Part shown: positions 1 through 64,000 of the stretch, in pieces | How positions within the stretch are numbered: the stretch's first letter is position 1 | Layout of the letters: the number at the start of each line of letters is the position of its first letter | DNA from: Bolinopsis microptera | Taxonomy: Eukaryota > Ctenophora > Tentaculata > Lobata > Bolinopsidae | Direction: 5' to 3' | Length of the DNA stretch: 64,000 bases | NCBI RefSeq assembly: GCF_026151205.1 | Contig: NC_087073.1 | Coordinates: forward strand, 6,903,001-6,967,000 | Position numbers and translations under genes: made by a program | The notes under the pieces: generated by a model | Told to the model about the DNA's origin: nothing | The model's input: only the letters and a program-made list of their open reading frames with translations | The model's database searches: none

Positions 1-579
1 GTTTAGTTTACAATATTGCTATCAGAGACGTGTTATATTCATTACTATTTATATATTTTTACTGCTTGATTCAGAGAAATCTAGCTTTTTCCGAGAAACT
101 AATCTTTAATAGATTAGATAAAATGTACGCAGCCATTATTTTCGTTTGATTATTACTCAGTATATTTTAGTTTTGTACCGTTTTAAGTCACATAGTTTTG
201 TACGTCTTCCTAAGACTTGTTTTCCTTTCCTAGTGTGTAAGTTATTTTAAAGATTTGTGAATATTCCAGTTGCTTTTAGAACAATTTTATCTCAGATAAC
301 GATGTTTAATAAAATGATGCAAAGACTTATTTCGAAGATCTAATCAACACCGACTTTTAATGTGTAGGAGTACAGCTACAAAATATATATATACTATATT
401 ATCTAATACTATATTATCTAATACATTTTTAAAAGTAATAAGTTTAATGGATAACTTAGAGTGAGTTATTACATGAAACTATGAAAAACAATCTGAACAA
501 ATAATAAAATAACTGGTATTGGTTGGCTTTTCGAATATTTTAGAGAATATTATTCCAACTCTTACAATTTATCTTTATA

Positions 580-908
580 TTGGGTAAAAGCAGTTACAAT
601 TTCGAATACCGCCGAGAGAATTCCCTTCAAAACCAAATAGCGCTGTTACTAACGGAAGTTATGTTAACTTTGGTGAAAAATCATAACTACTCGCACACAA
701 CTGAATTTAGGATATTTCAAAAGCTTTTCGTTTTAGATCCATATAACTCCAACATCAAAATGACATTCGTTTTGAAAACTTTCACACCGAAACGTTTAAG
801 CGTGAAAGTTGTTCGTAAACGAGGGTTAATCAAGCACCAACGTATTCACACTGATTAAAGCTTTTTAAGTGTGATTGTTGTCCGTACGATTCTTTATCAC
901 GCCATGTC
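580..908 (+). pseudogene. Decayed C2H2 zinc-finger array (relic)
   Basis: Pieces of tandem C2H2 zinc fingers can be read, but only by changing frame. Near 824-850 the frame gives LIKHQRIHTD, the classic helix end and His-x3-His plus HTG-type linker. Immediately downstream another frame (about 860-907) gives KLFKCDCCPYDSLSRH, which has the aromatic, Cys pair, Leu and His of the next finger. Upstream (about 785-815) a third frame gives HTETFKRESCS. In-frame stops and lost Cys/His residues separate the pieces, so no working protein is encoded. It looks like an old ZNF gene or retrocopy fragment. The reading of the motifs is direct; the pseudogene call is inference. Confidence 0.45.
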
Positions 909-926
909 CCTCCCCCCATGTCCTAA

Positions 927-945
927 CCCCCCCCCCCCCCCCCCC
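927..945 (+). repeat. Poly-C homopolymer (19 nt)
   Basis: Uninterrupted C run. Several similar poly-C/poly-G runs occur in the window (12-37 nt), and their exact lengths are probably unreliable in the assembly. Confidence 0.9.
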
Positions 946-1502
946 TATATAGCCTTATAGATAGAAAAGTTGCATCGCCAGCTTTCCTCGAGTATCACTA
1001 TCAGTCCTCTTTAAGTCTTTACTCCCCAGCATCTACATGTTCATGTTAATATTTCGACATAAAGACTATTATAATAGAGGCTGCCAATTTGAAATCCTGC
1101 CAAAAATTGCTTACAAGAATATCAATCACTGTCTTAAAAATATATAGAAGTGTATATTTTAAGTATACAAATTGAGTGGTACAAAGTTCATTGACCACTT
1201 CAAGTTGAACTACTTGCTATATATCTACAGTTGTAGCCAATTCACAAACGCTCGTTTGAACATCACATTCCTATGAACTTTAAGAAATTAATTATTATAT
1301 AACTTTATTCAAATCAAAAATAGAGCATAAATGAATATCTTAAAGATCTGTTAAGTAGCCTGAAAAAAAGAAATACTGATACACACGCTATAACAATTTC
1401 TTCCATCCCGCTCTATCAGAGGCTAAAAGTCTTAAAATGTTTAATTTTTAAGAAATAAAATACTAATTAATTAGTTTATGAACAGCACTTTAAAACCTCA
1501 GA

Positions 1503-2593
1503 ATGTCAGCAGATAACGAATCAGACGATGACGGAGATCTGGAGACCATGGTCATTACTCTCGGATCACGGATGATAAAAGCAGCCTACGCTGGGGAGAA
1601 AACCTGTAGATACCTCTCCCAACAGGTCCACTCAGGGACTACGGGTGGAAGATGAATAATTAAAATTTCATTAGCATATTGTTCCCTTCATTGTGCTGAT
1701 TCCGGGAAGCATTCTCTTTACGCCCTTTATCATACTGTAGAATGAGATATCGTTCATTTAAAGCTTTTTAAATCTCCCAACAGGTACACGTTCTCACCAC
1801 AACAGACTCAACTCTCATAGAACAGGTACACGTTCTCACCTCAACAGACTCAACTCTTATAGAACCTGATGAGGGCAAATCTATCCCTTTGTTAGACACC
1901 ACAGAAGAGAAAGTAAACCAGAAACAAGCTTTAGTGACTGCTCTGAGAAAATGCTGGTCCGAACAGTACGGTATTAATCTGCAGCCGACAGAGACTCGTT
2001 TAGCACTAGTCGTCCCCACCAGATCATCCACTCTCCTCAATGAGATTGCTGATCTGGTGTTCTCGGAGCTGAAAGTGCTGTCACTGTGCGTGATGACGCC
2101 CGGAGAAGCGGTTGGGTTGATTGATGATGGGGAGAACAGCGTGGTTGTTGATATCGGGTACAGGGAGACCCGGGTAGAGACCTTCGTGGGGTGGCAGCTA
2201 GTGGACCGTATTATAGTGGTCAGGGGAGGGTGTGATGTAGTGAAACTATCCGGTGGTACGGATCCGAGAGAGGTTATCTTCAGTGCTGACTGTCATTCTC
2301 GTAGTATACCAGACATCGTGCGTAGTCTCTTGGAGAAGTATGATAAAATATCAAGAGTGATAGCTGTCGGCAGTACGTCGTATAAATTGGACAGTCAGTA
2401 CTTTGAAGATAAATGTGGAGTTAGCTACACTAACAGCCGCTCTATAAAATATCACCTTCCACCGGAGCGGAACAAGAGTGCCTGGCTTGGAGCCTCCATA
2501 GCAGGAGGAATACCGCAGTGTAAACACAGGTTCTATACTGCTGGGGAGTGGAACGAGAAGGGGACTATTTACACTCCACTGATAAAGTCCTGA
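1503..2593 (+). CDS. Divergent actin-related protein, Arp11/ACTR10-like (2 exons)
   Basis: Exons 1503-1625 and 1784-2593 join in phase 0 to give 310 codons, shorter than conventional actin (about 375) or Arp11 (about 417). The N-terminus (VITLGSRMIKAAYAGE, residues about 17-31) aligns with the actin phosphate-1 loop, but the usual Asp is Thr. The second phosphate loop is kept as VVVDIGYRET, and the GYRE segment is reminiscent of ACTR10/Arp11. The C-terminus (PPERNKSAWLGASIAGG) is the standard actin-fold ending. Arp11 is a dynactin pointed-end subunit that helps link dynein to membranes. Residues 42-55 and 56-69 are a 14-residue tandem duplication (VHVLT(T/S)TDSTLIE(Q/P)). The intron starts GTCCAC and ends CCCAACAG. 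The actin-fold assignment is firm; the Arp11 subfamily is a family-knowledge guess that needs a profile search. Functional nucleotide binding is doubtful. Confidence 0.72.
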
Positions 2594-3658
2594 ATATGTA
2601 ATGGAAGATGGAATTTTAATGAGTCGCTTCTAACTTGGGAACTATTGTAGTTTGTTTGTTTGTTTGTTTGTTTGTTTGTTTTCAAGAGCTAATTGCCACT
2701 TATGTCCAGCTCATTATATAAAATTATATAATGTAGGACTTCTAGGCAGATTGCTTGGTTGTGGGACACACTCGACTTTAAGAATGAAGAAAAACCACAA
2801 TCTCACTAGTGAGATATCAACAGAGTGTGCACCACTGCCTGACTTACCTGTGGTTTGAGAATAGAAGAGAGTATCTTCCGTGTTGTTGAGATTCTGTGAG
2901 TCCTTTGGCCACGTTGCTGGTTACAGTTGTAGTTTAGTTATTACTGAAATACCAGGTCGGTAATAACTCTCTAATAATGACTCCTCTAATTTTCATTAAA
3001 CAGAAATTAGAAACGTTCATTCCTCAGAAGAACAGTGCAAAATGATGATGTGAGACACAATCGCCCGATTTTATTTGTGATTGGTTTAACCATTATAATC
3101 AGCGTATTACAAGTGGACAAGTTGGAATTAGAGGTGATAGTTCAGCACATCTAATATCTTGCTAACTTTCTACTACAACTTCACAACTTGATGAAACAGT
3201 GAATCTCTGGTCGCATTCTGTTGGCTGTATTTGATTATAATATTGAACTTGATAATATATAATACACTTTCTTTCTGACTCCTTTTATTGAGCTTTGTTA
3301 AATTGTTGCTAATTTTCTTTAGTAACGTTAAATTTTGTTTAGTGCGTTGAACATTTTTGTATCATTTCATATTTTGTAACGTTTGATTCGGATTCAATCT
3401 GTATCTACACGATTAAAGTAGTGAGTTCGATTTTATAGGTAACTTCTGTAAATAAAGAAATAAGTAAATGTTGATGTATTGTTAAGATTTTTATTCATTT
3501 TCTCTAGACCATTTCTTCTCACCTTCGCTCTCTATGTGCGTGGAATATTCCTAAATTATGACCTTTTCTTTTTTATCCACAACATATTCCGTGTCATATG
3601 ATGAACATCATTATTCATTATACTGACCACCTGCTACTCCTCCTACCAGGAGCTAGTG
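2594..3658. other. Intergenic stretch, actin-related gene to PIGM
   Basis: It contains a (GTTT)n microsatellite at about 2650-2682 and AT-rich sequence. An AATAAAG near 3451 could be a poly(A) signal. A strong pyrimidine tract ending in CTACCAG at 3649, just before the PIGM start, suggests that PIGM has an upstream exon somewhere here. I see no other coding signal. Confidence 0.5.
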
Positions 3659-5561
3659 ATGGTAACCCTGTCCCTGTCCCGTCTCGTCTCCTTCTCCCTC
3701 TTCATAAGAGTGTGTCTGGTCTTGTACGGGGAGATCCACGACTCTCACTCCTTGTTACAGTACACAGATGTGGATTACAAGGTGTTTAGTGACGCCGCGC
3801 GACACGTGCGCTCGGGGGCTTCACCTTACCAACGCCTTACCTACAGGTATGTTTTGTTTAGACTGTCGCTATTCTTTACATGTTAATTGTGTCTAGTTAC
3901 GGATTCCCACGTTAATTATGCGCATTATACTGCAGAATTATGATAAGTAAATGTGTTCAGTAGATATCCTTTAATTTTCTCACCTTCTACACACCATATT
4001 TCATAAGTTCCTTTTAGAGTTTTAGGTATGGTGCTCGAAATACTGCTAGACTAGAGGATTCTAATTTCCGATTGTTCGTTTTGGGCAACTAATTAACAAG
4101 CTCCTCAGATCACGGCTGCTCTGTCCACTCAATATTCATGGCTAGTTTAACATAATATGGTCAAATTACTTGATTGAAGTCCCCCTCACCCCATACAGTA
4201 TAACTCCCTCTCCCTATAGCAGTAAAACGCAATCTGCTAATATTCCTAGTGTGTTCTGTGCTGTTTTATTATTCAACATAATCTGTAAGATTATGAAAAA
4301 ATCTGATCCGTCAAATTATAACATTTCTTATCTCCGTTATCATGGTTTCTACTTCAATATATCATATTTTTAATGAGGTGCCCACTGAAACTCCGCTATC
4401 ATTTGTCATATTTTGTGTACCGTACATAATCCGACTGATTTATTACAGCCAGATTAACAGCCAGGTGACACTAGTAAATTACAAATATGCACAGTGGAAC
4501 ACCGTTTGGTTTGTGTTCATTAGATGAAGCCGTATGAGGTAGAATAAGATCTAATCGAATCGTCCGTCAGATATACACCGCTGCTGGCAGTCCTGCTGCA
4601 GCCCAACACGATCCTGTCCTGTTTCGGTAAGCTGCTCTTCACTGCCGGAGATCTGGTTATTGGATATCTCCTCTACAAGATATTATCTAGTAGCGGACAC
4701 GCCCACAACACCTGTATCACAGGCTCAGCCCTCTGGCTCCTGAACCCCATTTCAGCGGGGGTATCCACCCGAGGTAATGCGGAGTCACTGCTGGGTGTTG
4801 TGGTTCTGTTCGCACTTTATGCTGTGAAACAGAACCGACCTGTTTCTGCAGGGGTTGCACTGTCGTTAGCCGTACATCTCAAGATTTACCCCATAATATA
4901 TTCCCTTCCTTTGTATTTGTATCTCGCGTACTGTGTCCCGGGCCATCATTCCTTTTTTAACAGCAGAACTATTCGATTTGTTGCGTCATTTGTTGCGGTA
5001 CAAGCTGTCTTTTTGTCGACATTTTACTATTTGTACGGCTACGACTTTATCTATGAGAGCTTTCTTTACCACCTAGTGAGGACAGATACTCGCCACAACT
5101 TCTCACCCTATTTCTACCTACTGTATCTGACCAAATACGCTCCTATTGGTCAACTCACCAGCTTGATTCGGTTCCTCTGTTTTCTCCCCCAAGCTGCCCT
5201 CTCATCACTGTTTGCGATAAAGCAATATGCTAATCTCGAGTTGTGTTTGACCCTGCAGACCGTGTCTTTTGTAATGTTCAACAAAGTTTCCACATCTCAG
5301 TACTTTTTGTGGTACTTATGGCTGCTGCCCTTACTCTACCCCTGTCTGAACCTGAGTCTAGTCAGAGCCTGTTCTCTTGTTGGTGTCTGGTTTGCTGGAC
5401 AGGGACTGTGGTTGTTAACCGGCTTTCTGGTGGAGTTTGAGTGTGCCAACTATTTTCTGCTCATGCACTTTGCGTCTTTGTTCTTTTTGTTGTCGCAGTC
5501 TTGGATTGTTTGTTCTTTGATTCGGTCATCTCGAACTGTGACTCCTAAGAAAATGGACTGA
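3659..5561 (+). CDS. PIGM: GPI mannosyltransferase 1 (PIG-M), 2 exons
   Basis: PIG-M adds the first mannose, from dolichol-phosphate-mannose, to the GPI anchor precursor on the lumenal side of the ER. Exons 3659-3846 and 4571-5561 join as TAC AG|A TAT (TYR-YTPLL) to give 392 residues; animal PIG-M is about 420. The catalytic DXD motif is present in the first lumenal loop (YTDVDY, Asp37/Asp39), followed by FSDAARHV and SPYQRLTYRYTPLL. Later hallmarks are WLLNPISAGVSTRGNAES, AVHLKIYPIIYSLP, YHLVRTDTRHNFSPYFYLLY and FNKVSTSQYFLWYLWLLP, with many hydrophobic membrane spans between them. Intron 3847-4570 is GT-AG (GTATGT...CCGTCAG). The ATG at 3659 lies ten bases after a good splice acceptor (3649), so a few N-terminal residues might come from an unseen upstream exon. 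The identification is secure. Confidence 0.95.
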
Positions 5562-7304
5562 CAATATTATGTTTAATGTCAGATTGACATTATGGACTAA
5601 TTTCATTTTTTCTTTAGTCCAACCAGACGCCACATAGCATAGTGACTAGTAAGAGCTCAATTAGACATCAATAGCAGCTCTACCTTTACAGCTTTAAAAA
5701 TATAGATCAAGTATTTATCTCTTTCACTCCTTACCAACCGCTAATGATAACGCTACAGCGCATTGTCTGAATTCCTGTACAGAAGTTTTCTTTGATATAT
5801 TTATGTAAAATGTGTGCACTCTCGCCGTTATTACCTTAGAGTTACTGAACTTTGTTGCGATATTGTTTGAAGAATGTAACTTGGTGTTGGACACCAGAGA
5901 ACTTCACATAGAAGTTATCATGTAGGAATTGTTCCAAAATGGTGATATCTGTAACACAATAGCTGTTGTGATATATAATGATATTGTTTGTACCATTTCG
6001 AAGTTGTATTTCTCAAATATGTTTACGTTTTACTGCAACATACCCTTTTCGTATTTACTCTCTTTGTACGAGGCGTGTGTTCCCTGAACATTAGTCATGC
6101 CACCTGGTACCTGGTATCCCCAGCTGTTCTCTAAAATACGGAATCTCAGCTATTCCTGTCGTGGTATTTGAGTGTCGCTGCCAAGTTCCCAATCAGTTAT
6201 CAGTTGTTTTCCTTTAGCTCCTTTCCTCCGACCTAGTCTCTCCTCCAACAACCATTAACCACACGCTTATTTTACCCGTTAGACCTCAGCTCAGTAATGG
6301 GTTGTCACCTGTCGTTTAGATGACACATGACAGGAAATATCAGCACGAAACCGTTTAGAAGAGTAGGCTACTGAACCCTAACTTCATATCAGTTAATAAC
6401 ACGAATTAGAGCCCTGAAATACAGCTGGTTTGGGTGGTGGGAGATAGGGTCATTTCTCATTGGGTTTAATTAGTAATTAGGTAACTACATTTAGTTTGGA
6501 TGGGACATGCACGGAACAGATAATTAACTAGCCCAATATGTCGGTCGTGCGATCAGAACTTTCGTGGAATTTCCGGCGGGGGAGAATTGAGAATTGGTAG
6601 ATTAGAGAGAAAGGGAGGCTGGTGAGATAAAGAGAGTTGGAGAGAGCGTCACATACTGAATTTTAGGTTTTTGCTTTTTGTTTCTCAGGACTGAACTGTG
6701 GCCTCTTGTTGGGAATCAGAGAAGATGTTATTTGTTTTCGATATCTACATGGTGTGCACAGATATTTATACAGTGCTAAGATATTTATAGATTTACATAG
6801 CTATTACCCCATTGGAAACCACCTGCTCCATGTTATGAACGGACCTTGGCTCCTTTGATTAAATCTAAAGCAGTAAAATATGACACCAGCACGGTACATT
6901 TCTGTTGCCATTGTTAGTTCTTTAGTTACTAGGGTAGTAGTAAAAACATGTAGTTCAAATCGCTTGGACATGGATTATTATGTTATTATGGAACAAAGCA
7001 GTAGTTATGTTGTGTAACCAGGAATTGTGCATGATTACTTATCCATGATAACTGAGCTGTTCTCTGTAAAACTCTGTAAAACTTGAGAGGAATTTGAAAT
7101 AGCCAGGTAGTGTAACCAGAACAGCTGGGGTTACCTACTTACCAGCTTCTAATCAATACTGGGTCCTAGGGGTAGGACACCTGTTAAATCGCTCTATACT
7201 CGTTTCACCTAGCTGAAATAATTAGATTAAAGGCGTAGAGTGGAACATGTTATAATGTTTAAATGGATTTTTCAATGTTGTTTTACCTTGGCATGAGTAT
7301 AGTG
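5562..7304. other. Non-coding AT-rich stretch
   Basis: No coding region, RNA gene or clear repeat could be recognised. It probably includes the PIGM 3' UTR at its left end. Confidence 0.5.
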
Positions 7305-7365
7305 GCCGTATAGTGGCCGTATAGAGGCCAAACCTAATCGCCCAATTTCCCGTTATAATTATATC
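7305..7365. repeat. Fragment of the dispersed 11-bp GGCCNCTATAC repeat family
   Basis: Two and a half units of GGCCGTATAGT followed by AGGCCAAACCTAATCGCCC. This is the reverse complement of the left edge of the array at 12.6 kb (GGGCGATTAGGTTTGGCC), so the shared flank marks a dispersed element and not just a simple repeat. Confidence 0.7.
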
Positions 7366-7730
7366 CCAGTGTCACCTAGTCTAGGGAGTAGCTAAGGATC
7401 CATTGGATCTACGCGATCTCCTCGGTCGACTCAGCCGGGCCGACTGATAGCAAACTTAATTGAGGGTTAAATCTTTAAATGAGGAGTGGTACCTGTTAAA
7501 ATTTCAAGAAACTTCCTAAGCTCTAAGATACCCCTTCGGCCTTCAGTACATACTGTAAACACGGTACTATTAACTATTAACTACTATGCTCGTTATTGCG
7601 AGGAGTGGGATGGAATTAATACTGTAATGTTATTGTTGATAATTATTAAAATAAGAAGCAAGGAAATGAGAGATTTGTATGAGCAGGGTTAACACACTAC
7701 TACCTCACTACTTGTAGGCTGTTATACTCA

Positions 7731-8192
7731 AATACTCGACTATCTCATTTTGGGGCGCCCTTTATTTAGGCTGTACTCGTCTATCTCATTTTGGGGCGCC
7801 CTTTATTTAGGCTGTACTCAACTATCTCATTTTTGGGGCGCCCTTTATATAGGCTGTACTCGACTATCTCATTTTGGGGCGCCCTTTATTTAGGCTGTAC
7901 TCAACTATCTCATTTTTGGGGCGCCCTTTATTTGATAGTGCCCTGACGCAGAATTTGGTGTCTATTGTAACTCACACGTGCGATCCCTGAATATTGGGTA
8001 TATTGTCCATTATTATATAATATTCACATAATCCTTTTTGTTTTCCTGTCCTGTTGTGTTTTATTTAAGCTGTACTCGACTAGCTCATTTTGGGGCGCCC
8101 TTTATTAAGGCTGTACTCGATTAGCTCATTTTGGGGCGCCCTTTATTTAGGCTGTACTCGACTAGCTCATTTTGGGGCGCCCTTTATTTGAT
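7731..8192. repeat. 41-42-bp minisatellite with higher-order structure
   Basis: Five copies (about 7731-7934) and then three copies (about 8058-8190) of a unit containing CTCATTTTGGGGCGCCCTTT. Each block is followed by the same single-copy segment, beginning TGATAGTGCCCTGACGCAGA, at 7933 and 8189. The array therefore grew both by unit duplication and by duplication of a larger module. Confidence 0.9.
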
Positions 8193-8297
8193 AGTGCCCT
8201 GACGCAGAATTTGGTGTCTATTGTAACTCACACGTGCGATCCCTGAATATTGGGTATATAATTGTCCAATATTATATATTATAATATTCACATAATC

Positions 8298-8392
8298 CTT
8301 TTTGTTCTCCTGTCCTGTTGTGTCCATTGTATTTGTCAAGCTACAGTAGATTGACAAATACAATGGACACAACAGCTCAGGAAAACAAAAAG
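8298..8392. repeat. Long imperfect hairpin (42-nt arms)
   Basis: Arms 8298-8339 and 8351-8392 are inverted copies with about three mismatches, separated by 11 nt (GCTACAGTAGA). The left arm begins CTTTTTGTTCTCCTG. The left arm also resembles the end of the module near 8037-8060, so the hairpin formed by inverted duplication of the minisatellite module's edge. Confidence 0.85.
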
Positions 8393-8639
8393 TAACTTGA
8401 AGCTACTGTTACCCAAAGTTTCCTGATGTTGTACAGTACAGTTATATATAATAACTTAATAAAGGTAATTACTAGCCCTGATATTTGTGTTCCTGTCACA
8501 TAAATAGTGTACGAAAGGTTGACTTGTTAGCGTATTGTTGCTGTGTAGACTGTAGGGTACTATACAGATGGCTTTAACATCAATGTCAACCACTTGATTG
8601 TTGGAGGAAGATCAGAGGCTTTTATTTGTTTCAATCAAT

Positions 8640-8702
8640 AATTTATTATTGATATATAATATATATATTATATAATAATATATATTATATTATATAATAA
8701 TT
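8640..8702. repeat. TA-rich palindromic low-complexity tract
   Basis: Almost pure A/T with repeated TATATTATA and TAATATAT motifs and self-complementarity. No other signal is visible. Confidence 0.7.
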
Positions 8703-10380
8703 GTTGTAATAACATGTCTATCATTTGAGATATTTATTGATCTACCGTCACTTCAACAGAACTTCATATTTTGTCAAACTAGAATTGATCATCGATAAGG
8801 CATGATCATCAGCAGTCAAGAATTACTGTAACATTTGTAACCACTCCGGATAAGCATGATATTCGCACTATTGAAGTGGCACTGTACACGTGAATGGTAA
8901 CAGCGACGTCTCCGACAATGACACATCATGATAATAAGACTGACGATGCAAATTTCCATCAATATTCATAGAACACAGATGGTAGTTGGTACTATCCTCA
9001 AAGTAAACTAATCGCTCTGTTAAGATCGCTTTACCTCAATACAAGTGGCGTTGCTCCCGGCATGGCCGGCGGCTTTATTGTTTATGTTTATGAGATCGGA
9101 AATCATTTTCTTGACAGCGAGTTATGTGAACGATGTTGATAAAGTTGTTCGTACAATTTATTCTCAGTTAGTTGTCTTTTCATATCTTGTCCTGGCAATC
9201 TGCTCTTTTAAAGGCGTATATTGCAAATATATAAATTATACTGTTTCTCATTACATCAATTCTACGGAAAGAAAATAGCGTATTAATTTGCAGTAAGAGA
9301 CATTTTATTTTGTTGTTCTCTCTCGACTCTCGAGTGAGAAGTCTGAGCTTTATTGACAAAGAAAATGGAATATTATACAACATAGATATAAAAGTTTGTA
9401 ACGTGGCTGCATTATTGCATTTGCCTTGTTTCGACGGAAACAAGCACCATAGCTTTGTTCCTCAAGAAACAGTACGATATGTGTTAATGCTTTATCTCTT
9501 CAAGTTTCTATCAATATATTCGTTTCTTTATGTGCTAGATATACCGATCCTTAGTCATAGCGGAAGGTACCGAACAATTCGTGTGACCAGTTACCTACAT
9601 TCCCGTCTTGGTGCGGGATCGTATGATTCACCGTTTATTTTCCGTTTATTGTGTGACATAGTTTGCGACGCCTGCAATAGCCAATAGGTATAGACTAGGA
9701 AATGACTGACTATCAGCAGACTGTGAAGCTGTGTAACTTACGAACAGAAGAATTTAAATCAAGGTTCGATTTTTAAATGGAGTTTTCCAAGAATTGTACT
9801 TACTTTTTTCAGCCAGAATGGGTATGCTCATTGATTTAATTTATTGACTGAATGACTGCTGCAAAATATGTTTGACTTTGATTAACGTATGCTTCAAAAA
9901 TGTCTAGTGCAGTTGTCACTCTTGTAATATGGAGCCCTGAGTATCATTCATGCATCCACATTTGGTGTAAGTTGCAAATTGTAACAATTAATACATGTGT
10001 TCACGGTTTCTAACTTTCTGTTAGTACCGTTACCGCATATATTTTCAACCATTAAGAAATATTGACTTCAGATACGAGGCTATGACAAATAGTACTTAAT
10101 TCTTATTTTTCAACCTATCATATTATTTAAACCAGTGGTCACATGAGACTATATCGCTAGCATATGACTTGTCATATGAGTCATGACAGTGATGACTAGT
10201 CGTGTCGAGTGATTATAACCATTTTGATTAGAGTTGAAGATAACTGGTGCTTCGGTAACTGACAAAGCAGGCATCGTGTATTCAGTCATAAGTCCAAGAT
10301 GTACATCAGATTATGGCACTAATCCCAGCTTCTTTGTTTCCACATCTATCATCACCATGACAGGTCTGGTGCTGATAATC
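8703..10380. other. Non-coding stretch with unremarkable short open frames
   Basis: Open frames at 9045-9278 and 9310-9687 (+) reach 77 and 125 codons but begin with TTG or similar codons and resemble no family I know. In DNA this AT-rich, a few open frames of this length are expected by chance in a 64-kb window, so I do not call genes here. Confidence 0.4.
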
Positions 10381-10439
10381 AGATACGGAACTATCTACAC
10401 TAGACCCGATACGGGTATAGTGTAGATAGTTCTGTATTT
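10381..10439. repeat. 59-nt near-perfect hairpin
   Basis: Arms 10381-10402 and 10418-10439 pair with about two mismatches (core ACTATCTACACTA / TAGTGTAGATAGT). The loop region itself contains a second stem, ACCCG-ATA-CGGGT. The size and pairing are compatible with a small-RNA precursor or a miniature fold-back repeat; the sequence alone does not decide. Confidence 0.6.
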
Positions 10440-11301
10440 CTGCATAGGAATCAATATTATCGCTTAGTTACGATTTCTTCAGATTCCCGGCAGAAGTGCA
10501 CCCAGACTGTTATTAATTAAGTGATGGAAACTCCGCTTCTGTGATTGTTTACGCAAGACCTATCATGAAACTCGTGAGATTTTATATTTGTCATGGATCC
10601 GACCTTGATTTCTTGGAAAGTTGCTTTTAAATGATTACGCTTCATAGATATTAGATCTGAATACTAATTACTAGTGAGATGAACATCAACCATTTTATTT
10701 GTTTTGTCACGTTATAGTGCTTCAGAGTTTGATTTGTATAAACTGGAAGAGGATTGGTCAATTTTTGTCACGACGTCAATAAACTAGGTACATGGCTCAA
10801 CTTCACGTATGGTTCACGCCTGTCAAACCAAGAAGATCTAGTACATTTAAATTTTAATTTGTCACCATAAGATCAAAGGACTTTATAAAAATTTAAATTT
10901 GTGCTTCAATTCCTGCACAAACTTAGATTAAGACTCCGGCGCGTTATCTACAACGCGTTAAGATTGGATAAATAGCTAACCCCTAGATCATATAAATTAT
11001 GAAAATCTCATCAAAGGTCAACTTTCATACGAGGGTTACTTACTTTAAACTGTTAGATTTAGTGGTTGAAGTTATCGCGAATTCATCTCAACGTTAGATT
11101 TGAGGATCTTAAAGTAGTTTAGGAATGTCCTTGAAGCTTTACGTTTGTAATAATCTTTGAACCATTTAAAATGCTAAATGCTAAATCTGATCTAAAGTGG
11201 CGTCAAGAGGCAGCGATATTTGTATATTTTGTGATTTTTACAGCATTTGGGGGCCAATTTTCGGGAGTTAAATTGTTCATTCCTTGCACTTGGCCAATTT
11301 T

Positions 11302-11985
11302 TTATTTTTTCATAAAGGCCATAAAAGCATTGTACCCAGCATAAAAATTTTCAATAGTATATAATCTTACTATATGTAAAGCGAGACGATAATATACAAC
11401 CAATCACCTGATCACACGTAATGAATAAACTCGTTATGCTTCATATCTCGGTCATCTGAGAAGCTACAGTTCTAATTCTTTCGGGACAAACGTAATTCGA
11501 ATTGCCAAACACAATTCAATAACATTTAGCTTGATCCGACTATCCAAACTATCAAATAAATGTGAAAATGAACCTCCATTTGAAAAAAATGAACACGAAT
11601 ATTTTTCGAGTTGACAAATTCCTCGAACCAGTGGTGGTACTAAGTCATACCAGAAGGAAGTATTTAAATTGGGCACTCAGTGACTGAGCTATAAAGGCCA
11701 ACGTATGGGTACTGACTTTTGGCCCACCCTGTATATATATTATATATAATTCGAACAATTGAAACAAATCAAAATTGGCGGGCAAACGATCCGTTTCATG
11801 ATATGTATAAAACAATACCAATCATCAGTGATTATATATGTGTTTATCCGTACCATTTTAGTGACACCACAGCATCAACTTTAACGCGATTTTCCGCAAA
11901 AACCGTAAAAGATATACAACTGAAACTTTTTTGACTGGGTCAAATGCTTTAATGGCCTCCAAATCAGCATGAAAAAATAAAAAAT
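11302..11985. repeat. Old fold-back element (diverged inverted arms)
   Basis: Left arm about 11302-11380 and right arm about 11903-11985 are diverged inverted copies. Read on the same strand, both carry an ATGCTTT(A/T)ATGGCC block near the motif ATGAAAAAATAAAAAAT, with CTGGGT just before it. The mariner-like fragment ending at 11731 lies between the arms, as if inserted into this older element. Confidence 0.5.
11397..11731 (-). mobile_element. Tc1/mariner-like element fragment (one terminus)
   Basis: The reverse complement starts CAGGGTGGGCCAAAAGTCAG at 11731, next to a TA dinucleotide, and matches the left 330 bp of the element at 52727-53493 with a modest number of differences. The other terminal repeat is not present on the left (past about 11397), so this copy is one-ended. 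No transposase is encoded. Confidence 0.8.
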
Positions 11986-12614
11986 TCAGTTAAACAAAAA
12001 TTTCAGTTTAACAAAAATTTCAATTTTATGCCATTTATTACAGAATAAACAAGTTTACAATAAATCGATTTGATATTTAAAGGAATCCTTATTCAATGTG
12101 TAGTATGGTTGTCACTCTTTGAATAGATTAGATATAGGTTGACGGTGCAAAGGAGTGTGCGTGCTGTTCGCTATTGCTCATACCAAACGGCAACCTAGTA
12201 AAAGTTTTGTATGGACACCGGTCTCCATCACGATACAAAATTAGGATTGAAGAATTCATTGTATAACTATTAGGAGTGGAGGCATTGTATAACGGCGGGT
12301 AGTTGATACACCTTTTACAAGCAAGAGCCACTTTGGTCTACTTGCTGTGAGGTGTCTCAGCTACATGGGTTGGGGGCCCCCCTTTTTTTTAAAGAAAAAA
12401 TTAGGAGTGGAGGTAGCGGTGTGGTGCATTATTAGAGTGACAGCCTACTGATTTAGAGTTGTTTTTAAGTCAGCATAGTGGGTATATTTTTGGACCTAAA
12501 GGCTGCAGTATGGCAACTTAAAAATTGGTTCTTTTAATTATTTATTAAATATCAGTTTAAAAATATATAAATCTGGAATCTGTTCACACTGTGAACCAGT
12601 CCTATACAAATTTT

Positions 12615-12835
12615 AAGGGAAAATGGGCGATTAGGTTTGGCCTCTATACGGTCAGTCGGTCACTACACGGCCTCTATACGGCCTCTATATGGCCTTTATA
12701 CGGCCTCTATATGGCCCCTACACGGCCACTATACGGCCTTTATACGGCCTTTATACGGCCACTATACGGCCTTTATACGGCCACTATACGGCCTCTATAC
12801 GGCAACTAAACGGCCTTTATACGGCCACTTAAAAG
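12615..12835. repeat. 11-bp minisatellite (GGCCTCTATAC)n
   Basis: About 17 units with variants at the fifth, sixth and tenth positions (GGCCACTATAC, GGCCTTTATAC, GGCCTCTATAT). Because 11 bp is not a multiple of three and the unit lacks stops, it creates repetitive open frames that should not be annotated as proteins. The left flank is GGGCGATTAGGTTTGGCC. Related fragments lie at 7305 and about 50124. Confidence 0.92.
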
Positions 12836-12847
12836 ATATTTTACATG

Positions 12848-13010
12848 AAACCGGCTACTAACCGGCTAGACCTACTTTCTCGAGGTTTCAAACCGGCTAC
12901 TAGCCGGCACTTGAAAAGTAGTCACTAGCCGGCTACTAACCGGCACTTAGCTACGTTATAAAGAAGACTGATTATTCGAGGTACCAAACCGGCTACTAAT
13001 CGGCCACTAC
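12848..13010. repeat. CCGGCTACTA-type short repeats
   Basis: At least seven variants of the decamer CCGGCTACTA / CCGGCACTT spaced irregularly, some of them part of the palindrome TAGCCGGCTA. They directly follow the 11-bp array. Confidence 0.75.
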
Positions 13011-13019
13011 TTGCTATTA

Positions 13020-14525
13020 TCCGATTAGTTGCAGTCAAATAGTCACAGCAAGTCACAATTTAACTTTGATTCTTTCTTACAGCAGGCAACTAATCAAGGA
13101 TCTGAGAATATTCCGGTAGACCCGTCTTCCGCCCCTTATTTTAGTCTTGACACCATTTTAGGGTTATACGGGTTCTTGCTAGTATCTCTAGTGTTTTTCG
13201 CCTAAAGCCGTGATAAAATTGATGTTGTGGTGTCAGTAAAATGGTAAAGTGTTGGGGATCGTCATCGTCATTTACTTCCGCTCGCGCTATTACGACACCC
13301 CATATTTCATAAAAACTATCAAATCGAGGTGAATTGGTAACGGTTCATTGACTTCGACTTTGTGTGTTGATTCATTGTTTGGAGCAAAACTCATCACTAA
13401 GGTCTCTCAGCAACTTATGTACGGAGTACACAAAATTCTTTGAGGTACGTGAAGTCAGTGATGAAACTTTTCGGAAATAATGTACTTATTTACAATCATG
13501 TCCAGTTTATATGCCTCCCGGAATACTTACCTTTGCGTTATCAAGCGAGCTGTTTCTATCTTTTTTGCCGAAAGCATTGCAGTAAATTTCTTGTTTAATG
13601 CTCGATCCAGTCTCTCAGAATTTATCCTTTTATTAATCTTAATTCATCCATTGAGTCGTATCTGGTAGAAAAAGTTTTCAGAGAAAATAAGAATGCTGTT
13701 CTCTCTGCAAATCATTCAGACCATATTCATCTTTGCACCATACAGCTTCACTGAACGCAATCATTCGCAGAAAGCAATCATTGATTCGGATTGGTTCATT
13801 GATTGTCTCTCTTTCTTAGAAGTTCGGGCATTATCAATATTTTCCGGGAACTAATTAGCCACAAGCATTTCTGTGCAGAAATTACGTGTTCTCCATTATA
13901 GTCCCAGGAACCATCCCAAGAGTTGTAAAAGTAGATCTGATGGGCACAACTGGCTAAAGCCATACCATATTTTCTCCATGTGCCCTAAAGAAAAAAATAA
14001 TATCTGCCATTTGGAAGGCACTTAGGAGCTTAATGATGGTTTAAAAGTGCTCAGACCATCGCGAATTGAGATATTTTAATCTTTGGAAAAATTAAAATCG
14101 TTGGTATTATTATATATTATATTATATTATATATGTATTAATCAATTTTCCTGACTTTCGCTTGAAAAGTATTACGGACTTTTATATAAATGCAAAGTAA
14201 CCGCACATTCATCTGCAACTTATGAAGCAACTAAACATATGCCCTAAAACACTAACTTTTCGAATTATTAGCGAAAAACAGATTTTTGGCTTCGCGATTT
14301 AGCGAAAATATAGGTAGGTTATAAATTGTGATAAGACAGTCACAGGGACTTATTTTTCAAATAGAAGACCCTATAAGTGGAAGCAAAAAGGGCAATTTAT
14401 GCAAAAACATGCCTTTTTCAGAGACAACTTGTAAACTGTGCACAATTTTGTTTATAGAGCGAGAGAGAAAATATTTACAAATTTTAATTTAATTTAAATT
14501 TATCACATATCAAGTAAACAACCGT
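13020..14525. other. Non-coding stretch
   Basis: AT-rich with short runs of low complexity (for example a TATATTA tract at about 14105-14135). No supportable gene or RNA was seen. Confidence 0.45.
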
Positions 14526-14591
14526 GCTTGCGATGATGTGAATTGTGAACCCTGCTTGATTCAGTGTCAAGGGGTTCACATCATTGCAAGC
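14526..14591. repeat. Imperfect hairpin, 17-nt arms
   Basis: GCTTGCGATGATGTGAA (14526-14542) pairs with TTCACATCATTGCAAGC (14575-14591) with one mismatch. A second short inverted pair (GTGAACCC / GGGGTTCAC) lies within. Confidence 0.65.
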
Positions 14592-14656
14592 AAGTTGTTC
14601 ACCAACACTCCAACACCTGTTCGTGAACAGGGGTCGGGCTATCTGGATTGACTATA

Positions 14657-14932
14657 TTATAGTGCCCTAAACAATCCTTCTAACGAACAGTGCATTGAGA
14701 GATAAATAGCCTTTGAGCACATTTCACAGTCTAACTGGTTACTGGAGTCTGGACACTGGTGTGATTTACAGCTACCAGAATAGAACATGGTACATAAAAG
14801 GTGTCCAGATCCATTAGCGTTAAAAACTAGCTGCTTTTTCTCTTGTATTAAAGTATTAGTCTGATCCAATTCCGCGAACCTGGTGCAGGTCAAGATTTGC
14901 TGTGTACATGAGTTGTTGGAAGGACACATTGT
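14657..14932 (-). CDS. Possible cysteine-rich small protein or exon (weak)
   Basis: From an internal ATG (14930-14932, reading MCPSNNSCTQQILTC) to a stop at 14657 there are 91 codons with ten cysteines, including spaced CxxxxxC and CxxC patterns typical of secreted disulphide-rich modules. The frame is open further upstream to about 14980, so the segment could be a 3' exon. There is no recognisable family, no clear signal peptide, and no compelling splice site. Chance open frames of this size occur in this window; the cysteine content is the only reason to list it. Confidence 0.2.
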   Translation of the reverse strand, partial: TMCPSNNSCTQQILTCTRFAELDQTNTLIQEKKQLVFNANGSGHLLCTMFYSGSCKSHQCPDSSNQLDCEMCSKAIYLSMHCSLEGLFRAL

Positions 14933-15861
14933 CGTTTTCTGCGGAGTTTTCCAAGACACGACGACCTCGCAGCTTATCACGTGACCAAGTCACGTGGTCA
15001 TGACATTAAGATAGTTTATTTTAGGAAACATGGATTGTAGTGACTTCGTTGAAGTAATTATTAAGGCCATTAAAGTATCAAACGTCTCGTTTGATTTGTT
15101 CAACCGCAGCAAATTTTTCTGAGTCACCCAATCTACCTCTGATATGACGTGGTCATCATCCTGTCGCTCCTGTTGCTGTCGGCTTCCTGTTATCTTAATG
15201 GCTCTTTGTTCACTTTATCAAGTAACTTCACTAATTGTGGGCGGGAGGATATTAATACCCATTAACTGTCGCCCCAACGTGTGTGCGCGATTAGATCCGT
15301 GATGCAATTCTATGTATCTGATTTAACGTTTGTCTGAACAATTTAGACTAAACTCGCTGCCGTACAAATCAATCAGTTTAATGATAACGGATTTGACGAA
15401 CTTCTTGTATTAGATCCATGATACATATCACGTCCCTTATCATAATGACTTAATTTTCTAATGACTAGAACCATTAACTCATCATCTCGATGTTCGGGGG
15501 CAGACAAGGTATCGCGTATTATTATATCTGCACTGTAAATTATTCTAGAGGTAGCTTGACAAAACATTTTAACACACAGTTCCGGCGTCCACTTCGTTTG
15601 CATCCTCAATCCTGGCGTCTCATGGTCTTCTTCAGTTTTCACATTTACAAAATATGCTTTTTCGGCAGAAATCCTGTGAGTTTCTCTTATTTCGCACTGT
15701 TGTGTTGATATCTTGTCTTGAAGTTGAAGACTTGCTGGGATTTATTTCATATGTAAAATATGTCGTGTTTTAAATTGTTAATACTTTAGTGGTAATTCGC
15801 ATAAAGAATTTCAAAATTTATTCCGGGACAAAGTATTTCTAGGTTTTGCAATTCATGCGCT

Positions 15862-16072
15862 GTAATTCAACACGCACTGTAGTTCAACACGCACTGTAAT
15901 GCAACACCTAAAGGCAGATCACTTTTGTCGAACTTCAGTATTTGTCGAACTTCAGTATTCGTCGAACTTCGGTATTTGTCGAACTTCAGTATTTGTCGAC
16001 CTTCAGTATTTGTCGAACTTCGGTATTTGTCGAACTTCAGTATTTGTCGAACTTCAGTATTTGTCGAACTAG
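15862..16072. repeat. 17-bp minisatellite (TTTGTCGAACTTCAGTA)n
   Basis: Eight to nine near-identical 17-bp units from about 15923 to 16072. They are preceded by about three 18-bp units containing CAACACGCACTGTA. Repetitive open frames across it are artefacts of the period. Confidence 0.9.
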
Positions 16073-16299
16073 AGTCAGGGCAGCACAGGACGCCAGGTTC
16101 CCTTCATTTTCAACTTCTTATCCAATACGTACACCTCATCAAGCAAAGCCTGTCTGAATGTATGCCTATCATCTCGGTAGAAATTATACACAAAGGGTTG
16201 AAAGGGATATTTGATCCTATTTGGATTGCTTGCCAACTAATCTGGCATGAGGCCACCAGGAGGGCAGCTTACGTGAATGACAGTGTTTTATTTTAGCAT

Positions 16300-18490
16300 T
16301 TATTTAGTTACTTTGAATGATTGAATGTCCATGCTTTAAGATTAACAGTTAATTAGTGCAGTGTTTACAATACTGTCAGTCTGCGCGGAGCTCGCTACAA
16401 ATATCAGAGTATTCAGATAATCTATGTCACAGTGAAACTGTTAACACACCCAATTGAAGAGCAGAAACGCTTTTGTGTTTGTGCCCAGTTCGAATTTCAT
16501 TCCCAAATCATTCATGCGTAACCGTACGTGACTGTTAAGGACCACCTTGCAGAACTGTGAAAGAAATAATATGCGTTATCTGACTGTGCTCTAAGATAAA
16601 CCGCCTCATAAATTAGAAGTACCTTGGTGGTAATTCGCATGTACTATTTTAAGATTGGATCTCTAGTTTTAAAACTGGATATCAATTTTGCAGTAAATGT
16701 GGGAGCTCTTGCTGTCGCAATAATATGGTGGTTCGTAAACACGTTAAACACGTTTAATTCTTTAATTGATTTAAACGAAGATCTCTTGTAGTTGAAGATA
16801 TTCTCTGACAGTAAATGGTTTTACAGCTTATACGTAAGCAAGCGTGTCAGTTCTTACTCAATTTCATCTTCTCATTTTATTGTTGTCTTGATTCTGAAAT
16901 CAAAAAGCTTTGATAGTTTGATGATGTCAAGCAATTGGCCCCTAATCACGTCTTGTAAATATTCACTTACTAAAAGGTTTGTAGGCAGCGTTCATAAATA
17001 TGATCAAAATTGACATTTACTCTCGCCTTTATAAAAACCCAAACCTCTGTACAATATTTATCGCCATTATCTGTGCGTTTTTATTTGATTGGATCTTCAG
17101 AGACATTTCTATATTGACGGTACCAGAAGAACGTTGTTTAATAGTTTCTGGTATGTTATTACCTTGTCAAGATATTGCTGCTTCTTCGAGCAGTTCAATA
17201 TCCAATCATGTAATATAATATACCAGGATTGATCGATATCATGTCTAGCTTCTTCTGCAATCGCATTATCAGTATTATATTCCTTATATTATCTATCCTG
17301 CCTCGTTGGTCAATATATAAGGTACTGGTTATGTCAAAAAGAGAGTGTGTTGTCTAACTCTAAGTATTTATTATCAGAGCCTAACTCTCTATCTAAGCAA
17401 TTATCATATATTTATTGGACTTTAGCTCTGTGCTGTGTACACTCGTTTTACGTTAGAACTGATAAGTGATAATAGTCTTATCTGCAACCAATAGCACCTT
17501 TCTTCAAAACTCAACAGGCGCCTGTATGTCAGGTAAGCACTTTCTAGGAAAACCTATAATTAGTGAAACATAATATGCTGAGAGTTTTGATAATTTCTTG
17601 AATATTCGTATAATTTTGCTCCAAAAATTGTCGAGAAAACGTCTCCTCTGCTAAAATTTAATTATGAATGAATTTAAGGCAAGATTTAGTCACGCTTTAA
17701 GTTTAACTCGAATCGGTGGTACATAAAATCCCGAAAGCTGTCCTAATGTTATGACAAGCATTGACTTTCATTGTGATGCATTTATGCTCTCCTTTTGGCC
17801 ATTTAATTTGATCTGAGCCGTCAAGCCCCCTTCAATTCATGCTCTGCTATGCCTTCGTCCGTATGGCGTACATCTCATGATGTCCAGAAGCGTAAAAACA
17901 ACTAGAATAAATGCTAGAACATGAAACAGCGCTATTAACTCGTGCTAATTCCTTTAAATGCTCAGTTATCTAGCCTCATCTGAGTAGCACTGTATAAATA
18001 TAATAATATTATGATGGCCACCTGCCGACTAGAAGTGTAAAAACTTCAGACTCATGATACCATAGCATAGTACCATTGTACGCGAGTAGTGAGTACCTGG
18101 CAAAACACATGCCGACATGTTATCTCAGCAGTAAGCTCTGAGTACAGTCCAGATCTTTAGCTGCTGATCTCTAGATCTCTAGTTACTGAGAACGATTAGC
18201 ACCATTTGTTTGAAAAACAAATTCTCGTTTACATATGATATTATTATGGCCGTGTTTTCGTATATTATATTCCACATGTGGTGCGGTTCTGCGTCTCACT
18301 TCCATGTGGGCTTTCCATTCCTTTTTGCTGGCACTGTTTTATGAAAGTATGAAGTGTTACGAGGACGGAGAGAGAGAGAGAGTTAATTTTCGATCGATCA
18401 TTGGGCGTGGGAGGTCAATTATTATTAGATAACTGTACTCGTCGGTCGTCAACAGTTTTTAGCAAAAATATCACTTCAACGCTGAAATCT
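16300..18490. other. Non-coding stretch
   Basis: AT-rich, with a short (GA)n run near 18368-18382. No coding similarity recognised. Confidence 0.45.
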
Positions 18491-18492
18491 CT

Positions 18493-19857
18493 TTAAGGGG
18501 GGGGGCCAATGGATATTTTTTTGTGAAACTTGATTTCGAGATAGTAGTTGACCAACAAACAAAGACCAGTGACCGAACTTTTGAGGGGGTCCCGGACCCC
18601 AACCGCCAAACGGTGCGCGCAGGGCAGCCACGCCCATATTTGGTCCAAATTAGGCCCAATTTAGCCAAATACCCTGAACATGCCCAAAACCAAGGTTTAT
18701 GGTGCTCTACTTGTAGCTAGTGGTCTCCTGAACTCGTATATGAAATTTCATCAAGATTGGACGAAAAATGACTGAGTTATGAGCCAAAAACCATATGCCC
18801 ATATTTGGGCATACGCACCAAATTTGGTAGATTTCGGCCCATAAATTGGCCAAATATCAATATTTTTGAATGAAACTTACTTTATATGAAAGGTAAGCCT
18901 AAACTACATATTATCTGTAAGTTATAGCTTTATATCTGTTTAAATGTGGATACTAAGGCGAAAAAACCACAAAAAATGAACTAAATTGCCCATATCTCGG
19001 TTCGCGATATTTGCGGAATTGATCTCATTAAAATTGTAACAACTCAATCAGTTTTCAAAATTTTTGCATGAAATTTTCGGAATCGACTCGAAATTGCATT
19101 TCCACCTTATTTTAAATACGGATTTTTGATTTAGGCCTCCAAAAAAATTTGGCGGCCAAATTCCAAAATTATCTCACAAAAATTCAGAATTTGGCCGCCA
19201 AATTTTTTTGGAGGCCTTAATCAAAAATCCGTATTTAAAATAAGGTGGAAATGCGATTTCGAGTCGATTCCGAAAATTTCATGCAAAAATTTTGAAAACT
19301 GATTGAGTTGTTACAATTTTAATGAGATCAATTCCGCAAATATCGCGAACCGAGATATGGGCAATTTAGTTCATTTTTTGTGGTTTTTTCGCCTTAGTAT
19401 CCACATTTAAACAGATATAAAGCTATAACTTACAGATAATATGTAGTTTAGGCTTACCTTTCATATAAAGTAAGTTTCATTCAAAAATATTGATATTTGA
19501 CCAATTTATGGGACGAAATCTACCAAATTTGGTGCGTATGCCCAAATATGGGCATATGGTTTTTTGCTCATAACTCAGTCATTTTTTGTCCAATCTTGAT
19601 GAAATTTCATATACGAGTTCAGGAGACCACTAGCTACAAGTAGAGCACCATAAACCTTGGTTTTGGGCATGTTCAGGGTGTTTGGCTAAATTGGGCCTAA
19701 TTTGGACCAAATATGGGCGTGGCTGCCATGCGCGCACCGTTTGGCGGTTGGGGTCCGGGACCCCCTCAAAAGTTCGGTCACTGGTCTTAGTTTGTTGGTC
19801 AATTGCTATCTCGAAATCAAGTTTCACAAAAAAATACCCATTGGCCCCCCCCCTTAA
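18493..19857. mobile_element. Fold-back element: 670-bp inverted arms, TTAA at both ends
   Basis: The left arm 18493-19162 and right arm 19188-19857 are inverted copies of equal length with only a few differences, around a 25-bp spacer (19163-19187). Both outer ends read TTAA followed inward by nine G and CCAAT. TTAA is the target duplicated by piggyBac-type transposons, so this could be a non-autonomous TTAA element, but no transposase or canonical CCC terminus is present. Open frames of 63-65 codons inside are mirror images of each other and reflect the palindrome. The same sequence reappears at 63876-64000. Confidence 0.85.
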
Positions 19858-20431
19858 GTGTATAATTCTTTAGTGTATAATTCAAACCAGTATCAGCTGT
19901 CTATCAGTGTCGATATTTTGGTACTTTCACCAGCCGAGGTGGGTTCGCATGTCGGTATTGTTATGGTCCTCGTATGTCGGGGCCTTATCTCCCTTACCTG
20001 TCTCTATTATCGTAAATATGAATTATGCTCTGACCCAGAAGGCGGATCACGTGACTGGACCGTGTTTATACTGCTAAAGGAGGTTTCTCTGTGTTGTGTC
20101 GTAGCAAGAAGATTAGATTATTAGGTCTCGCAACCTGGCATATGAGGGTGTATAAAGGTTGTGTCTTGGTATTATTATAAGGATGCGTTTGTATGGTTGT
20201 AGTCTTAATTTATTTGATCGCCTTGAACTCTTGAAAATCTGAAAGCTGATTGGGTTACCGACGCGACGCTCGACCAAGTACAAAAATTAGGCTAGTAGCA
20301 TTGTTTTTTACTAGATAAAATTGAATTCTAACTCAGTATTTATTCATTAATATTCAAACAATATTTTCTAACCTCACATTTTCCGTGTAAAGATGGTTTG
20401 ATGCAGCTGCAGGGTCTAAAACCCGGCCACC

Positions 20432-21650
20432 ATGTCACCACCAGTTCTGACCCTGACCCTGACTGCTAAACTTCTCCTGGGAATTTACAACTTCCTTGTC
20501 ATTATCATAGGGCTGTTCGGTAACTTGTGTGTCCTCTACTGCTCTGTTAGACATGGTCAGTGGTAGGATTTATTACTGTCAGACTAATTGAAATATTTCA
20601 GTAATCTAATTTTATTTTTTATTTGAAAAGTTAAAATTAAGTCAGAAAACAATTACTAATTGTTGCTGAAGTTATCTTGATGAGGTTACTTTGTAATTTG
20701 TTAAATATTGTATAACTAATTCCAATGTTTCAGGGGCAATCTCAATGGATGACACGACACTGGTCTTCATAGAGAACCTAGCACTAGCTGACATGCTCAT
20801 TTCCCTTCTCTACTACTTCCCCATGATGGTAACCCTAGTGTTCGGACAGTGGATGTTCGGACCTGGCTTGTGCTGGTTCGTGGGCTTCTTCGGCTCGCAC
20901 ATCCCCTTCCTCGCGGAGATCCTCGTCATCATGTCCATTGCTATATACCGAGTATGGGTCTTGAAGAAGCCTCCAGAACGTAGAAAGCTGGTGACTGTGA
21001 CCCACGTTAAGGTGCTGATATCATTTATCTGGGTCCTGGTAACCATACCCGTGCTTTACTGGGCAGTTGCTGGAGCCTACGCTACATTCTCCCCTCGGAT
21101 CCTCATCTGCACTTCCTCCAACCATATCCCCACTGCTGGTAAAGCTCTGTACACCTCTACCAAGGTGTTCACTATCATATTCGTGGCTGTTCCCATGATT
21201 ATAGTCTTCTTCACAAGTGTGAAGATAATGCACACTATCTGTATCCATACTCTATCAGTAGGAGTCTCCGTCATGCCTCACATTCGCTCCATCATCACAG
21301 TCAATCTGATCTGCTGGGCCTTCCTCATCTCGTACGCCCCTATCTTCGTCATGATCATCCTTAAATCGTCCGGCCAGTCTGTGCCCATTTGGTTCGGCCT
21401 CTTCCAAACATACGCTAAATCAGTGCACGTGATCATAAACCCCTTTATTTACGTAGCAACGAACAGTAGGTTCAGACACTTTGTACTGAACATGCTGCGT
21501 TGGGAGGAGCAGGAGAGGAGCGTGGATACAGTGGGACAGGAGGGACACCCTCTCTACGATCAGTCCTCCTCCACTCCCCAGCTTCAACCTAGTCCTCCCC
21601 AGCCAGCTCCCAACCCTGAAAATCATTGTAAACTTAGTACTACGGTTTAG
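20432..21650 (+). CDS. Class A (rhodopsin-like) G-protein-coupled receptor, 2 exons
   Basis: Exons 20432-20555 and 20734-21650 join in phase 1 (CAT G|GG GCA) to give 346 residues. The start sits in a strong context (GCCACCATG). TM1 has the conserved Asn (IIIGLFGNLCVLY), TM2 has NLALADMLIS with the conserved Asp, and TM7 has INPFIYVATNSRFR (NPxxY). The TM3 end reads MSIAIYRVWVLKK, where the usual D/E-R-Y is Y-R-V. TM6 (CWAFLISYAPIF) lacks the usual CWxP spacing. The tail is proline- and glutamine-rich (residues about 320-340) and probably cytoplasmic. The ligand is unknown; no amine or peptide signature is convincing. A possible AATAAAG lies at about 21877. Intron 20556-20733 is GTCAGT...TTTCAG. 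The family assignment is firm, the subfamily is not. Confidence 0.93.
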
Positions 21651-23611
21651 GTTGAGGTATTGTTAACTTGTGTTGACTTAGCTTGTGATTGTTCTGAGTT
21701 TTTATTGTAGATTTTAGAGTGTTCAGTGTATAAATGGTAAGAATTGAAACATTGATTTGGTGGAGACGTTGTTTGAACTTTCAGCCTTTAAACGTGTAAT
21801 TTGTTCCTGATTGTTGCTGATTAAAGTTGACGTTTAATTGGGATTACTTATTATTAGAAATATTTTCTAAAGCTAGAAATAAAGGGCTTCGTAAAACATC
21901 ACTATCTTTTATCTACAACTTTCCGCATTTCCAGTAATCGTCGATTACTGGCAATTCTCTATACAAAAAGATTGTGTCGATTTTCATGTGTTTTTCATGT
22001 TTGATGTTTTCTATGGAAATGAAGTATAACACAGCTAAATATTTTTGAAGAGGACGGACCTAAGAAAAACAGTTCAAGTTTTTGACCCAACTCGACATGT
22101 TTGTCTTTTCATATCTGTCTGGAAACAAATATTTTGCAGACAGAAACTATGTGACCTGACTCGAAAATCAAAACTTCGATCTTCCGTATATTCCCATTAA
22201 CCGTACTATTTTCCTTTCATATACCATACGGTAAATCGGGGTTTCATTAAAGTTTAAATTATTGTGCTCCTGCAATCAAATAATTATCGCTTATTATTCG
22301 GGGTGGTTCAATGATAAATCTCTATTGCAGCTATGATTGCTATGGTATTTGCACTATATCGATTAAGTTAAATTTGGATTTGAATCGTGATAACGGCTTC
22401 ACTTTATAATAAAGATTAGATTACAGGTTACAGCTGTATTTGAAAATCTAGACTGGAATCAAGTAACAAATTATTATATTGTTATTATACAAAGAAAAAC
22501 TATATTTTGTGTTGAGATTAGATGATGTTTAGTGCCTTTACAATGGCGACCAATCTGAAATATTATAGTATTTCAAATGCATATTATAAAACATGTTTTC
22601 AGCTTTTTCTGCATATGTTTGGTTTATTTCTGAATTAGTAAAGGACCTAATTAATTTAAAGGTCATTATGCGGAAAATAGGCAAATAATTGGTCGATCTC
22701 CATATTTATTTAGCTGATTGTATTTGTTTGATTATATATAATGGTTATATAGTCATTACAACGTAAAGGACACAGGTCCGACTTTAAGATTATGACCACG
22801 TGGTTAACATGTTAGAGCGTTCTATAGTGCACTATTTGGCCTATATTTTATTGCTGTAGGTGAACGTAGCCTTCTTACTTAGGTATTGAGGTAGAGTGGG
22901 TGGGTGCCCCACAAACAAACAAACAGATCTATATTTCGATTGATAACTTATTTAATAATATTACTTGCTCGTTTTTAAACCTATTTAATGGCATAAATTA
23001 ATATACTATTTAGTCCTTGGATTCTTATGGATCATCCATTTTTACAGTTCAAAGATTACAAATGTGTCACAATAGTTATAGTATTGAATTGTATTTACAG
23101 CTGTTTTTTGTAGTGGAACATAATTTTTACTTCTCGACATTTTACGGTTTAGATTTCACGGTTTGGGAAATGTGTAAACTGCTCATAATATATCTATGAG
23201 TTAAGGGCAAGAAAACATTTTTTAGTCGGGAATGGGAAGTCGTATGATATAAAATGTTGCGAAGTGAAGAGCTCTTTTTTATTGTCTTGTGTTAACCTTT
23301 TTTAGAGATTGCATTTTTCAGACATTTGCAGTTTCCTGCGTTTTACTCCGCTGATCTTAATGTGTGATCTGAATGTTGGTGTTCTGAAAACAAAGTGTCT
23401 CATTTCATTTAAATGTTCATGCCATGGCCAGTTTGAATTCTCTGATATGATTTGTAAATCTGATTGAACTACCAAATTATGCCTTGGGTTATCCCTCAGC
23501 AAAATCAGAGTACCATTCGGGGATCATGGCATGAACAAAATAACAATAAAATTGAACTGAAAGCTCTAAATTCAAATACACAAAGTTAATCTCCCTCCAC
23601 GTTAATAAGAG
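21651..23611. other. Intergenic stretch, GPCR to SMARCB1
   Basis: AT-rich. It contains a candidate poly(A) signal near 21877 and a short (ACAA)n run at 22912-22924. No gene is recognisable. Confidence 0.45.
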
Positions 23612-26277
23612 ATGGGTAGAGCTAAAGATAAAGATGAGCGAGACGAACCTCTCAGTACCACGGGTCGTAAACCAGAGAGATTTGCAATAGACGACTCAGG
23701 CGACTTCTTCATGATAGGAAGTGAAGTGGGAGCTCACCTTAAGATGACACGTGGATTGCTATACAGAAAGTATGTCTGGGTTAAGAACGGTTTCTGCGTT
23801 CGGTTAACTATAATACGAATTATTCTGACACAGTTCCGTGTCGTTTTTACAGTACAAATTGTTTCAAAAAGAAAGCCTTAAAATTAAATAATAACCCTAC
23901 TCAGAAACATAAAGCTCTGTAAAATTATCGCTTTAAAGTGCCTGGTTAGTCTCGTTGTGCCATCTCTCGTGTGCATATTAAGAAGGTATCTAAAAGATGG
24001 AGAATGTTCTATTCAGTACATCTGTAGTGTAAGCAAAGTAAGTAGTATTATGTAGATTATTTTAATACAAACTCTGCTTCATTAAACAGATACCCGGGGT
24101 TATGGAGGAAACAGGCCACATTTGATGAACGTAAGAGAATAGAAGCACAGGGGATAATATCTGCCCAAAGCACCAACAATATCACGCTAGTAAAAGGGCT
24201 AGAAATAGATGATGTTATTGATGGTTTAGATGAAAAGGTGAGAGTTTGGCCCACTTTATGAATATTAACCGTCAATGCTATTATTTGCTATTTCCCGAGC
24301 AGTGAAAATATAAGCACTGCAACCCTGTTTATCGTTCATTTTTTGATGGAAAATTGACTGGTTTATTTAACCTTTTACTCATATTGTCATGATTTAATGA
24401 AGTTCGGCAACTTTTCTGTCGTTTTCAAAGTTTCACATAGTTTGGTGTTCCAACACAAATTACATCCTTGTTAGTGACAAGCCACGTTGATAACCCTGGT
24501 TTTATTTTCAGTACAAATTTGATCACAACAAAGCTCTGGCAGCAGCAAAAGGCCAAGACCACGTTAGTGTTTAAATTTATGTTCATTCTATCTCCAGGAT
24601 CAAGACTTGGTGGTGACCTTTTGTTCGGATTTCGCGGTTGTAACGCGCGCGCGAACGCCGAACGCTTTTTTGCATATCTTCTCCGCGCAAACGACGCTTC
24701 CTTTTCGATCCGATCCAATCCTGTAGAATTTAACAACCCTCCCTCTGTAAATCAGATCAACTGCAATGGAAATGTATTATACTGTACACTTTCGTGATGT
24801 GCTTTTAAGCTGCAGCATTTGAAAACGCATATGAAGTACACGCACAACATAATCTTAATCTCAATTCAAGGTTCTTGATGTCTCGAAAGATATTTGAATC
24901 TATTTTTGCGGTTATTACCGATTCACTATTCTCAAACCCTCCAGAAAGACGACAACTCGACACCATCTAGAAGGTCGAGAGGAGCACGGCCCCAGCCGGG
25001 TTGGATCCCCCAGACTGTTCCTGCGACTCAGTCCCACCATCTGGACGCTGTGCCTACAGCCACTCCTGTCAGCAGATCTAGATTCCTCACTAAACGTGTT
25101 CGCAGCAGTCCCATCATGTGAGATTTTTATCGATATCATAATGTTTTTAAATAGTACTAATGTTTTTATATCGTACTAGAAAGATCGTGGTCAAAGGAAG
25201 GAAGCTAAAAGCATTCTTTGAAAATAAGTCTTTATTTCATCGAAAAATATTCATACCAACCGAAGATACAGCCGATTAAAATGTAAAACACTCCACACAA
25301 CGTAATCATAACATATCATATTTGAGTTTGAGGAGTCCTCGCTCCCCTCACGTCCAACAATGGCGTTTATCTCGTCGATAATATAAAATACTCTCCAGTA
25401 ACGATATTGATGAAGGCGCGATGCACGAAGCCGCTAAGTTAGACGAGTATCTGGTTCCAATCAGACTGGATATCGACCTCGAAGGACACAGACTTCGCGA
25501 TACTCTAACTTGGAATAAAAATGGTAAATAAAGATCACCCTCGGCAGTGAGAATATAATTTATTCGATGTATCTCTCTGTTTATAGCAACACAAATTTAC
25601 ACAATCGTCATAATTTAGTCCGGCTGAATTTGAAAAGTTATTAATGCTCATCAAGCTGTACTTTCAGAAAAGAATTTAACTCCAGTGCAGTTCTCGGAGA
25701 TACTGGTAGATGACTTAGAGATCCCCGGAGCTTTCGTTCCAGTCATAGCCAACATTATACAAACTCAGGTAGGCCTTTTTTAGTTGAATAGTTAGCATAT
25801 TGAGCGATAGAATGTAGAATTATCGAACGACCATGGCACACCTAATCACTAATGGTCGACTCTGTTTTTTTATGACCGAAATTTTGTCTCGTGTTTTCTA
25901 CTTTCATGTATGAAAATCTCCCATTTTAAAGAAGGGTTTAATTTGGAAACTTTTTCGATCTGCTAGATTTTAAATGCCCGTCTTGTCTGGTTGCTCTAAT
26001 TTTTCAATTAATTTAACCAAGCCATTTTCTGTTATCCTGCTCGAGGAAGGAGGATCGGAAAAAAATGTTTATTTAACATTATGTTATCCTTTAAAGTGGC
26101 ATTATGTACCTATTTGCGACTGGCAAGGCAGAGTCAAAGTTGTTAAAATGTTGCAGTTCCCTCGTAAGTAACCGAATATTATTACCCAGCAATAATACAG
26201 TTCCCGTACAGGTGGACGGGTACGACGCTGATACCAAAGCTTTGGTGGAGAATTCCGATCACAGAGTCATCATCAAG
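23612..26277 (+). CDS. SMARCB1: SMARCB1/SNF5/INI1, exons 1-7
   Basis: Core subunit of SWI/SNF (BAF) chromatin remodelling complexes in the nucleus. Exons: 23612-23769, 24090-24237, 24512-24562, 24945-25117, 25399-25523, 25668-25768, 26212-26277; phases agree at every junction. An in-frame TAA (23606-23608) just before ATG fixes the start. Exons 1-2 encode the winged-helix region (RFAIDDSGDFFMIGSEVGAH, then LYRKYPGLWRKQATFDERKR). Exon 4 carries SHHLDAVP, a hallmark of animal SMARCB1. Exons 5-6 encode SNF5 repeat 1 (LVPIRLDIDLEGHRLRDTLT, EKNLTPVQFSEILVDDLEIP). Exon 7 opens repeat 2 (SDHRVIIK). The gene continues at 58357 after a 32-kb intron; the whole protein is 390 residues against 385 in human. 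Exon 3 and the exon 4 acceptor are the least certain boundaries, because that linker is poorly conserved. Confidence 0.95.
24563..24944 (+). other. SMARCB1 intron 3 with CpG-dense core
   Basis: Within this intron, about 24625-24715 has many CpG dinucleotides (GTAACGCGCGCGCGAACGCC and similar) in otherwise AT-rich, CpG-poor surroundings. I see no conserved reading frame in it. It could be an internal regulatory element or foreign insertion. Confidence 0.5.
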
Positions 26278-26756
26278 GTAAGATAGAGAGATAATTGCAT
26301 CGCATGATGAGTTGGGGCTGAAGTTTTAATATTTTTAATTTTGAAAGTTGACATTCATAATTCATGGCATCCAAACAAAATCTCAGAAAAACACAATTTT
26401 ATTCACAAAATGTTTAGATCTCTTTCTAAGCAAACAGCAACATACAATACCAAAATAATTCCCACAAGTTTTATGATAGCCACATGAGTTCATGCCAGCA
26501 CAGTTGTCATTTAGTGGACGTTTAATTCAAAGATTTTCTTAGGCAGTGTTGAAATCGTGGGGCATTCGTGATATAACTAAAAGATATGTATCTAGATTAT
26601 ATAGCTACCTATGTTTACAGCGTTCTAAATCTCACAATATGTATCATCATCGACTAATGTTCATCATAATTCGAAGACTTAAATTAGCACAAATATCAAT
26701 GATCGAGGGAAAAAGGAGTCTGTTAGGGAATTAAACAAAAGTCTGAAACTCAAGTC

Positions 26757-26763
26757 TTTTATT
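26757..26763 (-). promoter_or_regulatory. Probable poly(A) signal of the nested GPCR
   Basis: AATAAAA on the minus strand, about 180 nt downstream of the GPCR stop codon at 26942. The position is reasonable for the 3' end of that transcript. Confidence 0.5.
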
Positions 26764-26941
26764 TTCAACATCCTTCCTCCAACGTTAGCATTGACTAAAT
26801 CCCGCACAACTCGGTCTTTATTCCGTCACTCTCGAGTCTCTACCTCTGTCTGCTGACGTTATTTTGGCTTTAACACAACTTCTTAGAACCAGTCAAATCG
26901 GGGTAACTAGTAACAGGTTTACTGTCCTGTAAAGGATCTCC

Positions 26942-28502
26942 TCAATGTTTGGTCTCTTGCATGCCTATAGAGGGAGGTCTCATTTCCGTAGTGAGCTGAC
27001 GGTATAGAACTTTACCGTTTCCATTGCTCATCTTTAAAGCAGTCGTGTACCTTCTCTCACCGTTGAAGTGGATTGGGGAAGTACCGCCGTCACCTCTAGT
27101 GGAGGTCATGTTGAAGCTGCTCATCCTGGTGAAGCTGGTTGAGAACCTCTTGATCTTCCTCCGGACGGACAGGGCCATGTCCTCTCTGAACTTTTTAGCT
27201 CTGAGGTAGTAGATGCAGGGGTTGATGCAGCTGTTGAGGGCAATGCAGAGGAAGTGCACCACTATTGTGACGTACACAAAGGGCTGTAGCCCCAGGTTAA
27301 CCATCATCCAGTCCTTATCGATAGCGTCGAAGCGACCCAGGAGGTTGATGAGGGTGTTGATAAAGTAAGGACCGTAACACACTATGAAAGCTACCGTTAT
27401 GAGTAGAACGGTATTCGCAGCATGGGCCATTGCTGCATCCTTGTTGTCCTCCATAGAGGCCTTGTGAGCCTTGATCTTGAGTCGAATGATGACAGCAGCA
27501 CAGCAGGATATCATAAAGAGGGCGGGCAGGATGACCAGCAAGACGTTTATCACAATGTACACCACGTGGAGCTGGTACTCGGAGAAGTTGGGGAAGGTTT
27601 TGCTGAGGCTGGTGTACATGAAGCAGATGTGAGGGTCGTACACGTACTGGTAGCCGCCGTAGTACGGCAAACAGGCCACTGCAAAAGCCAGCAGCCACGC
27701 TGCTGAGCACATTATAGAGCTGTTTCTCTCTGACATCACCACTGGATAGTCGAAGGACCGGTATATGGCGATGCAGCGCCCAAAGCTCAGGATAGTGACG
27801 ATGTAGATGGAAGCAAGAGGCATGGCTATGCCCAACCAACCTATAACGTTCTCAATGATGGTGACAGTGGTGGTTGGGGACGGGAAGTCCCTGCCCTGAA
27901 GGAGACAGTATCCGATGAAGGAGGTCGGGATCACTCCGATGAAATCGGTCAGAGCCAATTGAAAGAGCACTAGAGTTGTAAGGTAGTTGATGCGGCGCTT
28001 CAGCTTCCTCGCCAGCACGTACAGGACGAATCCGTTACCGAACAGCCTGAGATGTAGGGTTTTTAAAAGCAGTAACATATTTGTATGTGTATTATAATTG
28101 CTTGTTTTCTTGGGTAAATTTCTATTGATCCCGTTTTATTTGGTGCGACAAGGAAAAGGCTCTTATCAGGAAAGGAATTATTTAACGTTTCAATGTGACA
28201 ACATCGTATTCATGAGCTCAAATTATTTGTTATATAGAATGGTTGAAAGTATTAAAAATAGAAATTTACACAAGAAAACATTTCAACTATGCGACTCATA
28301 AATAATATTCCAATCCGGATTTTACATAATATAATTGCGTATACGAGAATTTCTTCTGCTATTATCTACTATAGTTTATACTACTTACTCTAAAAGAACT
28401 GGCAAATTTCACCTACCCAAATAGGGCCATAGCGAAGAGAGTTAGTCCCAGAAGCATGTCTACTCGATGGTTGTAGTGTTGAGCCACCGTCTGATTACCC
28501 AT
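26942..28502 (-). CDS. Class A GPCR nested antisense in SMARCB1 intron 7, 2 exons
   Basis: On the minus strand, exon 1 (28502-28417) and exon 2 (28046-26942) join in phase 2 (TTT GG|G CTG) to give 396 residues. Exon 1 encodes MGNQTVAQHYNHRVDMLLGL, with an N-glycosylation site (NQT), and half of TM1. Exon 2 continues LFGNGFVLYVLARKLKRR with the TM1 Asn. TM2 has FQLALTDFIGVIP. The TM3 end is ILSFGRCIAIYRSF, where DRY is replaced by GRC with the Arg kept. TM6 has IVCYGPYFIN (CWxP as CYGP). TM7 has LNSCINPCIYYLRAKKFRED (NPxxY). The Ser/Thr-rich tail is cytoplasmic. Intron 28047-28416 starts GTAGGT and ends CATCTCAG. It is an orphan receptor with unknown ligand. Without the added exon the open frame reads into intron sequence (LLLLKTLHLR), so the two-exon model is preferred. 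Confidence 0.93.
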
Positions 28503-29817
28503 GTTTCTAATCGCTAATCTTTGTGGGAATTTGGTTAGATCTGTACAATTCTTGCAAACTTCATGATTAATTTCGGTCAATAATATAACTTCATGATATC
28601 AAGAAAATTAACATAAAATAATTGTAATGTACTCGAATAAAATAGTAACACAACCAAACGCTGCTAAGTGTACAAGTGGAACGTTGGTTAAATATCTACA
28701 TTTAGAGGGGAGAAAGTAAATCACTTTTACAACTATCATCATGTTTTTCGGCCCTCTTGACGGAATATGTCGCACCGGACAGAAACAAAAACGCTAATTA
28801 GTGATATTTTATTTACTGCTTCGTACCCACCACCGTACCAGCACTCCACAACAAACCGTAAAAATAAAACAAAATTATCAACCTTACCGTGGCCGTCGCG
28901 GAGAGGCCTGTTATAATTAAAGTCTAAAACAGCTGCATTTTCGATTATTTGGACTACTGACTAGTGATAATACTGGGGGTACAACGTGACTAAGATAATA
29001 AAATAGTACTGTATTGAACATTTTGTCGAGCACATAACACAATCTTGCTGCCCTACATTAACCAGGTATTAAATAATATTTAGCCCACGTTGAATGCTAG
29101 AAATATACCACCAACACCACTGTCAATAGGCTAGAGTTTCTTGTAGCGGCTGGAGTTAGTTTATAGAGGACTGGTGAGGAGTTTATACCAGTTACAGGAT
29201 TTTGAGAACCAGTTCATTATTCCAGTACCAGTTCTCCAGTAGACTGGGATCTGTTAACATACCACCGGTCAACATACACGTACTGGGAATCAGTAGCTTA
29301 GAGATTCGATAGTCAGGGTAATAACGATAGTAACAGTGTAGTTACCATAGTAACCAATAGTAACTAATAGTAACAGTAGGCCCGAATCTTTAAAGTTTTA
29401 ATTTCAGTGAAATGCCACCGGTCTCGTACCTAGTATTGGCTCATACCTAGATATAGTTAGTAAGTTGATTTTAAGATAAAGTTAGTGAGGCAATATAGAG
29501 ATACAAATGAAAAATGCCTCATTTTCCTTCTGATGCCTGGAGACTAATGGCCCTACTGAAAGTTCTGAGTCTTCGGAATACTCTCACGTCCACCATAATA
29601 CCAACAATTTACCTGGAGGTAAATAATAAGCACCGGTAACAGACCCTTACTAGCAGCCCTAATTACTGGTCCTCTTATTATAGTTCTGGGTGTTGTCGCC
29701 CACCAGATTAATACATGGTTTGGGACACTAGTGATGGAAGTCTGCAGCTGCCTGACTCATCAGTCGAGTCATGAACATCACTATATTCTTAGTTAAATAT
29801 GGACCAGACCATTATAG
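28503..29817. other. Non-coding part of SMARCB1 intron 7, upstream of the nested GPCR
   Basis: Presumably holds the promoter of the antisense receptor. A short run of GTAAC(T/A)ATAGTAAC repeats lies at about 29320-29370. No coding signal. Confidence 0.4.
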
Positions 29818-29825
29818 CTTGGCAT

Positions 29826-29974
29826 CAGGGACAAAAGGAAATCGCGGCATGTGCGGAATCGCGATTTTGCCCATTATTTGCGACAAATTTTATGTATAGT
29901 CTTATGTAAAGTCTGTTAAAAATCGCGGTATCGCGATTTTTGGGCAAAATAATCGCGATTTTTTTTTGTCCCTC
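29826..29974. mobile_element. 149-bp hAT-type MITE with 8-bp target duplication
   Basis: The element starts CAGGGACAAAAGGAAATCGC and ends GCGATTTTTTTTTGTCCCTC, so the ends are inverted repeats of about 20 bp. It is flanked on both sides by the identical 8-bp sequence CTTGGCAT (29818-29825 and 29975-29982). Eight-base duplications and CA(G)GG-type ends are typical of the hAT superfamily. It is non-autonomous, with no transposase. Confidence 0.88.
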
Positions 29975-29982
29975 CTTGGCAT

Positions 29983-32900
29983 AGCTCGTTGTTAAGTAAA
30001 TTTTATTACTGAAGTAGCACATTTAGCTCCTTGGTCGAAAAGACTGACATGATGCACTGTGGACAGCACAAGTGCTTAACTTGGACAATGGACATGTTAG
30101 TATGTGATTTCAGACTAGGAAACGTTGGGGCAGATCTAATTTGAGTAACTGTCAATTTTGGGACAATTATTCAATTTGAAAGGGGGGGGGGGGGGGGCAC
30201 ACCAGGTAGACACAATAATATATTCATAAACGATAGAGAATAAACTGATAAGCGAAAGAATTAAAGGAATGCAAAATTAAAAATTAAGCTCAGACTACAG
30301 AGAGATATTAGCTCAAAGGCACGGTAAGTGGGTGATGATAACTTTCGGTCGAATAAATTATATAATTATAATGATATCAGACAGTTTCAAAGTGTATGAT
30401 AACTCAGTCTACAGGATGCAGTTATATAAACTGCCTGTACTTACTTAATTATATAGATATCTTATAGAACCACTGGTTCTAAGAACCAGTTGACTACCGG
30501 ACCGTTTCACACTTCCATAACCGAGTGTGCTAGTGCTTAGACCCGTAATTATGTGCTTATCTTGCAGCTGATCGCCTGCCACATGGCGATTAAAATAACC
30601 ATTCTTAAGAGTGATCTCTTTTTAATCTCCATTAACCTCTGTTTTTTACATCTTTCTCGAGAAGACTTAAGTTAAGTCACATAACTAATTACGTAGCATA
30701 TTACTTCCAGTTCTATTAGTTAAAATATGTTGTATTTTAAGAAGTCGTACTTCTGGGATTTACAAGTTATCGCTATGCATCATTAATTGTAGGAAAATAA
30801 AGATCTTATAGTCTTCCTTAAGGGCTGTAATCAACCTTGCAAGTTGCATGCCTACGTTTTGTCACTATGTCGAGGCGGAAAAGGTGCGGGAGACCACCTA
30901 CTCCATAATGGAATCAAATACAATACAATACTTACTTAAACTTACTTCACAATTTTAAAACAATTATCTTATAATTACAACGTAAGAGCATGGGTAATTA
31001 GAGTGCAGAGTATATTTAATTGACAGCAGATAAGCGATTATAAGTATGTAGACCCTCGTCATTAGAAAAATTCCCAATTAAGGAACACTTTTTTATTGAT
31101 GCTAACAAGTCATTCACAATTTTATATTGCGGCGACGACATCGGCGACTTGCAAGAATGACTGGAAATGTAAGATATGACATGTATTCTTTGGACCGGCG
31201 CCATTCAGAAGCTAAACTTGAGAAGAGTCCAAAATGAAGCTATATAATTCAACTGATTCGTTAAAAGTGCATAATTTTATTATTTATTATTTCCATACTA
31301 TATCTCGCTTGAATGACAGTTATATGTGCATCTTCGTAGGGTATATGCAAAGCGTGTAGTAAATGTTACAATTTATTTATTTATATCGTTTCATAGAAAG
31401 TGACGTTATGCTCATCAAAACCGATCTTTCAGACTTCATTACAGTTAAGTGTTAACAATATCTCGTGAGAAGGTCTCTATATTCTACTGGCGTGACTTTA
31501 GTTGTGTGGTATGTTATAATCGAGCTACAGGATAAACAAAACAAACTATGATATTTAGACAAAATGTAGTAGTTGTACAGCAATACTAAGGTTATGGGAC
31601 TACTGTGGACCCTCTACCGGCCGAACCTTGTTAACAAAGCCGCAGTCAAGGTTCGGTGAACGGTAGTTAAAAGCGCTTAAGGGACATAAGTCAAAGTGGT
31701 AGAGCAACATCATGTAGTCGACAAAATGTTGATAAAGCAAAATGTTGACAAAGGGACCGGAATGTTGAGACTTATTGAACCATGACGTTGCAGATCTTAC
31801 ATTTGCGTAGGTTTCCCATGTTCCCACTTACAGAGATACTGCATTTAACTTTATCATTCTCCAACTTTCCCCACTAACCGAAGCTTTTGAGCTTTATTTT
31901 CCCTCCAAAAATTAAAGCAGCCTTAATCCCACCCAAACTTAACCAATCCTTGATATACTACTTAGTCAAGCTCTTACAGTAACACAGTTGAGTGCGCATA
32001 TACTACTTGTAACGGCTCTTACAAACAAAGTTCAGTGATAATACAGGTCATCAAAACTTCGAAATGTCACTTTGTAGCCTCATATATTTTCTATACGCAT
32101 ACCAAAGATCTACCTCGTTTAAACTGGAGAACACTAGGCAATCCATTGGGTCCTGTTTTAGTGTTTTGAAAACAAAGACTAAGTTCTGAATAAAGACTAA
32201 GTTCTGTAGTAAACCATTGCAGGTGTTGTAATGTCTGTGGTATAAGTCATTGGTTGTTTTTATAAGTTTGGCATTGTGGAAACAACGACTAATGAAAGTA
32301 CAGCCCGATGTTATTAATTAGATACTTTGCTTATACTCGAAGAAGTTACAAAACATCTAAGATTTGCTACTCCAAAGTCCACACATAAGTTAAACTATAA
32401 CAGCGGTGCTCAATCATAATTATGGGAGACTAAGAATCATCTAATAATCTTTAACTCGACAATTCGTGACCTTTATTTACAAAATATGAAGTAGTGAGTG
32501 ATTATAAGGAATTTAGGCCACTGTGTATAGTCATACTAGAAGAGTATCTAAGTGATTCCGGCTGCGTTAGTAAAGCGACCCTAAACTTAAAGCTTTGTGC
32601 AACATTGCGGTTAAGCTCAGGTGTAAAATATTTATGGATATAAATATTCATAATATTTAGGGTGATTATCGAGCAAGTGAGTCCTTTTAGCCATCATAGA
32701 ACAACTTAAATCTTTAAAATAATATTAAAACTACGAAAGTATGCACTGTAAAACGTTAAATACCCAAGAAAACCGGCGCGGGTCCTACGTAACATTAGTC
32801 TCCAGAAAACTCTTGAGGTTTTAATAATATAAGGCTTTGGGTCGCCATTAGTCTTGCCAAGAAAGGTCGGGGAGGTAGACGAGAGAGGGGGGAGGGGGCG

Positions 32901-35900
32901 TCATAGTCATTTATTATAATAATGTTAGGTTTTCTTAATCAGCACCGAAAATAATGACAAAATTTAATACATTGCCGCGATCCTTTTTCGAAAGTTGCAA
33001 GTCAATGGCGAAAAAGGGATAGCAGTTGCAAGACATAGGTTGACATTTTTCAACTTATGTCTTAGATCCCTGAAATTCCGATTCCTAATGACCAACCCTT
33101 ATTGAGCAGCCTTCTTGCACGTACATAGAAAATTCGGGCCCAAATTACAAACACAGAAAATATTTCCTCGAAACGCACATTCCGTAGAGACAATGATGGA
33201 CGGTGCGAATAATTGCAAATATAATTATCCCACCTGTTAGTCAGCGGTGTGCTCCACTTATTTTCAAGGAGCGTAACGATCCCATGAACTGTCTCAGAAG
33301 CAGGTAAAGTTTGTGGTACAACAGGTGAACTGTACCGCAATTAAACAGCAGCTGTTGCGTAAGTTTAGGTTAATTAAATTAGAGAGGAAAGAATTAGTAG
33401 ACATCTAACGTAGCACATTGTGATTTTCCTCGTCTTCATTAAAGACTCTTTATAAAGCGGTTGGTGAAACGACAACTGCAGAACACATAAAACAAGTAAA
33501 GGAGTAAAAACTTGACAATCTAACACTGAACCGGTTTCAGGGTACCGAAAATGGTGCCTGCAATTGGAACATCAACGTGTTAGGCGGGCTTTACTTTACT
33601 TATGTTTGTCTCCTCCTATGTTTAGCTTAAATAATACGTAACGACTGTGCAGCAGAAAACCTTTCAATATGTCTCATCCGGGTTATGGTGGATTATGTGA
33701 TAAGAACATCAAGTCTGTAAATAATACTATTAGGTACTAGCATCAAGAAATTAGAATATTAAGCAAATTTTTGTGGATCTTGTGCTCTCTGCGATGGCTG
33801 TCACATTCCACTAGAAGCATTCCTGTTAAAACATACGAACTCTTGCGAAATAACGATTACACACACATGGTTTAACTACGGATGAAGTACCAAACTTTTA
33901 ACTGAGTACGAAAATAAAAAACGCCAGGCATTTCCGTTCCTGTCTACATAGCACGCATTCTCTAACTCCAACAGCCTCGAACTCGTGTCAAAAGGATAAT
34001 GAGTCTAAGGAAATATACTTATTAAGCTTATACATGGCGTTTCTTCTTAGATACCTTGAATAAAGAAATACTTTAAATATAGTTAAGCGCTGTAAGGCAC
34101 AGTTCCTTAAGGTAGGAAAGTGATCAATATAAGAACAGATGTCACGAAATTAAATTACGTTCTAACGCCTCCTTACTTTCAGCAAATATCCGCTTGTTAT
34201 TTGACAATAGAATGATGATTTAGACATGTCAACAACGTAAACTTTGTTAATGATATGATCATAATGTTCTGAACTCGTCAGTTTTCTAACTAATATCTAA
34301 AAGTTGCAATTTTTACCAACATGCTGGCCGTGGCTCCTTCGAAATGACTGTCTCACGGTCATACAAATGTATCTAGTAACAAACAAATACAAATGTAAAA
34401 GTAAGCTATTGAACAATTCGAGTGTGAAGACTAGCTGCAATGGTGTTACAAGCGAACGACTTTGCCACTTTAAGACGCAATATTTTACATCTCGACTGCA
34501 CGGTCGTAACACGCCCTTTTTAAAATCTACTCGCATAAGCTGTCTTCCTCTGATAAGAATAAAACAACAAATTTAATGGGCTTCAGTAGGACTCATCGTT
34601 CTCATGGGTCGCTTGCTCGCAAGAGTCAAGTCAGTAAGTGTTGCACAAAAAAAACAAACAAAAAAACGAATTTAATATTAATAACAAATCGATAGGCCGT
34701 TCTGTCGTGTACGTGATTAATTCAATCGACCGCAAACAGTTAAATAAATAAAAATGAATAGATAAAGTCAAATTTTATACTACAGATACGATATCACTAA
34801 ATAATATCCCAATTTTGCTTCTAAGTTATCCGTCTGCATGTAGAAGCCAACAGTTTAGTCGATTCTAATTACTACCAAAGAAAACTCTGTTCGACTTTCT
34901 TGGGAAAAGTCGTATTTTTCGTCATTTTAATAAAGATGCGTGTCGCGGGGTTTCCAACTAATTTGTGCCACAATTAAAGTAGATGAACTTTACCAGGGAA
35001 TAAATCATCACCCTTCATTCGACCAATTTATAGAAGAATTTTTGCAAATTAGCTGATAGCACAATCAATATTTGCAGTTCGGAACTACAGTAGAACCCCG
35101 TTTATAACTGTACCCCAATACACCAGGGACCGGAAGGTTTTTACTTCCCCCAATTAAGTTCATTTACAGATTGTGTAAAGTGCAAATCAAACTTTCAATT
35201 TAGCGGAATTTTCCGGGAAATGGAGGTTATATTTTAGTCCCTAAACCTCTCGGGGTATTATAGGATATTGTTTATAAATTAACAATTTATTGGGAGGTAT
35301 TTTCTATGCAATGTGCTGCTGCAAACAAAAACCTAAAAATAAATTGGACAAAAAGGACAGCGACACTCCCTCTATATCAATCTAAGTTAAACACGAACAG
35401 TATGCAAGTTTGTTGAATAGAAAATCCTTTTAAATTAAATGAAAACGTAAATGGAAGCTATGAAAAATCAGGAGTGCTGATTGTGATAGCATTTTGTAGG
35501 CTATAAAACAAGCGATTCTTTAAATACAGGTTTATCGGAGATAGTTGTAAGATTTCCCCAAATAAGTAAGGAAGGAACATATTGTCTCAATGGCTTAACT
35601 GCTCTTCATTTGGGCATTGTTTAATGTTTACACGTATCTTCTATTGAGCAAGTGACTCACTGCCCACTGGACTTAATAAGGTTATACAGAATATAACCGG
35701 CTACAAATGAACAGGGACGCAAGGGTCACAGAGATAAGCGGATGTTGTCGGAACTGCGAGTTTTAGCAGCTACTTCATGGTGGTTCTGACGTCGGGTTTC
35801 CATTGGATCCACAGTCATATTGACATTTCCCAGGGATAGGGAAGCATAAAACTCATCACACACTGATAGTGACCTACGAGATGACTCGACGTCTCTTGAG

Positions 35901-38900
35901 AGCTGGTCTGATAATTTGGAACTCAATCGTATCATTAGCTAAGGTGGTTAAATTGAACGTACTTTGTCGCTTTCGTTGCTGCGACCTGTAACAAACACTC
36001 TTCGCAGCACTTACTCTTCATAGTGATTAGAAACGACCGAATTTTCGGTTAGAGTCGGTTCTGGTTTCGGCTGTTTTTGACCAGTTTGTTTTGGTCCCGG
36101 TTCGGCAAACATTTTTACTTTCCCTAAATGTAGGAATATAACCTAACTGCAACCTTGCCATAATCATTCCTGTTAAAACAATACTCATAGTAGGAAGTAT
36201 CCAAATATTGAGTCAAATTGGTCGCAAAAGTTAAATGATGATCCCTAATTATGAAATACCAAGCTTAATGATAATTTATTATGGTCTTATTAGAAAAACT
36301 CGCTTCGGCAATCAAAAATCGTGGGACGGATCAGATTTGGCGGAACATTTACGGCTCCGTCAATTTCCTAGAAGTAATCACTATCTGCGATCTGTGATCT
36401 TCAAATAAAGAGGCCCTTGTCATACTTATGGCCTTAAGATTCAGATCTAAATAAAACTGCTGGCACTGCTTACCAGTGTGGCGTATTTATACATTACCCC
36501 TCGGCAGGTGGCCAGTGTCAGTAGGGAGCAACTCCTGGAATTTTCACATAACTCAACGCGTTACGGCAATGAATTGCAGGATAATTAAAATGTAACTGTT
36601 TCCAAATGTCTTTAATGGCCGGTAAAGTTTTTTCGAGAAGAGTAAATGCGTTGAAGCACATAGGTTGGCTCTCTGCCATGGCATTATGATATTTATTATT
36701 TACGTATCTGTCAAATAAATGAGCTTATTAATAGAACCATTTAATGACACCCAGGGCGTGGGAAGGAACAGGTTATCTAAACACCTTATAAGAGCCTGAA
36801 TAGCAGGAATGGCCATGATACGTATACTCCCTAGTGAGTAGTGGTCCAACAGAATGACCTCCAGCAAAGTGCAAATACTTGTGTCCTCTGTCTGAGGTAC
36901 GATCAGATTAGATAACAACTTTAAGAAGCTTATAGTGTTAAGTGTTTATCATCAGCTGTGAAAGAGCAGCTAATTTTTTGCCAAAGACCAACCCCAAAAT
37001 TCTAGTAAATGACTGGCATGTGAGCTATTCTATTTATCAGATGCTACCAATTGTGATACATTCTGAATTCTAGAATAATCGAACTGAATTATTCTCCTGT
37101 TGTATTAACCCTCTCCCGACGTCACGCTCCAGTTACAGTCGCGTGTAACCATTGAACAACTTCCTAAATACTTAAATAGTTCACTTAGCAGATCAGGACT
37201 GCTACAAAACTCAGTTTATATTCATTCGTTACATTGTCTAGCCACCTGGTTTTAGAGTCTTGCGAATCCGCAATGCTCGCCAAATTTCTACAAGCAGTTG
37301 TATGTATTTAGGGAATTTTATGGAACCCCACCTAGAAACTTTTGTTTCTAGTTCCACCGTCAAACTCAAAATCAAATCATTAAACTCAATACAGACCTGC
37401 TCCCGATATTTGAGAACAAGAGAGGTTGGAAGGTGGCAAATAAACAACTGATCGATGTTTATCGCAATCCCCATAATCAATTATGTGTTGGAATAAAATT
37501 ATTTGCTGTGAGTTACAATGTTGGGCGACAATTGTTCTCCTTACGGTGTTAACAGACGACCAGAACTTCTATGTGTGTAATTCTACAGTATTAATACATC
37601 TGGAATTGTCAGGAAACTCTGTGCTTCTACGTTATTTATTGTCTTAAATTTAACAAACATGTGATGGAACGTCATAATTATACAGATTAGCCTGGCTAAT
37701 TGAAGAAGATTCACAAACATTTGCCCCAAAAAAAATCGAAAAATGCCTCAACCAAGTTCCAATATTTGCCTAATTTGCTGCAACTTAATGCAGGCGAAGG
37801 ATTGCCACTCCAAAAACTCCTTTAACTACCCCAATTACAAGATTAATTCAACAATACCGTTATCAAATTATATTTTATGAATGTGCTCATAAATAACGAA
37901 GAATTAAAGAAATCAAAAGTTTAATTCGTTGAAAGCAATTTTTCCGTGAACAATACTGCAATGGCGTTGCCTGCAAAATTTTCGGTGAGCTGAAAGGACT
38001 TTGAGAAGTTTTTAACCTATACTCTTTAACTTTAGATAGAAGGAACAAACGGTTTAAATATAAGGGTGGACTTGAACAATAGGTTTAGGAACTTTTTACA
38101 ATTTATTGCGGCTGAGTGTCGTTATGACAGTCCGCTGACCGCTCCAGTCACTATTCAACCCAAACTGTTTCAATAGAATTATTGAAACCCCTATGGCGTC
38201 GATTCAATTCGCATTGAAGCTTAAAACTTCTGATGAAAACCTTAAAACTCTCGAGTACTTTTGTTGCTATGAACAAATTTAAGGTAAATAATGAGTCTTA
38301 ATATCACTTATAACAAAGTACTACTAAAATGTAAACTCTTTCAAACGCTTTAAACTCTCCAAGTTTCATAAATTAATTGATGTTACTCAAAATTGAATTT
38401 CTAGAGTCCAGGTCATTGATAGATAACTGATTAGGTTGCTTTGGTGCCTACTTGACACACGACCAAACATGGTCCATCTCAGTTTTTTAACTCTCTCTGA
38501 CATTTTTTCTAAGCCATACAAGGTATTTTAACAGTGTTAAACAAACATTTTTATCTAGGGTGTTCTGGGCAGGCAGGAGAATAACTAAAAATTAAATAAG
38601 CAAGGACAAACTAGAGCCTTGTACAAAGTCCGATTACTGCTGATTTGAATGCATGGTGACTGACATTCTAACAAGACAGACAGTTCACAGATCTGGCCCC
38701 CTGGTAAGCTAGCATTGAACACTGAACACCTGTTCACTGAACAGGTGATGGTAATTCAAGGTTAAAAGTGTAAATCGAAACACTAAAGAATAAGCAGCGA
38801 TTTCTTTCGTCCTAAAATCAAGATACCAAAGACTGTAACCCATTAATCATGTGGGTATTCATCATAAAGAGTTCTGATGAATTGGAATAACACATGTTAC

Positions 38901-40992
38901 TCCGACACGGAGAGTTGTTCCGTTGTCCCTGACCCAGGCTCTGGTTTAATCACGTGATAATAAGTGGATAACACGTGGTCTACCATCTGCAAATTAGGCC
39001 CCAACTGTTCAGGCCTCTCATCAATCATGGACACAATTACAGAGTATTATCTTCAGGCATCAATATTTTACCCAGTCAAAGCGTAACGAATCATATCTAA
39101 GTAGTAAGTGAAATGATGTAATGTCAGTGGGATGGTAATATAATGATCGTAGTTGTGCTGGAGCCACATTGACGGGGACCAGCTCACCAATAACATTTGT
39201 AGCAAGTCGCTCTTCAAATTGATGACAATAATAGGCCCAGAGCTCCAGTCACTGCTGCCCCTAGCCCCACTCCCTTATCCCTAACCCATCCCCCTAATTT
39301 CATGTCCAACATTTTCAACCTCAATCCTGCCGCTAACCCAAACTATGGTTTCGGCCCCATTGAAATTCTAACCCATTCGCAACCACTAACCTTGGCTCTA
39401 AACCTTGTTATAGATAGTAATTCTGGTCCTATAAATTACCAGGATGCCCGGTTTTAGGGCAGGATCAGGTAGAGGCCACCATCAGGCAGCAGGAGAAACA
39501 AGTCGTATAAATTAAAAATTACCTACCTAGAGTGAGCCGTGTCTGGCTGACCAGGTCTCGTCTGGTCTATTGTGTGATTATAATGAACAATTGGTGACCT
39601 TTAATATTCGTTAGACCAGTATTTAGCACTAAAATTGGGTTACTCCAAATTAGGAATTATAACCACAGCCCTCTTGTCTTGGATTCGGAGAGATCCTCTC
39701 TGTCAGGAAGTCATGACTAATGAATAGTAAATCAATATGTTGAGGTTTGCATTAAAAACTAACAAAACAGGTAGAACTAGACTTTGCAAACAGTGATTAA
39801 CATATTTTTTCTAACAATCTGAAAAATTGTTAAAGTTATTAAACGTATAGTCCGGACACGATAAAATACCCCTGTTAATTAAGCTGCTAATTTTCCCCAC
39901 ATTTTTGCTAGTGCTAAACCATTGAATTCCTGCTGAACCATTGAAGTCGCCCAGTTGTGGTCCACTGAAATGGAGTTTTGCACGGGGTTTCGTACTTCAG
40001 TACGATCAGAGTTGGCAATATTGTTACAGAGCTGAAGTTGAGATACCTACGTTGACATGGCAACTAATTAATTGTATCGCCAAAAACAAAAAAGTCGCCA
40101 CTGATTGATCAGTTAGTGAGGAATAAAAGACGAGTACGATAATTTAATTTGGATAAGTCTGAGTTGGCAACTTTTGTAGACTGTGTGAATAAAAATAATA
40201 AAATGTGTCAGAATAACCGGGCTGATTGAGCCTTACAAGAGAGTTCGTCGGCACTGAAGAGGACAGTAAGTGATCCTTTGGGGGCTTTCTGAATTAACTA
40301 TCGCTATTTTGCGGCAAAAAGAGCTAAAACGGGTCTATAATTTTTCTGCAGAAACAAATTTCTATCAATTTTCTTGCGCCGTGAGACGTGATCTCTCTCG
40401 AACCATCCGGTGCTGATGGCTCAAACTAACCGGCATTCCTAACATCGTTCCTAAACAAAGCCCTAATAATCAAAGTGATAGTTACTATCAGGTTTCGGAA
40501 TTATTGTTACAATTTCGAAGAAAAATACCACGTACACAAGCCTCCAAGACGACGAGAAAATTAGAGGAAATTCTTCTTTTAGTGAAACCTTTTATCAAAT
40601 GCTGGAACTTATTCATTTTTAATAATAAAAGAACTAGGAACATGATTGAATTAGAATTACCATTTAACAGACCGAGCCACTGTCCAGACACTTCGGTAAA
40701 ATCCTCGTCATATTCTGTGGGTGACCAGGTCGTACCGATCTTATATTAATGACCTATGATTAATAAATGACCCTTATTACCGCCCTTAATGACACGATAA
40801 GAAAACATTCTTCTTTCAAAATAATGCAAATCATGGAGGAGAGAAGTCGCACTTTAGCTGTGTTGTGAAATTCAGGATAAAATAATTAATTCGTGAACCC
40901 GCCTGCGCCCTTTTCTAAGGAAGTTGTAGAGAAGAAAGAAGCTCTAAAGTTTGATCAGTCATTACCAGGGTTGTAGGAATGATTTTATTCAT
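29983..40992. other. Anonymous AT-rich interior of SMARCB1 intron 7
   Basis: About 11 kb without recognisable coding exons, RNA genes or complete transposons. It contains a 16-nt poly-G at 30182 and small tandem duplications, for example GACTAAGTTCTG twice at about 32177-32205. A palindromic ACCTGTTCACTGAACAGGT is at about 38730. A 69-codon minus-strand open frame at 35726-35935 has Ser-rich, less AT-biased content but no identifiable family. Confidence 0.4.

Positions 40993-41029
<37 letters not shown>
40993..41029 (+). repeat. Poly-G homopolymer (37 nt)
   Basis: Longest homopolymer of the window. Such runs can form G-quadruplexes and are error-prone in sequencing; the true length is uncertain. 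Confidence 0.9.
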
Positions 41030-41031
<2 letters not shown>

Positions 41032-44000
41032 ATCTAGATATTAAAGTTTTTATAATGGGCGTCACAGCCAGAATTTGTGCAGTTAGGAGTCGGGGCAAAA
41101 AAACAGGATGGCCGAATGATGCATCATATCAAAATTCTATTAGCAAAATAGTAGCAATATAATGGGGTACAGTTTTCCGAGGGCAAACAATTTTAAGCAT
41201 TTTGCTCGTGCAAAGGACACAGTTTCAAGATTGGTTTTAATAATGTGATTTTTAATTTTATGCATATTAGGGCCTGCCAGTAGTTCTTGCGAAATAAGTG
41301 CTGTTCGTAAAAGGAACAAGAAGTAGAATGCACATTGTAGTCTTTCGGAAACATTTCCAGCGGATTTGCTATCAGGATGAAAATCTGGCAATAAGAAATG
41401 ATAAATCCAGCAAGATTTTGTTGTGTCAATTTAGGGGTCTAGGTGCGAAGTCCCAGGGTGCAAGGAGAGAGAACCTGGAAACAAATTTAGGAATGCTTTA
41501 AGGAATGAATTCTGGCAATGAGAAATGTAAATTTGGACTACGAAGACTATTGTGCAGATATCCTGTGCAGGCAGTCTGCAGATGGTGTAACAGTAACTGT
41601 AGTATGTCTGTAGATAACTTAGCTGCAGATTTTAAAACTATACAGTTATCCGAGAAATATCTTTAAAACTATCCAAAATTTATTACCTTCTGAACAAAGG
41701 GGCCAAATGAGGCAAAAAGGTTCGCCCCTATTCGCCCATTACCGGGATTACACCCCCCCCCCCCCCTCTTCCTACACCCCTGGTCATTACATAAATTAAT
41801 AGATCAATTTTACGTAGACTACCTAATTTCTTTCATCATGTACTAATATTCATCATGAGAGAAACCAAACTAAAGCCCCAATTTTCGTTAGTCTAGCACC
41901 CAACATGAACAAGTGTGTTGGCCGTAAAACACAAAACAACGATCATCATAATATACTAAATACCCCAGATTATTTATTGGCGGCGAAAGGGCTATGGTCA
42001 CAGTCGTGGTCACAGTGGTCACAGTTTTGCCACGAATTGTTTCGGATAAACCCTGGGACAGTCGTGTATAAGATGTACGTGAATTGTAAATCAGCCGGAT
42101 AATAATGACCAGGTGTCGATGTCTCTAGAGTTAAACTTAATCACGCGGCTTCCCCGCTTCAGCTAACAATAACCGATAATTTTCCGTTCCAATCATTTTA
42201 TGCCCTATAATTGAGGTGGGACCTTCAAAGAAACAATAAAGAGAACCGGTGCTCTTCTCCCCGTAAGTAAACTCCTACTGGGAGCCACTGGCGGGTAATC
42301 AACCCAGGCTTCACACCAAAGATTCTTCATTACAGAGGTCCCTTCTTCACCTGTAGGTTGCCTGGTACCCCGCAGTTTTGCAGACGAAATACTCGAAATA
42401 ACTTAAATAACTGAGACAAAAGTGACGATAATATGCGCCCAATTTTGAGTTTTAAAATAGAAATGCTTACCACATTTTTATATCTCTACATAAGACTGTC
42501 CTGGCGAATAAATGGACAGTCGATATGGATAGCACATAATTATTTCATCAGAAACGTTTGATAGTACATAATTATTTCATCAGAAACTTTTGTAAAATAA
42601 GTCTTTAAGAGTGCGCTCCACTTATCTATTATAAATACAAATAACTTCTTGGAAATTACTGACAAGTAAAATTCGAGATACTTGGCCAGTAATCGGTAAA
42701 TTGAATAAGTTGCTTCCCAGTTCCCTGTTACTGGGAATAGCAATATCAAGCGGTAAAATTACAGGGTATAAATCATCTGCACTGATGAAACCTTCAACTA
42801 TTCTGATATGCATTATAACTATAAGGTTCTAGGTTATTTAGATGGTCGAGGTTTATGGTTGAGGTTATTAAGATGGTCACTAACATGTCTACAAGTCTGC
42901 ACTGTGCATTGGTCTATTGTCCTTAAACTTTCACACAGCCGTGTTGATGTGGTTATTGCTGAAATAAACAGGTCCATATTATTCCTTTAATTTATCTCCC
43001 GGAATGTTTCTGTCTGAAAACGTAGAACAAATTCTTGGCAATAAACTTGATAATTGACCAAAGACTTGAACTGTCGTGCAAACTTCAATCCATCAACTTA
43101 TCCTTAAAACTAATGCTGATAGGACCCTTATGTGAATTATCAACATGAAAACGTTAAATGTAACGGATAACCTTTCATTCCGCTTTGACTACGGATATAA
43201 ACCATTATAAAGACCAAGCCAGAGAGATGATCACAGACATTTGACAGTTCACCCAGCGGATCAAAGGGCGCCAATTATAGGGATAGGTTATAAGGTATGC
43301 TCATATTAAACTCCCATCTCTCAAAGGAGGAAGGGATCAGACATAAAGGATCAAATATTATATTCAGTTCGCTCAGCTCAGCGATATTGTCCAACTTTAA
43401 ATGGTGGATGACGACTGTTAAACGTCAAATACTTGCCCGGGAGATTTTAAATGACACGGAGATACAACTCAAAAGAAGGCGAGACTTGGATTTTAGTAGC
43501 AGCACAGAGCACTACCATCGGTTCTAAAAACACTTACCAGTGTGACACTAACAGTGTGTCTGCTCACTTCAGTGTCTGTTCACTTCCTCTGCTCTCTCAA
43601 CACTTCCTCTGCTGCCAAAGCTGTGAAAGTGTGAAACACCCTTCCATGACAACTCAAGAACCGTACACATACCGTTTTCATGACAACTCAAGAACCGTTC
43701 ACATACCGCTGTCATCCTGTATGCTGCATTTGGTTAATTTATTGGCACTCTACTGGACAATCCCTTTACTCTAAGTTGGACATTATAGCACCTGCAAAAC
43801 TCAACAATTGACCTCTGAAACCATCGTAGTGGTCTACAGGAACAATTATGAGCACCTAGAAGAACATAAATTTAGGGAAACAATGGAATATATAGTGTGT
43901 CAGAGTGATTCCCTTACCGTATGACAAAAAAATGCTTCCAACCTCAACGAAACAAGGAGAAATATTGCGACTGGTATTTGACATTGGAGGTGTACAGGTA

Positions 44001-45670
44001 CGTGGGAGTGTGCGACTTACCAGTTTAACATCAGAGTGCAAACCGTACAATGCAACTGCAAATAATCTGTTCATATCTTCCTTGATATTGTATTTAAATC
44101 ATGATCACATGACGATTAAAGATAGTTCAAGGTTGTCACCTGGTCCACAATATAACCCGCTCAGTATAATTCCCGAGTGTGTGTTAGCTCCCAGATGTTA
44201 GGTCTTAGTAATTAGTATAAAGCTTGGTCATTAGTTAGGAGCAATTATTCGCAAACCAATCAACTGGAGAATGATCGATTTGTTAAAACACAAGATTTAG
44301 CTCTAATTGAAGTGATCATGTGACTATGTGCAATTCATGATGATGGAGATGATCTGACAAAGGATTTATCTTTATTTATCTGCAATCTTGTGAATATTGG
44401 CATGGAGATTATAATCAATCTTGAATATTTAATCTCGGATAATTATATCAACAAGATAACTAGATATTAGTGAACTAATCCGAGATCGCTCGAACAATTA
44501 TTTGTCAATTACGTTCAACAGTACTAATTAGGGTGTAGGGGTAATGGGTATTACTGGTGTGTTAGCCGATATAAATTCCAGGAATAAATCATAAATCGAG
44601 TATACCCTGCCATCTATCACAGCGTAAGTTTTTGTATTGTGAAAACCAAACAAAAACGCGATGAAATACTGCACTGTATTTATGTGCTAACATCACGTCC
44701 GTATCAAATATGGATTTCAAAGAAAAATGTTAATTACTCACTGTCCAAGTGGTTCTCCTACAAACATTTTGAGCAAAGAAGAAATCCTTACGTCGACATC
44801 TTACGAAAAAGAATTTTATTTTGGCATATTGACTGTTACTACCTTATTACATGAAATTTGTGCGAAACTTAATTTGTTCGATTTTCCTCAAAATCACTCA
44901 AATTATTAATTAAGTGAGCGAACATTAAGTGACGCATATTTAATGTCCATATTTAATGGTTTAAATTTATCAAATTTTAATGGGTCAGCAAACTATAAAG
45001 CCGAAAAATAAGTAGAGAAAACTAAACCAAATGCCTGTTATATGTGATAAAACAGCGATCCAAGTCAAAAGTATCACACACTAGGCTGCTCCGTGAACTC
45101 TAGTTATGATGATGGTATTCTGCCAGAATTTCAACTCATCGTACGATTGTAAGATGATTTTGTGACTGGTACTGCTATGAGTTGACCCAGTCCAACAAAA
45201 ATACAAGTGTTAAAACTAAATGAGTATTCACAAAATTTAGTCAGTGGTAAAAGTAAAAGTCAAGTGAACTGTGAAAATTATGAACAACATAGTCGCCATA
45301 TAACGGATAACATAATTCTTAAGCATCCGTGGTTTCTTGCTTCATTAACTTGCTTCATTTGCTTGCTCTCCTTCCCTCAAAAGTCAAGACATTCAATGCA
45401 TACTTTTAAAAATAGACTTAGTGGTTTCCAATTCTAAGTAGAACTCAACAAGCGAAAGATAAAAAGATAAAAAGCTTGTGCCAATGTTATCGCGACACGA
45501 AACGTCACGGTATCCTGAATTCTTAAAACAGAATATGTAGACTTCCGAGTTCCGACAAATGCAAAAATACCACATTTAACGGTATAAAATGAGCACTAAA
45601 TTGTACGAGGGTTGGGAATATGAAAGATTAAAAGCAATATTTGACTGACTAAATGGTTAAGCCACAACTT
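41030..45670. other. Anonymous interior of SMARCB1 intron 7
   Basis: A poly-C run lies at 41753-41766. Short tandem duplications are present: CATAATTATTTCATCAGAAAC twice (about 42534-42592) and CATGACAACTCAAGAACCGT twice (about 43646-43710). No gene supported. Confidence 0.4.
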
Positions 45671-45775
45671 CCCATTATTTGCGACAAATTTTATGTATAG
45701 TTTGATGTATAGTCTGTTAAAAATCGCGGTATCGCGATTTTTGGCCAAAATAATCGCGAAATCCTTTTGTCCCTG
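45671..45775. mobile_element. Truncated copy of the 149-bp hAT MITE
   Basis: Starts inside the element at CCCATTATTTGCGACAAATT and runs to the terminal TTTTGTCCCTG. It matches 29870-29974 closely but lacks the left terminal repeat, so no target duplication can be assigned. Confidence 0.85.
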
Positions 45776-46542
45776 TGTCAAGTACAATCTGCTGGGATAT
45801 ATGAGATGTGACTTGAATCTTTCGTTTTTATCTTAACTTGGGAAACTTGAACTATTCTAATGAGGAACAACCTCGAGATTTGACAATATCTGTTACAAAA
45901 AGGAGACCAAACTTTATGTAGTTGTACATATTAGAGAGAAAATAAGCGCCATTCTTGGACGCAAAGAGGATTAAAGAGGATTAAAAACTCCTGTATAAAA
46001 CTCTTTGAACTACATGAAATATGCTCCATCAGTCATATCACATTTTTCGACTTCCTACTCACGTCAAAGCTGTTTTGACCAGTTAAATATGAGAGAGCGA
46101 TGAGTGAGATGGAAGCAACTGTGTGCAAAAAAGATCAGCGTAAAGCTATCAATTAGTTCAGAATTCAGTTGCGTGAACAGACATGGAGCCGGTTTAATTT
46201 TTAAGTGTTCTAGAATTACCCTAGTTCTTGTAACTAACTGGAAAAGCAGATACTCCAGACTTCCTATTAAGTTTCTGGTTTGAACCCCAGACCTCTGGAT
46301 CGAGCAGTGAGGCAGAACCCCTGTAAAGTTGGGTTGAATGTATACCAAAGTGGCTTCAATATACAACTATTGAAGTTAGCTTTTCCGACCAGACTCTTGT
46401 CTTTTTTGTTGTTGTTTGATTTTGGTGTTAAAATGAATTTCCTCGTTTACTGATTTAACGAGGATTACATCCTGATATTCAACATGGTGTTGAATATCGG
46501 GATGTCATTATTGATAATAACTACAGCTGTTCTCAATGGATA

Positions 46543-46952
46543 CAAGGACAAAAGAAAATCGCTATTATTTAGGCCAAAAATCGCAGCGCCGCGACAAGCC
46601 AAACTAGGCAAAATCGTGGCGAAAATCGCAGCAAAAGACAATCTATTCGCACGAATAGATTATGAATTAAGGGTAGACTGGTTTGTAGGCTAATGACTTG
46701 CTAGTTGGTTTGTGTGTACGACTTAGAGGTGGTTACTTAGAGTTAGAGTTTGTTCGTAGAAACATTTCCTTTGCCCTCATGAGTTTTTGTTCATATTGTG
46801 TTCGCAAAGGTATGTTATAAAGTTATAATATAGATTTATTGTCTTAAAAATTGATCAATGTTCTCATTGTTCCAAATCTCACTTAACAAATTTGTCTCGG
46901 AGAATGTGAAAAATCGCGATTCCGCAAGTACCGCGATTTCCTTTCGACCTTG
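46543..46952. mobile_element. 410-bp hAT-type element with 8-bp target duplication
   Basis: Ends CAAGGACAAAAGAAAATCGC and GCGATTTCCTTTCGACCTTG are inverted repeats (four mismatches in 20). They resemble the ends of the 149-bp family. The flanking 8-mers are identical: AATGGATA at 46535-46542 and 46953-46960. No transposase frame is visible; the interior differs from the shorter family. Confidence 0.85.
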
Positions 46953-46960
46953 AATGGATA

Positions 46961-49900
46961 TGATTAGACAAAAAATCACAAGAGTAACGATTTTAAAAAT
47001 AGACGATTATAAACATTTCGAAAGTCAGCTGCGCTCGCGCTGTTAATAAGTTTGGTAAATACTTACTTCAGATAATTTTATAACGAACAGATATTGCAAC
47101 CACCCCCACTCGTATTAACACTTCACACACTGAACTATGTGCAGGCCGGGTTGCGGTTAAATACTAGCAATGTATTTTCCCTTACTATCGAGTAGGAAGC
47201 GCAACAAAAACGCAATTAATCCGCGGGATATCCTAGAATATTCACAAAGACCTAGGTTCTATCGTCGACCGTTCATTTTAAACTATTATAGCCCATGAAC
47301 ACTGTTAAACATGCTAAAATTAAATATTTGGATTGAATTTGTGGTAATTTGAGGTCTGATGACGCATGATAGAGAAAATGGACCAAATACTATATTCCGG
47401 GCAAACCATTCCTCATGCTTGAATGTAAACGTTTAATGACTGCCCCGTAAACTGCCGTTAAATAATGAATATTAAGTACAGATCAGTCGCTAAAATGCAA
47501 ATAAGGGGCCACCACATTTACTATTGCCTCTGATGATAGCGTTGGACCACAGGCTTCAAGTAAAGCAAGCGAATATATTCAATGTTTTGTGTGAATTGTT
47601 GGATAATCAGCTAAGTTGTGTTTCATCAATTGTCTTAGGGTTTAAAACTTTATTTGTCATTATCGGTCACCAGTACGACAAATAAAACATGTTGGTGAAA
47701 GCCTCAGATGGATTCTAAATGAATAAATCAGCTAATATGATTTATTACAGACAATTCCGAACAAATATATTGCTGACTTCAGTGATTATCGATTCACCTT
47801 TAAGGTTGAACATTATGCTACAGCAGACATTTGACGTAACAAAGAAATATGAATTCAGGAAAATATTTAAAATTCTTAGACCCGGCTTAAGGTAGTTCTA
47901 GAGGTGACCAAAGCGTGCAACAACTGTGTGATTACTGTGTGACTACTGTGTGACCACTATGCGACTATTTTGTGACTACTCTGCGACTACTAATACTATG
48001 TGACTATTCTGCTGATTAATGAAATTGTGGCTAAACTGCTGCTCTATCAAATACCTGTTACAAATTACAGGATTCTGCACAATTGTAACCACCTGCAAGA
48101 TTGAAAGTGAATCAATAAGCGGAAGTATTAATTAAATTTGATTGAATGGCGGGATTAATATGCACAAATTGTCCAATATTCAACCCAGTAGCCTGTCGAT
48201 TTATCCTGCGCTGGATATTTTGAATAATTCCAGCATTTTTAAATTGGCCAAATATAATATTATGTTCTATCCTCTTCCAAGAAGACAATGCAATCTCTCT
48301 GCTCTTATCATCGAGCAGAGGTCAACTCAGCTATGCTGTGTACGTCTTACAACACTGTAATTTCTCATACTGAACAGTAGTCAACGCAGCCGTGGCTAAC
48401 TTAGAATAAAGTGCCGTATTAACTATAAATTAAGATTTAAAAATTGGATTTTTGACGTTTTTATTTAAGATTGTTCGGTGTATGGTTCTCCCCAGCACAG
48501 CACTGAATCCTAGTTAGAGGTTATGGTTCACTCGAGTTAGGGGTTATTAGGGGAAATGAGATCGCTTAACATAAGCTGATTTTGGGCGAAAATGAAGAGG
48601 TACGATAAATCGGGCCTCGGGGTTTACCTGTAAAATGTTTAGATAGCTTGTAAAACTCGCTGCAGGGTTTGGTATTGCACTGTTATAACTTATAATAGCC
48701 CCTAAAAATAATAGTTTGCCGACTAAACTTTGAAAATCAGAATACTCTAATATTTTGACTATTCATTCAAACATCAAAGTTCTCTGTCTTAAGAAGGCTG
48801 AAAGAAACCTTTAAGTTTTAAGCTTTTCAAGTTTTAACGTTTTTCCTTTGAATCGTTATTATATATGCCAAAATTTTGAACATTCTTAGACTTGATAGTA
48901 ACGTTGTAAGTGATGTCCAGATCGGCGTTAAAAAGGTGTGGGGTGCTGTAAAATGATTGGTATACAAACTTCTACATTTTTGTGAGTGGCCAATAGAAGA
49001 ACACCTGGCACACATAGAAGGACACCAGGCGCTTGGGGGAACTCAAGAACGAAAATGCAAGAAAAAAGAATTCATCGTGCGTGTCAGGACAATTTAGCAG
49101 CCATAAGTGCGAAGTAGGTGTTGACTACTGTCACTAAAAGCAATTAAATAATATTTATCGCTAGATCGGTCCGGCTCCTATTGCACTATATTATTATTAC
49201 TATATTTGTTGGGGTGAGACCTTAATTCCTTGTGATTCAGCTGAAAACTTAGGAAAGCGTTAATAGTGAGTGTTCTTACGGACTGAGACTTTAAAGTTAT
49301 GCGGCTTTCGGTTTGAACTTCACATGAAACTTCCAGTCCATCTTTTCGTCGCGTTATTTTGCTGATATTCTTAGCTAAGTTTCTGTAACATTTTATAATG
49401 GAGATCCTAAAGTTAGACCATATGTTTTAGACTATAAAGCAACTCTTTTGCTGAATCTAACCGATCTAAAGTTTTCAATACCGAAAACTTCAATTCTCAT
49501 TAGACATTAACAGTGTCAACGTTGACTGACATAATGCTATCTAAATCCTTTTATTATAAAATTAAGAGTATTAATATAACTGAATATACAAAAAATACTT
49601 GAGTTCTCTATCAAGGCAAGGATGGCACAAGGCTTCAAAACTACTGAATACCAACTATCACTCTGTGAGCAAAAATTACAAAAGTGACAAACTAACATGC
49701 TCTCATGGTATATCAGGCAGTACGGATCCTGACTGCCAAGTTAAACGTGTTTATTTTAAAAAGTTAAAACATACTCGTACCACACCTGAATCACGAGTGT
49801 GTTCCAGAACGGAAACTTGGAGCAATATCTTGTGTTGCAAAATATAAAATCTTTTCGTCTTGCACACTGTAAGAAATATAATTGGGAGTGTTTAGGGATC

Positions 49901-50120
49901 GCTGACAGGTTAATTTGGTGGGATATTACCGTTCCTTAAAGCTCAGAACAAGGCTGCAAAGTCTCATAGCCATTTGATCACGTGACGTTTATCACGTGAC
50001 TTTTGATCAATCCTGGGATTTATGACCTCGACTGGGCAACAGTGTGATTTTTATGAATTTTCTGAACCCCTTGGTTCCCCGCAGAGTTTTACGATTGCAC
50101 ATACTTTCAACTATATTTAG
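46961..50120. other. Anonymous interior of SMARCB1 intron 7
   Basis: A degenerate 11-13-bp tandem repeat (TGTGTGACTACTG variants) lies at about 47921-48005. No coding exon recognised. Confidence 0.4.
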
Positions 50121-50175
50121 GTTTGGCCACTATACGGCCTCTATAAGACCACGATACGGCCTCTTTACGGCCACG
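50121..50175. repeat. Third fragment of the GGCCNCTATAC family
   Basis: TTTAGGTTTGGCCACTATAC followed by GGCCTCTATAA, GACCACGATAC, GGCCTCTTTAC and GGCCACGA. It shares both the unit and the TTTGG flank with 12.6 kb. Confidence 0.75.
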
Positions 50176-50370
50176 ACTTCATCTTGTATGCTAAGATATA
50201 AACTTTATCAAATCCTTTATTGACGATTTTAAATAAAACAATATAAAGCTTCGACCTTTTAAATATTCGATGTTAAACTTTCTTTTCCGGATGTTGAATT
50301 TGTACGGCAACGAATCTAATTTAGACAGATACCATAGCGAGCAACAGTTAAATGTTATATGATAAACTAT

Positions 50371-50401
50371 GAGATCTCCTCCTCCTCCTCCTCCTCCTCC
50401 T
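50371..50401. repeat. (CTC)n trinucleotide microsatellite
   Basis: About nine CTC/CCT triplets in a row. Simple repeat. Confidence 0.9.
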
Positions 50402-51039
50402 CATAAAACACTCGGGGACAAGATTAATATTATTAAATATATTGGTTTAAAAAATAAAAGTCTGTTTGCAAAATAGCTATACTCCTAAACATTAACAATC
50501 TATCTTACAAGTACTTTAAAGCTTTAGTAGTGAGCATATTTTCCCTCTGCAGAGAAAACCTAATAAAGGTTTAAACATCACTGTTGTTTTTTCTGTAGGA
50601 CTATTCGGAATTTTAAAATTGGTTAACTTAATCAACATCTGCTCATGCCGACTAATTGTTGAAAGATAACTAAGGAGAATATTTGCATATTAAACGGGGA
50701 AAAACCAAATGTTCAATCAAACAAATTTAACATCAGGCGGAAAGTTTAACGTTGCTACCTCAAACACTCACACAAGGATTAGCCCGTTGAATTTGAGTTG
50801 ATAAAAGTAACCAATGTAATGATTCGGTAACCAATGTAATGATTCGTGCACATGAAATAGTCGACCAATATCACAAATTTTTGAAAAATTTAGTAAGCAG
50901 AGCGATCTTTGTTGCAAAATCAAACCAGAAGTCCTACATCTCTGTAACATCTGTGTAATGATATGTGGGGTAAACGCACTTTACTCAATATGTTGATTAG
51001 ACTGTAAATATGTCAAGCTACACTTCACTAGTACATATT

Positions 51040-51172
51040 GATAAATAATAGATATAAAGATACAATTTATTTATAAATAAGATATTATATACAAAAAATA
51101 TATATTTACATATTATGTAATTATATATTTATATATAATTATATAATATGTAAATATATATTTATAAATAGC
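51040..51172. repeat. AT-rich palindrome
   Basis: ATATATATTTACATATTAT and ATAATATGTAAATATATAT flank a central AT tract, forming a potential cruciform of more than 80 bp. Confidence 0.75.
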
Positions 51173-52404
51173 GGTCTTATTCTCAACTCACCAGCGAGGT
51201 ACTAATAGTTAAGAAATGAGCTGTCTAACTTCTTTAGCACTAAATTCTAATAGAAGCCCACGAATTTATGTTGCGTTCATTGCACACTCACGTACGCTGT
51301 GAAAATTAATAATCATGTCCGAGTCAGGACCAATGTCTTCCCTTGATATATATTATCGGTCTTTCGGATATTCCTTCATCTTGCATACTTCATACATACT
51401 TCATACATTAATCATGATAATGTTCAAGGGGAAAACTCAAAGAATTTGCCCTTTTTTACTCTTCTTGAATCAACAAAGGAATGCAAATATAACCGACTGA
51501 AGCATTATAAGTAACATTACCGGGCCACAGGGTCCCATATAGTTTTAAACTAATTACAACACTACGAATCTATTACATTTATTGAGAAAATTATGTAATG
51601 TAACGCGATGGAAGTTCTTTAAGCGGGCAATTCCAGTCCAAACCCTGGAAACATGACATAAAAGATTCGTTTTTACTTGTTTGAATGAAAAGCACTAATA
51701 CAATAGATTCCTATCATGGGAATCATGTATGTACATAGGGGATAAAGTAACTTTTTATAATCACCATTCTCTGGTTTGAACTTGCCACTTTTTTAACTCA
51801 AGGTGTAGGCTGGATTGAAATTTTAACAAATCCATAGTAATACAGACCGGTGACTGTGCACCGAGTCTGTATTTATATAACGAGTATTAAATTATCGCTC
51901 CTACTTCATAACCTACAAAAATAATGATCATGTACCGAACAATTATCACATTTTTATGAGCATTGTTGATGTTCACTGACGCTCACCCCGACAGAAGCCG
52001 CCCCAGGTAAAGGGAAACCTTAATAAACTGTCAAGTGAAATGCACTTGTCAGTTTATGAATCTCTGTGATCGAGCTGCTCTTAAACTCCAGACATCTGGG
52101 TCGTCTTAACTCTTAAGCCCCGTAGGCTGAGCTTTGAGCCACAACCCTGGGCGTACAAATGACGATATTCTTTCCATTTTAAACTCGAAACATCAAAGGG
52201 CGGGATTTTGACAGATTGAACTTAAATGTCCAAGAATATAAAAAATGTAATGTAAGCTATACTGTATCGATCTAAATGCTTAAATGTCTCTAAACGAAAT
52301 TTTCTTTCCCCCGAGAAGCTCTGCTGTAAAACCAAATTTAAATTTCCCGGAAAGGAGCACGATTTTCCTCATAGGATTGCATGAGAACCAAGCACGAGTA
52401 TTAA

Positions 52405-52500
52405 ATATAACCAAGTGAGTATTATAGAACAAAGTGAGTATTTAAGAACCAAGTGAGTATTATAGAACAAAGTGAGTATTTAAGAACCAAGTGAGTACTA
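52405..52500. repeat. About 42-bp tandem repeat (AAGTGAGTATTATAGAAC / AAGTGAGTATTTAAGAAC)
   Basis: Two alternating 20-22-bp half units, AAGTGAGTATTATAGAACA and AAGTGAGTATTTAAGAACC, repeated about two and a half times. Confidence 0.85.
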
Positions 52501-52726
52501 AATAATCCTATTACTGATTTTATATCAGGACAAAGACACGTCAGGAGATATTATAGTCATCACACGAAGCAACAACAAACACCGGCACTGTTTAATGTAC
52601 CCGTCCAGATTACATAATCTTAGATCAAGATGATTCAATCGATTAATAAAACATCGACTTACGGCACGATCAATCAATCTAATGTGTATAAAATTATATA
52701 TTAAGCTTTATAAGTTATAGAACATA

Positions 52727-53493
52727 CAGGGTGGGCCAAAAGTCAGTACCCATACGTTGGCCTTTATAGCTCAGTCACTGAGTGCCCAATTTAAATACTT
52801 CTTTCTGGTATGACTTAGTACCACCACTGGTTCGAGGAATTTGTCAACTTGAAAAATATTCACGTTCATTTTTTTCAAATTGAGGTTCATTTTCACATTT
52901 ATTTGATAGTTTGGATAGTCGGATCAAGCTAAATGATATTGAATTGTGTTTGTCCATTCGAATTACGTTTGTCCTGAAAGAATTAGAACTGTAGCTTCTC
53001 AGATGACCGAGATATGAAGCATAACGAGTTTATTCATTACGTGTGATCAGGTGATTGGTTTACCTAATCACGTGATAAGGTGCCCCCGTTAACTACCCCG
53101 TTAAACATTATGGGAATTGTTAAGGGTGCCCAATTAAGGTGTCGTGTCACGGTGTCACATAATCACCCAGTCAATATTGTTAACGAGATACAGAAAATGC
53201 TTGATAACTTCGTCATTTCTAATCCGTTTTGCCTCATGTTTTCAGATCATATGCAACATTTGATAATCTACCGTCTCTTAAAAAATTAGGCTTTCAGCAT
53301 GTTCAGAGAAAACAATATAGGTGTTTTAATATTGAATGGGCGTGGTCTAAAATATTCGAATTTTCAAATGTTGACGACGGAATCCTCGAACCAGTAAGTA
53401 CAGTATGCCATCTGCAAAGCAACAGCTCTCAAATATAAAACACGGCGGAGCTATTAAGGCCAACGTATGGGTACTGACTTTTGGCCCACCCTG
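52727..53493. mobile_element. 767-bp element with Tc1/mariner-type ends, TA-flanked
   Basis: Starts CAGGGTGGGCCAAAAGTCAG and ends with its inverse (CTGACTTTTGGCCCACCCTG); at least 35 bp pair. TA is found outside both ends (52725-52726 and 53494-53495), the target used by Tc1/mariner transposons. The left 330 bp match the fragment at 11397-11731. The right half carries an exon-like segment (53246-53393) with no transposase similarity that I recognise. Confidence 0.88.
53246..53393 (+). other. Exon-like segment inside the TA-flanked element
   Basis: Preceded by a pyrimidine-rich CCTCATGTTTTCAG, open throughout, and followed by a consensus donor GTAAGTA. It would encode about 49 residues, including NLPSLKKLGFQHVQRKQYRC. 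I do not recognise the protein. It could be a captured host exon or a transposase relic; coincidence is also possible. Confidence 0.3.
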
Positions 53494-54596
53494 TATTATA
53501 TAAATATAATAGGAGGCTGAGTTAAAAGGCAACCCGCAACATGAGTGATGAGATTGGGGAATATCATAGGTTTGCGTGATACATCCAAACACTCAGTTCA
53601 TTTTTCTTTAATGTGATAAATGAATAATTGGAAGTATATGTGGTACAGCGATATTCGATTATTTGGGGAAAAATGAGAGCCTTCACTCAGTGTATCTTGT
53701 ATTGGTGTATCTTGTCCCACATAATCGAATATGATCGACGCACTAGTCACAAGAGCAAAAAAATATACCTAAAGCTACAGATAATAAAGAGAAGCCTCCC
53801 TACTAATGTTATAACACGTTTCATGCTTTATAGAATTAGAAGTGTTAGTGGTATCTGGTATTCTCAGAGAAATTTTAATTTCGTCTGCGCAAATTGGGTA
53901 AATTGCTTCAATTAGCTTATGATTAAAATATGATGTTCACGTTTCGCAAAGTAAATATTATTTTTTCCCCGACTTTACAACGAATATAATATGTATTGTG
54001 ACAATATTATAGAAAAGGGCGATTGAACTGTAACGATATGTAACCATTCTCCTAGATATTTGTATCAAAATATACTGTTGTATTTCAAAATTACATGTGC
54101 TACCTGACAAATTATGAACGATAATTACTCCCCATATGAAGAAGCTTTGATCACATTTCTCCCAACAACTGTGAACGATTCCAGTTAATGAATTAGATAA
54201 ACTCCTAGTTATTGGTGGGCTTTAAAACAGTTGGAACTTTGAGCTCGTTTGTTACAAATTACAGCAATTTGAGCCTACATTTAAAAACCTATACGAACTC
54301 AACTTTACCAGCGATTTGTAAAGACATGTTCATGATAATGCACAAAAAAACTCAGAAATATGTGAAATATGTGGAATATGTCTGCTACTTTTGGTTCTGA
54401 TAAATCCAGACACTGAGTAGACCGAATGTAATGTTAGATGCACAAACCAGATGCCTAACGAGTAAAGACAGCTTTTACAGAACTAACTACCAAAGGGCTG
54501 AGCCGTTATCTGTGCAGTGTAAATCATTCATAGTCAGTAATAAAGGTGTTAAGCCACAGTCGCCTCAAGGTTATCCAGTGTAGAATCTTAAGATTG

Positions 54597-54770
54597 GTGG
54601 TGATCACGAAGACGACGTATCTCGAGGCGACCCGCTTGTGACTCTATTAGGGAATATCACCTAGCAAATTAAAATAATGTTAATAAATTATGATTTCTGA
54701 TAAGCCGAAACTAGTCGAATCACAAGCGGGTCGCCTTTACATAAGTCTTTTCCATGTCTTCTTGATCACC
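54597..54770. repeat. Short fold-back element with perfect 17-bp inverted core
   Basis: AGGCGACCCGCTTGTGA (54625-54641) and TCACAAGCGGGTCGCCT (54720-54736) are exact inverted copies. A second inverted pair lies outside (GGTGATCACGAAGAC / GTCTTCTTGATCACC, one mismatch). The middle is AT-rich. MITE-like; no target duplication identified. Confidence 0.7.
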
Positions 54771-55234
54771 ATTGATGTAATTAAAATTAAGCTCCACTAA
54801 TGAAGATAAGTCGACTAGACCAATTGTTATTATCTTAATGGCATTTGTTCATCAATATTTATTAGGTCCAGGTCTCTATCATCTGCATATAGGTTACCGC
54901 TGATATAATCCTCGTATTTAATAATATAAGCCGTATTATATGGATTAACTTTAACGGAGTCAGAATAATCATCCAAATGTAAACCCCACAAACTTCATTA
55001 CAAAGAACAACAATAAAAGCATGTCATCTGCATCGGAGTGTTATAAAGTTGTTGTACTCTATAAGTGTATATTCACCTACAAGCATAACTGCTTGGCGTG
55101 ATGAGGTACATCTTTGATTGGTCGAAGGTCTTTCAACAACACAGCATCATCACTTTCATAGTAGTCCCCGGCTTATGACGGGTTCATAGCGGTATTAAAC
55201 ATGTTTTTCTGGGCCCAAACATTCTACGCTCCTA

Positions 55235-57949
55235 CTATGCTATTACTGGTCTCTTGACTAACTCCCAATCATCTGTCCATATGGTATTGTTTCTGGACAA
55301 ATAGATGGTATACGATGCCCTCAGGCTGATCTCAGCGATCTTCATGCAGGCCTTCTTCTTCTCTTTGTTGTTTACGTTCAGGTGGTTCATAAAGGTTGGG
55401 AGGCTATAGTTGTAAATGCCTCGAGCTCCCACTTCTACTGTCTGGAGCTTGCAAGCCCATCCGTTGGCTTCTATCTCTTCTGTCAGCTGCTGATATCTCT
55501 TCATCTTTCGCTTCTCTTGATCAGCAAAGTTCTGCTCATTTCCACAAGTCAGCTCCATTAGATAAACCTTCTTTGCTTTATCTGAATAGATCACTACATC
55601 AGGTCTTAGTGTAGCTGCAATGTGCTGCGGGAAGTTCCTCTGTCTCTCATCCTCATCAAATATTATCTTCCAGTCGTTGGCATCTGAAAAGAAATATCTT
55701 TGGGTCTTATGATGAGTTGGGTCAGCTAAGGTAACCTTCTCGCGCTTATTGCCTGCCTTGTGAAAGACCGACGGTGCCCTCTTCGATTCCTTGGCGATGT
55801 CGGAATTAAACTCTTCAATCTGTGATGAAACGGTCTTCATGATTTCACGTAGGACCTGATCATGGCGCCAGTTGAAACGTCCCTGTCTTAGTGCAACCTT
55901 ACAGAACGTCAGGATATGATTGAGTGTCCCTTGTTTGCTGCAGAGTTTACAGTTTCCTGAAACGGCTTTATTCCAAAGCTTTAGGTTGCTAGGTGTTGAC
56001 GCAGTGTCATGAATAGCATTGACATGAAACTTTAACAGTTCCGGACTAAGTTGATAGATCAAGTTATTCCACGTGGTGTCAAATGTCATTGTATTTTCCC
56101 ATGTGAGAAAGAGGTTTTGCCGCTTTTTGTCAAAAAGTGAACAAATAAGTGTCTCTTCATCAAAGGTCCTCACCATGTTGGTTAGCAGTTTCCTCTCTGA
56201 TGTGTCCTCATATCTTGTCCCATACCCGAGGCCAGTTGTACCAACTGCAGGTTTTCCAACTAACTCTTGGAAGTAAAGTTGGCGCTGACGGTCTTTCAGC
56301 TCTTTGGGATAAGACCACATCTTCTGTGTGTCTGCAATTGCCTTATGGTTAGAGTACACTTTTTTGATGTAGGGGTCACTTGAGTTACAAAGTTGGTGTC
56401 CCTTAATAAGTTGGATGACTTTGTACTCAGTGCAGATGTTTTTCAGCTGCAATCCTTTCTGGTCTCTACTCCTGTAGAGGACGGTGGTGGTACAAGGATG
56501 CGCAATCCCTAGCCACTTCTTAAGGTATCTGTTACACAGTGCCTCAAGCTCTCTCACAAATGTGATGGGTAGGTTATAAACAGTAAACCCCCATGACATC
56601 TTACTAATGATGAGGTGGTTATACACCCACGCCTTCATTGGACCGGTGATTTCATCATTAGACGTTGTTTCCAAAAGGTCCTCTAACTTCTTCTTGATCA
56701 TGGACCGAATTTCCTTTACCTCAAGATCTACATACATGTACATTCCTAGGAACTTCATTGGTGCTTGGATAATGGACGGCACCTGTTGTTCGCTTAGTAC
56801 AAACTCTGAATCATAGGTATTGTACTTTCCTCCAGTACACTTCATAGACATAGACAGGCACTTCGATGGTTTAGCCTTCATTTTCTTCGACCAGTCCAGG
56901 AACTCTTCTACTACCTTCAACATCTTCTTCATCTCCTTCTCGCTCTTCGACAACAGGGTTAGGTCATCAGCAAATGCTTTCTTTGAGGTCTTGCTATCAC
57001 TGAAGCTTGGCTCATACCCAACTTGACTGCACAGTACAGCTAGAAGTTCCAGTAGGATGTTGAATACTATAAGGAACAGGATCACGGACAGTGGGTCTCC
57101 CTGGAACAGGCCTAGCTCATACCAGAATGTTCTGGATGTCCATTTCCTGCACTTAACTAGGACACTGAGGCTTCCATAATACTCTATTATAAGCTTAATG
57201 AAGCTTTCAGGTAGGTGGTACCGGCGTAGGGCATAAATAATAAGGCTGTGCGGGACTCTCCCATACGCATTCATAAGGTCAATCCAGATCACGTGGACTT
57301 GTCTTCTGTGGCTTTTAGCATCTTTAATCTCTTCAAGGAGGGCTTGAGTGTGTTCTAGGCAACCAGGGGTTTTCTTCATGAAACCTTTCTGTACTGAGGT
57401 GTCAATGAACAGATTTCGTGTCATGTGCTCAAGTACACGGTCTCCCGAGATGGCAAAGAACAGCTTCCCACTACAGTTTTGGAGTGTGATGTTACGGAAC
57501 TTGCCAGGATCTTTTAGATCATCCGTTTTAGGAATTAATGTACTCACTCCCACCTTCCACTGTGGGGGGACAACTCCTGTTTTCCAAATCCTGCATATCA
57601 GATGGTGTAGATGGTGACTGAAAGTTCGACACTTCTTGTAGATCAGGTAGTTGACACCATTTGACCCAGGTGCTGACTTATTTCTCCTTGACTTTAGCTT
57701 TAGGTGGAATTCATCCCATGTGGGTGGCGCTGTACTGCATATCCAATTAGGTTTGTCAAGGTCTTTCAGTCCTGTGGGGTTAACATAGTCACGCTCTCGG
57801 TCATCATCTTTGTACTCCTTTTCAAAGAACTTAGATGCTTCTTCACTGTCGAACTCAGGCTCTTTATCTTTAGTCTCTTCCTTCGTGAGCAGTTTCTTAC
57901 CATACTCATAAGGGTTTCTTCTAAAGAGTTTGGAGCTATTCTCTTTCAT
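55235..57949 (-). CDS. Non-LTR retrotransposon ORF: reverse transcriptase plus restriction-like endonuclease
   Basis: An uninterrupted 904-codon frame. Residues about 90-400 are a LINE-type reverse transcriptase: SAPGSNGVNYLIYKKC, motif A IDLMNAYGRVPH (Asp224), LFQGDPLSVILF, and the catalytic AFADD at 325-329. A CCHC knuckle follows (Cys667, Cys670, His678, Cys683). Then comes a restriction-like endonuclease: RPDVVIYSDKAKKVYLMELT with PD at 783-784 and Glu799. This order (RT, CCHC, RLE) is that of the R2/NeSL/CRE-type early-branching non-LTR groups; which clade is not decided here. The N-terminal DNA-binding region expected in that group is missing: an in-frame TAA lies seven codons upstream of the first ATG, and the DNA beyond about 57960 becomes simple AT-rich sequence. 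The copy is therefore probably 5'-truncated, but its intact frame implies recent insertion into the SMARCB1 intron, antisense to the gene. Confidence 0.93.
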   Translation of the reverse strand: MKENSSKLFRRNPYEYGKKLLTKEETKDKEPEFDSEEASKFFEKEYKDDDRERDYVNPTGLKDLDKPNWICSTAPPTWDEFHLKLKSRRNKSAPGSNGVNYLIYKKCRTFSHHLHHLICRIWKTGVVPPQWKVGVSTLIPKTDDLKDPGKFRNITLQNCSGKLFFAISGDRVLEHMTRNLFIDTSVQKGFMKKTPGCLEHTQALLEEIKDAKSHRRQVHVIWIDLMNAYGRVPHSLIIYALRRYHLPESFIKLIIEYYGSLSVLVKCRKWTSRTFWYELGLFQGDPLSVILFLIVFNILLELLAVLCSQVGYEPSFSDSKTSKKAFADDLTLLSKSEKEMKKMLKVVEEFLDWSKKMKAKPSKCLSMSMKCTGGKYNTYDSEFVLSEQQVPSIIQAPMKFLGMYMYVDLEVKEIRSMIKKKLEDLLETTSNDEITGPMKAWVYNHLIISKMSWGFTVYNLPITFVRELEALCNRYLKKWLGIAHPCTTTVLYRSRDQKGLQLKNICTEYKVIQLIKGHQLCNSSDPYIKKVYSNHKAIADTQKMWSYPKELKDRQRQLYFQELVGKPAVGTTGLGYGTRYEDTSERKLLTNMVRTFDEETLICSLFDKKRQNLFLTWENTMTFDTTWNNLIYQLSPELLKFHVNAIHDTASTPSNLKLWNKAVSGNCKLCSKQGTLNHILTFCKVALRQGRFNWRHDQVLREIMKTVSSQIEEFNSDIAKESKRAPSVFHKAGNKREKVTLADPTHHKTQRYFFSDANDWKIIFDEDERQRNFPQHIAATLRPDVVIYSDKAKKVYLMELTCGNEQNFADQEKRKMKRYQQLTEEIEANGWACKLQTVEVGARGIYNYSLPTFMNHLNVNNKEKKKACMKIAEISLRASYTIYLSRNNTIWTDDWELVKRPVIA

Positions 57950-58356
57950 CTTTTTCCTTTCTTTCTTTTATAAATATTAAATTTGAAATATATTTAAAAT
58001 AAAATATATTCAAAATAAAATAAATTTAAGGTATATTATACATAATTTTCAGCTAAAATTCCCTCCACTTAGCAGCCACTGGCATTATTTGGATATAATT
58101 ATAGTTATTAGCTATATTAACATTGTCCTGTGCAACAATTTCATGGTTACAACAAGCCACACCGTTCAAAGAAGCTAACATTTAAACACCAAGCTTCGCA
58201 CCAGAATTGAATTTGTTTAGAAGTTATGTCTGCGCTGGCTCACCACTAACGAGAAGTTAAATTGAGTAATCGAAAACTCATTAAATGAAAGTTCTAAACC
58301 ACGGACAGTAAAAAGTAAATTAGTTTTCCCCAGTTCATAACCACCTGTTATTTCAG
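57950..58356. other. AT-rich junction between retrotransposon and SMARCB1 exon 8
   Basis: At 57955-58030 there is low-complexity (TTAAAATAAAATATA) sequence abutting the 5' end of the retrotransposon frame. Ordinary intron sequence ending in the acceptor TTATTTCAG follows. Confidence 0.5.
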
Positions 58357-59862
58357 CTGAACGTGCACGTGGGCAACACGTCACTGGTGGACCAGTTCGA
58401 GTGGGACATCAGCTGTCCACAGAACAGTCCGGAGGAGTTCGCGAGGAATCTTTGTCAGGAGCTGGGACTAGGGGGCGAGTTCATATCTGCGATCTCTTAC
58501 AGGCGAGTTTGGAGAGTTACTTACTAGGGGCTCTAGGGGTCTTATTCTTCTGAAGCTCCTCCTACGAACTGTAATGTGTACTCAAATGACCGTTGATATT
58601 TTTCTGATCGTTCAGCGTTTTCAAACCAATTGTATTAAACGTAACTGAACAGTCATCCTGTCCAGGGTCACCATGGTGACCAAAGATGATTTTTCTGTAT
58701 ATGTGTATATAAACTTCGTGCAGAATTGAAACTGACTTTTATCATTGATTTTGTACGGGGCGCAGAACTTGAAGAAAACCAAAATTACGGTCATGTCAGA
58801 TTTAGTTGAAAACATGCGACTTTAGCACATTGCCCCTCTGCTTATACTGTGTATTAAATAGTTCTCATTCTGTAAGTTTAATTACGGTGACTTTGATCCC
58901 CACAATAAACGAGGTGTTCAAAAGGTTGCTATATAAATGAAAATATAACAATATTTTTATTAACAGCTATATCGGGCTATATAACATGCAACTGCTAAGA
59001 AGGCCTTTGTATTCATGTTGAGACCTTAGAATTTATCCTATTCTTGACGCGAAAAGCCGTAGAATTCAAAATGTTTCCTTCTTTAAAAAATACTATAATC
59101 GGTAGTAAATCTACCGGTCATCATATTTTAATATGACCAGTTTAACCAAAGAAGATGCTCCGTAAAGAGTAAAAATACATGGCCATCGTTGCCCACTCTC
59201 CCTCCCAACAGGCCTAAAAAGCAAAACTAATACGAAAGTTTGACTGAAGAATGTTAACAAAACAAAGAAAGTTTGACTGAAGAATGTTAACACTTCCGTT
59301 GGAACGTGAGCTATTATTCTCCCGCATTCGTGTTCCAAAATAGTGCGAACAGTTCAATTAGAGGGGTGCCAACAGCAGATAGCAATTAGATATGTCAATT
59401 CAGCTTTCAGATGCGCCACTAGTCCTCTGCTAAATATTATTTAACGATGACTTGCCCTCAAACGCGCTGAATATTTGTCTGGTTTTCATTCTTGTTCCAA
59501 GCTTTGATAACATTAATTTGAGTAAATGCAAATGAGTTCTGGTCGGCTCGGGGAGAGTCAAAAGGGAATGTTTTGGTTCTACCACCTGACTATTAGATAA
59601 GTAGATAGCAACGATTTACAGAATTTAAACGAAAGACGAGGACCCTGAAATGACAGTACCGGGTTGAACAGAACTTGGGTTTGTCTGGAAGGGAAGCCAG
59701 TTTGTTAACTTACTACTTCTGGTGTTGCAGAGTTATTTAGTAACTGGAGCAAAAACATAATAGCAGATCTCGGGGCCCAGTTAGCCTGTTAAGAGACTGG
59801 ATGCCGCCTTATTTATTGCTTTAAGTATTGACTATACGGGGGGATCAGGTACTAAGTGTATG

Positions 59863-59896
<34 letters not shown>

Positions 59897-60598
59897 TTAA
59901 CTATACGCCGCTACTTTAATAAGTAATGCTACTCAATGATCTGGGGTTGTAAGCATCCCTAAATGACCCATAAAATGATAAAACGTCACAATGTGTCAGC
60001 AGGTGGTGCTGCACGAACAACCTTTGACCGCCGCCGTCAGCGCTGTTCATTAACTTAAAGGTTTCCTTGATGCTTAAATAGTGTTCCGATGGTAATATTC
60101 CGGATATTGTGCCCCTATATTGTTATAAGATAACGACTAGTTAACTTAATAAATAATAGTTAATAGCACGTGATGTGATTGTCGAACCCCTATATTTCAG
60201 TATTCGAGGACAGCTTGGGTGGCACATAAAGACTATGACGTTCACGGAAGCTCCACTCAAAGCTATTGAAACCCCACTTCGTACAGGTACGCTGTTATTA
60301 TATCCCTCTGCTTCGTCGGGTGTGGAAATGGGGCTTATAGTTATATTAGACATAGAGTTCTCCATAATCTATAATCTCTCATCATTATAACGGCAGTAAT
60401 TACTGTTTATCCTATTCAATACCCACCATAAAATGGTAAGTAGTGACTCTTAACAAGTTAACACAGTTATACCTCGCAGGTAACCTTGACAAGTGGGCCC
60501 CAAACATAGAGAATCTTACTGACCAGGAAATGGAAAAGAAGATCCGAGATCAGGACAGGAACGCAAGGAGAATGAGAAGACTCGCTAACATGAACTAA
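58357..60598 (+). CDS. SMARCB1: SMARCB1/SNF5/INI1, exons 8-10
   Basis: Exons 58357-58502, 60201-60286 and 60480-60598 complete the gene begun at 23612. Exon 8 gives [20 protein letters not shown] and [13 protein letters not shown]; exon 9 gives [20 protein letters not shown], completing SNF5 repeat 2. Exon 10 encodes [20 protein letters not shown], the basic C-terminal helix known in the family to contact the nucleosome acidic patch. The stop TAA is at 60596-60598. Intron 9 (60287-60479) is GT-AG. Intron 8 (58503-60200) begins GCGAGT after TAC AG, so it is a GC-AG intron: the conserved reading SY-SIRGQL requires this boundary. Identification is secure from near-continuous match to animal SMARCB1. 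Confidence 0.95.
59212..59291. repeat. Tandem duplication in SMARCB1 intron 8
   Basis: GAAAGTTTGACTGAAGAATG followed by TTAACA occurs twice (about 59234 and 59268). Small local duplication. Confidence 0.7.
59864..59896 (+). repeat. Poly-C homopolymer (33 nt) in SMARCB1 intron 8
   Basis: Uninterrupted C run, with the same caution on length as the poly-G run at 40993. Confidence 0.9.
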
Positions 60599-61680
60599 AC
60601 TGAAGACTATCATGGACTGCAGCGCCAAGCTCACACGAATACTTAATGTTATATTTGTTAGCCTTACTATACTGCACTTTTATTATTACTTTTTGTAACA
60701 AGTACTCCTGGTGTTACTGTGAAAGTTAACTGTATTCCAAGTAAAAGATATGACGCCATATTTCTAAGAGAGCAGCTCGAGCAAATAGATGGACTTTTGC
60801 TAGTTGAAACCGGATTTTATATTCAAGCGGTGGTTAATCTGTCATTAACAAATTGGATATTCCGTCTTGCAAGGTCGTAATCAAGCATATAATATTCATA
60901 GTATACAATTTATTCTTAAAAACGACACTATTTCAATGATTTGCAAGGAAAATTTACATGACATTTGTGATTTGGCTGAATGGTCAACCCATATGCCTAC
61001 TAAAAATTGATAATTAGTCAAAGCAAGTTCCTGATTGGCTAATTATATTAACTCAATTATATGAACCGTCCTGATACTAGTAACACTCTATATTCTAGAT
61101 TTGAAGTAACTGAACTCAGGATCAGGGACGGATATACCTAATTTAATTTTCTTTATCTTTGAAACATTCTGCAGATCGACATTCTTCAATACCGATAAGA
61201 CTTGACTAAAATTTGATTAAGGATATTTGGGAGTGTAAAATGTTACCTAGAAATTATTAAAAATTAAGATATGTAATCGACTCAGTTTCCTGTACTGTTC
61301 TTGAACTTTAACATACGTTTAAGATACGTTGTATGAATCTCATACTCAATTTTGTTTGGCTCCACAGGCCACTGTTCTTTTCTGCTCAAAACTTTATTTC
61401 TGGACCCTATTTTTAAATGATAACCCATGTTTATTTTATTTGATTTATTTCAGATTTATGATAACAGTGTTTTTACTTTGAGCGTCTGCTCTGTTCGGAC
61501 TCGCCAACATATTAAATATGACGAATAAGTAGACAAAAGGTACGATCAAATTGAGCACTTTGATCCAATTTGATAATAAAGACGAATAAAAACTTAATCA
61601 AACCGTGCCTTAAAAGACAGACATATATTTGCCGGCTGGGCGACAATTGACCCCTCGACAATATAATGTAATACAATTAA
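60599..61680. other. SMARCB1 3' flank
   Basis: Contains the 3' UTR and AT-rich DNA. No second gene is seen. Confidence 0.45.
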
Positions 61681-61997
61681 CCCTGACCCTGACCCTGACC
61701 CTGACCCTGACCCTGACCCTGGCCCTGACCCTGGCCCTGACCCTGACCCTGACCCTGACCCTGACCCTAGGACCCTGACCCTGACCCTGACCCTGACCCT
61801 GACCCTGACCCTGACCCTGACCCTGACCCAGAACCCAGGACCCTGACCCTGACCCAGGACCCTGACCCAGGACCCTGACCCTGACCCTGACCCTGACCCT
61901 GACCCTGACCCTGACCCAGGACCCTGACCCTGACCCAGGACCCTAACCCTAACCCTGACCCAGGACTCTGACTCTGACCCTGACCCTGACCCTAACC
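61681..61997 (+). repeat. (CCCTGA)n telomere-like hexamer array
   Basis: About 50 hexamers, mostly CCCTGA, with variants CCCTAA, CCCTGG and CCCAGGA. CCCTAA is the common animal telomere repeat (TTAGGG complement), so the array may be a degenerate interstitial telomeric block or an independent minisatellite. Variants cluster toward the right end. Confidence 0.92.
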
Positions 61998-62002
61998 CGA
62001 TT

Positions 62003-62172
62003 AATTGACCCCAGTGTAATTACATGGGGGTCAATTGTCGTACTAAGTCCTAGATTTCGCGACAATTGACCCCAGTGTAATTACATAGGGGGTCGATTGT
62101 CGTACTAAACCCTAGATTTCGCGACAATTGACCCCCGTGTAATTACATAGGGGGTCAATTTTCGCGGTACCA
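62003..62172. repeat. Tandem palindromic 58-60-bp units
   Basis: Three units, each with GACAATTGACCCC and GGGGTCAATTGTC-type arms around GTGTAATTACAT, linked by ACTAA(A/G)(C/T)CCTAGATTTCGC. A half unit (GCGACAATTGACCCC) also lies left of the hexamer array at about 61639, so the array appears to be embedded in this repeat. Confidence 0.85.
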
Positions 62173-63875
62173 TATTTGCCGCCCAGGCACCTTGTAAATG
62201 AGTCCAACTCACTACCGCCGACAAAACGCAAACCAGTAATGAACCAAAAGCCGGGCCCGTCGGTGATGCTGAGAAAACTGTCAAATCAATAATTGGCACC
62301 TTGTTGATAGTTACGAGTCATGTTATCAATTCTACTTCTAAATTTGGTCGTAACTATGCGTATATTCCTCTCAACTCTTCCACTTTATGGACTTGTTAAC
62401 TGCGGTCCATTAAATATAATTGCTTTAAATATAACACTAATTAACACCATTATCGACCCTAGCTTTTCCATTTTTCTCTTCAGGGGAAACATTTAGAGTC
62501 GAAAGCAAAAGCCGCCCAGAAAAACATAAGCCCGCATTTAAAAACTGACTCGCCCAAAATATGACTGTTTTCTGCGATAATTTCCGATCGGAACTTTGGA
62601 CTTAAAACACCTTAGTTTGTGAAATAAATTTTAATGCACAGACTATATCAATATGTTTGATCATCGCCATCCACTGAATTTAATTCATAATTGTTCCAGT
62701 TTTAATCATTAATTAGCTGATTGTGTAAAATCGAAATTTTACAGATTTCTCAAAGAAGGAAATTCTAGCTAGGGCTAGATAAACTCAATTCAAGCCAAAA
62801 TCGGTATCAATAATGGGCCGTTGGCGTTGCCGTTACTGTCACCAACTTCGGCCAATATTATTTTCGATCGAAATTATTATTAAAGACCGCAACTCCAAAA
62901 CATATTTTACATTTCGGTAATACCAATGTCACAACAAGTACAACTAAACGGCAAACTGGGCAATTACAACCTCTCGGCTTTTGCACCGTACCCAAAGCAA
63001 AAAATGAAAGTTTAGTTAGAATAATCAAACTTATGGATTCAAAATTCAAATTCTGCTTACCGAGAAAGTTCTATAATTGTTACCCGCACAGGTACCGTCT
63101 TACCAAAGTTTTTAAAATTGAAGGTAAAATTTTGCCCCAAAGTGCACTGATACGGTTTCGTCACTAAGCTTGCTGTGATCTTAGTCACGTCCCTCATAAT
63201 TATACCCTCACTACCTCGAGCTCGCCCAAATTTTAAAAAGGATTCTGCAACTGTTAACAGTGTTAAGTGTTACTGTTAGTAACTGTGCTAGCTCAGGACC
63301 CAGACTACTGGTACCACCTACCAGTACTAACACTCGCACAATCGGAAACAGATCGGTCGCGAAGAGACTAAAAGGAATGTCTCTTTTACTCCTTTTGGCT
63401 TTTACGATACTCTTTATTAATCACGGTACTATCAGATATAACTAAATTTCGTGAGTTTCTTGCATTTTGATTTAGCTTAGGTGGAATTGCATTGGGAATT
63501 TGATTTAGGGGCAAAATGAATTGCAAAACGAAATTTGTAGGTTTATAATGTATAACCTACCAGGACGCGCGCCGAGTTGGACTCGTTTGGAACAAATATT
63601 TTACGAGTATCACTATCAGATCACCCGTTAAAGCGAAATGCGACAAATTATCAATATCTTTAAATGTTAAAGTTTGCTCTCCATAGTATAGAATTTCAAA
63701 AATTTGTGAAAATGTTGAATATATCAGAGGCAAGTACGGTGGATGCGGAATCGCTCTATTGACCTAATAATAGTAATACCGCACTTTTCCGCACCATCGG
63801 CCGATATTCACTCTGTCAAATTTTGAACACAGAATCCACAGTAAGGAAGATATTGAGCTGATAGTCATAAAGAAT
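62173..63875. other. Non-coding stretch at the right of the window
   Basis: No gene, RNA or clear repeat recognised. Confidence 0.4.
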
Positions 63876-64000
63876 GTGTAGTTTAGGCTTACCTTTTATA
63901 TAAAGTTAGTTTCATTAAAAAATATTGATATTTGACCAATTTATGTTATGGGCCAAAATCGATCAAATTTGGTGCGTATGCCCAAATATTGGCATATGGT
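63876..64000. mobile_element. Start of a second copy of the 18.5-kb fold-back element (cut by window end)
   Basis: It follows the right arm of the first copy (about 19438-19560) with moderate divergence: TGTAGTTTAGGCTTACCTTT, then TTGATATTTGACCAATTTAT, then TTTGGTGCGTATGCCCAAAT, up to the last base. Entry is internal, so the left boundary near 63876 looks truncated. Confidence 0.85.

Follow-up and report, generated by a model that had tools for sequence, protein, structure and literature searches.

A 32-kb intron of SMARCB1 in the ctenophore Bolinopsis microptera, probably old in position, carries an opposite-strand GPCR gene

The stretch of the Bolinopsis microptera genome analyzed here (64,000 nucleotides of contig NC_087073.1; the window) very probably holds one intact SMARCB1/INI1 gene, coding for a core protein of chromatin remodeling. 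Its intron 7, probably an old one, appears to have grown to 32 kb, and it hosts an antisense GPCR gene that is unrelated to SMARCB1. This reading draws on the gene model, the splice sites, the intron phase, the nested gene and the repeats, all of them taken from the sequence. The arrangement is ordinary in kind: an opposite-strand nested gene in a long intron is a known type.

Features are given below in window coordinates, with their strand where one applies and the evidence used; the GC content of the 64-kb window is 38.0%.

23612-23769, 24090-24237, 24512-24562 and 24945-25117, forward strand: SMARCB1 coding exons 1-4 (gene model, human match, Pfam)
25399-25523, 25668-25768 and 26212-26277, forward strand: SMARCB1 coding exons 5-7 (gene model, human match, Pfam)
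26278-58356, forward strand: SMARCB1 intron 7, GT-AG, phase 0, 32,079 bp (splice sites, length, human position)
58357-58502, 60201-60286 and 60480-60598, forward strand: SMARCB1 coding exons 8-10 (gene model)
28502-28417 and 28046-26942, reverse strand: coding exons of the nested class A GPCR gene, 396 aa (gene model)
28144-28332: short interspersed repeat inside the GPCR gene's own intron, 91-92% identical elsewhere in two listed matches (genome search)
29827-29973: short repeat, partly similar to 45671-45774, with a match on C4 at 97% identity (genome and window comparison)
31551-31723: repeat unit of about 160 bp that forms tandem arrays at several further genomic sites (genome search)
41074-41782: interspersed repeat, 65-86% identical in matches longer than 150 bases and up to 100% in shorter pieces (genome search)
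45669-45775: short repeat, partly inverted relative to the start of 46538-46965 (genome search)
46538-46965: interspersed repeat, 78-94% identical in the longer matches (genome search)
51536-51712: interspersed repeat of about 165 bp, 95-99% identical in nearly all listed matches, MITE-like by size only (genome search)
52709-53511: repeat with terminal inverted repeats, whose arms (52709-52772 and 53448-53511) are 88% complementary (window and genome search)
55035-57967, reverse strand: non-LTR retrotransposon copy, 5′-truncated, 2,933 bp, with RVT_1 (Pfam, PDB relatives, genome copies)

The SMARCB1 model, which we rebuilt from the sequence, spans 23612-60598 on the forward strand and joins 10 coding exons into a frame of 390 aa without an internal stop. 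It contains the Pfam SNF5 domain (PF04855; 178.5 bits against a cut-off of 21.8, at residues 189-381 and covering positions 2-225 of the 225 in the profile) and the N-terminal INI1_DNA-bd domain (PF21459; 91.3 bits, cut-off 27), and human SMARCB1 is colinear with the model across the long-intron junction (E 2.2e-114, query residues 16-388). Open frame, colinear human match and domains all support the initial annotation, which had called this a real SMARCB1 gene. The introns measure, in order, 320, 274, 382, 281, 144, 443, 32,079, 1,698 and 193 bp; it was also correct that seven exons fit in 2.7 kb (23612-26277, 2,666 bp) ahead of a single intron of exactly 32,079 bp, and that the remaining introns are at most about 1.7 kb, as regards SMARCB1 (144-1,698 bp) and the GPCR gene (370 bp). 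The long intron has the donor AAG/GTAAGATA and the acceptor GTTATTTCAG/CTGAAC (slashes mark the exon borders) and lies in phase 0; judged by eye, its donor is the one among the nine of SMARCB1 that we take to be closest to the usual consensus. Exon 8 is followed by a GC-AG intron.

Counted on the SMARCB1 alignment, the 26277/58357 junction falls after human K265. In the human gene, the variant c.795+1498C>T is placed in intron 6 in the portions of two reports that describe it (PMC12644159, PMC9540472). This numbering implies that human exon 6 ends at c.795, which is at codon 265 and in phase 0, so human intron 6 and intron 7 of the orthologous gene in the window have their codon boundary and phase in common. 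The human intron is the shorter one, at about 8 kb compared with 32,079 bp, and we know of no nested GPCR gene within it. Presumably the boundary between exons 5 and 6 also agrees with the human gene (c.628/629), and several other boundaries do not. A boundary common to both genes is strong evidence that the long intron is genuine and inherited, and intron 7 is best read, from the aligned sequences, as an old animal intron whose position is shared with human intron 6. The split inside SNF5 repeat 2, as first noted, reads like a peculiarity of this gene, a view that we do not retain, since human SMARCB1 is interrupted at the identical codon boundary.

The full antisense GPCR gene that had been reported in the intron is real, but it has two coding exons, separated in our model by an intron of its own of 370 bp. 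The open frame containing its exon 2 matches 7tm_1 (PF00001) over the full length of the profile (1-260 of 260; 90.1 bits, cut-off 30.5), and the best solved-structure relatives of this frame are the C3a, CysLT2 and opioid receptors, all at low similarity. All of the coding exons (26942-28502) lie inside the SMARCB1 intron at 26278-58356, which makes this a nested intronic gene as judged by coding exons; its stop codon is 664 bp from SMARCB1 exon 7. Apart from the gene itself, the top-scoring match in the genome has 28% identity, and no second copy was found in the genome protein search (95 matches listed, with 104 of 354 candidates scored). Having its own intron (in the model) and no close parent among the matches listed, the gene is not a processed retrocopy. 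It was also compared, as a possible local duplicate, with the GPCR at 20697-21650: the best alignment is 29% identical over about 60 residues (E 0.003), and we rejected this origin.

Nested intronic genes are described as frequent in animals, and in the ctenophore Hormiphora californensis 2,357 of them are counted in 1,654 hosts; for 1,109, transposable elements flank the nested gene to one side or both (PMC8527503, in its account of nested genes). The Hormiphora cases likewise have one gene within a single intron of another; they come from a different species, and that account does not name the SMARCB1/GPCR pair. We found no publication on a nested gene in a SMARCB1 intron, nor on ctenophore SMARCB1, in a search of one literature collection.

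The nesting could also be functional, with the SMARCB1 and GPCR genes interfering with or inducing each other's transcription, or with intronic control elements common to both. We regard such coupling, which is compatible with the explanation that we prefer, as unlikely. One paper is concerned with interference from genes nested in introns (PMC3192792, as far as its stated subject goes), and in Caenorhabditis elegans an opposite-strand nested gene is reported to affect its host in the pair ceh-10 / polq-1 (PMC12274878, in its description of this pair). That pair resembles the one in the window in having the nested gene in a host intron and in the opposite direction, with a DNA repair enzyme as the C. 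elegans host; the regulatory effect was measured in C. elegans, whereas any such effect in the SMARCB1/GPCR pair would be conjectural. In addition, 69% of loop enhancers in ctenophores are described as intronic (PMC12221973, in its passage on enhancers), which would suit shared control. The layout permits either outcome, and interference or co-regulation of SMARCB1 and the GPCR gene is possible as a consequence of that layout only; however, nested genes are so common, going by the nested-gene account cited above (PMC8527503), that no special role needs to be assumed.

An assembly error, in which both halves of SMARCB1 would be real and the intervening 32 kb wrongly joined or inserted, had been named as the main alternative; it still stands as an alternative, but we consider it very unlikely. 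The B. microptera assembly was Hi-C scaffolded and gap-closed, according to the description of it that we consulted (PMC10232365), and multi-copy repeats are present in 26278-58356, both of which leave some room for a wrong join. Against this, the 64-kb window contains no N bases, and the SMARCB1 halves follow each other in the right order on the same strand of a single contig, with splice sites and phase that fit together and a colinear protein. Across the genome (264.65 Mb in 232 contigs), PF04855 has two matches, SMARCB1 exons 5 and 8 (three candidates, all scored), and so the SNF5-domain exons of both halves match nowhere else; this search concerned the SNF5 domain, and exons 1-4 lie outside it. 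No second full-length copy was found of the GPCR gene or of the four intron segments searched, 26278-28135 being searched only as GPCR protein. Moreover, an assembly join would need to recreate by chance an intron position that the human gene shares. Trans-splicing of two SMARCB1 halves that are separate transcription units is extremely improbable: the interval is long and ctenophores are described as having spliced-leader trans-splicing (PMC8527503, in its remarks on transcripts), but the donor and acceptor are ordinary with matching phase, human SMARCB1 carries an intron there too, and the second half, whose translation lacks a methionine close to the beginning, would be ill suited to serve as a separate gene.

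The intron is best taken as a real one, and its length can be set against others in the genome. We measured 68 gaps between query-contiguous neighbors among the exon matches of two families, myosin and HSP70 (128 of the 133 rows entered the count); one of these is 2 bp long and no intron, which leaves 67 sampled introns. Their median length is close to 246 bp; three are above 5 kb and one is above 10 kb (18,971 bp, the longest), so the 32-kb intron of SMARCB1 is longer than all 67. The long gaps are in myosin matches: the one of 18,971 bp contains a frame of 975 residues that has RVT_1 and endonuclease domains (a non-LTR retroelement), the one of 8,181 bp contains two long frames that were scanned (one with a DUF7869 match below the cut-off, the other without a match), and the one of 5,375 bp consists mostly of tandem repeats. 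In this small and possibly biased sample of two families, the length of 32 kb is in the far tail for the genome, yet long, repeat-laden introns do occur in it.

Several transposons had been noted in the intron, and our count is one retroelement fragment, 2,933 bp long, plus eight short stretches present in multiple copies. The retrotransposon frame has an RVT_1 match of 83.5 bits, and its closest solved relatives in the PDB set are R2 proteins (E 4e-29). Ten listed copies in the genome cover the whole element at 55035-57967 with 98-99% identity, and many others match its 3′ part only. Of ten copies elsewhere whose ends were compared, eight continue upstream of 57967 with 60 shared bases and one shares the last 38 of these; the tenth, on C8, is truncated further in. 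The window copy has unrelated sequence there, which indicates that it is 5′-truncated and that its 910-residue frame begins at no natural start. No fixed genomic target was seen for this R2-related element, because the sequences past the 3′ end, the side compared, differ in all eleven copies (the ten others and that of the window). The repeat with terminal inverted repeats at 52709-53511 has a relative within the window, at 11398-11734.

Summed by hand, recognized repeats make up at least about 5.7 of the 32.1 kb (about 18% of the intron). This share is a minimum: the repeat search passes over very common words and scores no more than the best 40 candidates, and 26278-28135 was searched as GPCR protein only. 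At this share, growth by repeats explains only part of the length; about three quarters of the intron is neither gene nor detected repeat.

We also looked for further genes in the intron. It has 121 open reading frames of at least 55 codons, 16 of which were set aside as being or overlapping the GPCR or retroelement frames; the remaining 105, compared with Pfam, gave one weak match (PDDEXK_13 at 0.0034). A codon-usage scan of 28.6-55 kb found nothing above a Markov null (best score 9.0; top values of 20 simulations 7.2-11.8). In the same kind of scan, five of the 10 SMARCB1 exons (1, 4, 5, 8 and 10) were in the right frame among the top 45, with scores of 9.1-14.6, and only two SMARCB1 exons exceeded the highest null value (11.8). 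With such low power for short exons, the scan weighs against a further long coding frame only, and small or untranslated exons could be missed. No tRNA genes were found, Rfam gave no match at gathering score, and recursive splice sites of one strict pattern numbered 0 vs 0.13 expected, a test of little power.

Taken as one intact gene with an old intron, the locus suggests the following course of events. Intron 7 would have lengthened as mobile repeats and other sequence inserted into it, and SMARCB1 would be transcribed through the whole interval. The ordinary spliceosome would then remove the intron in cis, from the near-consensus donor to the pyrimidine-rich acceptor. The GPCR gene would have its own promoter upstream of 28502 and be spliced separately, probably with no special regulatory link to SMARCB1.

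The locus is a clean worked example of a SMARCB1 intron position shared with human, much lengthened and with an opposite-strand nested gene. It is also a caution for annotation: gene finders with a short maximum intron would break SMARCB1 into two false genes. A more speculative idea, which we consider very unlikely, is that the antisense GPCR gene in SMARCB1 is an old, conserved ctenophore arrangement that ties transcription of a core BAF subunit to that of a signaling receptor, such that in certain cell types the expressed receptor gene might tune the host's elongation or its choice of isoform. If the nesting is conserved among ctenophores, it would offer a convenient test of host-nested interference outside bilaterians.

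The same 337-nt repeat is found at 11398-11734 and, in inverted orientation (97% identity), at 52724-53060, within the long SMARCB1 intron. The 5′ half of SMARCB1 (exons 1-7) lies between these two copies, which are spaced 41 kb apart, and recombination between them could invert the intervening segment. Upstream of SMARCB1, a second class A GPCR frame is located at 20697-21650 (plus strand), with no close relationship to the GPCR gene nested in the long intron (26942-28502). There is also a near-perfect palindrome at 18493-19857 (two arms of 678 nt, 98% complementary, with a 9-nt spacer), portions of which are repeated at 63831-64000.

Within SMARCB1, the intron 3′ of exon 8 starts with a GC donor (AG|GCGAGT) at 58503. 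Downstream of the gene, the telomere-like hexamer ACCCTG is present about 52 times in a chromosome-internal array at 61680-61998, which is followed by a tandem repeat with a 62-bp unit (62003-62164).

The retrotransposon copy at 55035-57967 belongs to an R2-like non-LTR family with further copies on other contigs. Ten long copies among the matches listed are 98-99% identical, and the 3′ flanks of the copies compared have no common sequence; together, these sequence features suggest that the family has been active recently.
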